Position numbers and translations under genes: made by a program
Shown: piece after piece, positions 1-38,611 of the stretch
Layout: each line of letters opens with the position of its first letter
How positions within the stretch are numbered: the stretch's first letter is position 1
DNA from: Minisyncoccota bacterium
Lineage (GTDB): Bacteria > Patescibacteriota > Minisyncoccia > Minisyncoccales > CG1-02-41-26
Assembly: GCA_028718785.1 (NCBI GenBank)
Contig: JAQULB010000006.1
Coordinates: 1-38,611 of the forward strand
Direction of reading: 5' to 3'
Length of the DNA stretch: 38,611 nucleotides
Notes under the pieces: model-generated
The model's input: the letters and a program-made list of their open reading frames with translations, nothing else
Told to the model about the DNA's origin: nothing
The model's database searches: none

Positions 1-614
1 GCTTTGTAGAGCAAAGCCAATTTGCTTAATGTTTCTCCGCTTTTCACAAAATGAACAAGCCCAGAAACCGCCAAAATAACAAGTTTTTGTCCGGGCTTTA
101 AAACTGATTTTGAAGTTAAATTATTAGCGTCAGCAATTGTGGCTATGGTAATGTCAAACTTTTCTGCCAAAGATGCCATTGTATCTCCCTGCTCAACCGT
201 GTATTCTTCAATTCCCCGTTTGCCCTCGGATGTGCCAATTAAATCAGCTAAAGCCCTGCCTGAAATCAAAAATGGCGGGCTTTGGGGCGATAAAACAGAA
301 CCCCCAACAACACTTAAATCAATCGCGCCAACCCCCAAAGAAGCGGAAGAGAAAAAATAAGGAGCGTTATTTAAAACATTCTTTTCTTCAGCTAATCCGC
401 TGTTGTCCTTGCCAATAAAAAAAGCTGCTAATCCAGCAACCAAAAATCCAAATAACACACAATACAAAAATGGAGATTTAATTAATCTCTCAGGTTTATA
501 CTTTACAAATTTTACGCGTTTAGGAATAAGTCGCTTTGTTAATTGATTTAATTCCGAACAACACTTACAATAATGCCATAAAAGCAAGTAATTTTCAAGA
601 CATTTTGTCCACAA
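1..614 (-). CDS. LysM-domain membrane-anchored protein, C-terminus beyond the window edge (possibly an M23-type envelope peptidase or cell-wall binding protein)
   Basis: Minus-strand frame open from about 614 (TTG start uncertain) to the window edge. Translation includes a TM anchor 'SPFLYCVLFGFLVAGLAAFFIG' and LysM repeats 'EEYTVEQGDTMASLAEKFDITIATIADANNLTSKSVLKPGQKLVIL' and 'VHFVKSGETLSKLALLYK'. Missing from the ORF track because it runs off the window. Confidence 0.8.
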   Translation of the reverse strand, partial: MWTKCLENYLLLWHYCKCCSELNQLTKRLIPKRVKFVKYKPERLIKSPFLYCVLFGFLVAGLAAFFIGKDNSGLAEEKNVLNNAPYFFSSASLGVGAIDLSVVGGSVLSPQSPPFLISGRALADLIGTSEGKRGIEEYTVEQGDTMASLAEKFDITIATIADANNLTSKSVLKPGQKLVILAVSGLVHFVKSGETLSKLALLYK

Positions 615-637
615 CCACTAAAAAATAAAAAATTCCC

Positions 638-691
638 GAGACCCGACCTCCTCCCAAACTGAGCCCCGAGCCCTTTGGGAGGTCGGGTCTC
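638..691. repeat. Large inverted repeat (hairpin) between the divergent LysM gene and rsmA
   Basis: GAGACCCGACCTCC (638-651) and GGAGGTCGGGTCTC (678-691) are perfect 14-nt arms; pairing extends inward (TCCCAAA/TTTGGGA) with a small bulge. Confidence 0.85.
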
Positions 692-700
692 TAAAAACTT

Positions 701-1546
701 GTGTTAAATATTCAACAAATCAAAAATATCTTAAAAGAAAATAATATTGCTGTTTTAAAAAAATTTGGGCAAAATTTTTTAATTTCAGAAAATGTTTTAA
801 ATAAAATTATTAAAACAGCCAATATTAGTCCGCAAGATACTATTTTGGAAATTGGTCCGGGCTTGGGAGTTTTAACTTTTGAATTAGCAAAAAGGGCAAA
901 CAAGGTAATTGCCATTGAAAAAGACAGAAAGTTTTTTGAAATCTTCAAGAAAAGTTTAGAAACTCGTGGCATAAAAAATGTTTCTTTGGTAAATGGAGAT
1001 GCGTTAAAGGTTCAACGTTCAACGTTAAACGTTCAACGTTATAAGTTGGTTGCCAACCTCCCCTATAACATTGCCACAGCGGTGATAATGAAATTTTTGC
1101 AAGCAGAAAATCCGCCCCAACAAATAGTGGCAATGATTCAAAAAGAAGTGGCTCAAAGAATTACAGCAACTCCCCCGCAGATGAACAAATTAGCAATTTT
1201 TTGTCAGTTTTATTCCACCCCCAAAATAATTGATATTGTTCCCCCAACTGCTTTTTACCCCAAACCAAAAGTTGACTCTGCCATCTTGGAATTCAAGGAA
1301 CCAAGTGCCTTGTATTCAGGGCACTCGGTTCCTTCCAGAGCCCTTTTCGAGCAAATCGTTGACATTGGTTTCTCCCATCCTCGCAAAACCCTGCTCAACA
1401 ACTTTGCGGAGCCCTGGGCTCCGCAATTTTCCAAAGAAAAAATTAGCCAGTGGCTTTTAGAAAATAATATTCAGCCGAATCAACGGCCAGAAACCTTAAC
1501 TATTAACGATTGGCTCAAATTGACAAAAACCTTTAAATCCTGTTAA
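701..1546 (+). CDS. rsmA: 16S rRNA (adenine(1518)-N6/adenine(1519)-N6)-dimethyltransferase
   Basis: KsgA/RsmA signatures: 'KKFGQNFLISENVLNKII', 'ILEIGPGLGVLTFELA', 'LVANLPYNIATAVIMKFL', 'PKPKVDSAILEF'. GTG start. Confidence 0.95.
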   Translation: MLNIQQIKNILKENNIAVLKKFGQNFLISENVLNKIIKTANISPQDTILEIGPGLGVLTFELAKRANKVIAIEKDRKFFEIFKKSLETRGIKNVSLVNGDALKVQRSTLNVQRYKLVANLPYNIATAVIMKFLQAENPPQQIVAMIQKEVAQRITATPPQMNKLAIFCQFYSTPKIIDIVPPTAFYPKPKVDSAILEFKEPSALYSGHSVPSRALFEQIVDIGFSHPRKTLLNNFAEPWAPQFSKEKISQWLLENNIQPNQRPETLTINDWLKLTKTFKSC

Positions 1547-1557
1547 TATAAAGGAAT

Positions 1558-1974
1558 ATGGAACTAACCGAAAAACAAAAAAATAGAATAGAAAAAATTA
1601 GCCAGAAGTGTTCGCTGGCTTTGCTTTTATTGTTTGGCTCACAAGTAACTGGGCAAACCCACAAAGAAAGCGATTTTGATATCGCCTATATTGCCGAAAA
1701 ACAGCTAAACTTAAAACAAGAAAGTCAGTTCATTGTTGATTTAAACGGAATTTTCAAAACTGAAAAAGTGGACTTAACTAATCTAAAAAACGCCTCTCCC
1801 TTGCTGGTCTTTGGCATTTTTCAAAATTGCCAAATTTTATACCAAAACCAAAAAGATCCTTTGCTTTTTGCTCGCTTGCGCGTTTATTCTTTCAAGCGAT
1901 ACATTGAAACAAAACCTTTTTATGAGCTAAAATTCCAAAGGTTGCGGAAAAAATTAGTAAAAGTGGCTGGATAA
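1558..1974 (+). CDS. MNT-domain nucleotidyltransferase, MntA-like antitoxin
   Basis: 'LFGSQVTGQTHKESDFDIAYI' fits the minimal nucleotidyltransferase motif GSX10DXD; adjacent to a HEPN gene. Confidence 0.85.
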   Translation: MELTEKQKNRIEKISQKCSLALLLLFGSQVTGQTHKESDFDIAYIAEKQLNLKQESQFIVDLNGIFKTEKVDLTNLKNASPLLVFGIFQNCQILYQNQKDPLLFARLRVYSFKRYIETKPFYELKFQRLRKKLVKVAG

Positions 1975-1978
1975 AATT

Positions 1979-2410
1979 ATGACATTTCAAGAATCTTTTA
2001 TTTTAGAAAAACTCAACACGATTTCCGAATACACAGAGGAAATCAACCACCTCTTTCGTTTTTCAGTTAAAGAAATTTTAAATGACAGCGAGAAAATGCA
2101 CATTGCCGAGCGATTATGTCAGCTAATTGTTGACGCAATGATAGATATAAACCAGCACTTCATCAAAGAACTCAACTTAAAGATTTCCGATGATTTACAG
2201 GGCACTTTTTATATTTTGGGTGAAAATAATGTTTTGCCAAAAAATTTTGCTTTAAAAATAGCTCCGGTAGTGGGAATAAGAAATCGTTTAGTCCACAAAT
2301 ATGACGAGCTAAGCCCAAAAATATTTATTGAATCGCTTTATAAAGATAGGAATGACTTTGATCTTTATGCTAAATATATCAATGAATATTTAATAAAAAT
2401 CTCTAATTAG
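1979..2410 (+). CDS. HEPN/DUF86 HepT-like toxin
   Basis: 'IRNRLVHKYDEL' matches the HEPN Rx4-6H motif with HxY; 4 bp downstream of the MNT gene. Confidence 0.85.
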   Translation: MTFQESFILEKLNTISEYTEEINHLFRFSVKEILNDSEKMHIAERLCQLIVDAMIDINQHFIKELNLKISDDLQGTFYILGENNVLPKNFALKIAPVVGIRNRLVHKYDELSPKIFIESLYKDRNDFDLYAKYINEYLIKISN

Positions 2411-2585
2411 CAATCCTTGCAAAATCCTTTAAAACATTACACAATAAAACTAACAGTTCGCTTCGCTCCTGCTAGTTTTTTAGAAACCTCTCGGTTTCTA
2501 ACGCTCGCAAGCTCGCTGTTTTCCTACACGGGGAAATACCCAATTTCCCCGACCCCCTTTGTGCATATCGGAATAAAAATCCGAT

Positions 2586-3275
2586 ATGAATAAATACTTT
2601 TTATTTATGTCATCTCCTTACGATAATTTTGCTAAATATTACGACGGCTGGTTTATTGGCCCATTCTTAAAAGCCCATCACAAACAAGCCATAAAATTTA
2701 TTGCTCCATATATTAAAGAAAACAGCAGTGTTTTAGATGTTGGCTGTGGCACAGGCGCTTTTTTAAAACAACTTGTCAAAAGAAGCAGGCCTTCGACCCG
2801 AGACTTCGGCGAGCTCAGTCGAACCGCTCAGGCCAAGGGTTTAAAAGTTTTTGGCATTGACGCAAGCGCTGGCATGATAAAACGATGTCAAAAAAAGAAA
2901 ATCCCCAATGCCAATTTTCAAATCGCCCAAGCTGAAGACATTCCCTTTCCCAACGATTCTTTTGACCTCATCACCTGCGTTGATAGCTTATACCATTTAA
3001 ATCCAGAAAAATTTTTTGCCGAATGCCACCGTGCCCTAAAACCGGGTGGATTAGTTTTTTTAGATACAATTTCAGTTGACCATTGCAAGATTTTCACAAA
3101 ATTATCAATTTTTTTCACCCGATTTTTCCAAGCTTGGCAAAAAGCAAAATATTTAAAGTTTCAAGAAATAAAAAGTATTGCCAAAGCAACTGGCTTTAAT
3201 ATTATAAAATCACAAGCTAAAAGTTTTCCCCTTGCCCCATATTATAAAACTTGGCTTATTGTTTTACAAAAATAG
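2586..3275 (+). CDS. Class I SAM-dependent methyltransferase (methyltransferase_11 type)
   Basis: 'VLDVGCGTGAFLKQL', 'ITCVDSLYHLNPEKFFAECHRALKPGGLVFLDTI'. The true start may be the internal ATG at 2607 (MSSPYDNFAKYYDGWF). Confidence 0.9.
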   Translation: MNKYFLFMSSPYDNFAKYYDGWFIGPFLKAHHKQAIKFIAPYIKENSSVLDVGCGTGAFLKQLVKRSRPSTRDFGELSRTAQAKGLKVFGIDASAGMIKRCQKKKIPNANFQIAQAEDIPFPNDSFDLITCVDSLYHLNPEKFFAECHRALKPGGLVFLDTISVDHCKIFTKLSIFFTRFFQAWQKAKYLKFQEIKSIAKATGFNIIKSQAKSFPLAPYYKTWLIVLQK

Positions 3276-3281
3276 TCAACT

Positions 3282-5339
3282 ATGTTTAAAATGCTTCAGA
3301 AATTACAGTCAAAAATACCAAACAGCCAGAAGGGGTGGGCAGTTCTTGGGGGTGCCATACTAACGGGAATAGCAACAACAGTAGGTGTAACAATCGGCGG
3401 ACTTGCCACAAAAGCTCTTACTGGAGGAATGTTAATTCTCGCTGTACTTGCTTTTGGTTGGGCGCTCAGCTGGGCTTTTTTAGGATTGGGATTGGATATT
3501 TTGAATTGGGGCATTATGGGAAAATTCACTGGTGGAATGTCGATGACAAATCCAGCAAACAATACAATAATCCAAATTGGCTGGACGCTTTTGCGGGATT
3601 TAACTAATATGTTTTTTATTTTGGGTTTAGCATATATTGGCTTGGCCACGGCTTTGAATTTTGCCAGCTTTAACACTAAAAAAACTTTTACAACCTTAAT
3701 AATAATTGCTCTTTTGATAAACTTTACTCCAGTAATCTGTGGTTTAATTGTTGATAGCGCAAACATTATAATGAATTTTTTCCTTTCCGAAGTTAACTTT
3801 AACTCTATCGCTGATTCTTATAAATCCTCTCATGACGCAATGGGTACTATAAACGAAAAAAACGCATGGGACAATATGGTATATTGGGTAACAAGATATT
3901 TTTTGAATAGTTTATATGGAATTGCAGCTGGATCTGTTATGATGATTTTTGGACTTTTACTCATATTACGCAATTTTATAATTTGGCTTTTAGTAATTTT
4001 ATCGCCCATAGCATTTTTCTTGCGTATTTTTGATTTTTCTAAACAATGGTTCCAAAAGTGGTGGGGCTGGTTTGTTAGCTGGAGTTTTATTGGTATACCA
4101 GCTGCATTTTTTCTTTATTTGTCTAATCATTTAATGATTTTGGCAAAGTCAAATCAAATTCCCAACGCAACTCAAGTAGACGCCTTGGGAGCTGCATTGT
4201 CACCCTATATCATTACGATTGTTTTTATGATTATTGCCCTTATTGCAACATTAAAAACAAGAGCAATTGGTAGCGGCATTATAATGAACACAGCCAATAA
4301 ATTAGCGGGCAAGGCTAAATCCTTGCCAGGATTGGTGCAAAGCAAAATTGGCCGACCAATGGGACAGAAGGTTGGAGATGTAGCTGGCACCACCGTAACA
4401 GCTGGCGTAGCTACTGCAAAAGCTGGGTTCAAAGAGTCGAAAGCTTCCGGAGAAGGGTTCTTTGCAAACCTTGGAGCTGGAGCGGCAAATTGGGCTCGGC
4501 AGAGGGGTGGGTTAACAAAAAAAGGAATGGCCGAAGGATTAAAATTAAAAGAAGAAAGCAAATACAAAACACGAAAAGCAGCCGAACAATATGGACTTGC
4601 TAAACTTGGTACAGCTGACAAGATTAGGAGGAAAGAGCTCGACACGGAAGTTCTCATGAAAGACCTTAAAGAGATGAGTGAAGATGACAGAAAGGCAGCT
4701 GTCGTAAGGATAAACAAAAAACCAACGAAAACTCAAGAAGATATTCGCAACCTTATGGCTTTAATGCGTATTAAGGCAGAGGAGCAGGAAACAATAGAAC
4801 CCGCCGATATAGCAGCGACTCAAGAGTTTGGCTGGATTGATAAAAAAGTTGGTAAAGACCTATCATCAGCCAGACCAGACTTAGCAGACCAATTACAATA
4901 TAATAAAAACGATTTTGATAAGGAAGTAGAGAAAAGGATAAGAGCAACAAACCCCGCCTATGCTAGTACTAGCATTCCCATCCCTTCCGCAGTGAAAACA
5001 ATTGAGGAAGAAAGGTTTAAAAGAGAATTAACCCAGAAATCAATCGAAAAAGCTACCCCTGAAAAGTTCTCTAAATTGTTCCAGCTTGACGCCTTAAAAG
5101 GAAAAACTCCCGACCAACTCGCCGAAATCGCTCGACATATAAACCCCACTCAATTGAAGGCTTATGGGAAAAAAGCAAATACTGCCGACAGATTAGAATT
5201 TGGAAAATTATTTACTCCTGGCTCTGCGAATGAAACAGCACTAGTAAATATTGCCACAAACCCGGCTACCCCGCCCGATGTTACCATAAAAATACAAAAC
5301 TTTCTTAAAGAAATCCAGTCTAATCCAAACTTTTTATAA
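3282..5339 (+). CDS. TrbL/VirB6-like polytopic membrane protein with a long charged C-terminal domain
   Basis: Several hydrophobic segments in residues 1-330, including 'WLLRDLTNMFFILGLAYIGLATALNF', 'ALLINFTPVICGLIVDSANIIMNFFL' and 'LVILSPIAFFLRIF', then a hydrophilic tail. Architecture resembles TrbL/VirB6 proteins. Confidence 0.65.
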   Translation: MFKMLQKLQSKIPNSQKGWAVLGGAILTGIATTVGVTIGGLATKALTGGMLILAVLAFGWALSWAFLGLGLDILNWGIMGKFTGGMSMTNPANNTIIQIGWTLLRDLTNMFFILGLAYIGLATALNFASFNTKKTFTTLIIIALLINFTPVICGLIVDSANIIMNFFLSEVNFNSIADSYKSSHDAMGTINEKNAWDNMVYWVTRYFLNSLYGIAAGSVMMIFGLLLILRNFIIWLLVILSPIAFFLRIFDFSKQWFQKWWGWFVSWSFIGIPAAFFLYLSNHLMILAKSNQIPNATQVDALGAALSPYIITIVFMIIALIATLKTRAIGSGIIMNTANKLAGKAKSLPGLVQSKIGRPMGQKVGDVAGTTVTAGVATAKAGFKESKASGEGFFANLGAGAANWARQRGGLTKKGMAEGLKLKEESKYKTRKAAEQYGLAKLGTADKIRRKELDTEVLMKDLKEMSEDDRKAAVVRINKKPTKTQEDIRNLMALMRIKAEEQETIEPADIAATQEFGWIDKKVGKDLSSARPDLADQLQYNKNDFDKEVEKRIRATNPAYASTSIPIPSAVKTIEEERFKRELTQKSIEKATPEKFSKLFQLDALKGKTPDQLAEIARHINPTQLKAYGKKANTADRLEFGKLFTPGSANETALVNIATNPATPPDVTIKIQNFLKEIQSNPNFL

Positions 5340-5347
5340 AAACGAAC

Positions 5348-5761
5348 ATGGCAGAACCAAGCACAAAACCAACAACTAACATTGTTTTTCCAGAAAACAT
5401 AACCGATATAATTTTTGATATTTTAAAGAACAGTGGTCTTAATCAAACAGAAGATGAAATTGTTGAAAAAAGAAAAAAAGGCGAAACTTTTTATGGCGCA
5501 ATTTTGGGAAAACTACTTAAAAAAATTGCCACGGAAAAAATATCTTTTGAGCAATTCGTTGACACCTTAAGCCAAGAAATGCAAATTGATAAAGAAAAAT
5601 CTCAACAAATTGCTCAAGAAGCAAAAATAAGAATATTAGACCGTATAGACAATCCCGAAACACAACTAGAAAAAAAAGAACCCAACAGGATTCAAGAAGA
5701 ATTAGCTAAACCTAAACAAAAACCAAATAAGTCAGATGGCTATCGGGAACCAATAGGGTAA
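5348..5761 (+). CDS. Hypothetical small soluble protein, likely co-transcribed with the TrbL-like gene
   Basis: Starts 8 bp after the preceding stop; Lys/Glu/Gln-rich; no family recognised. Confidence 0.7.
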   Translation: MAEPSTKPTTNIVFPENITDIIFDILKNSGLNQTEDEIVEKRKKGETFYGAILGKLLKKIATEKISFEQFVDTLSQEMQIDKEKSQQIAQEAKIRILDRIDNPETQLEKKEPNRIQEELAKPKQKPNKSDGYREPIG

Positions 5762-5780
5762 AATTGCTTTTATAAAATAA

Positions 5781-5816
5781 AACAAGGAAAGCAGGCAATG
5801 CTTCCCTTGTTGTTTT
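5781..5816. terminator. Bidirectional rho-independent terminator between convergent genes
   Basis: Hairpin AACAAGGaAAGCaggcaatGCTTcCCTTGTT with A-rich and T-rich flanks. Confidence 0.75.
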
Positions 5817-5840
5817 GACAACGACGAATAAGACAATCAA

Positions 5841-6896
5841 TTAATTGCTGTCATCATCATCGTCATCGTTGTCATTATCCATGTTTTGGTTTTGGTTTTG
5901 ACCCTGAACAGGATTGAAATACGGAATAGCAAACTTGCCGAAGTTAACATTCCCCTTGGCTCCTTGCTTTAGGGCAATCAACTTTTCAATTGCCTGTTCA
6001 GAAAGACCGGACTGCTTTAAGGTCTCTGCCATAGCAGCTATCCCTTGGGCAGCTTCCCTGTCTGCTATAACAACCGCTCCGTCTTTCCGATCAAGAGAAA
6101 CATCCACCAACCCAAAGGACTCAATCCACAGACCAAGACCCAAAGCATCCGGCATCCCTTCGGGGGGTATGTTTGGCATTTCTCCCTCGGGAGTGCCCAA
6201 AAGCAAATGGGCTATTGGAGGAACAAACAATTGAGGGTCTTCCTGTAAAAGAACCTCATACTCAGTTGTTTTTGCTATCTGTCTAAGAGCCTGAGAAAAA
6301 ATAGTGCCCTTATTAGACAAATAAGCAAATGTTCCTTCAATGAGTCCATTCCAAAAAAATCTTAATACCGCCTCTGGGTCCTCGTAATTAATTCGCCACC
6401 TAATAGCGTAACTAACCTTTATAGATCCAGCTGGAAGAGACGGTTTGCCATTAGGGTCCCTCTTTTTAAAAGCTGGTATCCCATCAAATAGCAGTTCTCT
6501 GTTTTCAATCTGAGCTGCTATCTTGATCATCTCCACTCCGATGTATCGTTGACCCCTTTGCCAGAGCCAGTTAACCCCTGCTTGAAAAATATAAGGTACT
6601 GGCATACCAAGGGCCACGGCCAACCCAATAAAACCAGGTTCTGGTGTTCTGATCCTAACCTTGCCAAAGATTCCCAGCCAAAGAATTATTGCTATAATAC
6701 CAACAGCCCAATGGCCAACCCCTCTTTGACGAGCTCCCAACCACCAAATTATCCCGATTAAAGAGTAAAGAGTAGTTACGATAAAAAAGGACATGGGCAT
6801 TCTCAGATCATGAAAACGCCTACCCCCAATACACCAAGAAAGACCAATGGGAAGTGCGAAGTACCCAACGATTAATAAAAATACAAATACCAACAT
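5841..6896 (-). CDS. SPFH/band-7-like membrane protein with an acidic poly-Asp C-terminal tail
   Basis: N-terminal hydrophobic segments; an SPFH-like stretch 'AGSIKVSYAIRWRINYEDPEAVLRFFWNGLIEGTFAYLSNKGTIFSQA'; tail 'NDNDDDDDDSN'. A Shine-Dalgarno-like AAGGAAAGG precedes the second Met (6896) rather than the ORF-track start at 6926. Confidence 0.6.
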   Translation of the reverse strand: MLVFVFLLIVGYFALPIGLSWCIGGRRFHDLRMPMSFFIVTTLYSLIGIIWWLGARQRGVGHWAVGIIAIILWLGIFGKVRIRTPEPGFIGLAVALGMPVPYIFQAGVNWLWQRGQRYIGVEMIKIAAQIENRELLFDGIPAFKKRDPNGKPSLPAGSIKVSYAIRWRINYEDPEAVLRFFWNGLIEGTFAYLSNKGTIFSQALRQIAKTTEYEVLLQEDPQLFVPPIAHLLLGTPEGEMPNIPPEGMPDALGLGLWIESFGLVDVSLDRKDGAVVIADREAAQGIAAMAETLKQSGLSEQAIEKLIALKQGAKGNVNFGKFAIPYFNPVQGQNQNQNMDNDNDDDDDDSN

Positions 6897-7108
6897 TTCC
6901 AATCCTTTCCTTGCTATTATTAGCAAGAATTAAAAAATCTAGATAACTATCTTATAAACAAAAAATCGTCTTATACGATAATCCGATTTTTAATGAACAC
7001 TAAAATTAAACCTTTTATATTATAACACCTGTTTATTTAATTGTCAAATTTTTTACCCAATCCCCGCCAAAAGAAGACGGTTCTTATCGCGAAGTTGTGG
7101 AGTAAAAA

Positions 7109-7511
7109 CTACAAGACCAACTTTTTTAAAACAAAATCTTTAATTTTTAATGCTTTTTGAAAAGCATCTTCCGCATCTTCAAAAGAATAGATTGGGTAAT
7201 CGCCAGGATATCTTGTGGAAATATAAAAAGGAGTTAAGTCCTCTGCATTGTCAACTAAAGAATTAAACTCAGCATCAATTTTTTCGCATAATTTCAGTAA
7301 TTCATCAAGCTGGTGGACTTTAAGAAACTCCACACCGTGATAGCAAAGAAAGGACTTTAAAACTTTTTCCGCAATTTGTTGCGATAAAAAACAAACAGTG
7401 CTTGGGGAACCCCCTCTAAATATCTTTATTTGAAAGCTCGTCGTCTTGAGCTCGTAAAAGCCATTCTTTGGCTAATTCGGGATATTTATTTTGAGAGTCA
7501 ATTTGATTCAT
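7109..7511 (-). pseudogene. HEPN-domain protein (COG2250/PF05168-like) interrupted by one frameshift
   Basis: N-terminal frame from ATG 7511 reads MNQIDSQNKYPELAKEWLLRAQDDELSNKDI*. Moving +1 at CTTTCAAATAAAG restores '..IKIFRGGSPSTVCFLSQQIAEKVLKSFLCYHGVEFLKVHQLDELLKLCEKID', which joins the 7109-7333 ORF. Confidence 0.75.
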
Positions 7512-7842
7512 ATAAAACTTTACCTTTTTGTAAAATGTTCTTAATAAAAAAATCTCCTAAACCCAGCCGTCTTTGTGTTTCTTGGGGAGTATAAATTAAA
7601 AGGTCAGCTGGTAATTCTCTATTTATAATCCGCCGTACTGTTTTGTCTCTGTCAAGATGTCTTGCTTCTGTATTTTTAATAATAAATAAATCAACATCAG
7701 AATCTTTGTTTGGCTTGCCCCAAGCAAAAGAACCGAATAAATAAATTTTTTCGGGTCTGTAGTTTTCCGCTATCCTTTTAACCACATTTTGTATTTCTTT
7801 TTGTTTTATCATTGTTTCTATTATAACTATAACAAAAAACAC
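7498..7842 (-). CDS. MNT-domain nucleotidyltransferase (MntA-like)
   Basis: 'LFGSFAWGKPNKDSDVDLFII' fits GSX10DXD; overlaps the start of the HEPN gene by 14 bp. Confidence 0.85.
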   Translation of the reverse strand: MFFVIVIIETMIKQKEIQNVVKRIAENYRPEKIYLFGSFAWGKPNKDSDVDLFIIKNTEARHLDRDKTVRRIINRELPADLLIYTPQETQRRLGLGDFFIKNILQKGKVLYESN

Positions 7843-7963
7843 TCGCTAGTCAAACTTTCAGCTCTATCTTTATTCAATTCTGAGACGGTCATCTTGATAT
7901 TGAATCAAATGTTGTGGTTGTTTTTGACTTTTGATCTTTAATCTTTGATTTTTGACTTTTGAT

Positions 7964-10378
7964 TTATTTAATGGGGTACACCGCAATAGCGCCAGCGCAA
8001 GACTGTACTTGCCAACGATTGAAATCCAAAAGAGACCCACAGTTACCAACTTGGTTATCGTCTAAGTTATAATCGGACTGAGTAAAGACCTCAGAACGAG
8101 ATGCGGCACCATTTCCTTGATATTCAACTTTCGTGAACCAAAAGTTTGTATTTAATGTCTTTCCAAATAATACAACAGCGCACTTACCATCAATAATAAT
8201 GGACTTTATATTATTAGCGAACTCTACGCTTTTTTTTGTTGTTCCGTCAATCTCAGTAAAAACAGGTAAATATTCCTTTGGACAAGTTGAATCTGGATCA
8301 AGAGTTAAAAGTTTGCTAAATGGCAAGGGTACTGGCAAATAAAAAGGCATCGGATAATAAACAACCTTTGACTCATCTTGCTTATCGTTATCTATTGTAT
8401 AAGCCAAGCAATAACCCAAACCTTTTTTATCTGTGCAAATCTTAACTTCCTTGCACACAGAAGGGTCGTCAGATAATTCAAAAGTTTCTATTGAAGAGGG
8501 AAGCTTGTCTAATACGCCGTATCGAGTTTCCTCGTTAACATGATATTTAGTATCGTTATTTGTAATATAGCTATCGGGGATGTCTATATATTCTATATTT
8601 TTTACATCTTGTGTAGTATCAACCTTCCCATAATTGTCAAATAAAATCATTGGCAAATGGCCGAAATTATAATGATTCCAAAAATAAAAATTTCCTTTTT
8701 TAGAAACTAGTTCGCTGACTTTTGAGGCCTGCGAAGCTTGATTTAGTGTAATATTATAATTTTCATCTGATAGAGTAAGTAAGGTACTATGGCTGGGTTT
8801 TTGAGGTAGATACCTATTGGCGTCTGGCGCGTCTGAAACCGCGTTGCCACAACTTGTGTAGGCCGGAATAAACTTATCTTTCGCTTTGCTTGAGGCAATG
8901 TCTCCCTTGTTCGCATACATTCTCTGTTCAAAATAAACTTTTAGCTTGCCAGAAAAATTGTCGTCTTGATGTAAGATAGCTAAAAAGTCGTGGGGTTCAG
9001 CTGGAGTTTTTTGGGAATTACCATCAGCGTCAACATATGTTCTGGGCGGAATATCATTAATGATTTTTATTTGTGTGGCTTTTTTGTCAAAATTTATGCT
9101 AGGGTCTTTAAAATCTTTGACGGAGGTGTCAAAATATCGCTCGTCGCCATGAGAATCAACTAAATAAACACCCGGACTTGACCAGATAATTTTTACAGAC
9201 AAGGGCGGATGATTGATTGCCCCTGTTTTTTGAGTTTTAACATCCGCTCTAAATTTCTCGTCTTTTATTAAACCAAAATAATAACTGCCAGTGCCCGCAT
9301 TTCGGCTTGTACAGGCGGAAACAGTAAGAGCGCTAATTGGATTGTTATTTGCGTCAAAAAGTTTGTTCACATCCCCATTAGCTGTAAAAAAATTCGCTGC
9401 GTTCAAATATGGAACAGATGTGTTAGTGTAAAACCCAATTGGATTTGGAAAAGACGGCGCAATAGCAACCTGAAAAGATGATACAGTGTCCACCGAACTT
9501 AAATTTTTAAAATACTCTGGATTTATAATAATAACATCCTGAATCTTTGAGGGAGCTGTATCGGTTGTTTTAACGGGAACCGCATTTCCGTCTGTTTTTA
9601 GTAAACCGTTAAAATCATACGCAAAGAAATAATGGCCTGAGCTTTCTGCATAATTTGTTTGATCATAAAAAACAAGCTTAGCGCCTTGAGCTTTCTTCCC
9701 CCATAGAGCAAATGTCCACGGAGTAAAATCGCTAAAATTAACAGAATCTTTATCATTTGGCGTTATTCTAATTTCTGGAAAAGAACCTTTTACGCCAGTG
9801 ATAGAACCCCCGGAAGGACAATAAGAAAGAGACAAGGGACCGAAAACAGAGGTTAGGTCTGGGACGCTGTAGTCAATAAACTTTGCTTGGTTGTCATTTA
9901 CTAAATCATTGATAACTGAAGCGTCATCTGCTGCTTTAAATTTGTCGTATCCTTCTTTGGTGAAAAACACAATTCCTTCTCGCAGGGGCACATAAGAAAT
10001 GCTTGGGATAACCAGCGAGGGGTTCATGGTGTGTAAAACAAACCAAGCGCCAATTAAAATGGTTAGGCCCAATAACGAGCTGTAAATTCTGGTTTTGGCT
10101 CCCGACATTTTGCCAACATCCCCAGCTGAAGTAATATACTGAATACCCCCAGCTATTAAAACTAAAATGGCCACCAATATACAAACCCAAACAATTAAAT
10201 TAAAAATGTATTTGGTTAAAGCTGGAATGCTTTGACTGGCCGAACTCCCAACCAAATTTTGTCCGTTAATACCCGGATATGTTTGCTGTTGAGTGGGCTG
10301 TGTCACTGCCAACCCAACCAAAGGAGTGGCTAATAAAATCCCAAGCAAGAAAAAAATTAAAATTCTTTTTGTTTTCAT
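7964..10378 (-). CDS. Secreted/anchored protein with VirB2/TrbC-pilin-like N-terminal module and beta/gamma-crystallin-like repeats
   Basis: Signal peptide, then 'QQTYPGINGQNL', then two TM helices (IFNLIVWVCILVAILVLIAGGIQYITSA; LLGLTILIGAWFVL). Crystallin-like stretches 'LAILHQDDNFSGKLKVYF' and 'NRWQVQSCAGAIAVYPIK' at the C-terminus. Confidence 0.65.
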   Translation of the reverse strand: MKTKRILIFFLLGILLATPLVGLAVTQPTQQQTYPGINGQNLVGSSASQSIPALTKYIFNLIVWVCILVAILVLIAGGIQYITSAGDVGKMSGAKTRIYSSLLGLTILIGAWFVLHTMNPSLVIPSISYVPLREGIVFFTKEGYDKFKAADDASVINDLVNDNQAKFIDYSVPDLTSVFGPLSLSYCPSGGSITGVKGSFPEIRITPNDKDSVNFSDFTPWTFALWGKKAQGAKLVFYDQTNYAESSGHYFFAYDFNGLLKTDGNAVPVKTTDTAPSKIQDVIIINPEYFKNLSSVDTVSSFQVAIAPSFPNPIGFYTNTSVPYLNAANFFTANGDVNKLFDANNNPISALTVSACTSRNAGTGSYYFGLIKDEKFRADVKTQKTGAINHPPLSVKIIWSSPGVYLVDSHGDERYFDTSVKDFKDPSINFDKKATQIKIINDIPPRTYVDADGNSQKTPAEPHDFLAILHQDDNFSGKLKVYFEQRMYANKGDIASSKAKDKFIPAYTSCGNAVSDAPDANRYLPQKPSHSTLLTLSDENYNITLNQASQASKVSELVSKKGNFYFWNHYNFGHLPMILFDNYGKVDTTQDVKNIEYIDIPDSYITNNDTKYHVNEETRYGVLDKLPSSIETFELSDDPSVCKEVKICTDKKGLGYCLAYTIDNDKQDESKVVYYPMPFYLPVPLPFSKLLTLDPDSTCPKEYLPVFTEIDGTTKKSVEFANNIKSIIIDGKCAVVLFGKTLNTNFWFTKVEYQGNGAASRSEVFTQSDYNLDDNQVGNCGSLLDFNRWQVQSCAGAIAVYPIK

Positions 10379-10495
10379 ATTTTTATATTAGCATATTTGT
10401 AGCCAGCTGCGTTCCTCGAATTTTTGATATTTAATTTGCATTTTTGCTTGCCCTGTAGGGAGCTTGCTCTCCTTTGGGGATATTTAATTTTTGAT

Positions 10496-12571
10496 TTATT
10501 TAACAGGGTAAACAGCAATTGAGGAAACGCAGGAGTGGGGCGGAGTTAATCGCAAAGCGCTGGCCAATGAAACACAAGAGTGAATTGGATAGTTTTTTAA
10601 ATTTAAGTAAGGCACTTGCCCTTCACCAACACCAGAAGTCATATCGCCAACAGAAAACACCATTGATTTTTCACCCGGGGTTTTTCCATCCCAGCAAGAA
10701 TCAACTGTTCCGTCCAAACATTCTTCAAGATTTTTAACACCATTATCATATAAAGCAACAACGCAATTGCCCTTTATACCAATTGATTTGATATTGTCAT
10801 TAAACTCAGTGTTGTCTTTAAATCCTTTTGTGTTTGTTTCTGCTTGATAGGCAGCTTGCTGGTCTGGGGAAGCAATTAAAATGTCTTTCATCCATTCGGG
10901 AAACCTATCGGGTAATGTTATGGGCGTAAACCAAGGCATCGGTAAAAAGAATGACATATATTTACTGCCTTTTGTATTGTTGGCATTAAAAACCAAACAA
11001 TAACCCTGTAAATTTTCTCCATTGCACAAAGCAACCGCCTCACAAGAACTTTCTTCATATCTTTTATCTATTGCATTAAACTTTGACAACTGAAAAATCT
11101 TAGCTGAAGAAGCACCGATAACCTTACCTTGTTGGTCCATCTCGTTTATATTTGTTTTTGCAGTTTCTTGAGTATTTCCAATACGAGAATCTGGTAGCGT
11201 AACAAAACTGCTACTATCTTTTTCATCGCTACTAAAAACGCTCTTAATTGTTCCTAAATTGTTCGTATTTTTATACCATTCATCTTTTGGGTAAAGTGTA
11301 AAAATCGTTGCAACAGGAATAGCGCTTTTTCCATCCTTACCATCTTTTTTCTCAAAAAAAGCGCGGAAGGGGCCTTGAAAATTTGGACCTTGAAATAAAA
11401 ACACCAAAAGATCGTCTTGAACTGATGGGTCTTTGCCTCTATTATTTTTTATTTCAATTTGTACTGCCTGCTTATCAAAATCAAAAGCAGAATCAGCAAA
11501 ATTTGACACATCAAACTGCAAGTATCTTTGCCCGCCCTTGCCTTGAACATATTGCACAGTGGTTTCTGGAGGCACTTCGCCAAAATAGTCCCCCTGCTCC
11601 ACTCCAACTGGTATTGGCTTGTCTGAGCCATACAAATAAACTCCAGATGAAATGCCCTCAACCGATATGGAAAGCGGAGGGTATTGTAAGAGCGCTTCTT
11701 TGGGTGGATTTATAAATGCTTGAGTTACAATATCAAAATATTCGTTATTACTTGCCTCAGATGAGTAGGTTGGCAAATAAAAATAAAATACTTCTAAATT
11801 TCCCGCGCCCCCAACAATTTCCATCCCAGTACTCTCTGGACCGGTTGTTTTAAAAGTGTTGCTTGCGCCTAAAAAGTTTTTGCCAGCAAATGTTTTTACT
11901 TGGATATTTTCCGCGCCTGAGCCAAAAAAACCGATGCAAGCGGGTTGGAAATCTTCAAACGAAATTTGCGGATCTGCATATTTTGTTAACTGGCCAAAAT
12001 TTTGAGTTAAATCGCCTGATTGAGAGCCAAAGTATTTTATTAGTCCGTCATCAGATAATTTATCCAAGTATTCTTTGGTGGTGGCAAGACCTTCTGTTTT
12101 TAACCGCATCATTCCTGCGTCTGAAATTAAAATCACATTAGACACGCTGTAAATATGAGTTATTTGGGGCAAATCTAAATTGGGCGAAATAACCTGAAAA
12201 ATCACAGTTGATGAAACCACGATGGCCAAGCCCAAAAAAGATTTTATTAACCTTGTTTTAGCCAACTTTTGAGCCGCTACTTTTCCAGCTGAAGAAAGAT
12301 ATTGAACCCCAGAAATTATTAAAGCCAAGGTGGTTAAGCCAATCAAAACAACAGAAATTAAAGTAAAAACATACTTTATTAAAGAAGTTGTGTTAATGAT
12401 AGAGTTTTTTTGCGTTTGGCTAACTGCTGTGTTGAGCGATTGACTTTGGCCTGTTATGCCAGAAATAGCAGGATAGTTTTGTTGCAATTTTAAACCAGCC
12501 AAGCTAATGGTTGGCAAAAGCAAAACCGCTACAAAAATTACAACAAAAATTTTATTAAACTTTTTTCGCAT
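10496..12571 (-). CDS. Paralog of the 7964-10378 product: pilin-like N-terminal module plus beta/gamma-crystallin-like repeats
   Basis: 'LQQNYPAISGITGQ' followed by two TM helices; 'LVFLFQGPNFQGPFRAFFEKKDG', 'LCNGENLQGYCLVFNAN', 'IKSIGIKGNCVVALYDNG', C-terminus 'SCVSSIAVYPVK'. Likely start is the ATG overlapping the upstream stop (TAATG), giving MRKKFNK. Confidence 0.65.
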   Translation of the reverse strand: MRKKFNKIFVVIFVAVLLLPTISLAGLKLQQNYPAISGITGQSQSLNTAVSQTQKNSIINTTSLIKYVFTLISVVLIGLTTLALIISGVQYLSSAGKVAAQKLAKTRLIKSFLGLAIVVSSTVIFQVISPNLDLPQITHIYSVSNVILISDAGMMRLKTEGLATTKEYLDKLSDDGLIKYFGSQSGDLTQNFGQLTKYADPQISFEDFQPACIGFFGSGAENIQVKTFAGKNFLGASNTFKTTGPESTGMEIVGGAGNLEVFYFYLPTYSSEASNNEYFDIVTQAFINPPKEALLQYPPLSISVEGISSGVYLYGSDKPIPVGVEQGDYFGEVPPETTVQYVQGKGGQRYLQFDVSNFADSAFDFDKQAVQIEIKNNRGKDPSVQDDLLVFLFQGPNFQGPFRAFFEKKDGKDGKSAIPVATIFTLYPKDEWYKNTNNLGTIKSVFSSDEKDSSSFVTLPDSRIGNTQETAKTNINEMDQQGKVIGASSAKIFQLSKFNAIDKRYEESSCEAVALCNGENLQGYCLVFNANNTKGSKYMSFFLPMPWFTPITLPDRFPEWMKDILIASPDQQAAYQAETNTKGFKDNTEFNDNIKSIGIKGNCVVALYDNGVKNLEECLDGTVDSCWDGKTPGEKSMVFSVGDMTSGVGEGQVPYLNLKNYPIHSCVSLASALRLTPPHSCVSSIAVYPVK

Positions 12572-14478
12572 TATTTCCAAAAAGTTAAAAACGCCAAAAA
12601 GTCAAACAAACCCTTTTTGGCAATGAATTTTCCTTCAATGCAACCGTTTAGATTTTCCTTAACCTGCTTATTGATAAAATCGTCGAGATTAACATTACAA
12701 GCTGGATTCTTATTTGTTTTGCTAGTCTCCTCAAAACAGCCGTTGTCAATTTGATTTTTAAATATCTTCTGCATACAAAAAACTTTTTTAACCCTTATAT
12801 CATCATTAGAGACATCTCCCATATAATGCGCTACTGCTTCTTCTTCGCTACCCTTAAGCTTTTTAAGATCAGAAAGCTTTAACGCTTCGGCAACATAAGC
12901 GTCAACCTCAACCCAAGGATTCGCTTCTGTTGCTTTGGTAATTTTTGTCACCCTATCTTTATAATCTAACCAAGTACTTGGCATAAATTGAGCTGGTCCC
13001 ATTGCTCCTCCATGAAGATCATTACCGCGGCAAGACAACGGAACAGTGTTAAAATCAAGATTAACGCCCACTTTTGCCAAGTCGTCAATAATCACCCTCA
13101 AAGCATTTTTGTCTTCAGTTTTGATAGCAATATTGTCGCCCGAATTCACATTACACCCACCTGCTTGATTTTTAAAACTTGATTCTTTATATGTATTTGC
13201 CATCAAAAGGGCAAGGTCTATATCAGAAAAATACTCATATGCCTCTCGCATATTCTCGTAGACCACTCCGAATCTATCCTCACGAGCAACTATTCTATGT
13301 GTTACGCCCTGTCCTGGGACAAAAACCGTTTCCATAACATCAACGGTCGCAAATATTTGATCATAACTATACCACTGCGGGTTTTGAATTGGTTCTTCGT
13401 GACAGCATACCCAGTTAGCTTTACTGCCTCCGCAAATCCAATCCAAACATTCCTCTTGCGTTAAACCCTCGCACAAACATTCTTTGCACTGGCTGTTAAA
13501 CCCATCCGCGCAATATTTACCACAACACTGAAAGGGTCCAGCCACATCTTTAAAGGGCGCGCATTTATCGTTAAAGCTGTCGCTATAAATCTTGCAGTTT
13601 AAGGTGGCATAAACCGACTCACCCTCACATTTTGCCAAACAATCTTTACATCCTTGGCTAAAAGTTGCGCACTCTTTTTCGCACTCTGGCGACCATGCCT
13701 TAATTGTATACATATCCTTGCTTAAAGCGTCTAAACACTGCATTGGATATTTTTCACCCATTTTTCCTTGGCTAATTCTGGCTCGGTCAAGTTCTGACAA
13801 AGCGCAAGTATTGCCTTGGGGATTTGGGGTTAGCCAAAACTTGTCAACATTATCAATATATCGCCTTACCAAATCAACATCGCTAATTTTTGTTTCCCCT
13901 GCCACTTCTCCGCTTTGCTCAAGTCCTTTTGGCACAACCTCGTTTTTTGAACCAAACAAGGCGTGGATATTATCTGCTTGGGATGACAAGGCAGCAGCTG
14001 TTTTGGCCAAAGAATCAGCGCTGTTAGCTAAATCTGGACAAGGATTGCTTGTGGCTGGTTTTAGTTTACACCCAGGCACTGAGTAGGTGTAACTTCCACT
14101 CCAAAAATAAGCGTTTAAATTAAGTGTTGCGTCTGGTCCAGTATTGCCAACATCCGCTTTGCAACGATCAAAATCGCAAACCTTGCCATTGTTGGCAATA
14201 AGCGACATTAAGTCATCCATTTGTTTTGAAGCGTCTTTAACTGTTTCGCCTTGATAGCGTTGATAAACTTGGTTTAAAAAACCAACGGTTTTTTTAATGG
14301 CAATACCAACCGGAATTGGCTCCTCGCAAATAATTTCCGTGTTTGTATTATAATCAATTGCCATAGCAGGCCCTTCGGTTTTAAGCCAACCCTTCGACAA
14401 GCTCAGGGCAAACCCCGCGCAAACCACTATCACTAAGATTATTTTCCAAATTTTGAATTTCGATTTATAATTTTGCAT
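12571..14478 (-). CDS. Lytic transglycosylase-like (MltB/SLT-type) Cys-rich secreted protein, possible VirB1 analogue
   Basis: 'LLMANTYKESSFKNQAGG' and 'GGAMGPAQFMPSTWLDYKDRV' match lytic transglycosylase catalytic and substrate-binding motifs; N-terminal signal peptide. Confidence 0.75.
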   Translation of the reverse strand: MQNYKSKFKIWKIILVIVVCAGFALSLSKGWLKTEGPAMAIDYNTNTEIICEEPIPVGIAIKKTVGFLNQVYQRYQGETVKDASKQMDDLMSLIANNGKVCDFDRCKADVGNTGPDATLNLNAYFWSGSYTYSVPGCKLKPATSNPCPDLANSADSLAKTAAALSSQADNIHALFGSKNEVVPKGLEQSGEVAGETKISDVDLVRRYIDNVDKFWLTPNPQGNTCALSELDRARISQGKMGEKYPMQCLDALSKDMYTIKAWSPECEKECATFSQGCKDCLAKCEGESVYATLNCKIYSDSFNDKCAPFKDVAGPFQCCGKYCADGFNSQCKECLCEGLTQEECLDWICGGSKANWVCCHEEPIQNPQWYSYDQIFATVDVMETVFVPGQGVTHRIVAREDRFGVVYENMREAYEYFSDIDLALLMANTYKESSFKNQAGGCNVNSGDNIAIKTEDKNALRVIIDDLAKVGVNLDFNTVPLSCRGNDLHGGAMGPAQFMPSTWLDYKDRVTKITKATEANPWVEVDAYVAEALKLSDLKKLKGSEEEAVAHYMGDVSNDDIRVKKVFCMQKIFKNQIDNGCFEETSKTNKNPACNVNLDDFINKQVKENLNGCIEGKFIAKKGLFDFLAFLTFWK

Positions 14479-14507
14479 CTTTGATATTTGATATTTGATT
14501 TTTTATT

Positions 14508-17500
14508 TTATTGTTGTTCCAACTCTTGCTTTAATTTTTCAGCCAAAGATCCAAGCGGATATCGCAAGGTCCACACTAAATGACAAAACGGTTCTTTTAA
14601 TGGCGCCAAAGTTAAAGGCAACCCAGAAATACACAAAGGCACAGGCCCCAGCTGAGGGCAATAACTTTGCCCGCAAGAGCAGTTTTCGTTGGCGTAGTTT
14701 ATAGCCGTGGCCAAGGCCCACAAAAGCTGGGTTTTGTTTTTTATATCATTTGCTTTTTCATAAATTGGACCCACTATGTCGTTTAAATCCGGGTCCATTG
14801 GATAAATATCTTCTCCGGGAATTTCCACTGATAGCTTGCCAAGTCCAATGGCTTTGGTGGGTTGGCGTCTGGTCATATCAATTGCTCTTAAATTTTGCCT
14901 TACCATTGCAAAACTAGCGTCAAGCTGATTAAACTGCTCGTTCACATTCGGACAAACTGGTCCGCCATTTTCACCTGTTAAGGGTTGGCTGTTGCCTGCA
15001 TAGCTTATCATTGGGCTTGCAATACACTTTACATATTGAATTTTAACATTATCTTTAGTGATTTTTTGAATTTCATCTGTTGAATTCCATAATTCAGCAA
15101 ATTTTTTAGGCGCTTCTTTGATTAAATTTACAACATCCTCAGCTCTTTGGCGAACTTTTTGCGCGTCAAAATACAAAGCGCTTAACCCATTGCTGGCTGC
15201 TGTGTATGACTTAACTCCCAATAAAACTGAAAGCACTTTCATAATTTCATTCAAGGGCGTTCGCATATCCGTGGTTGATTGAGAGCAAAGCTTTAAGGCC
15301 ACTTCTCTGGCTTGTTGGGCATCTGCTGTGTTGGCGGTTAAGTCAACTCCTAAGTCATTGCCAAATATCAATGGAATAGAAGAGCATCCAAAAAAGTCCC
15401 CGATACTTTTGTTGGAATTCTTTGGGTCTATTGTTGCAGTGATAATTTTTCCCTGAGTGGCGTCATTTGATTGGCAAAATCCGCTAACCGCTTTTTTTAC
15501 ATTTGCTATATCCTCATCTTGGCTTGTAATTTCGCCTGTGCCTGGTTGTAATTTTCCATCTTTCCACACTGGCGGTTTTGTGGTGAACTCGTTGAGATTC
15601 CAGTCCTTCCAATTTTCGTCAATTGCCACCTTACCACCAAACGCTTTTTGCAAAATACTAAAATTATAACAATCCCTAGCAAAATCAATCTGATAGTTAA
15701 GGTTGTTGCACTGCTTGGCTAATCCATCTAAATTATCGTATATAACAGCTCCCAAGTCATCAATAGCCCCAATGCTTGTGAGCACCTCTTTTAAGGCGTT
15801 TAAATTGGCAATCTCCTGCTGGGTTGATATGCACATATCTTGAGCGCCTTGCCAATTATTTGCGCCAACTGGTGGCCATTGTTTAGAGCCATCTGTTGGA
15901 TTGGCGATTGGATCCCAAACAATATTGGGGGTTATGTCTCTTTGCCCATCTTCATAAGAATTAGGGGCATTGCTACCTTTGTCGCATAATATCACCCCCT
16001 CGCTGGCATCAAGCGCGCTTTGACAATATTTGTTTGTTACTTTAACACAAAACGGGTCAACTTTATTCATGCCAGCCCCCCGTGTTCCACTATCAGGATT
16101 AAGGCAAAACCATTTTGGACATTTTATGTGGTCAGGTCCAACATCCCCGCGAAGTTTGTTTAACTGGTCAATTCTATCTTTAATATACTTGGAATTATCT
16201 TTTAAATTTTCCAACACATCTAAATCAACGCTGGTTAAAATATTACATTGATTTTTTAGCGTGTTGTAGCCCTCTTCAGTATTTCCCGTACCTTGAGCGT
16301 TTGGGGGCAGAGCTTTGGGAGGTAGCAAGCTAAGATTTACAAAAACATCGCCCTCTTTTTGAGTTAAGCGGTTTTCGCACTGGCTTTGAATATCTGCTGG
16401 ATTATTGGTTAAAATTTGTTCTGTGATATTGCAAGCAGGCAAAAGCTTTTGGGAAACAGTGTCGTTGCCCCAAATTAAATCCCACCACAAATATCGGGCT
16501 TGAGTTAAAACATTGCTTGCTAAATCTGTGTATTTTTTTTCGTCAACATCAACTTTATTGTCTTTTATTAAAGCGTCTATTTTTGGTGTTGTGTCTGTTT
16601 TGGGAATGTCTGTGAAAGCGTGTTGCATTGCTAACATTAAATAATTATTCACAGAAGCAGAAACCGCGTTGAATCTTTCTTCTAATGTGCTTAATGGATT
16701 TGCCAATAAATTTGTTTTAAAATACTCGTAGTTTGAAGTGCCAGTTTGTTGACCAACATAAAGCGATGTTTTTTGATCGCATTTTTTTGACGCTAATGTC
16801 CAAGAAGAGCACGAAATTGTTTCTGTAATAACCTTGCCATCTTTATCAAGCGTGGCATTGCCATCTTTATCAAGGGGAGACCTATAAAAACTGCAACTAT
16901 TATTATTTTCTTGTGGACAACCAGCTCTGCAACACTGAACTTTTTCGTCTACCTCATCAACCAAGTTTGGTTTTATAGTAACTGGGTTCATATCCATTGA
17001 CGGCTCAATGGCTTTTATATTTTCACCTGCTTGAATTAAGCCAAAAGCCGCGTTTTCAATATCAAATAAAATATCAGGATAAACTGTTAGTTGGTCAAAT
17101 GTTCGGCCATTGCTTTCTTCAAAGCACGCTAATTTGCATAGAAATGTGCTATTACCCGGACTTCCAGAGCATTTACCAACGCCACATCGATACAAATTAC
17201 CAAGCCCTTGTGGTCCAATTTTTGCGTAAGCAAAATCAATAACACCATAATCATCAAGATTAACAACGCCATCTCCATTCATATCTATACTATTGTTTTT
17301 TAAAATATTTATTGCCCTGTTAAACCCATCAACTATATTCTTTAGCGTTCTTGTTTGATCATTATCTCCCACTGCCACAATAAGTTGATTCAACGCTGTT
17401 ATATTGTCGTTAATAGTGGCAATGGCGCTTTGGGCGTCGGGAATCTGTTTGCCTATAATGTCTTGAGAATTAATTTTTAATTTTAAGATTTTATTTATCG

Positions 17501-20500
17501 TAGTGCTGGCAGTGGCTGATTCTTGATGTTCTGAAGAAAACCATTCCATTGGAGCGTTCCAGTCGCTTTGCAATCCTTGAAACGAATCGCTTATGTCTTT
17601 GATTACGCTTTGTAAGTTCTCGTCAATGGTAATTATGGCGTTTTTTAAACTTCCCCTTTGGGCCTCAAGATTCTCTATCTGTGTTTTGCCTTCGTTGTAT
17701 TCAACACAACCATTGCTATAAATTGGTTCGTAATGTTCAAAGCATTTATACTTATCGTAAATATTCTGCTCCAACGCACAATAACGGTTGCTGGTTCTGC
17801 AAAAATTATCAAAAGAAGCGTTACATTCTGATAGCGTGTTAGGGCAAGTGTTAATAACACAGCCAGAATAACAATACTGCTTTGCTGTTTGAGCAAAAAC
17901 TTTTGGAATAGCAATTAAACTTTTAGCAAAACTTTCCAATCTTTGCTGTAAATTATTTAAAATATTTTTAGCAAACGGCGAGGCGCTTTTCCCTGAAACC
18001 GAACAATGCGAATCAACATAGCAATCCCCCCTATTTATACAATTCATATTGGACTCATAGGTTGGCCCTGTTTGGCACATACAATAGGGCTTGGGTCCGT
18101 TAACATCCACCAAACGACAACTATAAGTTGGCGATGTGGCGTTGCATCTATTGTCACAATTTGATGTTGTATAAGCGCCGTTTTCATCATCTCTTAAACA
18201 ATTTGCCCCAGAGCATCTATAATGTTTTGTATTTGAACCAGGGGGGGGAGGAGTGGTTCCTGCAAGCTCATTGTCATTGCAAGTTGATTCAAGGGGATAA
18301 CAACCCCTTAAAAAAGCGCATTGAGCGTCGGTATCTCGAGGACTTTCTTGGCAATTACACCAAGGAGCTAATGGGCTAATGTCAAAAAGATAACGGCACA
18401 GGGTGCTACCTAGATTTGGATTTGGTTTTTGGCACGAATTTCGGCAAGTTGCAAGCGAAGTGTAAACACCTGAAGAATTTTCTGAACACACATAATCTGG
18501 CGAACCAGAACATTTGTATTTAGGGGGAGTAATATCAGGAGTACCAACATTATTTATACAATTTTGCTCAGTGGAGTAACAATCTTTTCTTTGGGGAACA
18601 TCGCTAAGCATTCTATTGGCACAAACAAAACTGCTTTCTTGTGTGGGATATTCAACGCACTTGCACCAATAATTAGCGCCTGTTCCTAGTTGGTTGCTGA
18701 TATCTCGGCATTTATAATTTCCAGAGTCAGGTGGCGCGCTCACACATTTATTCTCGCACTTTGAATCTGTATAAATACCATTACCATTTCCCACATTGCT
18801 ACATACCGCCCCATTGCATTTGTATTTTTCATATTGACAATCAAACGAACAGCCGTCTTGGCTTTCTGTGTTTCCATCATCACATTGTTCGCCTGTTTCA
18901 GTTTTATTATTACCGCACACAGCGCCTCCCGGAAGATTGCTTGAACAATCTTCACAGCTTTGGTTTAAGCAATCATCACATTCTTCTTTATAGCTTGGAC
19001 TTCCTGTGTCTGGATTGCCAAAATATAAATCTTTGTTAGTTTGCAAGCCCTTGTCGCAAGCAACTCCAATATCACAACAAGCATTAGCTCCCGGGCTGTT
19101 GCCTTGATCAGCGCAACAATTCAAATAATTTTTGCAAGATGTTTCATTATCTCCAAAAATTTTAGTTTGAAAAATTCCACCCTCGCACCTATCTCTTAAA
19201 ACCATATTATTTTCTTTTGCGTAACAATTCCGACAATTTCCCCTGTCGTCTCTTAAACAAGTGGTTATATCTTGTGTGTTGTCTATTGGGCAGGACTCCA
19301 CTGAACAAGTGCCATTGAAGCCGTCTTTTGGATTGCCATAAATAATAGAATTAATTATTTGATCCACCAAAGCTTGCCACTGCTCTTTGTTGTCATCGTT
19401 TAGTGTTTGGGCTGTTGCTTTAATTTTTTCAAGAATATCATTAGCTTGAGCGATTTTATAAACCACAATGGGCTGTTCTGGGGAAACACCCAGCTCTAAC
19501 GCTTGTTTAACATCATCAATTTTTTCCGCATTGCTCTTTAAAATATTGATTTTTTCATCCCAATTCTCGTATGCCACATCTGCGTTGTATCCTTGGCTCC
19601 AAGCGCTAGAATTTATTGGGGTGGGAGTATTTGAGTAAAACAAAATGTTTTCCCAGTATTGTGCCCCCTCCAATGGATTAGGGGCTGTGTGTAAATTATC
19701 AACGCAAGTATTTAGATTTTCTATATTATTTTTAATTTGATTTAATCCCAAGCTGAAAAACCCTATGTCTCTTTGAATGCCTATTCTCAGAGATTGTAAA
19801 GATTCTTCTATTTTCTGACGAACACCCGGGCTATCTTCGGAGCCACCCCAGCTTGTGCTTTCTGAATATAGGGCGTCGAGTTCTCTTATATAACTAAGAG
19901 ACGGAAATAAATCAACCATATAATGCAAAAAATCTGAATGCCTGCCTTCCACTGTGGTTCCTTTGCGATCAACACCACCAGGAAACTCATATTCATAAAG
20001 ATTTCTATAATCCGGAACTATATTGGGATTACTACAAACATTTACGCATTTTCCCTTCCCTCCTAATAACAAATCTAAAATTTTCGTTACCGCAATTGCG
20101 TCTTTTCCGTGGCTAATTAAATACTGCCGAGCCAATAAAAAGTTTTTATAAGTGCCAACTCGTCTGCCTAAGTCCTCCCAATAAAGTCGCCAATTTTTAT
20201 TTTGATAACTAATATCACACTTGCCACTACTTTTATAGCAAATCAAATCGCATTGTCCTTTTTCCGCCGCTGTTGGTGGGCAAGATTCATCAAGGCAAGG
20301 GTTTTCACAACCCACAATTTTTTTTGCGATATATTCGGGATTTAAAAGCTCAAAAGCGTCTTTCCATGTTTGCGAGCCATCAGTGGCAGTTATAAAATTA
20401 TCCAGCCAAGTGCCAGTACACTTTGCGCTTTCGCCAATCTTAACACCATTTCGCAAGTAGCAAAGAAATGACGGGCTACTTTCGTCTCCCGTATTCACAT

Positions 20501-22118
20501 ATCCCGAAAAATCAAGCTCAATATTTCTTGTGGGTAATGTTGTTGTGCAGTAATAAGGATAGTTTTCAATGGGACAATCTTTGTTGCTTGGGTCGCAAAA
20601 ATCGCTCCAGTCACCTTTTTGTAAATCGCTTAAATTACTGCCGTCTTTCAAATTAGCGGTTTGGGAAATATCGCTCATAAACTCATCTACTGAGCGGAAA
20701 AATAATTGAAAATCGTTTAAAATGCTTGTTAGTTGTTTTTTCTTGTCGCTTTGGGCTTCTATTTGAAAGAAAAATGAAAACTCATCCTCATTTTTAAAAC
20801 TGGTTCTTATATTTTCCACGCTTGATTTTAACTTTTCATTGGCTTGTATGGCTGATGATTTAGCAGTTGCAAACTTTAAGTTATTTTGAGCAAAATTACC
20901 AAGCATATCTTGCATTCCATTAACCGCTTTTTCAACCCTGCTGGTATTTAAAACCGCGCTGGCAGCCACTCCACCCAAAAGCCCATTGCCAGCTGTTAAA
21001 GCGCTTCCTGCCTTGCCTTCAAGCCAGCCAATATTTCCTCCACTGCTCACCCCAATTTCTTTTAATTGATTGCCTCCATAAATAGACGCCACAGCGCCCC
21101 CGCCATATATTAAAACATCGCTCCACTTTAAACCCAAATTAGTAAAGCTGGCATACATTGAAGATAATTGCCCCATCACATTAAACAAATCATTTAAAAA
21201 TGTAACCCCAGAGCTTAAAGCGTCTTTAATGGCAGTGTAAATTTTAAACGCCTGATTTATCATTTTGGCAATGTTTAAAATTTTCTGAATAACTGTTAGC
21301 CAGCCCCCAGGAATAAATAAAGCCGCCACATCAAGCAACGAAACGCTAAAAGCCACTTCGCCAATCCTCAACGAACAATTGGTGCGACAGTTTCTTATAA
21401 ACGAACAATCCGTGAATGGATCGGTGGCGTTGAAAATTTTAAAAGCTGAGTAAACTTCTTGGGCCGCTGATGTTTGCAACCTGTTTAAATAAATGCAGGC
21501 CTTATTTTTTGCCAATATTTTGCTTTCGCATTTTTCCCCAGATCCCGAGCAATTATTATCCCCGGGCAAGGGGATGGACAATTCACAAATCTCTGGCAAA
21601 GATGTTTTGGGAATTGTTAGCTCGCCTTTTTTAGAATTAATACAATCTGGAGGAATCTCGCTTGGCATACCCTTGAGCATACTCGTTGTATCTGCTATGC
21701 ATACTACTTTTTCATCAAAGCTCTTTTTTTCATCACAAGATGCTTCAATATACTTATCTAAACAACCAGGCACAAGATCTGGCTCCTCTAAATCAATTTG
21801 GCTTTGGACTTGTTTGCCGTCAATGCTTAATGTGAATTGCGAAAATGGATTAACCTGTTTAATGCAATTTCCATTCCCATCCTTTTGGGCGCAATTATTT
21901 GGCAGGTTGTTAATTAAAGGATATGAGCCAACTTTTAAAGCGCCTTTTTCAGTTACGGTAATGTCTGGTAGGGCAATCTTGGTGGTTAACTTTTTTAACC
22001 AGTCCCCAACCAAAGAGGCCTGAGCGGGCTGGCGAGCTGGAACAAATTGCAAAAACAACGACAAAATCGTTAAAACGCAAACAAATTTATTAATTTTTTT
22101 AAGAAAATTCTTTTTCAT
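14508..22118 (-). CDS. Giant (2536 aa) Cys-rich secreted surface protein with a DUF4215-like repeat, tandem Cys modules and a dockerin/EF-hand-like motif
   Basis: Signal peptide MKKNFLKKINKFVCVLTILSLFLQF; 'CGNNKTETGEQCDDGNTESQDGCSFDCQYE' resembles the Myxococcus Cys-rich repeat; 'DMNGDGVVNLDDYGVIDF'; three tandem two-part Cys modules. Confidence 0.75.
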   Translation of the reverse strand: MKKNFLKKINKFVCVLTILSLFLQFVPARQPAQASLVGDWLKKLTTKIALPDITVTEKGALKVGSYPLINNLPNNCAQKDGNGNCIKQVNPFSQFTLSIDGKQVQSQIDLEEPDLVPGCLDKYIEASCDEKKSFDEKVVCIADTTSMLKGMPSEIPPDCINSKKGELTIPKTSLPEICELSIPLPGDNNCSGSGEKCESKILAKNKACIYLNRLQTSAAQEVYSAFKIFNATDPFTDCSFIRNCRTNCSLRIGEVAFSVSLLDVAALFIPGGWLTVIQKILNIAKMINQAFKIYTAIKDALSSGVTFLNDLFNVMGQLSSMYASFTNLGLKWSDVLIYGGGAVASIYGGNQLKEIGVSSGGNIGWLEGKAGSALTAGNGLLGGVAASAVLNTSRVEKAVNGMQDMLGNFAQNNLKFATAKSSAIQANEKLKSSVENIRTSFKNEDEFSFFFQIEAQSDKKKQLTSILNDFQLFFRSVDEFMSDISQTANLKDGSNLSDLQKGDWSDFCDPSNKDCPIENYPYYCTTTLPTRNIELDFSGYVNTGDESSPSFLCYLRNGVKIGESAKCTGTWLDNFITATDGSQTWKDAFELLNPEYIAKKIVGCENPCLDESCPPTAAEKGQCDLICYKSSGKCDISYQNKNWRLYWEDLGRRVGTYKNFLLARQYLISHGKDAIAVTKILDLLLGGKGKCVNVCSNPNIVPDYRNLYEYEFPGGVDRKGTTVEGRHSDFLHYMVDLFPSLSYIRELDALYSESTSWGGSEDSPGVRQKIEESLQSLRIGIQRDIGFFSLGLNQIKNNIENLNTCVDNLHTAPNPLEGAQYWENILFYSNTPTPINSSAWSQGYNADVAYENWDEKINILKSNAEKIDDVKQALELGVSPEQPIVVYKIAQANDILEKIKATAQTLNDDNKEQWQALVDQIINSIIYGNPKDGFNGTCSVESCPIDNTQDITTCLRDDRGNCRNCYAKENNMVLRDRCEGGIFQTKIFGDNETSCKNYLNCCADQGNSPGANACCDIGVACDKGLQTNKDLYFGNPDTGSPSYKEECDDCLNQSCEDCSSNLPGGAVCGNNKTETGEQCDDGNTESQDGCSFDCQYEKYKCNGAVCSNVGNGNGIYTDSKCENKCVSAPPDSGNYKCRDISNQLGTGANYWCKCVEYPTQESSFVCANRMLSDVPQRKDCYSTEQNCINNVGTPDITPPKYKCSGSPDYVCSENSSGVYTSLATCRNSCQKPNPNLGSTLCRYLFDISPLAPWCNCQESPRDTDAQCAFLRGCYPLESTCNDNELAGTTPPPPGSNTKHYRCSGANCLRDDENGAYTTSNCDNRCNATSPTYSCRLVDVNGPKPYCMCQTGPTYESNMNCINRGDCYVDSHCSVSGKSASPFAKNILNNLQQRLESFAKSLIAIPKVFAQTAKQYCYSGCVINTCPNTLSECNASFDNFCRTSNRYCALEQNIYDKYKCFEHYEPIYSNGCVEYNEGKTQIENLEAQRGSLKNAIITIDENLQSVIKDISDSFQGLQSDWNAPMEWFSSEHQESATASTTINKILKLKINSQDIIGKQIPDAQSAIATINDNITALNQLIVAVGDNDQTRTLKNIVDGFNRAINILKNNSIDMNGDGVVNLDDYGVIDFAYAKIGPQGLGNLYRCGVGKCSGSPGNSTFLCKLACFEESNGRTFDQLTVYPDILFDIENAAFGLIQAGENIKAIEPSMDMNPVTIKPNLVDEVDEKVQCCRAGCPQENNNSCSFYRSPLDKDGNATLDKDGKVITETISCSSWTLASKKCDQKTSLYVGQQTGTSNYEYFKTNLLANPLSTLEERFNAVSASVNNYLMLAMQHAFTDIPKTDTTPKIDALIKDNKVDVDEKKYTDLASNVLTQARYLWWDLIWGNDTVSQKLLPACNITEQILTNNPADIQSQCENRLTQKEGDVFVNLSLLPPKALPPNAQGTGNTEEGYNTLKNQCNILTSVDLDVLENLKDNSKYIKDRIDQLNKLRGDVGPDHIKCPKWFCLNPDSGTRGAGMNKVDPFCVKVTNKYCQSALDASEGVILCDKGSNAPNSYEDGQRDITPNIVWDPIANPTDGSKQWPPVGANNWQGAQDMCISTQQEIANLNALKEVLTSIGAIDDLGAVIYDNLDGLAKQCNNLNYQIDFARDCYNFSILQKAFGGKVAIDENWKDWNLNEFTTKPPVWKDGKLQPGTGEITSQDEDIANVKKAVSGFCQSNDATQGKIITATIDPKNSNKSIGDFFGCSSIPLIFGNDLGVDLTANTADAQQAREVALKLCSQSTTDMRTPLNEIMKVLSVLLGVKSYTAASNGLSALYFDAQKVRQRAEDVVNLIKEAPKKFAELWNSTDEIQKITKDNVKIQYVKCIASPMISYAGNSQPLTGENGGPVCPNVNEQFNQLDASFAMVRQNLRAIDMTRRQPTKAIGLGKLSVEIPGEDIYPMDPDLNDIVGPIYEKANDIKNKTQLLWALATAINYANENCSCGQSYCPQLGPVPLCISGLPLTLAPLKEPFCHLVWTLRYPLGSLAEKLKQELEQQ
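18005..18824 (-). repeat. Three tandem Cys-rich protein modules (A+B) inside the 2536-aa protein
   Basis: A: YKCNGAVCSNVGNGNGIYTDSKCENKC / YKCSGSPDYVCSENSSGVYTSLATCRNSC / YRCSGANCLRDDENGAYTTSNCDNRC. B: YKCRDISNQLGTGANYWCKC.. / LCRYLFDISPLAPWCNC.. / YSCRLVDVNGPKPYCMC.. Confidence 0.85.
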
Positions 22119-22123
22119 TGTTT

Positions 22124-25100
22124 TTACTTGGTAAGCGAATCCAAGGGAAGCTGTCCATCAGCCATCATTTCAGCCACATTTTCTAAATGCGAAGAAAATC
22201 TATTAACAATACACTGGCTCACTGTGGAGCAACAATAACCTTGGTCTTCAACAGTTGGAGTTGTTCCTGTGGGAAGGGGAGGGAGAGTTTGTTTGTAAGT
22301 TTCGTAAAACTTACAAACGCCGTTTGCTTGGTCTTTTGTTTCATAAGAAGAATCTCCGTTTTCATCTGATGCTCGACACTTGCCACCTGCGTCAAAATTA
22401 ACTGCTCTGGCTTTTTTGCAAAACTTTATTACAGGAACGCAACACTTGCTGTTGTCGTTGGGGTTTTCCACCTCATTTGCCTCACAACCCTCTAGTGGCT
22501 TTGGTCTGCATGTTAATGGCTCTGTTGTTTGAAAACCATAAGATGTGTTGTCGTCGGGATTATTGGTTTCAGAGCCCGCAAAACAACATATCCGGTGAAC
22601 CGCGCCATCAATAAATTGTTGTTCCACACTTGGTCTTTCTCCCGACAATACATCGCATTGCAAAACTTTATCATCCACTTCTCGACATCTTGGTTGACAA
22701 GACTCGCCTTTGGCCAAAATACAACACTCTTTTTTGTTGCTTGTTGTTATTCTTTCAACCTCGCCTTTTTTTGTGTCACACTGACCAGCCATGGCCCCAG
22801 TTGTTGGCTGGGGGTAACAAGGCGCGCCAGCAATATCATTGGCTGTATTTTTACCAACATTAAATCCATAAAATTCCGCTAACCACTGAGGGGCTATGCT
22901 TTGGGGCCAATCAACCAAAGCGCTTTGCAATCCGTCTTGAAGCGCTTTAACTCCGGACTTAGCGCCTTTATCCGCCCAATCTTTTATATTAGTTATAGGT
23001 CCGCCAATTTTATTCCCTATAAGCGCGTCAAGCCCGGTTAAAGCCCCTAATGTGTCAACAATTGGCTGGCCCAAAGCAGTATTAGCGGAAATTGCGTCCA
23101 TTAAACTTTGACCCGACTTAATAGACAATGGCTTGTTTAAATATGTTGCCACTAAATCAAGAGGAGTTGATTTTAATATGTCTGTTATTTTTGCGCTGTT
23201 ATTTTTCCACGCTGTGTCAATTTTCGCATCGCATAAAGCAGGGTCTATTTGGTTGCAAATATAATCAGCTATTGTTTGTTGGCTAAACAATTTATCCATT
23301 ATATCTCCAATTGGAGTTGTCATAAAATCAAGCGTGTCCCCAAAAGCCACTTTTGCTGGGTTTGGTTCTCTATAAACCAAAATCAAGTTTTCTCCTGCTG
23401 TTGGTTTGTAAAAATAATAGCTTACAGCCACAGCGTTTCTTTTATCTGTTAGCATTCCCAGGATATTTGCTTGGGGAACATTGATTTGTTTTTCAAAAAA
23501 CACATTTATGTTTTGATCAGCTGGAACAATAAGATCATCAATTGGCAAGCCATTGGCTTGTAAATCAGCAATTATCGTGGGAGAACAGCCAGACCTAACA
23601 GTTTTATTTAAAGCCAAACAGCCCATTGAATCAGAAATTGTTGTTATATAAGGGAACACCCCGCTAAATCCTGTATCATTTACAGGCATTGTTTGTTGCA
23701 GTTCTCTTAAAGCATCAATGGGATCTCTTGTTTCCATATAATCCAAAAGTTGGCTTAAACCAGCTGGTTTTTCACCCACCTTATAGCAAAGATTAAGATT
23801 TGCGTCACAGCACAAGCCCTGTCCGCCTCTTTCAATAAACTGCTCGCCCTTTTGACAATCCGAAGGACTGCCATCTTTTAAATCTTGCAACATATCAAAT
23901 AAAATTTGAAATTCCTCAGGTTTAATATAATTTTTTAAAGGCAAGTCAAGCCCAAAAACTTCTTTGGGAGCTTGATTAAGCATATCGCAAAAAGCGCGCT
24001 CATCAGTGCCTTCTTCGGTTTGGGGACAAACCTTGTCCACAAACGCTTGATAGGGGGTTAGCCCTAAAATTTCATCTTGTTTAAGTAAATTTCTAAGAGT
24101 TAAATCTTGAACACTCAAACCTTTATTTAATATTTCAACAAAAGAAGAAAGCCCAAAACCTGCTCTCTTTTTTTCTTCCACATCTGTCCAAGCAATTTCT
24201 CTTTTTTTAGCTGCTGCTTGAATATCGCTATCAAACACTGGAAAATCATTATCCATATCAGCGTAAAATTGCGTTTCATCATTTTTTTGGCTCGAACTCC
24301 TATCGCTCAGCAATGGCTTTTGAGTTGATAAAGAAATTAAAGAATAAAAAATTGAATTTTGTGCTAAAGAACTGCAAGTTTGGCACACATTTTCATCAGC
24401 ATAACAAGAACTATTGGTTATTTTTGGGCAATAATACTTGCAATAACATTGCCCGGGACAATTGGCTTGATTGCCATAGGAACCACAGCTCTTAACTATG
24501 GTGTCTTTAATAATCTTGCCCACTGTTGTTTGCCCAAAAGCCACGCTGGGTGAGCAAGCCCCATAAACAAAAGCGCACCAGGGCTTTAAATTTATTTGAT
24601 CTGATGTTAGTTCTGAGTCCTTTTTAAAAACCGGAATAATGCCAAACTGGCTGGAGATAATATTTTGGCACAAGCTCGCTGGGGCTATAAAGTTATTATT
24701 CTCCTGCTTTAAAATTGGCAGTGTTCCACAAACCAAATTCTTTGGCGTGCCATCTTTGCCCACAAGCTTTTTAATAGCGTCTAAAGGAGAGTTGGGGAAA
24801 AATATGCTTAACAGCGGTCTGTTAAACCAGTTATTAATATCAAAACATTTATCTTCCCCGCCAATGCAAATACTGCTTAAAACATCAATGAGTTTGCTGT
24901 TTAAGGTTTCAACGCCTTTACAAAGGTTGTCTTCAAGAGGCACTCTGTCTCCCACCGCAGTATTGTTGTTTCTGTCGCACATTATTGTTATTTCTTGCCA
25001 AGGAGTGGTGTTAAAGGCCTTGTCAATTTTACAAATTGCGTCGCCTGTTTCTTGGGGAATATCCATTTTTTGCTCTATGGAGTTTTTACCATCCCAAAAA

Positions 25101-28100
25101 ACGCCTTTTGGCATATCAATTGTAAAATTAAACTTTACTTCCTCATTATTAGCTTTTTGTATGTCAGTTAGTTTCGCTTTTTCTTTTTTGTATTGATCAC
25201 AAAAATTGCCTAACTGAGTGGTTATATTGCTTTGTAAAATTCCAGAGATTTGAGCGGGTAAAATTCCTCTCACTGATGTTGTTAAAAAGTCCTCCATACC
25301 TTGCTGAAAACCAGAAATGGCATTCCAATAACCCATTAAGGGGTTTATAAAATTATCTTCCACAAAAACCCGAGCATAAGCCAAAGCAAACTGCAAAGCG
25401 GTTTCGGTAAAAGCGGTTGCCATTTTTTCTGCGTAATTGACCATACCTCCAGCAATATATGTTTCGGTTTTATCCAAACTGGTAATGGTGTCTGCTGCAG
25501 CTTTTGCATCTTGAGCTAAATTATCTTGTTTATAACAGCCAGAACCCCCCTCGCTCCCATCCCAAGCATACCCGGCAACATTCCCGCAAATTGATTGAGC
25601 AGACTTCTTTGGCACTGAAAAATACTTTACACTTTTTATTTTTGCAGTTTCTGATAAATCTGTTGCGTCTTCAAAAACAAAACTTTGGGGTACTTCTATT
25701 TCTTGCTTTGCTAATGTGGTAATTTCACCTGGCGTCATTAAAACACACTTTCCAGAATCCGCCTCTGTTTTTCCTACAAAATTTGTCCTGCCTTTCAAAT
25801 ATTGCCCGTTGTTATCTTTATAAACATATCCTTGCTCTAATTTTTCAAAACAAGCAGAAAGAGTTAAGTGTTCAATGCCAATGCCAAGTTTGTCAAATTG
25901 GTTTTGTGCCCATTCGTGCATTGGGTCCCCAACATATTCTTTTACTAAAGCGTCGGCCATATTTTTAGAAGCGCTTTTAGCTAATGATTTTGTTGAACTA
26001 ACTGTGTCATCAAACCAATTATTAAAGCTTGTAATTTGATTAACAATAAAGCTTGGCAACACATCTTTCATTTGCTTGTCAAGCAAGGTGTTGAGCCCGG
26101 GAATTTGATCTTGGAAGGGTGTGGACAAAGCGCCTTTAAAAATTGTGTCATAAACATTCTTCATTGGCGTGTTTAAAAATTTGCCAATTGTGTGTTCTGA
26201 ATCATTTGGAAATAAAATGTTTATAACATTTGTATTTAAAATACTGCTAATATTTGGCAGCTCGCTTGCCAAACTGGCGTCAAAAAGATGGGAAAATGTT
26301 TTGGAAAGATAATTTGGAGGCACCCCATTAGATATTAAATTTTTAACGCAATAACAGCAGGTGTCGTTTAATGCAGACGCTATTGGGCAATTATTTTGGG
26401 AAAACTTTGTAATAATGTCTTGCGCTGCCTCATTGTTAGTTTTGCATCCAGCTGAAGCGCATTTAACTAAATATGTTTTAATAAGAGCAACGTTAGTGTC
26501 ACTAACAATTCCATCTTTTATACCATCAATGGTAGCTTGGGCTATTTTATCTTTCATATTTTGAATAACCGCTTTTAAGTGGTCAGCCGCCCCGCTATCC
26601 ATAACTGCTTTTACAACATCTTCAATTTGGCCTTGATTTAAATTATAGGTTGCTTGCCCAAAAGCCGAGGTTAGGCAATCCCTAAAAATTTGCTCAATTC
26701 CCTCAAGTGGCAAGTCGGTTAATAAAGAAAACAAATTATATCTTCTGGCATCTCTGGCAATGGCGTTGTTTTTGTCGGTAATAGTTAGATCTTGCACTCC
26801 TGCTGGAGCGTGAATAATGTAAAAGAAATCACTGCCACTGACCGCTTGGGTGATAATAAAAGCATCGTTAATCGCTTGTTTATCATACATACTTTGAGCC
26901 CAAGCAAAATTAGCAGTAAGCGGAGAAAAAAGCGACTTTAACCGAGCTAAAAATCCGCTTTTATTTTTAGTATCAATAACTATAGGAGCATTCATGTCAC
27001 TATATCCGTTTGTATTTAAAACAACCAAAGGATAACCAGCATCTTGTATTTTTTTGGCTTCATTGGCAAAATCAAAACCCCAATACCCTGTAGCTTGGCT
27101 GGTGGAAAATTCAATACTATTGGCATTTAAAGCGCGAAGGATTAAGTCAGCGCTGTCTAAAAATCGGGCGTCTATTTTTGCTCTGGCTTGCAATTTGGCT
27201 TGCTGTTCTTGGATTTGCAAAACTTTATATTTGATTAAAGCGTCTACTTTTATTTTTGTGGGGAATAGCGCGTCTTTTGGAGCAACGCCGTTATTTTTTT
27301 GGCAGTCATCAGGAGTGGTGGGAATACGAAGAAGGCCTTCCGTATTAGCATCTGTTATCAAAATCCAACAAGGATCTGATTTTATTGTATCACCCACTAA
27401 TTGGTCTGGCTTGCATACTCCCCCATATCTTGCGCAAACTTGGATCGCCCCATCTTTTGTTTCTCGCACATCATGTAAATCGCAAGTTAAACATCCATTG
27501 TAATCTTTTGCTGTTCCGCAATTATCTGCTTGATTCAAACAGGCCTGGCCATTCATTTGGTTTTGAGTTATTTTGGTTTTATCTTCAAGCCCGGGCTTGC
27601 ATCCAGAATTGCCCAAAGATGTATCAGAATATCCAAGCGATATTCCGCATTGACATTTTTTTTGCAAATCTTGCAATTCCAAAACCAACTGAGCCACTTT
27701 TTTTAACGCGTCGGCTGTTTCTCGCAAAGGTATTTCCGCTCTATATATTACTTGGTCTTGAACTTCTCCTGTTGCTTGAGCGCCTGTGAACAAAAAAGCA
27801 AAAACCTTGTTCCAAAACCCTTGATTATTTTTTGAGGGGGCAATAGCAACAATATTTTTTGTTGGTAGCACACATCCATTCATCCTAACTGGATCTTTTT
27901 CGTCCATATCTCTTAGATACTTTCCATTTTTATCCATTGTTCCTCCGTAGCCATCAGTTAAGCAATCCTTTCCGTTGATTTTTTCATAATACTGGTTGTT
28001 TTTGTCTATATGGATTTCTTCTTCTAAGTTATCTAACGAGCTATTTAAATCCCCAGCAAACGAAACCCTTTGAGCCACTACTGTGTTGGGGTTGTATGGG

Positions 28101-28549
28101 CTGGCGGTGGTTGAAGTAATTTGTTTGAGTTCTGGTTTTTGTAATGTTAAAGAAAGCAATTGAGGGTTTATAAAATAAAGAAACAAATAAGCGCAAATTA
28201 AAATAAAAAGCCCCAGCATGGCGTTGCTTGCCATTTGTTTTGATAAAGTTAAATATTTGGGCCTTGAAGAAGAAACAATATACAAAACCCCCGAAACAAG
28301 CAAAGCAATCAAACCAGCCCCAATGGATATAAAAAACACCAGCTTAAAAATATAGCTTGTGATAAAACCAATTTGCTGGCTTGTGGTTACATTTTGATAA
28401 TCGCTCAGCCGACCCAATCCCGGGATGTTGGGATATGAAAGCTCCAAAGCCAAAGCAAATCTTCCCATTAAAATAAAAATGACAACCAAAAAACCAAACA
28501 AAACTTTCTTAAGGGCTTTATGCCTTATGTTGCAAATTTCATGTTTCAT
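22124..28549 (-). CDS. Giant (2141 aa) secreted/anchored protein with VirB2/TrbC-pilin-like N-terminal module
   Basis: N-terminus 'LELSYPNIPGLGRLSDY...IFKLVFFISIGAGLIALLVSGVLYIVSS...AMLGLFILICAYLFLYFINPQL', the same layout as the two 694-804 aa proteins; long Cys-containing extracytoplasmic remainder. Confidence 0.65.
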   Translation of the reverse strand: MKHEICNIRHKALKKVLFGFLVVIFILMGRFALALELSYPNIPGLGRLSDYQNVTTSQQIGFITSYIFKLVFFISIGAGLIALLVSGVLYIVSSSRPKYLTLSKQMASNAMLGLFILICAYLFLYFINPQLLSLTLQKPELKQITSTTASPYNPNTVVAQRVSFAGDLNSSLDNLEEEIHIDKNNQYYEKINGKDCLTDGYGGTMDKNGKYLRDMDEKDPVRMNGCVLPTKNIVAIAPSKNNQGFWNKVFAFLFTGAQATGEVQDQVIYRAEIPLRETADALKKVAQLVLELQDLQKKCQCGISLGYSDTSLGNSGCKPGLEDKTKITQNQMNGQACLNQADNCGTAKDYNGCLTCDLHDVRETKDGAIQVCARYGGVCKPDQLVGDTIKSDPCWILITDANTEGLLRIPTTPDDCQKNNGVAPKDALFPTKIKVDALIKYKVLQIQEQQAKLQARAKIDARFLDSADLILRALNANSIEFSTSQATGYWGFDFANEAKKIQDAGYPLVVLNTNGYSDMNAPIVIDTKNKSGFLARLKSLFSPLTANFAWAQSMYDKQAINDAFIITQAVSGSDFFYIIHAPAGVQDLTITDKNNAIARDARRYNLFSLLTDLPLEGIEQIFRDCLTSAFGQATYNLNQGQIEDVVKAVMDSGAADHLKAVIQNMKDKIAQATIDGIKDGIVSDTNVALIKTYLVKCASAGCKTNNEAAQDIITKFSQNNCPIASALNDTCCYCVKNLISNGVPPNYLSKTFSHLFDASLASELPNISSILNTNVINILFPNDSEHTIGKFLNTPMKNVYDTIFKGALSTPFQDQIPGLNTLLDKQMKDVLPSFIVNQITSFNNWFDDTVSSTKSLAKSASKNMADALVKEYVGDPMHEWAQNQFDKLGIGIEHLTLSACFEKLEQGYVYKDNNGQYLKGRTNFVGKTEADSGKCVLMTPGEITTLAKQEIEVPQSFVFEDATDLSETAKIKSVKYFSVPKKSAQSICGNVAGYAWDGSEGGSGCYKQDNLAQDAKAAADTITSLDKTETYIAGGMVNYAEKMATAFTETALQFALAYARVFVEDNFINPLMGYWNAISGFQQGMEDFLTTSVRGILPAQISGILQSNITTQLGNFCDQYKKEKAKLTDIQKANNEEVKFNFTIDMPKGVFWDGKNSIEQKMDIPQETGDAICKIDKAFNTTPWQEITIMCDRNNNTAVGDRVPLEDNLCKGVETLNSKLIDVLSSICIGGEDKCFDINNWFNRPLLSIFFPNSPLDAIKKLVGKDGTPKNLVCGTLPILKQENNNFIAPASLCQNIISSQFGIIPVFKKDSELTSDQINLKPWCAFVYGACSPSVAFGQTTVGKIIKDTIVKSCGSYGNQANCPGQCYCKYYCPKITNSSCYADENVCQTCSSLAQNSIFYSLISLSTQKPLLSDRSSSQKNDETQFYADMDNDFPVFDSDIQAAAKKREIAWTDVEEKKRAGFGLSSFVEILNKGLSVQDLTLRNLLKQDEILGLTPYQAFVDKVCPQTEEGTDERAFCDMLNQAPKEVFGLDLPLKNYIKPEEFQILFDMLQDLKDGSPSDCQKGEQFIERGGQGLCCDANLNLCYKVGEKPAGLSQLLDYMETRDPIDALRELQQTMPVNDTGFSGVFPYITTISDSMGCLALNKTVRSGCSPTIIADLQANGLPIDDLIVPADQNINVFFEKQINVPQANILGMLTDKRNAVAVSYYFYKPTAGENLILVYREPNPAKVAFGDTLDFMTTPIGDIMDKLFSQQTIADYICNQIDPALCDAKIDTAWKNNSAKITDILKSTPLDLVATYLNKPLSIKSGQSLMDAISANTALGQPIVDTLGALTGLDALIGNKIGGPITNIKDWADKGAKSGVKALQDGLQSALVDWPQSIAPQWLAEFYGFNVGKNTANDIAGAPCYPQPTTGAMAGQCDTKKGEVERITTSNKKECCILAKGESCQPRCREVDDKVLQCDVLSGERPSVEQQFIDGAVHRICCFAGSETNNPDDNTSYGFQTTEPLTCRPKPLEGCEANEVENPNDNSKCCVPVIKFCKKARAVNFDAGGKCRASDENGDSSYETKDQANGVCKFYETYKQTLPPLPTGTTPTVEDQGYCCSTVSQCIVNRFSSHLENVAEMMADGQLPLDSLTK

Positions 28550-28552
28550 GTT

Positions 28553-30343
28553 TTAGGTTTCAAGGTCTTTTTTGGCCTGTTTTATTTTCACTAACTCTTC
28601 AGGAGAGCTGGTGATAATTTGGTCTTCTGTGTAAGAAGCCACTCCTTTTAAAGCCACTCTTTTTTGCCCAGCAATAAAAATACCTTCTCCCACATCACAC
28701 TGCAAAAGCATATTTTTTTCTTCATCGGTTAAAGCAAATGTTTCTTTGACAACATCAATAGCAGCTGAGCTTTGTTTTAATAAAAACTGCAAAGAAGAAT
28801 TGCTAACAATTGGCTTGCCATAGTCAGATCTCATAAAATCAGAAACATCTTGGGTGATGGTTGTTACTCCAAGCCAATACTTCCTGGCTCTTTTGCAAAT
28901 ACCATACAAAAATGAAGCCCCGTCTTCGGACTGCATAATCCACCACGCCTCATCAATCAATAAAATTCTTTTTTTAAGCGACTCTCTAATGGTATTCCAA
29001 ATAAAATGCAAGATAATAAACATTGCCATTGGCCTTAACTCATCTTCCATATCGCGCAAGCCAAAAACTGTAAAGCCCTTGTCTATTGAAATATTGGTGG
29101 GAGAGTTAAAAAAATTGGCATAGCTTCCTTTGGTGTATTTTTGCAATCTTTCAACTAATGACTCTGTGCCATCCATTGACGATAAAACCGCCTCAAGATC
29201 GGAAAGTAAGGGAATTTTTTCTTTCCATAAGGTGGGGTCAGAGTTTGGCACAATGTCCCGAGCCGCGTATGTTTCGGTGATGGCTCTATCAATAATGGCG
29301 TCTTCTTGGGCTGTGAGCCCTCCAAGCATTAAGCGAAAAAGCCCCACCATATTGATAACATTGCTCCTTAAAACATCGTCTGGGTCTTCGTCTTCTCGTG
29401 GAGTTGGCAAGTCAAAAAGATTTAAATGATTTTCTGAATTTAAAGAAACTTTAAAAAACGATCCCCCAACCGATTCGGTTAAATAAGCGTATTCATTTTC
29501 TGGGTCAACCACCATAATATCCACCCCCTGAATTAAATAACGCAAAATTTCCAGCTTAATAAAATAAGATTTTCCAGCGCCCGCTTTAGCAAATATTACA
29601 AGGTTAAAATTCTCTAAAGTAAATCTATCAAACAAAACTAAAGAATTGTTGTGTAGGTTTATGCCATAAAGAATGCCCTCGTTGGCTGATAGGTCGGGAG
29701 AAACAAAAGGAAAAATGCTTGATAATGGCGCTGTATTTAGGGGCGTGTTTACCATTAACTCGTCAATGCCATAAGGCATACAAGAAATAAATCCTTGTTT
29801 TTCTCTCATTAAGGCGGGTTTTACGTAAATTAACCGGGACTCAAAAATTGAACGCAAAAATGTTTCTGTTTCTCGCAGTTCTTGTTCTGAATCCCCGTAA
29901 ATTGTAATGTAAAGCCCCAGCCGAAAAACTCTTTCTCTGGCAGTTTGAAGTTCGTCTCTTAAATTTTCAATATCCTCGTAGGCAGTTTGCAAAGAAGGGT
30001 CGCGAATTAGGCCTTTTTCTTCTCTTTCTTCAATTTCTGCTTGAACTTCAGTAACTTTTTTCCGCAATTTTTTCAAAATTAAACCCGACTCAACCGGATG
30101 AATATGCATGGAGATGTCCATTGGAAAATTAACATTAATAATTGGCGCTAACCACCCAGTTGTTAAATATCTTGGATAAGAAAAAATAAAAAAGGACTTG
30201 CAAAGCCGTTCTCCCAATATTAAATAATTTTGTTTTACTTCAACAAGGGAGGGAGCGATAATATCGGCAATGTCAATGTCTTCGGCTTTAACTTCAAGCT
30301 GTTCTTCTGATTTTTTTTTAAAAAATGGTAATTGAAATGGCAT
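28553..30343 (-). CDS. virB4: VirB4-family T4SS ATPase
   Basis: Walker A 'IFAKAGAGKSYFIKLEILRY', Walker B 'KRILLIDEAWWIM', 'VVDPENEYAYL', 'TTITQDVSDFMRSDYGKPIVSNSSLQFLLKQS'. Confidence 0.92.
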   Translation of the reverse strand: MPFQLPFFKKKSEEQLEVKAEDIDIADIIAPSLVEVKQNYLILGERLCKSFFIFSYPRYLTTGWLAPIINVNFPMDISMHIHPVESGLILKKLRKKVTEVQAEIEEREEKGLIRDPSLQTAYEDIENLRDELQTARERVFRLGLYITIYGDSEQELRETETFLRSIFESRLIYVKPALMREKQGFISCMPYGIDELMVNTPLNTAPLSSIFPFVSPDLSANEGILYGINLHNNSLVLFDRFTLENFNLVIFAKAGAGKSYFIKLEILRYLIQGVDIMVVDPENEYAYLTESVGGSFFKVSLNSENHLNLFDLPTPREDEDPDDVLRSNVINMVGLFRLMLGGLTAQEDAIIDRAITETYAARDIVPNSDPTLWKEKIPLLSDLEAVLSSMDGTESLVERLQKYTKGSYANFFNSPTNISIDKGFTVFGLRDMEDELRPMAMFIILHFIWNTIRESLKKRILLIDEAWWIMQSEDGASFLYGICKRARKYWLGVTTITQDVSDFMRSDYGKPIVSNSSLQFLLKQSSAAIDVVKETFALTDEEKNMLLQCDVGEGIFIAGQKRVALKGVASYTEDQIITSSPEELVKIKQAKKDLET

Positions 30344-30351
30344 GTTAAAAG

Positions 30352-30481
30352 TCGTTAATGAATGAAGTGGCGATTAGCCACGAGTGAATTTACGAATTTT
30401 TACACCCCGTGGAGTAGAAATTTGTCTCACAAATTTCTGTTCTAAATTTTTAGCAAAAAATTTAGAATTACTCCACAGGGT
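30352..30481 (-). promoter_or_regulatory. Leader element E4 (hairpin plus three-way-junction palindrome) directly 5' of virB4
   Basis: Head hairpin closed by TCGT/ACGA (30352-30355/30392-30395) with GTGGC/GCCAC apex; cloverleaf 30404-30481 with 13-nt outer arms (one mismatch) and two internal stems of 10 and 12 bp. Confidence 0.7.
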
Positions 30482-30537
30482 AAATTACACCAGCCGCTCA
30501 AATTTCGGCTTTTCGGCTCGCTTTCGCGGGGCGTCAT

Positions 30538-31173
30538 TTATTTAATCAATTCTGGAATAATTTCTGGGTAATAACCAAACTCGGCCTCTTTTGGATGATG
30601 CAAGCCCCAAAAAAGCTCTATCATTTCTGGGCTGGTTAAGGGCACAACATTGAGCCCGCACCTTTTTAAACCAATGGCCACAAACTCCATTCTTTGCATT
30701 AGTTGTTCTTTGCATCTTTTAATGGTTTCCTCAGTAAACGAGGGCATCTTGGGATTTATTTTCAAAGCCCCTCCATTGTTTAACCCCTCTCCCAAAGAAT
30801 AAGGCACAACAACAAAAAATTGCTTGGTCATAATTGTTCCCCCAGACACCATCCCTTCAATAAATTTTCTATATTCTGTTGTTTGAATTTTTAAAAGCTC
30901 GTTTTCTTGTTTTTCTTCAAGCTCTTTTAGTTTGTCAAAATAACCAGTGATATTTAACCTTCTTGATTGAACAACAATTTGACAGGAAAAATCCAAGGAA
31001 TTTAAAAAACTTTGAAATTGATAAATAATAGCGTTTTGTTCGTCTTCTGACTTTAAATCAAAATTAACCGAAGATATCATTAAAATCCCCCTGAAGGATT
31101 TATTTTTAAGCATCATTACGCCCTCTTTTATTTGGCTAAATTGCAAAAAATTTTGAGTGGATGAAAATGACAT
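30538..31173 (-). CDS. TraC-like/VirB4 N-terminal-domain protein (split VirB4 partner)
   Basis: 'LQFSQIKEGVMMLKNKSFRGILMISSVNFDLKSEDEQNAIIYQFQSFLNSLDFSCQIVVQSRRLNI' resembles the VirB4 N-terminal region; sits between prgI and virB4. Confidence 0.8.
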   Translation of the reverse strand: MSFSSTQNFLQFSQIKEGVMMLKNKSFRGILMISSVNFDLKSEDEQNAIIYQFQSFLNSLDFSCQIVVQSRRLNITGYFDKLKELEEKQENELLKIQTTEYRKFIEGMVSGGTIMTKQFFVVVPYSLGEGLNNGGALKINPKMPSFTEETIKRCKEQLMQRMEFVAIGLKRCGLNVVPLTSPEMIELFWGLHHPKEAEFGYYPEIIPELIK

Positions 31174-31181
31174 ATTAGAAA

Positions 31182-31290
31182 TTCTTAATTGAATGGTGAG
31201 CGATTAGCGAACCGTGAAATTTAGAAGTTCTTATACCCTGTTAAATAATTTCGCCTTTGGCGAAATTGCCCAAAGGGCATTCAACAGGGT
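31182..31290 (-). promoter_or_regulatory. Leader element E3 directly 5' of the traC-like gene
   Basis: Head hairpin closed by TTCT/AGAA (31182-31185/31223-31226). Cloverleaf 31235-31290: outer ACCCTGTT/AACAGGGT, inner AATTTCGCC/GGCGAAATT and GCCC/GGGC. Confidence 0.65.
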
Positions 31291-31301
31291 TCTCTGAAAG
31301 T

Positions 31302-31733
31302 TCAAACTTCATTTTCTTCCCCTGAAACTTTCGGAGAAAAATCCAACCTCGCCCCCAAAGAAGATAGCCGACTTTGGGGGGCCATTTTTAAGGGCGCCTC
31401 TCTTTTTTCAACTTTTTTAACCTTTTTTTCAACTAATGTAATTGGGGAGCTTGCTCTTTTTTTGTCCCAAACATAAACCCGCCCTCCAAGCAAAAAGCCA
31501 AAAGAGTGGAAAATAATTTGAGGCAAGGTTTGTCCGCCCACTTTAATAAATGTGGCCGCTAAAAAACCACCCCCAACAATAATTGTCAATAAAACAAAAA
31601 TAACTTTTGGCAAAATATAATACAAAACAAATAAAATAAATCCCAATCCAGCCATAATGGCTAAATTTTTAAATGTTAAACCAAAAGCCACCACTGACTC
31701 TCTTTCCAAAAATTTTGGCACTGTAAACTGCAT
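31302..31733 (-). CDS. PrgI-family protein
   Basis: 'MQFTVPKFLERESVVAFGLTFKNLAIMAGLGFILFVLYYILPKVIFVLLTIIVGGGFLAATFIKVGGQTLPQII' with typical two-TM layout, upstream of TraC/VirB4. Confidence 0.85.
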   Translation of the reverse strand: MQFTVPKFLERESVVAFGLTFKNLAIMAGLGFILFVLYYILPKVIFVLLTIIVGGGFLAATFIKVGGQTLPQIIFHSFGFLLGGRVYVWDKKRASSPITLVEKKVKKVEKREAPLKMAPQSRLSSLGARLDFSPKVSGEENEV

Positions 31734-31742
31734 GTCTTAGAA

Positions 31743-31839
31743 GTCGTTAATGAATGAAGTGGCGATTAGCCACGAGTGAATTTACGAGTTCTTAGATCCT
31801 GTTAAACGCGACCGACTTTAGGGAGCGTTTAATCGGGAT
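31743..31839 (-). promoter_or_regulatory. Leader element E2 directly 5' of prgI
   Basis: 31743-31787 is identical over 45 nt to 30351-30395; followed by hairpin ATCCTGTTAAACGC/GCGTTTAATCGGGAT (31796-31839). Confidence 0.65.
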
Positions 31840-31886
31840 ATTCCTTTTTAAGTTTAATGATTTGAAAATTCATTACAGATTCTTAC

Positions 31887-32015
31887 ACCCTGTGGAGTAA
31901 TTTTAAATTTTTTGCTAAAAATTTAAAATAGAAATTTGCCCTACAAATTTCTACTCCACGGGGTAAGTCCTCCGTAAGTTCTAACTTCGGCTAATCGCCT
32001 TGCCATCACTAACGG
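31887..32015 (+). promoter_or_regulatory. Leader element E1, inverted relative to E2-E4, promoter-proximal
   Basis: 78-nt cloverleaf 31887-31964 is close to the reverse complement of the 78-nt cloverleaf 30404-30481; head hairpin 31972-32015 closed by CCGT/ACGG. Confidence 0.65.
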
Positions 32016-32022
32016 ATTACTT

Positions 32023-32052
32023 ATTATACCATATCAAATTATACCATATCAA
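32023..32052 (-). promoter_or_regulatory. Sigma70-type extended -10 promoter for the T4SS operon
   Basis: Minus strand reads TTGATA (32052-32047), 18 nt, TATAAT (32028-32023) preceded by TGG (extended -10). The TTGATATGGTATAAT unit is tandemly duplicated. Confidence 0.7.
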
Positions 32053-32086
32053 AAACAAAACAACCTTGTGGATATTTTTATTCACC

Positions 32087-32148
32087 CCCACACCAAAATT
32101 TTAGTGTGGGAGTAAACAAAAACAGCCCTTTCGGCTGCTTTTTTGTTT
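32087..32148 (-). terminator. Terminator region downstream of the 32159-32620 gene
   Basis: Minus strand: CAGCCGAAAGGGCTG followed by TTTTTGTTT, then a second stem CCCACACTAAAATTTTGGTGTGGG. Confidence 0.75.
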
Positions 32149-32158
32149 TTAAAAAAAA

Positions 32159-32620
32159 TTATTCTCCAGCACCCTGCATATAATATTTCATTCTACTAAA
32201 ATCAGTTACAGTCATAAAAATTGTTTTAACAAAACCAAAAAACGAATAGGGCGCACCGGCCAAATTGGCGTTTAATTCTCGCGAGAATCGGCTTTTATGT
32301 TTTATGTCTTGTAGGTGATAAAGTTCGTGATAGGTTACAAATTTTTTAACATCTTCTGATAAGTCATCTCTTATTAAAGCGATTTTGTGGCCAAACTCAT
32401 TTCTGGCTTCGCCAAAAAGCGGGGCTATTTGTTCCTTGGGCACATATTGAATTGTATAAAAACCATTTTCAGTGTAGTATGCTCTCGCATCGCTGGCTGA
32501 AATTTGAACAATATTAAAGCCCCTAATCTTTTTTGACTCTCTGAATGCCACGCTCCCGGCACCTAACATTGCCAAAATCACAAAAAATAAAACTGAACAG
32601 GCAAATACTTTAAAAACCAT
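32159..32620 (-). CDS. Membrane-anchored HExxH zincin-like hypothetical protein
   Basis: N-terminal TM 'VFACSVLFFVILAMLGAGSVAF', then 'FVTYHELYHLQDIKHKSRFSRELNANLAG' (HExxH plus downstream ExxAN). Confidence 0.6.
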   Translation of the reverse strand: MVFKVFACSVLFFVILAMLGAGSVAFRESKKIRGFNIVQISASDARAYYTENGFYTIQYVPKEQIAPLFGEARNEFGHKIALIRDDLSEDVKKFVTYHELYHLQDIKHKSRFSRELNANLAGAPYSFFGFVKTIFMTVTDFSRMKYYMQGAGE

Positions 32621-32730
32621 AAGGTTATTTCCTTTTTTTCTTTAAAAAATTTATCAACATCCATAAACAATAACATTTTTAATGTTTTTGTCGTTTTTCA
32701 ATTTTAGCATAAAAATTTATCAAAACAAAA

Positions 32731-32756
32731 CCGCCCTAACAATTCAAGGCGGGATT
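32731..32756 (-). terminator. Terminator downstream of the HEPN/MNT operon
   Basis: Minus strand: CCGCCTTGAATTGTTAGGGCGG followed by TTTTGTTTTG. Confidence 0.65.
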
Positions 32757-32771
32757 AAAATTTATACGAAA

Positions 32772-33110
32772 CTATTTTTCTACTTCAACGATTGAAGAAA
32801 TCTTTTCTTTCAAATCAGGTAAATTATTTTGGCAAGTATCCCAAACCACCTCAATATCAACGCCAAAATACTCATGTATCAAACGATGCCTCATACCAAT
32901 CATCTCGCTCCATGGCGCATCTCTATATTTTTCTTTAATAATTTTATCAATATTAGTTGCCGCCTCCCCGATAATTTCTAATTCCCTGACAGTTGCTCCA
33001 ATCATCATTTCATTTTGAGTAAAAGTATCAAAAGAAACTTCCCTTAAATATTTCTCAATCTTTTCTATAGAATCCAATATGTGTTGTAAATAAACTAAAT
33101 TATCCTTCAT
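32772..33110 (-). CDS. HEPN/DUF86 HepT-like toxin
   Basis: 'EMIGMRHRLIHEYFGVDIEVVW' is the DUF86 RX4HXY motif; overlaps the MNT gene by 11 bp. Confidence 0.9.
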   Translation of the reverse strand: MKDNLVYLQHILDSIEKIEKYLREVSFDTFTQNEMMIGATVRELEIIGEAATNIDKIIKEKYRDAPWSEMIGMRHRLIHEYFGVDIEVVWDTCQNNLPDLKEKISSIVEVEK

Positions 33111-33450
33111 AAATTTTTTCGGCCGTTTCTAAAACTCTGTTCTTGAAATACTTGCTTATTGATTGAATGGTTACCAAATCAACATTCTTTTTCAATCTTT
33201 GCCTTAAAAAATTTTGCATTTTCACCAACTCAAAAAATCCGATTTTAGATTCGGGTTTAAATTCTATAAGTAAATCAACATCGCTATTTTTCTTGGGCTT
33301 TCCATAAGCATAAGAACCAAACAATGACAGCTTTCTAATTCGTTCTTTATTTGGAAGTTGTTCTAATTCGCTATTTATTATTTTTTTAATATCTTCTTTA
33401 ACCATATTTTTAATTTTATCAAATAAAAACAGCGAAGGCAATTCATTCAC
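33100..33450 (-). CDS. MNT-domain nucleotidyltransferase, MntA-like antitoxin
   Basis: 'LSLFGSYAYGKPKKNSDVDLLIEF' fits GSX10DXD. Confidence 0.9.
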   Translation of the reverse strand: MNELPSLFLFDKIKNMVKEDIKKIINSELEQLPNKERIRKLSLFGSYAYGKPKKNSDVDLLIEFKPESKIGFFELVKMQNFLRQRLKKNVDLVTIQSISKYFKNRVLETAEKIYEG

Positions 33451-33457
33451 AACCCTA

Positions 33458-33916
33458 CTAAACAGGGAAAATTACCACTTTGCGGTTATCGCCTTCGCCA
33501 ATACTTTCGGTTTTAACATCGCTTCTTTTTGAGAGCTCATTATGGATAATCCTTCTTTCAAAACTATTCATTGGAAATAGAATTTTTTCTCGTTTAGTGG
33601 ATACAGCTTCATCAGCTGCATCTTGAGCTAAATCGCAAAACCTTTGCTCTTTTTCGTTTTTATAACCATTAACATCAACATCTAAAAAAATATCTTCGCC
33701 AAGCTTTTTTCTAATAATTTTAGCTAAAACAGATTGAATATCTGCTAAATTTTTCCCCTGATAACCAATTAAGGCCTGGGCCTCTTGAGAGTGAATCTCT
33801 ATTTTTAAAATTTGATCATTAACACTTTTTTCTTCAATAACAACTGGCAAGGTCATTTTATCAAAAAACTCTAAAACAACTTCTTGGGCTTGTTTAACTT
33901 TATTTTCCTCAATCAT
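33458..33916 (-). CDS. jag: Jag/KhpB RNA-binding protein (KH + R3H)
   Basis: KH GxxG 'ALIGYQGKNLADIQSVLAKII'; R3H 'FERRIIHNELSKRSDVKTESIGEGDNRKVVI'; adjacent to yidC. Confidence 0.92.
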   Translation of the reverse strand: MIEENKVKQAQEVVLEFFDKMTLPVVIEEKSVNDQILKIEIHSQEAQALIGYQGKNLADIQSVLAKIIRKKLGEDIFLDVDVNGYKNEKEQRFCDLAQDAADEAVSTKREKILFPMNSFERRIIHNELSKRSDVKTESIGEGDNRKVVIFPV

Positions 33917-34644
33917 ATATTTTTTGTTTTTTTATTTATAATCATTTGTTCAATAATTGAAATAATTGAATTAAAAACCCAATAAAGCCCTATAACTGCT
34001 CCGAATTGCCACACAACAATAGCCCCCAAAACTGGAAAAAAATACAACATTTGTTTTTGCATTAAGTTAGAAAAATCCTTCTGCCCTCCAGCTACTTTTT
34101 GTGGCTGAGTGGTTGCTGAAGAAATCCTTGTTTGCCAATATTGAGCAAGCCCGGCTAAAACAGCCAAAATACCAATAAAAATTTTATTGTTCAACCCAAC
34201 AATCCAAAAAAATGTGGTATTTACTTGGCCGGGATTATTTACAAATTTATATAAAATTCCGTCTAAAGACCCTTTGTTTAAAACTTTTAAAAAAACTTGA
34301 TACAAAGCAATTAAAATTGGCAACTGTAAAAGCAACAGCAGGCAACCAGAAAAAGGATTTACTTTTTCGGTTTTATAAAGTTCCATTACTGCTTGATTTT
34401 GTTTTTGGGGCTCTGTTTTATATTTTGCCTGAAGCTCTTTAATTTTTGGCTGTAGATCAGCCATTGCTTTTTGGGACCTTAACCCTTTGATTGTTAGGGG
34501 ATGCAAAAGAAGCTTGATTATTAAAGTCAACAAAACAACCGCTATGCCCAAGTCATGCCAAGAGAAATAATTGTAAAGCAAAATCAACCCGTTAAAGAGT
34601 GGCTGATACAAAATGGTATAAAAAAATTGGATAATAAAATTCAT
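33913..34644 (-). CDS. yidC: Membrane protein insertase YidC/Oxa1
   Basis: 'DLGIAVVLLTLIIKLLLHPLTIKGLRSQKAMADLQPKIKELQAKYK', 'NPFSGCLLLLLQLPILIALYQVF'. Confidence 0.95.
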   Translation of the reverse strand: MNFIIQFFYTILYQPLFNGLILLYNYFSWHDLGIAVVLLTLIIKLLLHPLTIKGLRSQKAMADLQPKIKELQAKYKTEPQKQNQAVMELYKTEKVNPFSGCLLLLLQLPILIALYQVFLKVLNKGSLDGILYKFVNNPGQVNTTFFWIVGLNNKIFIGILAVLAGLAQYWQTRISSATTQPQKVAGGQKDFSNLMQKQMLYFFPVLGAIVVWQFGAVIGLYWVFNSIISIIEQMIINKKTKNI

Positions 34645-34675
34645 AATCGTAAAACGTTGAACGTATAACGTTAAA

Positions 34676-34885
34676 TTAAAGAATGTCTACTCCCCCGTGG
34701 CTTAATGGATTACATCTTAAAATCCTCCATAGTCCAAAAATTATTCCCTTAACAACGCCTTTCTTTTCAATCGCTTGAATGGAATACTCTGAGCAAGACG
34801 GATAAAATCTGCAAGATTTTGACAAATGCGGCGAAATGGTTAACTGATAAAAACGAATTATTTTAATAAAAATTCTTTTAAGCAT
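34676..34885 (-). CDS. yidD: Membrane protein insertion efficiency factor YidD
   Basis: 'IRFYQLTISPHLSKSCRFYPSCSEYSIQAIEKKGVVKGIIFGLWRILRCNPLSHGGVD'. Confidence 0.95.
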   Translation of the reverse strand: MLKRIFIKIIRFYQLTISPHLSKSCRFYPSCSEYSIQAIEKKGVVKGIIFGLWRILRCNPLSHGGVDIL

Positions 34886-34892
34886 AAATATT

Positions 34893-35240
34893 CTACGTTT
34901 TACGTTCTACATTTCTAAGTAATGATTCCAAGACATCTTTTACTTGCTTAAAATCGCTTTGAGCTATTTCTGGCTTGGTAAAAATAACTATGTCCAAGCC
35001 CTTTTCTGACCCTTTAATTATATCCCTCGATATCTCCCTTAATCGTCGCTTAATTTTATTGCGAATAACAGCTTTTTTGGAAACTTTCTTGCTAACAACA
35101 AATCCAATCCTACTATATAACAAATCGTTATTTATAAACCGAGCGCTTAAAAAAGAAACAGCCGCGCTTTTGCTGGCTCTGTCTTTCATAACTCTTTCAA
35201 AATCTTTTTTCTTACGCAATCTGTTTCTTGAAAACAACAT
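34893..35240 (-). CDS. rnpA: Ribonuclease P protein component
   Basis: 'RLRKKKDFERVMKD', 'RIGFVVSKKVSKKAVIRNKIKRRLREISRD'; between yidD and rpmH. Confidence 0.93.
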   Translation of the reverse strand: MLFSRNRLRKKKDFERVMKDRASKSAAVSFLSARFINNDLLYSRIGFVVSKKVSKKAVIRNKIKRRLREISRDIIKGSEKGLDIVIFTKPEIAQSDFKQVKDVLESLLRNVERKT

Positions 35241-35318
35241 AAAGAAAATTAACCTAATTGACCTAATTATACTAATTAACCTAAATAAATCCCAAGTTTA
35301 GAATAATTAGAATAATTT

Positions 35319-35453
35319 TTACGCCGACAGCTTCTTTCTGCCTTTTGCCCTCCTGCTTGCAATTACTTTTTTCCCCCCAGCTGTTGACATTCGCTTTAAA
35401 AATCCGTGAGTTGTTCGCCTTTTTTGTTTTTTGGGTTGATATGTTACACTCAT
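35319..35453 (-). CDS. rpmH: Large ribosomal subunit protein bL34
   Basis: Minus-strand translation [44 protein letters not shown] (44 aa); below the ORF-track length cutoff. Confidence 0.96.
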
Positions 35454-35539
35454 GCTTTTGTATTCTTTAATTATATTATGATATTATTTATTAAGCGCTT
35501 AGTCAACTCTAAAAAAATAAATTTAATTATTTTCACAAG

Positions 35540-35559
35540 TTATCAACAGGTTATTAACA
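35540..35559 (+). promoter_or_regulatory. DnaA-box-like pair upstream of dnaA
   Basis: TTATCAACA (35540-35548) and TTATTAACA (35551-35559), one and two mismatches from TTATCCACA. Confidence 0.5.
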
Positions 35560-35634
35560 GGAAGTAGAGCTACTCTGCTATTTGCTATATTTACCTTATT
35601 TAATGATAATGAAATATCTTAAAAATATTCGCCT

Positions 35635-36996
35635 ATGAACAACGAAGAATTATGGCAAGCCGTGTTAGCCCAAGCGCAATTTGATGTTTCAAGGGCAAAC
35701 TTTGCAACTTGGTTTAACAACACAAGAATCCTTTCCAATAAAAACGGAGAAGTTACCATTTCTGTTCCCAATAATTTCTCAAAAGAATGGTTGTCTAGCA
35801 AGTATCAGTCGCTTATTCTTAAAATTTTAAGATCCTGTGACAACAATATTCGGCTTATTGGTTTTACGGTTGATTCTCCATCTGTTTGCGCGCCAAAAAA
35901 TAGACCCCAGGTTCAAATGGACGACATGCCAGATACTCAATTGCAATTTTTAGAATTAAAGGTTGACCAAAAAACCAATTTAAATCCCCACTACACCTTT
36001 GACAATTTTGTAGTTGGTTCATTTAACGAGCTTTCACATGCCGCTTCTTGGGCGGTTTCGGAAAAACCTGGTCAGGTTTATAATCCTTTATTTATTTACG
36101 GGGGAGTTGGGCTTGGTAAAACTCATTTATTGCAAGCAACCGGAAACAAGCTTGCTAAAATGTCTTCTGCTTTAAAAATTGCCTACACTCCAGCTGAAAG
36201 ATTAATTTCAAAAATAATAGAAAGCATTAGAAATCGCGAAATAGAATCTTTAAAAAAGAAGCTTAGCGACCTTGATGTTTTAATAGTGGACGATGTGCAA
36301 TTTCTTGCTGGCAAAGAAAAAACTCAAGAAGAATTTTTTCATATATATAACACGCTTTACCAAAACCAAAAACAAATTATCCTTTCGTCTGATCGCCAAC
36401 CCTCAGCCATTCCAGCCATTACCGAACGATTAAGGTCGCGATTTGAAGGAGGAATGATTGCTGACATTGGGTGCCCAGATATTGAAACAAAAATTGCTAT
36501 TTTAAAAAATAAATGCGACGAACGCCAAATTAATCTTGTGGACGATGTTTTAGAGTTTATTGCCACCAATATCCAAAAAAATATTAGAGAGTTAGAGGGC
36601 GCTTTAAACCGACTGGTTATGTATCAAAGAATAAACCAAAAAACTCCCGATATTGTTATAACAAAGAAGCTTTTAAAGAATATTGTTGCCACCCCCCAAA
36701 AAGCCACAAACTTTAAAAAAATCATCCAAGCTGTTTCTTCTTTTTACGAAATAAACCAAGACGATATTTTACTGCCAACAAGAAGAAAAGAAATAGTAAA
36801 ACCAAGACAGGTAGCTATGTTTTTATTAAGAAGCGAATTAAAAGAGTCCTATCCGTCAATTGGCCGAAGGTTTCAGGGTAAAGACCACACCACAGCTATG
36901 TATGCTTTTGAAAAAATTTCTCAGAAAATAGAAGAAGATCAAAATGTTTTTAATGAAATAAACACAATAAAACAAAAAATATACAGCGATGTTTAA
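35635..36996 (+). CDS. dnaA: Chromosomal replication initiator protein DnaA
   Basis: 'NPHYTFDNFVVGSFNELSHAAS', 'PLFIYGGVGLGKTHLLQATGN', 'DVLIVDDVQFLAGKEKTQEEFFHIYNTLY', 'VKPRQVAMFLLRSELKESYPSIGRRFQGKDHTTAMYA'. Confidence 0.98.
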   Translation: MNNEELWQAVLAQAQFDVSRANFATWFNNTRILSNKNGEVTISVPNNFSKEWLSSKYQSLILKILRSCDNNIRLIGFTVDSPSVCAPKNRPQVQMDDMPDTQLQFLELKVDQKTNLNPHYTFDNFVVGSFNELSHAASWAVSEKPGQVYNPLFIYGGVGLGKTHLLQATGNKLAKMSSALKIAYTPAERLISKIIESIRNREIESLKKKLSDLDVLIVDDVQFLAGKEKTQEEFFHIYNTLYQNQKQIILSSDRQPSAIPAITERLRSRFEGGMIADIGCPDIETKIAILKNKCDERQINLVDDVLEFIATNIQKNIRELEGALNRLVMYQRINQKTPDIVITKKLLKNIVATPQKATNFKKIIQAVSSFYEINQDDILLPTRRKEIVKPRQVAMFLLRSELKESYPSIGRRFQGKDHTTAMYAFEKISQKIEEDQNVFNEINTIKQKIYSDV

Positions 36997-37257
36997 TAAT
37001 TAAAGCCATTAAAAATTGTGGACAAGTAATTAGATATTTGTGGAAAAAGGGTTAATAAAAACATTATAAAAATACCACATAATTTTATTCAATATTTTAT
37101 TCCCCCTTTTTCCACAACTAATAAGATTCTAAAAAAATCAAAAACTCAATTCCATAAAGACACAAAGCACTTATCCCCCAAAATATCATTCTCAACAATA
37201 ACAATAAATAAAAATTAATATATTAATAGTTATTACATAAAAACAAAATGTAAAAAT
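36997..37257. other. Putative oriC (dnaA-dnaN intergenic, AT-rich, DnaA-box-like sites)
   Basis: TTGTGGACA (37016-37024), TTGTGGAAAAAGGG (37038-37051) with its perfect 14-nt inverted partner CCCTTTTTCCACAA (37104-37117), TTATCCCCCA (37171-37180), and an AT-only stretch before dnaN. Confidence 0.6.
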
Positions 37258-38379
37258 ATGAAATTTGAAGTATTAAAAGAAAATTTAAAAAAAGCAGTGG
37301 CTATTTGTGAAAGAATAACTAGAAAAACAGTGGCTCTTCCTGTTTTACAAAACATTTTAATCAAAACGAATGGAAGTTTTTTAGAGTTAACTACCACTAA
37401 CTTAGAGTTAAGTATTCAGTGGAAAATATTAGCAAAAATAACCAAACAAGGAGCGTTGTTGTTGCCAGCCACTTTTTTATCAAATATTTTAGGTCTTATA
37501 AATTCTGAAAAAATTCAAGCTCAAGAAGAAAATAAAAATTTGGTTTTGATTTCTGATAATCAGGAAATGCAAATTCAAGGACAAGACCCAGAAGAATTTC
37601 CCCTTATTCCCAAAATGGAAAAAGAGTTTGTGTGGCAAATAAATGGCGTTAAATTAATGGAGGGACTTTCTCAAGTGGTTGAACAGGCGGCATTTTCTTC
37701 TATTAGGCCAGAAATTTCAGGTGTGTTTTTTGTCTTTCAAAAAAACAAATTAAAAATTGTTGCCACTGATAGTTTTAGATTATCAGAAAAAACTATTTTT
37801 TTGGAAAAGTCAGGCGAAAAAGACCTTTCTTTTATCTGTCCTCAGCAAACTTGTCGAGAACTAATCGCTATTTTGTCTCAAGAAAAGGGGGAGGTAGAGG
37901 TTTCAGCCAATAATAATCAAGTTTGTTTTGAAGTATTGGGGTCTCAACCAGAGCAAGCAAAATGCTTAATGCAGAGCCGGTTGATTGTTGGAGAATATCC
38001 AAAATATCAAGATATTATTCCCAAACAGTATATGGTAAAAATCCAAACAAACAAAGATGACATGGCAAGTCAACTAAAAAAGGCCGGCTTGTTTGCTGGA
38101 AAATCGCTCGATGTTAATTTAAGTGTTTATGTTAAAGATGGCCGGGTTAAGTTTTTTTCTCAAAGCGCTGATATTGGGAAAAATGAATCCTATTTGGCTT
38201 GCAAAGCCGAAGGGGTAGACCAAGAGTCGGTTTTTAATTATAAATTTTTATTAGACGGCTTAAATAATATTAAAAGTTCAGAAGCTTTATTGGAAATGAA
38301 TGGTTCTGATGGCCCAGCTTGCCTGAGGCCTATTGGAGATGACTCTTATTTTTACATCTTGATGCCCATTAAGCAATAG
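37258..38379 (+). CDS. dnaN: DNA polymerase III beta sliding clamp
   Basis: 'MKFEVLKENLKKAVAICERITRKTVALPVLQNILIKT', 'KIVATDSFRLSEKTI', C-terminal 'YFYILMPIKQ'. Confidence 0.96.
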   Translation: MKFEVLKENLKKAVAICERITRKTVALPVLQNILIKTNGSFLELTTTNLELSIQWKILAKITKQGALLLPATFLSNILGLINSEKIQAQEENKNLVLISDNQEMQIQGQDPEEFPLIPKMEKEFVWQINGVKLMEGLSQVVEQAAFSSIRPEISGVFFVFQKNKLKIVATDSFRLSEKTIFLEKSGEKDLSFICPQQTCRELIAILSQEKGEVEVSANNNQVCFEVLGSQPEQAKCLMQSRLIVGEYPKYQDIIPKQYMVKIQTNKDDMASQLKKAGLFAGKSLDVNLSVYVKDGRVKFFSQSADIGKNESYLACKAEGVDQESVFNYKFLLDGLNNIKSSEALLEMNGSDGPACLRPIGDDSYFYILMPIKQ

Positions 38380-38485
38380 ATAGTAATTAATATGTTATTA
38401 ACATGGGGGTATATTTTAATATGTTGAGTAATTTACCAAAAGAGGTATTCTAAAGATAGAATAAAAATAAAAGTTATCAAAATTT

Positions 38486-38611
38486 ATGAACATCTCCAAA
38501 CTCATCAAACAAAACAAAAAGATATTCACCAAAAAACAAAGACAAATGGAAAGACATTTTAAAAAACATCCATTTTTAAAACTAATCCCTGCTGTTATTT
38601 GCTCTGTTGTT
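38486..38611 (+). CDS. Partial hypothetical protein with a putative N-terminal signal/TM segment, truncated by the window end
   Basis: Open frame from ATG 38486: MNISKLIKQNKKIFTKKQRQMERHFKKHPFLKLIPAVICSVV... Confidence 0.55.
   Translation, partial: MNISKLIKQNKKIFTKKQRQMERHFKKHPFLKLIPAVICSVV

What the first reader, a model, noticed from the sequence alone, without database searches (positions are those of the whole stretch)
7964..28549. Shared pilin-like N-terminal module on three otherwise different large proteins
The 804-, 694- and 2141-aa proteins all begin with a signal segment, then a YP-x-I-x-G-type motif (QQTYPGINGQ, QQNYPAISGI, ELSYPNIPGL), then two hydrophobic helices separated by a short basic loop (SAGDVGKMSGAKTRIYSS; SAGKVAAQKLAKTRLIKS; SSSRPKYLTLSKQMASNA). 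This is the layout of VirB2/TrbC pilins, here fused to hundreds or thousands of extracytoplasmic residues. It could be a membrane anchor recognised by the T4SS, or pilin subunits carrying giant effector/adhesin cargo.
Basis: partly seen in the sequence, partly recalled or inferred. Interest (0 to 1): 0.72.

Follow-up and report, generated by a model that had tools for sequence, protein, structure and literature searches.

The report
Pilins fused to giant surface proteins
In a tiny, probably host-dependent (Patescibacteria) bacterium, the small pilus-building protein of a secretion machine has been extended into huge outside-facing proteins, a conserved arrangement that could supply the missing host-contact parts of that machine.

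Summary
Proteins of 804, 694 and 2141 aa share an N-terminal module (signal peptide, YPxxxG motif, two adjacent helices, INPxL exit). It belongs to Pfam T4SS_pilin (PF18895) and is VirB2-like. The genes lie in a tight T4SS operon directly downstream of virB4 in a Paceibacterota (Patescibacteria) genome near dnaA. In sister lineages the same slot, virB4-X-jag-yidC-dnaA, holds a stand-alone 113-140 aa pilin. Profiles of the fused N-termini match those pilins over nearly their whole length (E 1e-20 to 1e-35). So the three proteins are slot pilins with 550-2000 aa appended at the C-terminus. In P2 (modelled), and by homology P1, the appended part is beta-gamma-crystallin-like. Elsewhere in the phylum the module carries Ig-like, lectin or VWA domains, transglycosylases and an amidase. 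P5 relatives recur in 23 of 24 family genomes. Published surveys describe only small VirB2-like pilins here and report missing adhesins and scarce VirB1. Most likely these are cargo-bearing T4SS pilin subunits that place adhesive and wall-processing ectodomains at the machine. Whether they polymerise into a pilus or act as a fixed hairpin anchor is undecided.

The parts
28151..28375 (-). T4SS-pilin module of the 2141-aa protein P5 (residues 59-133); two adjacent TM helices
   Evidence: profile; PF18895 0.0067; AlphaFold helices 56-95, 97-127
22124..28549 (-). P5: signal peptide + pilin module + ~2000-aa largely helical, Cys-containing ectodomain; starts 3 bp after virB4
12170..12391 (-). T4SS-pilin module of P2 (residues 64-137 of the 694-aa ORF)
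10496..12571 (-). P2 (691 aa from the ATG): signal peptide + pilin module + beta-gamma-crystallin-type ectodomain
10499..11644 (-). P2 residues 310-691: pair of beta-gamma-crystallin-like domains
   Evidence: Z 11.7 to human gammaD crystallin, 169 aligned, rmsd 3.2; Foldseek E 4.4e-4
10004..10228 (-). T4SS-pilin module of P1 (residues 51-125)
7964..10378 (-). P1 (804 aa): full-length paralogue of P2, pilin module + crystallin-like ectodomain (ectodomain by homology to P2)
14508..22118 (-). P4 (2536 aa): signal peptide, Cys-rich giant partner without a pilin module; syntenic between P5 and P3 in the family
12571..14478 (-). P3 (635 aa): conserved Cys-rich N-terminal domain; C-terminal SLT-like (VirB1-like) transglycosylase region in this genus only
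   Evidence: SLT_2 weak in 3 members; motif ESSF...GGAMGPAQFMPSTW
28553..30343 (-). VirB4-type ATPase (CD1110 family)
   Evidence: NF045971 8e-105, over cut-off
30538..31173 (-). TrsD / VirB4-N-like protein
31302..31733 (-). PrgI / VirB3-like protein
   Evidence: PF12666 5e-6, over cut-off
3282..5339 (+). VirB6/TrbL-like polytopic protein (685 aa), next to the operon but on the other strand
   Evidence: PF04610 0.0015 (below cut-off); syntenic VirB6-like genes

Best explanation
P1, P2 and P5 are VirB2-like pilin subunits of the Patescibacteria T4SS that carry large C-terminal ectodomains. Shown: the module is homologous over its full length to the stand-alone pilin encoded in the same virB4-adjacent slot of related lineages; it sits in one tight operon with virB4; and it is predicted to be a helix hairpin. 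Inferred: Sec exports the protein, the hairpin inserts with both ends outside and the basic loop inside, and the VirB4/VirB3/VirB6 translocon recognises it as it does pilins. The hairpin then packs into the T4SS channel or a short pilus, as minor or tip subunits alongside small pilins encoded elsewhere in the genome. The crystallin-like and helical ectodomains then surround the channel in the wall zone and at the cell surface, where they contact the host cell. P3 (transglycosylase-like) and P4 are co-expressed partners.
For: (1) Slot replacement: nine loci have a 113-140-aa pilin (one ORF called as 208 aa from an upstream start), in eight of them directly downstream of virB4. Profiles from P5-type and P1/P2-type N-termini match all nine from signal peptide to the last residues, E 1e-20 to 1e-35. 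(2) Signatures separate slot-type from array-type pilins. INPxL after TM2: fused 61/75, slot 9/9, other small 1/24. YPxxxG: fused 72/88, slot 9/9, other small 2/25. (3) Module tree: fused and stand-alone slot pilins mix inside one starred clade; 16 label changes in all, at least 3 forced by starred branches. (4) Operon PrgI-TrsD-VirB4-P5-P4-P3-P2-P1, with gaps of 3, 5, 29, overlap and 117 bp within VirB4-P1; order conserved across the family. (5) Hairpins in both models; mean loop charge +1.4 against -0.2 and -0.1 in the flanks. (6) Crystallin-fold ectodomain. (7) Cargo elsewhere is adhesin-like (Big_5, TIG, CARDB, laminin-G, VWA, FG-GAP) or wall-lytic (SLT, Amidase_2, 3D). (8) One fused 1239-aa member sits inside a tandem array of small pilins (L054).
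Against: Nothing shows polymerisation. Three large ectodomains per operon would be hard to pack as major subunits, and the small pilins of this genome lie on other contigs (C2, C3, C5), not in this operon. The P5 model is poor outside the hairpin (pLDDT 53, pTM 0.30). No solved T4SS pilin was found by sequence or listed by structure. PF04956 itself is not significant for the window's proteins.
Confidence: 0.6

Rival explanations
1. Static scaffold: the hairpins never leave the membrane. They form a ring around the VirB4/VirB6 translocon, and the ectodomains build a wall-spanning sheath that replaces the VirB7/8/9/10 core missing in these monoderms.
For: Operon linkage with virB4; VirB8-10 homologues are rare in Patescibacteria (PMC12102498); ectodomains of up to ~2000 aa suit an envelope-spanning shell; cargo length and content vary while the hairpin is kept.
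Against: The same slot holds a bare pilin of 113-140 aa in sister lineages, with no ectodomain to make a sheath.
Confidence: 0.25
2. Generic anchor: the hairpin is only a convenient two-helix membrane anchor for surface proteins and does not interact with the T4SS.
For: Modules with cargo also occur at the protein C-terminus and internally (9 and 5 of 136 hits), and in loci where no T4SS gene was recognised. Any two-helix anchor would do topologically.
Against: Conserved slot and operon with virB4 in the family; conserved Gly/Pro/Asn positions beyond hydropathy; near full-length match to the slot pilin.
Confidence: 0.1
3. Substrates: the pilin module is a T4SS recognition tag and the whole proteins are delivered to the host cell as effectors.
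For: VirB4-adjacent, fast-evolving ectodomains (congeneric identity 44-46% against 94% for VirB4).
Against: Sec signal peptides and TM hairpins point to membrane insertion; the cargo domains identified elsewhere are mostly adhesion or wall-lytic domains; no toxin or enzyme domain in the cargo of the window's pilin fusions.
Confidence: 0.05

Closest known systems
Pfam PF18895 T4SS_pilin / VirB2-like small pilins of Patescibacteria (PMC12102498; essential array in S. epibionticum, PMC10633639)
   Same: Same hairpin module by profile; same virB4 neighbourhood near dnaA; same signal peptide
   Different: Known ones are described as small proteins and arrays; here 550-2000 aa follow the hairpin, with a YPxxxG motif and an INPxL exit
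TrbC/VirB2 pilins, PF04956
   Same: Two-helix hairpin, both ends predicted outside, basic cytoplasmic loop; one fused relative in the phylum scores over the PF04956 cut-off
   Different: The window's own modules are not significant to PF04956; canonical VirB2 has no large C-terminal domain (own knowledge)
Mbov_0395 family pilin-like conjugal transfer protein of mollicute ICEs (NF045849)
   Same: Weak profile match of P1 (2.7e-4); monoderm T4SS context
   Different: 80-residue family, score far under its cut-off; no ectodomain
Beta-gamma-crystallins (gamma-D crystallin, Protein S, clostrillin)
   Same: P2 ectodomain has this fold (Z 11.7)
   Different: Very low sequence identity (about 16%); anchored by a pilin hairpin, which no crystallin listed by the searches is
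PrgB-type surface adhesins of Gram-positive conjugation systems
   Same: Would play the same contact role
   Different: No homology seen; PMC12102498 reports no PrgB-type adhesins in Patescibacteria

Membership tests
T4SS_pilin PF18895 | Profile match to the hairpin | tested here: met
   18/18 isolated modules, best 3e-13; window P1/P2 over the cut-off in the genome search, P5 24.5 bits just under 26.6
T4SS_pilin PF18895 | Two adjacent TM helices with a short loop after a signal peptide | tested here: met
   AlphaFold; hydropathy; loop charge
TrbC/VirB2 PF04956 | Profile match of the window's proteins at curated cut-off | tested here: not met
   No match for P1/P2/P5 at E<=1; own genome's PF04956 hits are other, small pilins, under the cut-off
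TrbC/VirB2 PF04956 | Linked to VirB2 through intermediates of the same module family | tested here: met
   L054 1239-aa fused protein 35.5 bits, cut-off 27.9, same region also PF18895
VirB2-type pilin | Structural match to a solved T4SS pilin | tested here: inconclusive
   Searches were filled by the crystallin part; the hairpin was not searched alone
VirB2-type pilin | Assembly into a pilus or channel | not testable with these tools
   Needs biochemistry or tomography
Patescibacteria (MPF-FATA-like) T4SS | VirB4, PrgI/VirB3, TrsD and VirB6 genes together near dnaA | tested here: met
   (VirB6 match 0.0015, under cut-off; syntenic homologues)
Beta-gamma-crystallin | Crystallin Greek-key domains | tested here: met
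   P2 model: Z 11.7, 169 aligned residues, rmsd 3.2, two domains
Beta-gamma-crystallin | Pfam PF00030 sequence match | tested here: not met
   Only one relative at 0.036

The most novel reading that the evidence does not exclude
Patescibacteria build T4SS pili or channels from a mixed set of bare pilins and cargo-bearing pilins. Adhesins, lectins and wall hydrolases are thus mounted covalently on the pilus or channel, and the cargo is exchanged between lineages to suit the host cell.
Probability: 0.4. Interest if true: 0.87.

Novelty: new variant of a known kind. Interest (0 to 1): 0.7.

Why it matters
The T4SS of a cultivated Patescibacterium is the first described to be essential for its owner's survival, yet its role is unknown (PMC12857230, PMC10633639). 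Surveys could not find its adhesins and found few VirB1 enzymes or VirB8-10 core parts near virB4 (PMC12102498). Cargo-bearing pilins offer a concrete answer to 'what touches the host?', give a sequence signature for finding these parts in any CPR genome (YPxxxG, hairpin, INPxL, then a long ectodomain), and make host specificity testable by looking at the cargo. They would also extend the idea of a conjugative pilin from a small filament subunit to a mounting base for surface proteins.

Tried and rejected
Alignment A1 could not be used for a genome-contig scan (no conserved stretch), so VirB4 was used instead. Idea that VirB6 length and fused-pilin length trade off: rho -0.39, p 0.19, n 13, not supported. 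Sequence search of solved structures with the P1/P2 alignment and the module alignments found no pilin (hits there are chance or designed proteins). The P5 model beyond the hairpin was too weak to search with. The VIA list for P2 shows no pilin, but it was filled by the crystallin part, so this says nothing about the hairpin. Relatedness of P4 to P5: none by blastp. Chance or low-complexity resemblance: rejected by the shuffles. Assembly artefact: rejected, since syntenic large ORFs recur in many independent genomes.
Full report
WHERE IT IS. The window is contig C6 of an 841-kb genome. It carries rnpA, yidD, yidC, jag, dnaA and dnaN at its right end (named by eye). The closest named VirB4 relatives are Paceibacterota/Parcubacteria: an unnamed MAG at 94%, 'Candidatus Paceibacterota' at 83%, Gribaldobacteria at 75%. 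On the minus strand lies PrgI/VirB3 - TrsD - VirB4 - P5 (2141 aa) - P4 (2536 aa) - P3 (635 aa) - P2 (691/694 aa) - P1 (804 aa). VirB4-P5 are 3 bp apart, P5-P4 5 bp, P4-P3 29 bp, P3 and P2 overlap, and P2-P1 are 117 bp apart. A VirB6-like gene lies on the plus strand at 3282-5339.

THE OBSERVATION. All quoted motifs are present. P1 and P2 are full-length paralogues (24-27% identity); P5 shares only its first ~140 residues with them. Profiles made from the P5-type modules alone find P1 at 2.7e-24 and P2 at 2.1e-21, and the reverse test finds P5 at 2.2e-26. 0 of 900 shuffles that preserve the hydropathy profile reach the real scores, and no other window ORF matches.

WHAT THE MODULE IS. Pfam T4SS_pilin PF18895 matches 18 of 18 isolated modules. 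Profile-profile comparison with ordinary small pilins of the phylum gives 99.2%, E 1.5e-19, over 70 columns. The P2 model (mean pLDDT 74) shows a signal helix, a disordered linker, helices 61-93 and 98-128, then a mostly beta ectodomain. The P5 model is weak overall, but the same hairpin is there (56-95, 97-127). The loop is positively charged relative to both flanks, as expected if the loop is inside and both ends outside. TrbC/VirB2 PF04956 itself does not reach significance for these proteins, but it does for a fused relative (L054, 1.1e-8, over cut-off).

THE KEY EVIDENCE: SLOT REPLACEMENT. Near oriC of related Parcubacteria the order is PrgI-TrsD-VirB4-X-jag-yidC-dnaA. X is a stand-alone pilin in eight loci (L094, L097, L098, L102, L103, L108, L110, L112); in L084 the small pilin lies just upstream of PrgI. 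In L067, L069-L072, L074, L075, L079-L083, L085, L105 and L114 the genes after virB4 include pilin modules with large ectodomains. The stand-alone pilins have the same plan: signal peptide, LxLxYPxFGG or similar, hairpin, INPELT or similar, stop. Profiles of the fused N-termini cover them nearly end to end at E 1e-20 to 1e-35. INPxL and YPxxxG mark slot-type pilins, fused or not, and are rare in array-type pilins (1/24 and 2/25). In the module tree fused and bare forms mix (16 changes, at least 3 forced by starred branches), but with 86 columns many forks are open. The direction of change, gain or loss of cargo, is not shown.

HOW WIDESPREAD. P5 relatives occur in 23 of 24 genomes of the family, 17 of 17 near-complete ones. 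PF18895 occurs in 279 of 286 genomes sampled across the phylum. Counted by hand from the listings, modules on open frames of at least 350 aa occur in 14 of 16 genomes of the order and in 4 of 14 single-contig genomes from the wider phylum; open frames run stop to stop, so these counts are slightly generous. Among 136 module hits in the fetched loci, 88 are N-terminal with a C-terminal ectodomain, 34 small, 9 C-terminal with an N-terminal ectodomain, 5 internal or doubled. These loci were partly chosen for large frames or for VirB4, so the proportions are not frequencies.

THE CARGO. P2's ectodomain is a set of beta-gamma-crystallin-like domains: Z 11.7 to gamma-D crystallin, 169 residues, 3.2 A, model 310-691, and a single-domain match (1hdf, Z 10.7) whose aligned range begins at residue 182 (Foldseek 4.4e-4). 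P1 has the same kind of ectodomain by homology. Every one of the 26 ORFs in the fetched loci that match the P1/P2 cargo profile also carries the module. Across the phylum modules carry Ig-like, TIG, CARDB, laminin-G, VWA and FG-GAP domains, and wall enzymes: SLT + Amidase_2 and SLT + GDSL lipase on two neighbouring pilin fusions (L064) and a 3D domain on a P1 relative. Wall-lytic domains also move between neighbours: one P3 relative carries 3D and three members including the window's P3 are SLT-like (weak SLT score but clear motif).

EVOLUTIONARY TEMPO. Between the window and its congener G023: VirB4 94%, TrsD 94%, PrgI 84%, modules 63-73%, ectodomains and P3/P4 44-48%. A nearly frozen motor with fast-changing outside parts is what host-facing proteins show, though relaxed constraint would look the same.

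MECHANISM. Best reading (0.6): cargo-bearing pilin subunits of the T4SS. Shown: homology, operon, slot, predicted hairpin, predicted ectodomain fold. Inferred: topology in the membrane, recognition by VirB4, co-assembly with small pilins, host contact. This genome has other small pilins, five in tandem on C5, one on C3, and one on C2 beside a 1387-aa protein with a C-terminal module, that could form a shaft. Rivals: static scaffold (0.25), generic anchor (0.10), translocated substrate (0.05).

NOVELTY. Published work knows the Patescibacteria T4SS, its small VirB2-like pilins and arrays, and the essentiality of an array in S. epibionticum (PMC12102498; PMC10633639; PMC12857230). It reports no PrgB-type adhesin and few VirB1 homologues. 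Eight searches of an open-access library found no description of pilin modules with giant C-terminal ectodomains. Subscription papers, preprints and supplements were not searched, so unreported is likely but not proven.

Noticed in passing
L047:2099-6262 (own genome C2, about 16098-20261): A 1387-aa protein with a CARDB-like domain carries the pilin module at its C-terminus (1317-1382) and is followed at once by a small pilin: the mirror-image fusion, with cargo on the N-terminal side.
   Followed up: partly
L048:7602-10394 (own genome C5): Five tandem pilins with nearly identical hairpins but different N-terminal ectodomains of about 70-120 aa, suggestive of cassette-like variation or gene conversion.
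   Followed up: no
L065:99-2045; L066:4106-5919: Proteins with two or three tandem pilin modules (pilin concatemers).
   Followed up: no
window 14508-22118: P4, 2536 aa, Cys-rich (117 Cys), no pilin module, with one hydrophobic stretch near residue 255; partner of unknown function, syntenic between P5 and P3 in the family.
   Followed up: partly
L086, L093, L094, L113: VirB6-like proteins of 1166-1446 aa in Wildermuthbacteria and relatives, reminiscent of extended VirB6 proteins elsewhere.
   Followed up: no
L064:4826-10030: Two neighbouring pilin fusions carrying SLT + Amidase_2 and SLT + GDSL lipase domains: VirB1-like enzymes on a pilin base.
   Followed up: partly
window 1558-2410, 32772-33450, 7498-7842: By eye, nucleotidyltransferase/HEPN-like genes (possible toxin-antitoxin modules) beside the T4SS genes.
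   Followed up: no
window 7019-7047 (-): A perfect extended sigma-70 type promoter match (TTGACA-17-TATAAT with TG) upstream of the 361-aa gene at 5841-6926, which is followed by a strong terminator-like hairpin at 5781-5811.
   Followed up: no

Follow-up and report, generated by a model that had tools for sequence, protein, structure and literature searches.

The window, a 38,611-nt stretch of an 841-kb genome (G000), carries on its minus strand prgI, a virB4-type ATPase gene and, between them, a 211-aa gene without a Pfam family (Table 1). The original prediction had named these as three consecutive T4SS genes, and its prgI and VirB4-type ATPase identities were borne out by Pfam. Its 'traC-like' label for the 211-aa gene was found to be unsupported because Pfam gave no match; the weak TraC match sits on the VirB4 protein, not on the 211-aa protein. 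Two adjacent very long ORFs (14508-22118 and 22124-28549, minus strand; 2536 and 2141 aa) lie directly downstream of virB4.

A structured leader had been described immediately 5' of each of the three genes, and the sequences, positions and start codons given for it proved correct, with copies abutting the ATGs at 30343, 31173 and 31733. It was found that each of these copies is the last hairpin (Hp3) of up to three abutting ones, with the ATG directly after it. The base stem of Hp1 is TAAAT...ATTTA or TAAGT...ACTTA, Hp2 has CCC...GGG ends and long AT-rich stems, and Hp3 reads GTGTAAGAACTNNTAAATT...AATTAANNATTTCTAAC. Copies are usually part of such a three-hairpin composite, which fills the gap between the stop codon (or a -10 box) and the ATG. 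The leader of the 211-aa gene is without Hp1, and an inverted copy (E1) noted in the original prediction turned out to be Hp1 of the prgI leader. The arms of the prgI-leader Hp2 form an inverted repeat of 78 nt (91%) with 30404-30481. A covariance model (R1) was built from the window-type copies.

Table 1. Genes and leader hairpins in the T4SS region of the window
Feature	Position	Strand	Basis and remarks
virB4-type ATPase gene	28553-30343	-	TraG P-loop, 3e-24
Hp3, virB4 leader	30344-30405	-	R1 model match 30341-30405, 81.8 bits; covariation; then ATG 30343-30341
Hp2, virB4 leader (CCCTGTGGAGTAAT...CTCCACGGGG)	30405-30480	-	arms match GIY-YIG-holding hairpin of other copies
Hp1, virB4 leader (TAAATGACGCC...GTGTAATTTA)	30481-30540	-	opens with TAA stop of upstream gene
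211-aa gene, between prgI and virB4	30538-31173	-	no Pfam match
Hp3, 211-aa gene leader, TTCT/AGAA type	31174-31236	-	R1 match 31171-31236, 65.3 bits; then ATG 31173-31171
Hp2, 211-aa gene leader (ACCCTGTTGAATG...ATTTAACAGGGT)	31235-31290	-	terminal repeat as in nuclease elements
prgI	31302-31733	-	PF12666, 5e-6
Hp3, prgI leader	31733-31797	-	R1 match 31733-31797, 78 bits; ATG 31733-31731, GA-type spacing (CTAAGACATG)
Extra hairpin module, prgI leader, between Hp2 and Hp3 (AAGGAATATCCCGATTAAACGC...GCGTTTAACAGGA)	31798-31886	-	sequence; at other loci too
Hp2, prgI leader (ACCCCGTGGAGTAG...TACTCCACAGGGT)	31887-31964	-	arms recur inverted at 30404-30481
Hp1, prgI leader (= E1)	31961-32028	-	R1 match on + strand 31961-32028, 24.2 bits; directly after TATAATAAG box

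Several leaders of the genome (regions of C1:135716, C7:8445, C7:2202 and C1:86158) contain a nested GC-rich palindrome, CCGCCTGCAACGCTGTCAGCCCGCATCGCTATGGCGAAGCATTGCTGGCGGGTAGCACTGCGGGCAGG. Elsewhere in the window, two diverged repeats with ATTTATTTAAYRGGGTA (7947-8005 and 10479-10537) resemble the right terminal repeat of a nuclease element.

Covariation and folding of the leaders

The covariation proposed for the hairpin exceeded chance. In a MAFFT alignment of 32 copies, which was not fitted to any structure, 96.9% of the cells pair, and 34 double-change cells were counted (shuffles, 7.7; slid controls, 0-3). For 104 distinct copies there were 242, compared with 64 in shuffles and 7-31 in slid controls, in an alignment that had been fitted to the model and is biased in its favour. 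Since copies within one genome are related, more weight should be given to the slid control. The pair adjoining the start codon was seen as G-C, A-U, C-G and U-A, while two A.A mismatches are invariant and a pyrimidine mismatch takes the form C.U or U.C in 29 of the 32 copies. From the covariation together with these fixed mismatches it follows that the folded form, as DNA or RNA, is under constraint.

RNA folding of the whole stop-to-start gap gave three helices in about a quarter of the analysed gaps, which span it from the first base of the stop TAA to the first base of the ATG and leave 2 unpaired exterior bases; the virB4 leader folded in this way. For 40 gaps of 140-280 nt the folding energy per nucleotide was -0.31, compared with -0.17 in shuffles, and three or fewer exterior bases were left in 30% of the gaps but in only 4.5% of the shuffles. 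The modelled fold suggests that the insert would hold stop and start adjacent in the mRNA. A Shine-Dalgarno sequence was found at 3 of the 46 genes that lack the element, compared with 4/46 in a control stretch, and the genome shows no Shine-Dalgarno enrichment. The lack of such a sequence between element and ATG, noted in the original prediction, is thus ordinary in this genome and was dropped as a distinguishing character.

These observations bear on a reading in which the leader is a silent insert: the three abutting hairpins would bring the start codon next to the stop codon, or next to the transcript's 5' end, so that termination-reinitiation or near-leaderless starts continue, and the pairs would be kept by selection for silence and not for movement. 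Besides the folds and the absence of Shine-Dalgarno enrichment, two features of relatives are in its favour: their empty gaps are mostly just a few nucleotides long, and at prgI of G001 a -10 box lies about 9 nt upstream of the ATG. Some copies, however, are predicted to fold otherwise in the minimum-energy model, and palindromic elements fold anyway. We place this reading clearly short of an even chance; it can be combined with the mobile element favoured below.

Copies across the genome and among relatives

A search of the genome with R1 returned 85 matches, of which 83 were analysed after the two weakest had been excluded. For sixty-five of them, the ATG of an ORF of 45 aa or more is no further than 12 nt away. 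The last 18, according to our own grouping, comprise two ahead of short ORFs (bL36 and one of 33 aa), seven in which two Hp3 stand in tandem and the match is to the first, eight that are Hp1 detected on the opposite strand, and one without an ATG. Thus, of the 68 start-proximal copies, 67 have a start codon at their end; the single exception is C9:23069-23116 (CTAACATA). Judging from their sequences, the genes with a copy include most of the S10-spc operon, with a dense occurrence before ribosomal protein genes, as well as bS21, bL36, uL11, ssb, gyrB, mreB, nusA, serS and two-component genes. Because the model finds 83 places across the genome, the leaders are not a T4SS feature, and T4SS-specific regulation was ruled out, with about 67 genes of unrelated function bearing the element. 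Neither the window nor a ribosomal protein locus gave a match above the curated family threshold in Rfam 15, and the original prediction had not recognised the element as a named family either.

Clustering at starts was observed, and copies scattered without regard to start codons, the outcome named beforehand as pointing to a selfish repeat, were not. Start-codon clustering alone does not show regulation, because the element is mobile, as described below. Such clustering might also arise with no targeting at all, if insertion were random and survived only at start codons, since in dense genomes most other insertions would disrupt genes. Against this, the near-exclusive placement at starts was found despite 79 non-coding ATGs, compared with 24 gene starts, in the window.

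When 80 relatives were searched with the model under stricter filters, matches were nearly confined to the same family, with 64 in G001, 16 in G022 and 0-2 in most others; G002, of the same genus, gave none under these filters, and the element was absent from most of the order. The hosts named by a GTDB pattern scan include Gribaldobacteria, Paceibacterota and one Kaiserbacteria contig. Copies in relatives mostly end at the ATG of an ORF too; the Kaiserbacteria copy precedes merely a 17-aa ORF.

Ribosomal protein loci, located with a partly generic uL14 probe that served for locating only, showed presence and absence at the same sites in close relatives. In G002 the stop-to-ATG spacing of this operon is mostly 3-21 nt. 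Copies precede uS10, uL2, uS19, uL29 and uL14 in G000 and not in G001, uL3, uL22 and secY in G001 and not in G000, and uL16, uL24, uS14, uS8, uL6, uL18, uS5 and uL15 in both, where the junctions often differ in Hp2 or Hp3. At prgI of G001 there is only TACAATAGAATAATT ahead of the ATG and no element, and the 211-aa gene of G001 does have a copy, with other hairpins. Judged by sequence comparison, such junction differences between sister species are the behaviour of a mobile element. In the window-type copies the original stop-to-start bases are gone, and at uS5 the last codons are gone too. The uS5 frame enters the left end of the element in both G000 (C1 near 84900-85000, locus L070) and G001, and the last residues of the G002 version are replaced by element-coded ones. 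In the ribosomal protein operon of another family member (G007, locus L163), quite different AT-rich palindromic spacers run from stop to ATG at many junctions; they may represent an unrelated element that behaves similarly.

The original prediction had named first a cis-acting RNA of the T4SS operon. Freed from the T4SS, this would be a shared 5'-UTR structure that steers translation start, or a processing site that yields leaderless mRNAs, selected on many genes. The strict orientation and placement ahead of the ATG, the covariation with constant A.A mismatches, the fold nearly devoid of exterior bases and the high density before ribosomal protein genes would all fit. The element is nevertheless common to unrelated genes, missing from most of the order and not conserved before orthologous genes, since orthologues in sister species manage without it, and the hairpins differ among copies at one junction. 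A nuclease gene, moreover, occupies the leader in some copies. We consider a selected RNA leader unlikely, while the hairpins may have a secondary effect on translation or processing.

GIY-YIG nuclease genes and start-codon duplication

Inside the Hp2 of several copies we found a GIY-YIG ORF of about 89 aa (PF01541, 4e-17, in a G001 copy); the 3' arm of Hp2 encodes its C terminus, and its stop codon is in Hp3. Such a gene is present within Hp2 in G000, G001, G008 and G022 and directly ahead of a copy in G017; the window's own copies are without it. The two nuclease modules of G000 are alike save for their last residues and are flanked by different Hp1 and Hp3. The Hp2 arms common to nuclease-bearing and gene-less copies are terminal inverted repeats, and the nuclease-bearing form is the full-length relative with the same ends. 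Compared by eye, the uS19, uL16 and uS5 copies retain AAGATTTGAG...CTCAAATCTTACTT, apparently what a deletion has left behind.

Related nucleases were found in 128 of the 247 genomes of the order. The fetched regions and search loci gave 70 distinct loci, 41 of them with good inverted repeats. An ORF start lay at the right end in 22 of these 41, compared with 9% at random positions; in the CCC class an ATG was flush with the left end in 17/30 and at the right end in 20/30. Because the automatic terminal-repeat finder was wrong at some loci (L218 and L223, for example, and L262, where the right end was missed), these counts are approximate and probably low. The presence of the ATG itself at most CCC-class junctions also speaks against insertion without targeting, which we regard as very improbable.

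These nuclease elements have (A)TG duplicated, and empty sites in close relatives confirmed this in two cases. With slashes marking the junctions, the filled yidC site of G173 reads TACTTTATG/CCCCGTAGG...CTACGGGG/TATGGAT and the empty site of G043 reads CCTTAAAAAAATATGGAT; the filled lepA site of G201 reads AAAATG/TTTACCC...AACAGGG/TGAATCAA and the empty site of G204 reads ATAAAATGAATCAA. In G173 two insertions follow one another, a nuclease copy and then a short one, with TATG before, between and after them. The shared minimum of the duplication is TG, which fits the 2-nt stagger of GIY-YIG enzymes. Target-site duplication was thus seen for nuclease elements of other families. For the three-hairpin form found in the window, a clean duplication is not seen at the left junctions: TAA/ATGACGC fits one, yet recurs within copies, and TAAGTAATCC does not fit. 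These left junctions of the Hp1-containing form, with their original bases lost, are the weakest point of the mobile-element argument.

At some loci (L244, L298, L284, L294 and L271) a related GIY-YIG gene sits instead at a tRNA gene or close to one. At L244 a GC-rich hairpin splits an apparent tRNA copy, and at L298 the gene is flanked by tRNA-like halves.

The hairpins might instead be a MITE family moved by another enzyme, such as a Y1/RAYT transposase, with the nuclease as a passenger that homed into it. Y1 genes are indeed present in G000, G001 and G022, and the nuclease-holding Hp2 resembles an independent unit that stands alone before ftsZ in G004. However, G002 has three Y1 genes and no elements, the ends lack a GTAG-type tag, and nuclease elements found elsewhere carry repeats of their own and duplicate the start codon. 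We consider movement by another enzyme quite unlikely in general, and Y1/RAYT mobilisation was ruled out because Y1 genes do not follow the distribution of the element.

Interpretation and comparison with known systems

The leaders are probably a mobile element that targets start codons, encoding a GIY-YIG nuclease or derived from such an element as palindromic non-autonomous copies, and not a T4SS regulatory RNA; the palindromic element mentioned as an alternative in the original prediction is thereby upheld. In this proposal, a mobile palindromic element in genomes of the ultra-small CPR bacteria (Patescibacteria) would be linked to a small GIY-YIG nuclease, which some copies encode within the middle hairpin, whereas most have lost the gene and retain the hairpins alone. 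The start codon would be the insertion site. Across the wider nuclease family, the element lies between inverted repeats with (A)TG duplicated, as a staggered cut would give, so that the gene retains its start codon; insertion exactly at start codons would thus let genes survive the element. The nuclease would drive movement, and the three-hairpin form of the window presumably arose and moves likewise, from a common origin with the nuclease elements. The fold may be kept since movement needs it, or since the folded insert sets the stop codon (or the transcript 5' end) beside the start codon, or for both reasons. Two further observations count against this explanation: G000 has just two nuclease genes of this kind for about 67 copies, and some related nuclease genes are found at tRNA genes or close to them.

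Neither start-codon GIY-YIG elements nor this leader turned up in a literature search, which covered few subscription journals or preprints. The closest earlier study that it yielded describes insertion sequences in CPR rRNA genes, some encoding GIY-YIG proteins and others short and ORF-less; its authors considered GIY-YIG outside spread by homing (PMC11270868). Those inserts share with the present elements the CPR hosts, small GIY-YIG proteins, lack of an intron match and short ORF-less forms, and their sites at the tops or bases of stem-loops were counted as a further likeness; unlike them, the elements described here use start codons, have terminal repeats, show a duplication and are accompanied by dozens of short derivatives. 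Free-standing GIY-YIG homing endonucleases of phages (Seg type) are likewise small genes between genes. They home to long sites by copying flanks, whereas the present element has inverted repeats and no long conserved homing site was found: the flanking genes are unrelated and the shared target is just the start codon, (A)TG. Rickettsia palindromic elements are also mobile palindromic repeats tolerated at genes with foldable RNA, but they sit in frame within ORFs, and the present elements lie between stop and start.

Prokaryotic MITEs (reviewed in PMC10969869) are similarly short, AT-rich, gene-less and present in many copies with inverted repeats; they usually stem from transposase elements, whereas here the full-length relative is found at start codons and carries a GIY-YIG nuclease gene. 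REP/BIME palindromes with RAYT transposases (PMC3733652) resemble the element in their imperfect palindromes, fixed mismatches and inverted pairing, here of Hp1 and Hp3. Unlike them, the element is 48-105 nt long, lies at gene starts, has GTGTAAG/CTAAC ends in place of a GTAG/CGTC tag, and is not tracked by Y1 genes. A group I or II intron was rejected, with no Rfam match and an element between genes, not interrupting one. An integron attC site was also rejected: its core order (5' RYYYAAC ... GTTRRRY 3') is reversed here (GTAAG...CTAAC), and the copies precede scattered core genes.

More broadly, and with confidence a little short of even, we suggest that a widespread class of GIY-YIG elements in Patescibacteria targets the start codon and rebuilds it on insertion, and that in the three-hairpin derivatives of one family the entire stop-to-start gap is folded away, which would make insertion in essential operons, even before most ribosomal protein genes, translationally silent. 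Where mobile elements avoid harm, they usually do so by inserting at tRNA, rRNA or intergenic safe sites; a user of start codons, if true, would have a safe site at every gene. It would also explain numerous small GIY-YIG genes and palindromes between genes in CPR genomes, and it makes testable how genes without a Shine-Dalgarno sequence work despite a folded insert of 150-300 nt before the ATG. For annotation, such leaders should not be taken as T4SS regulators.
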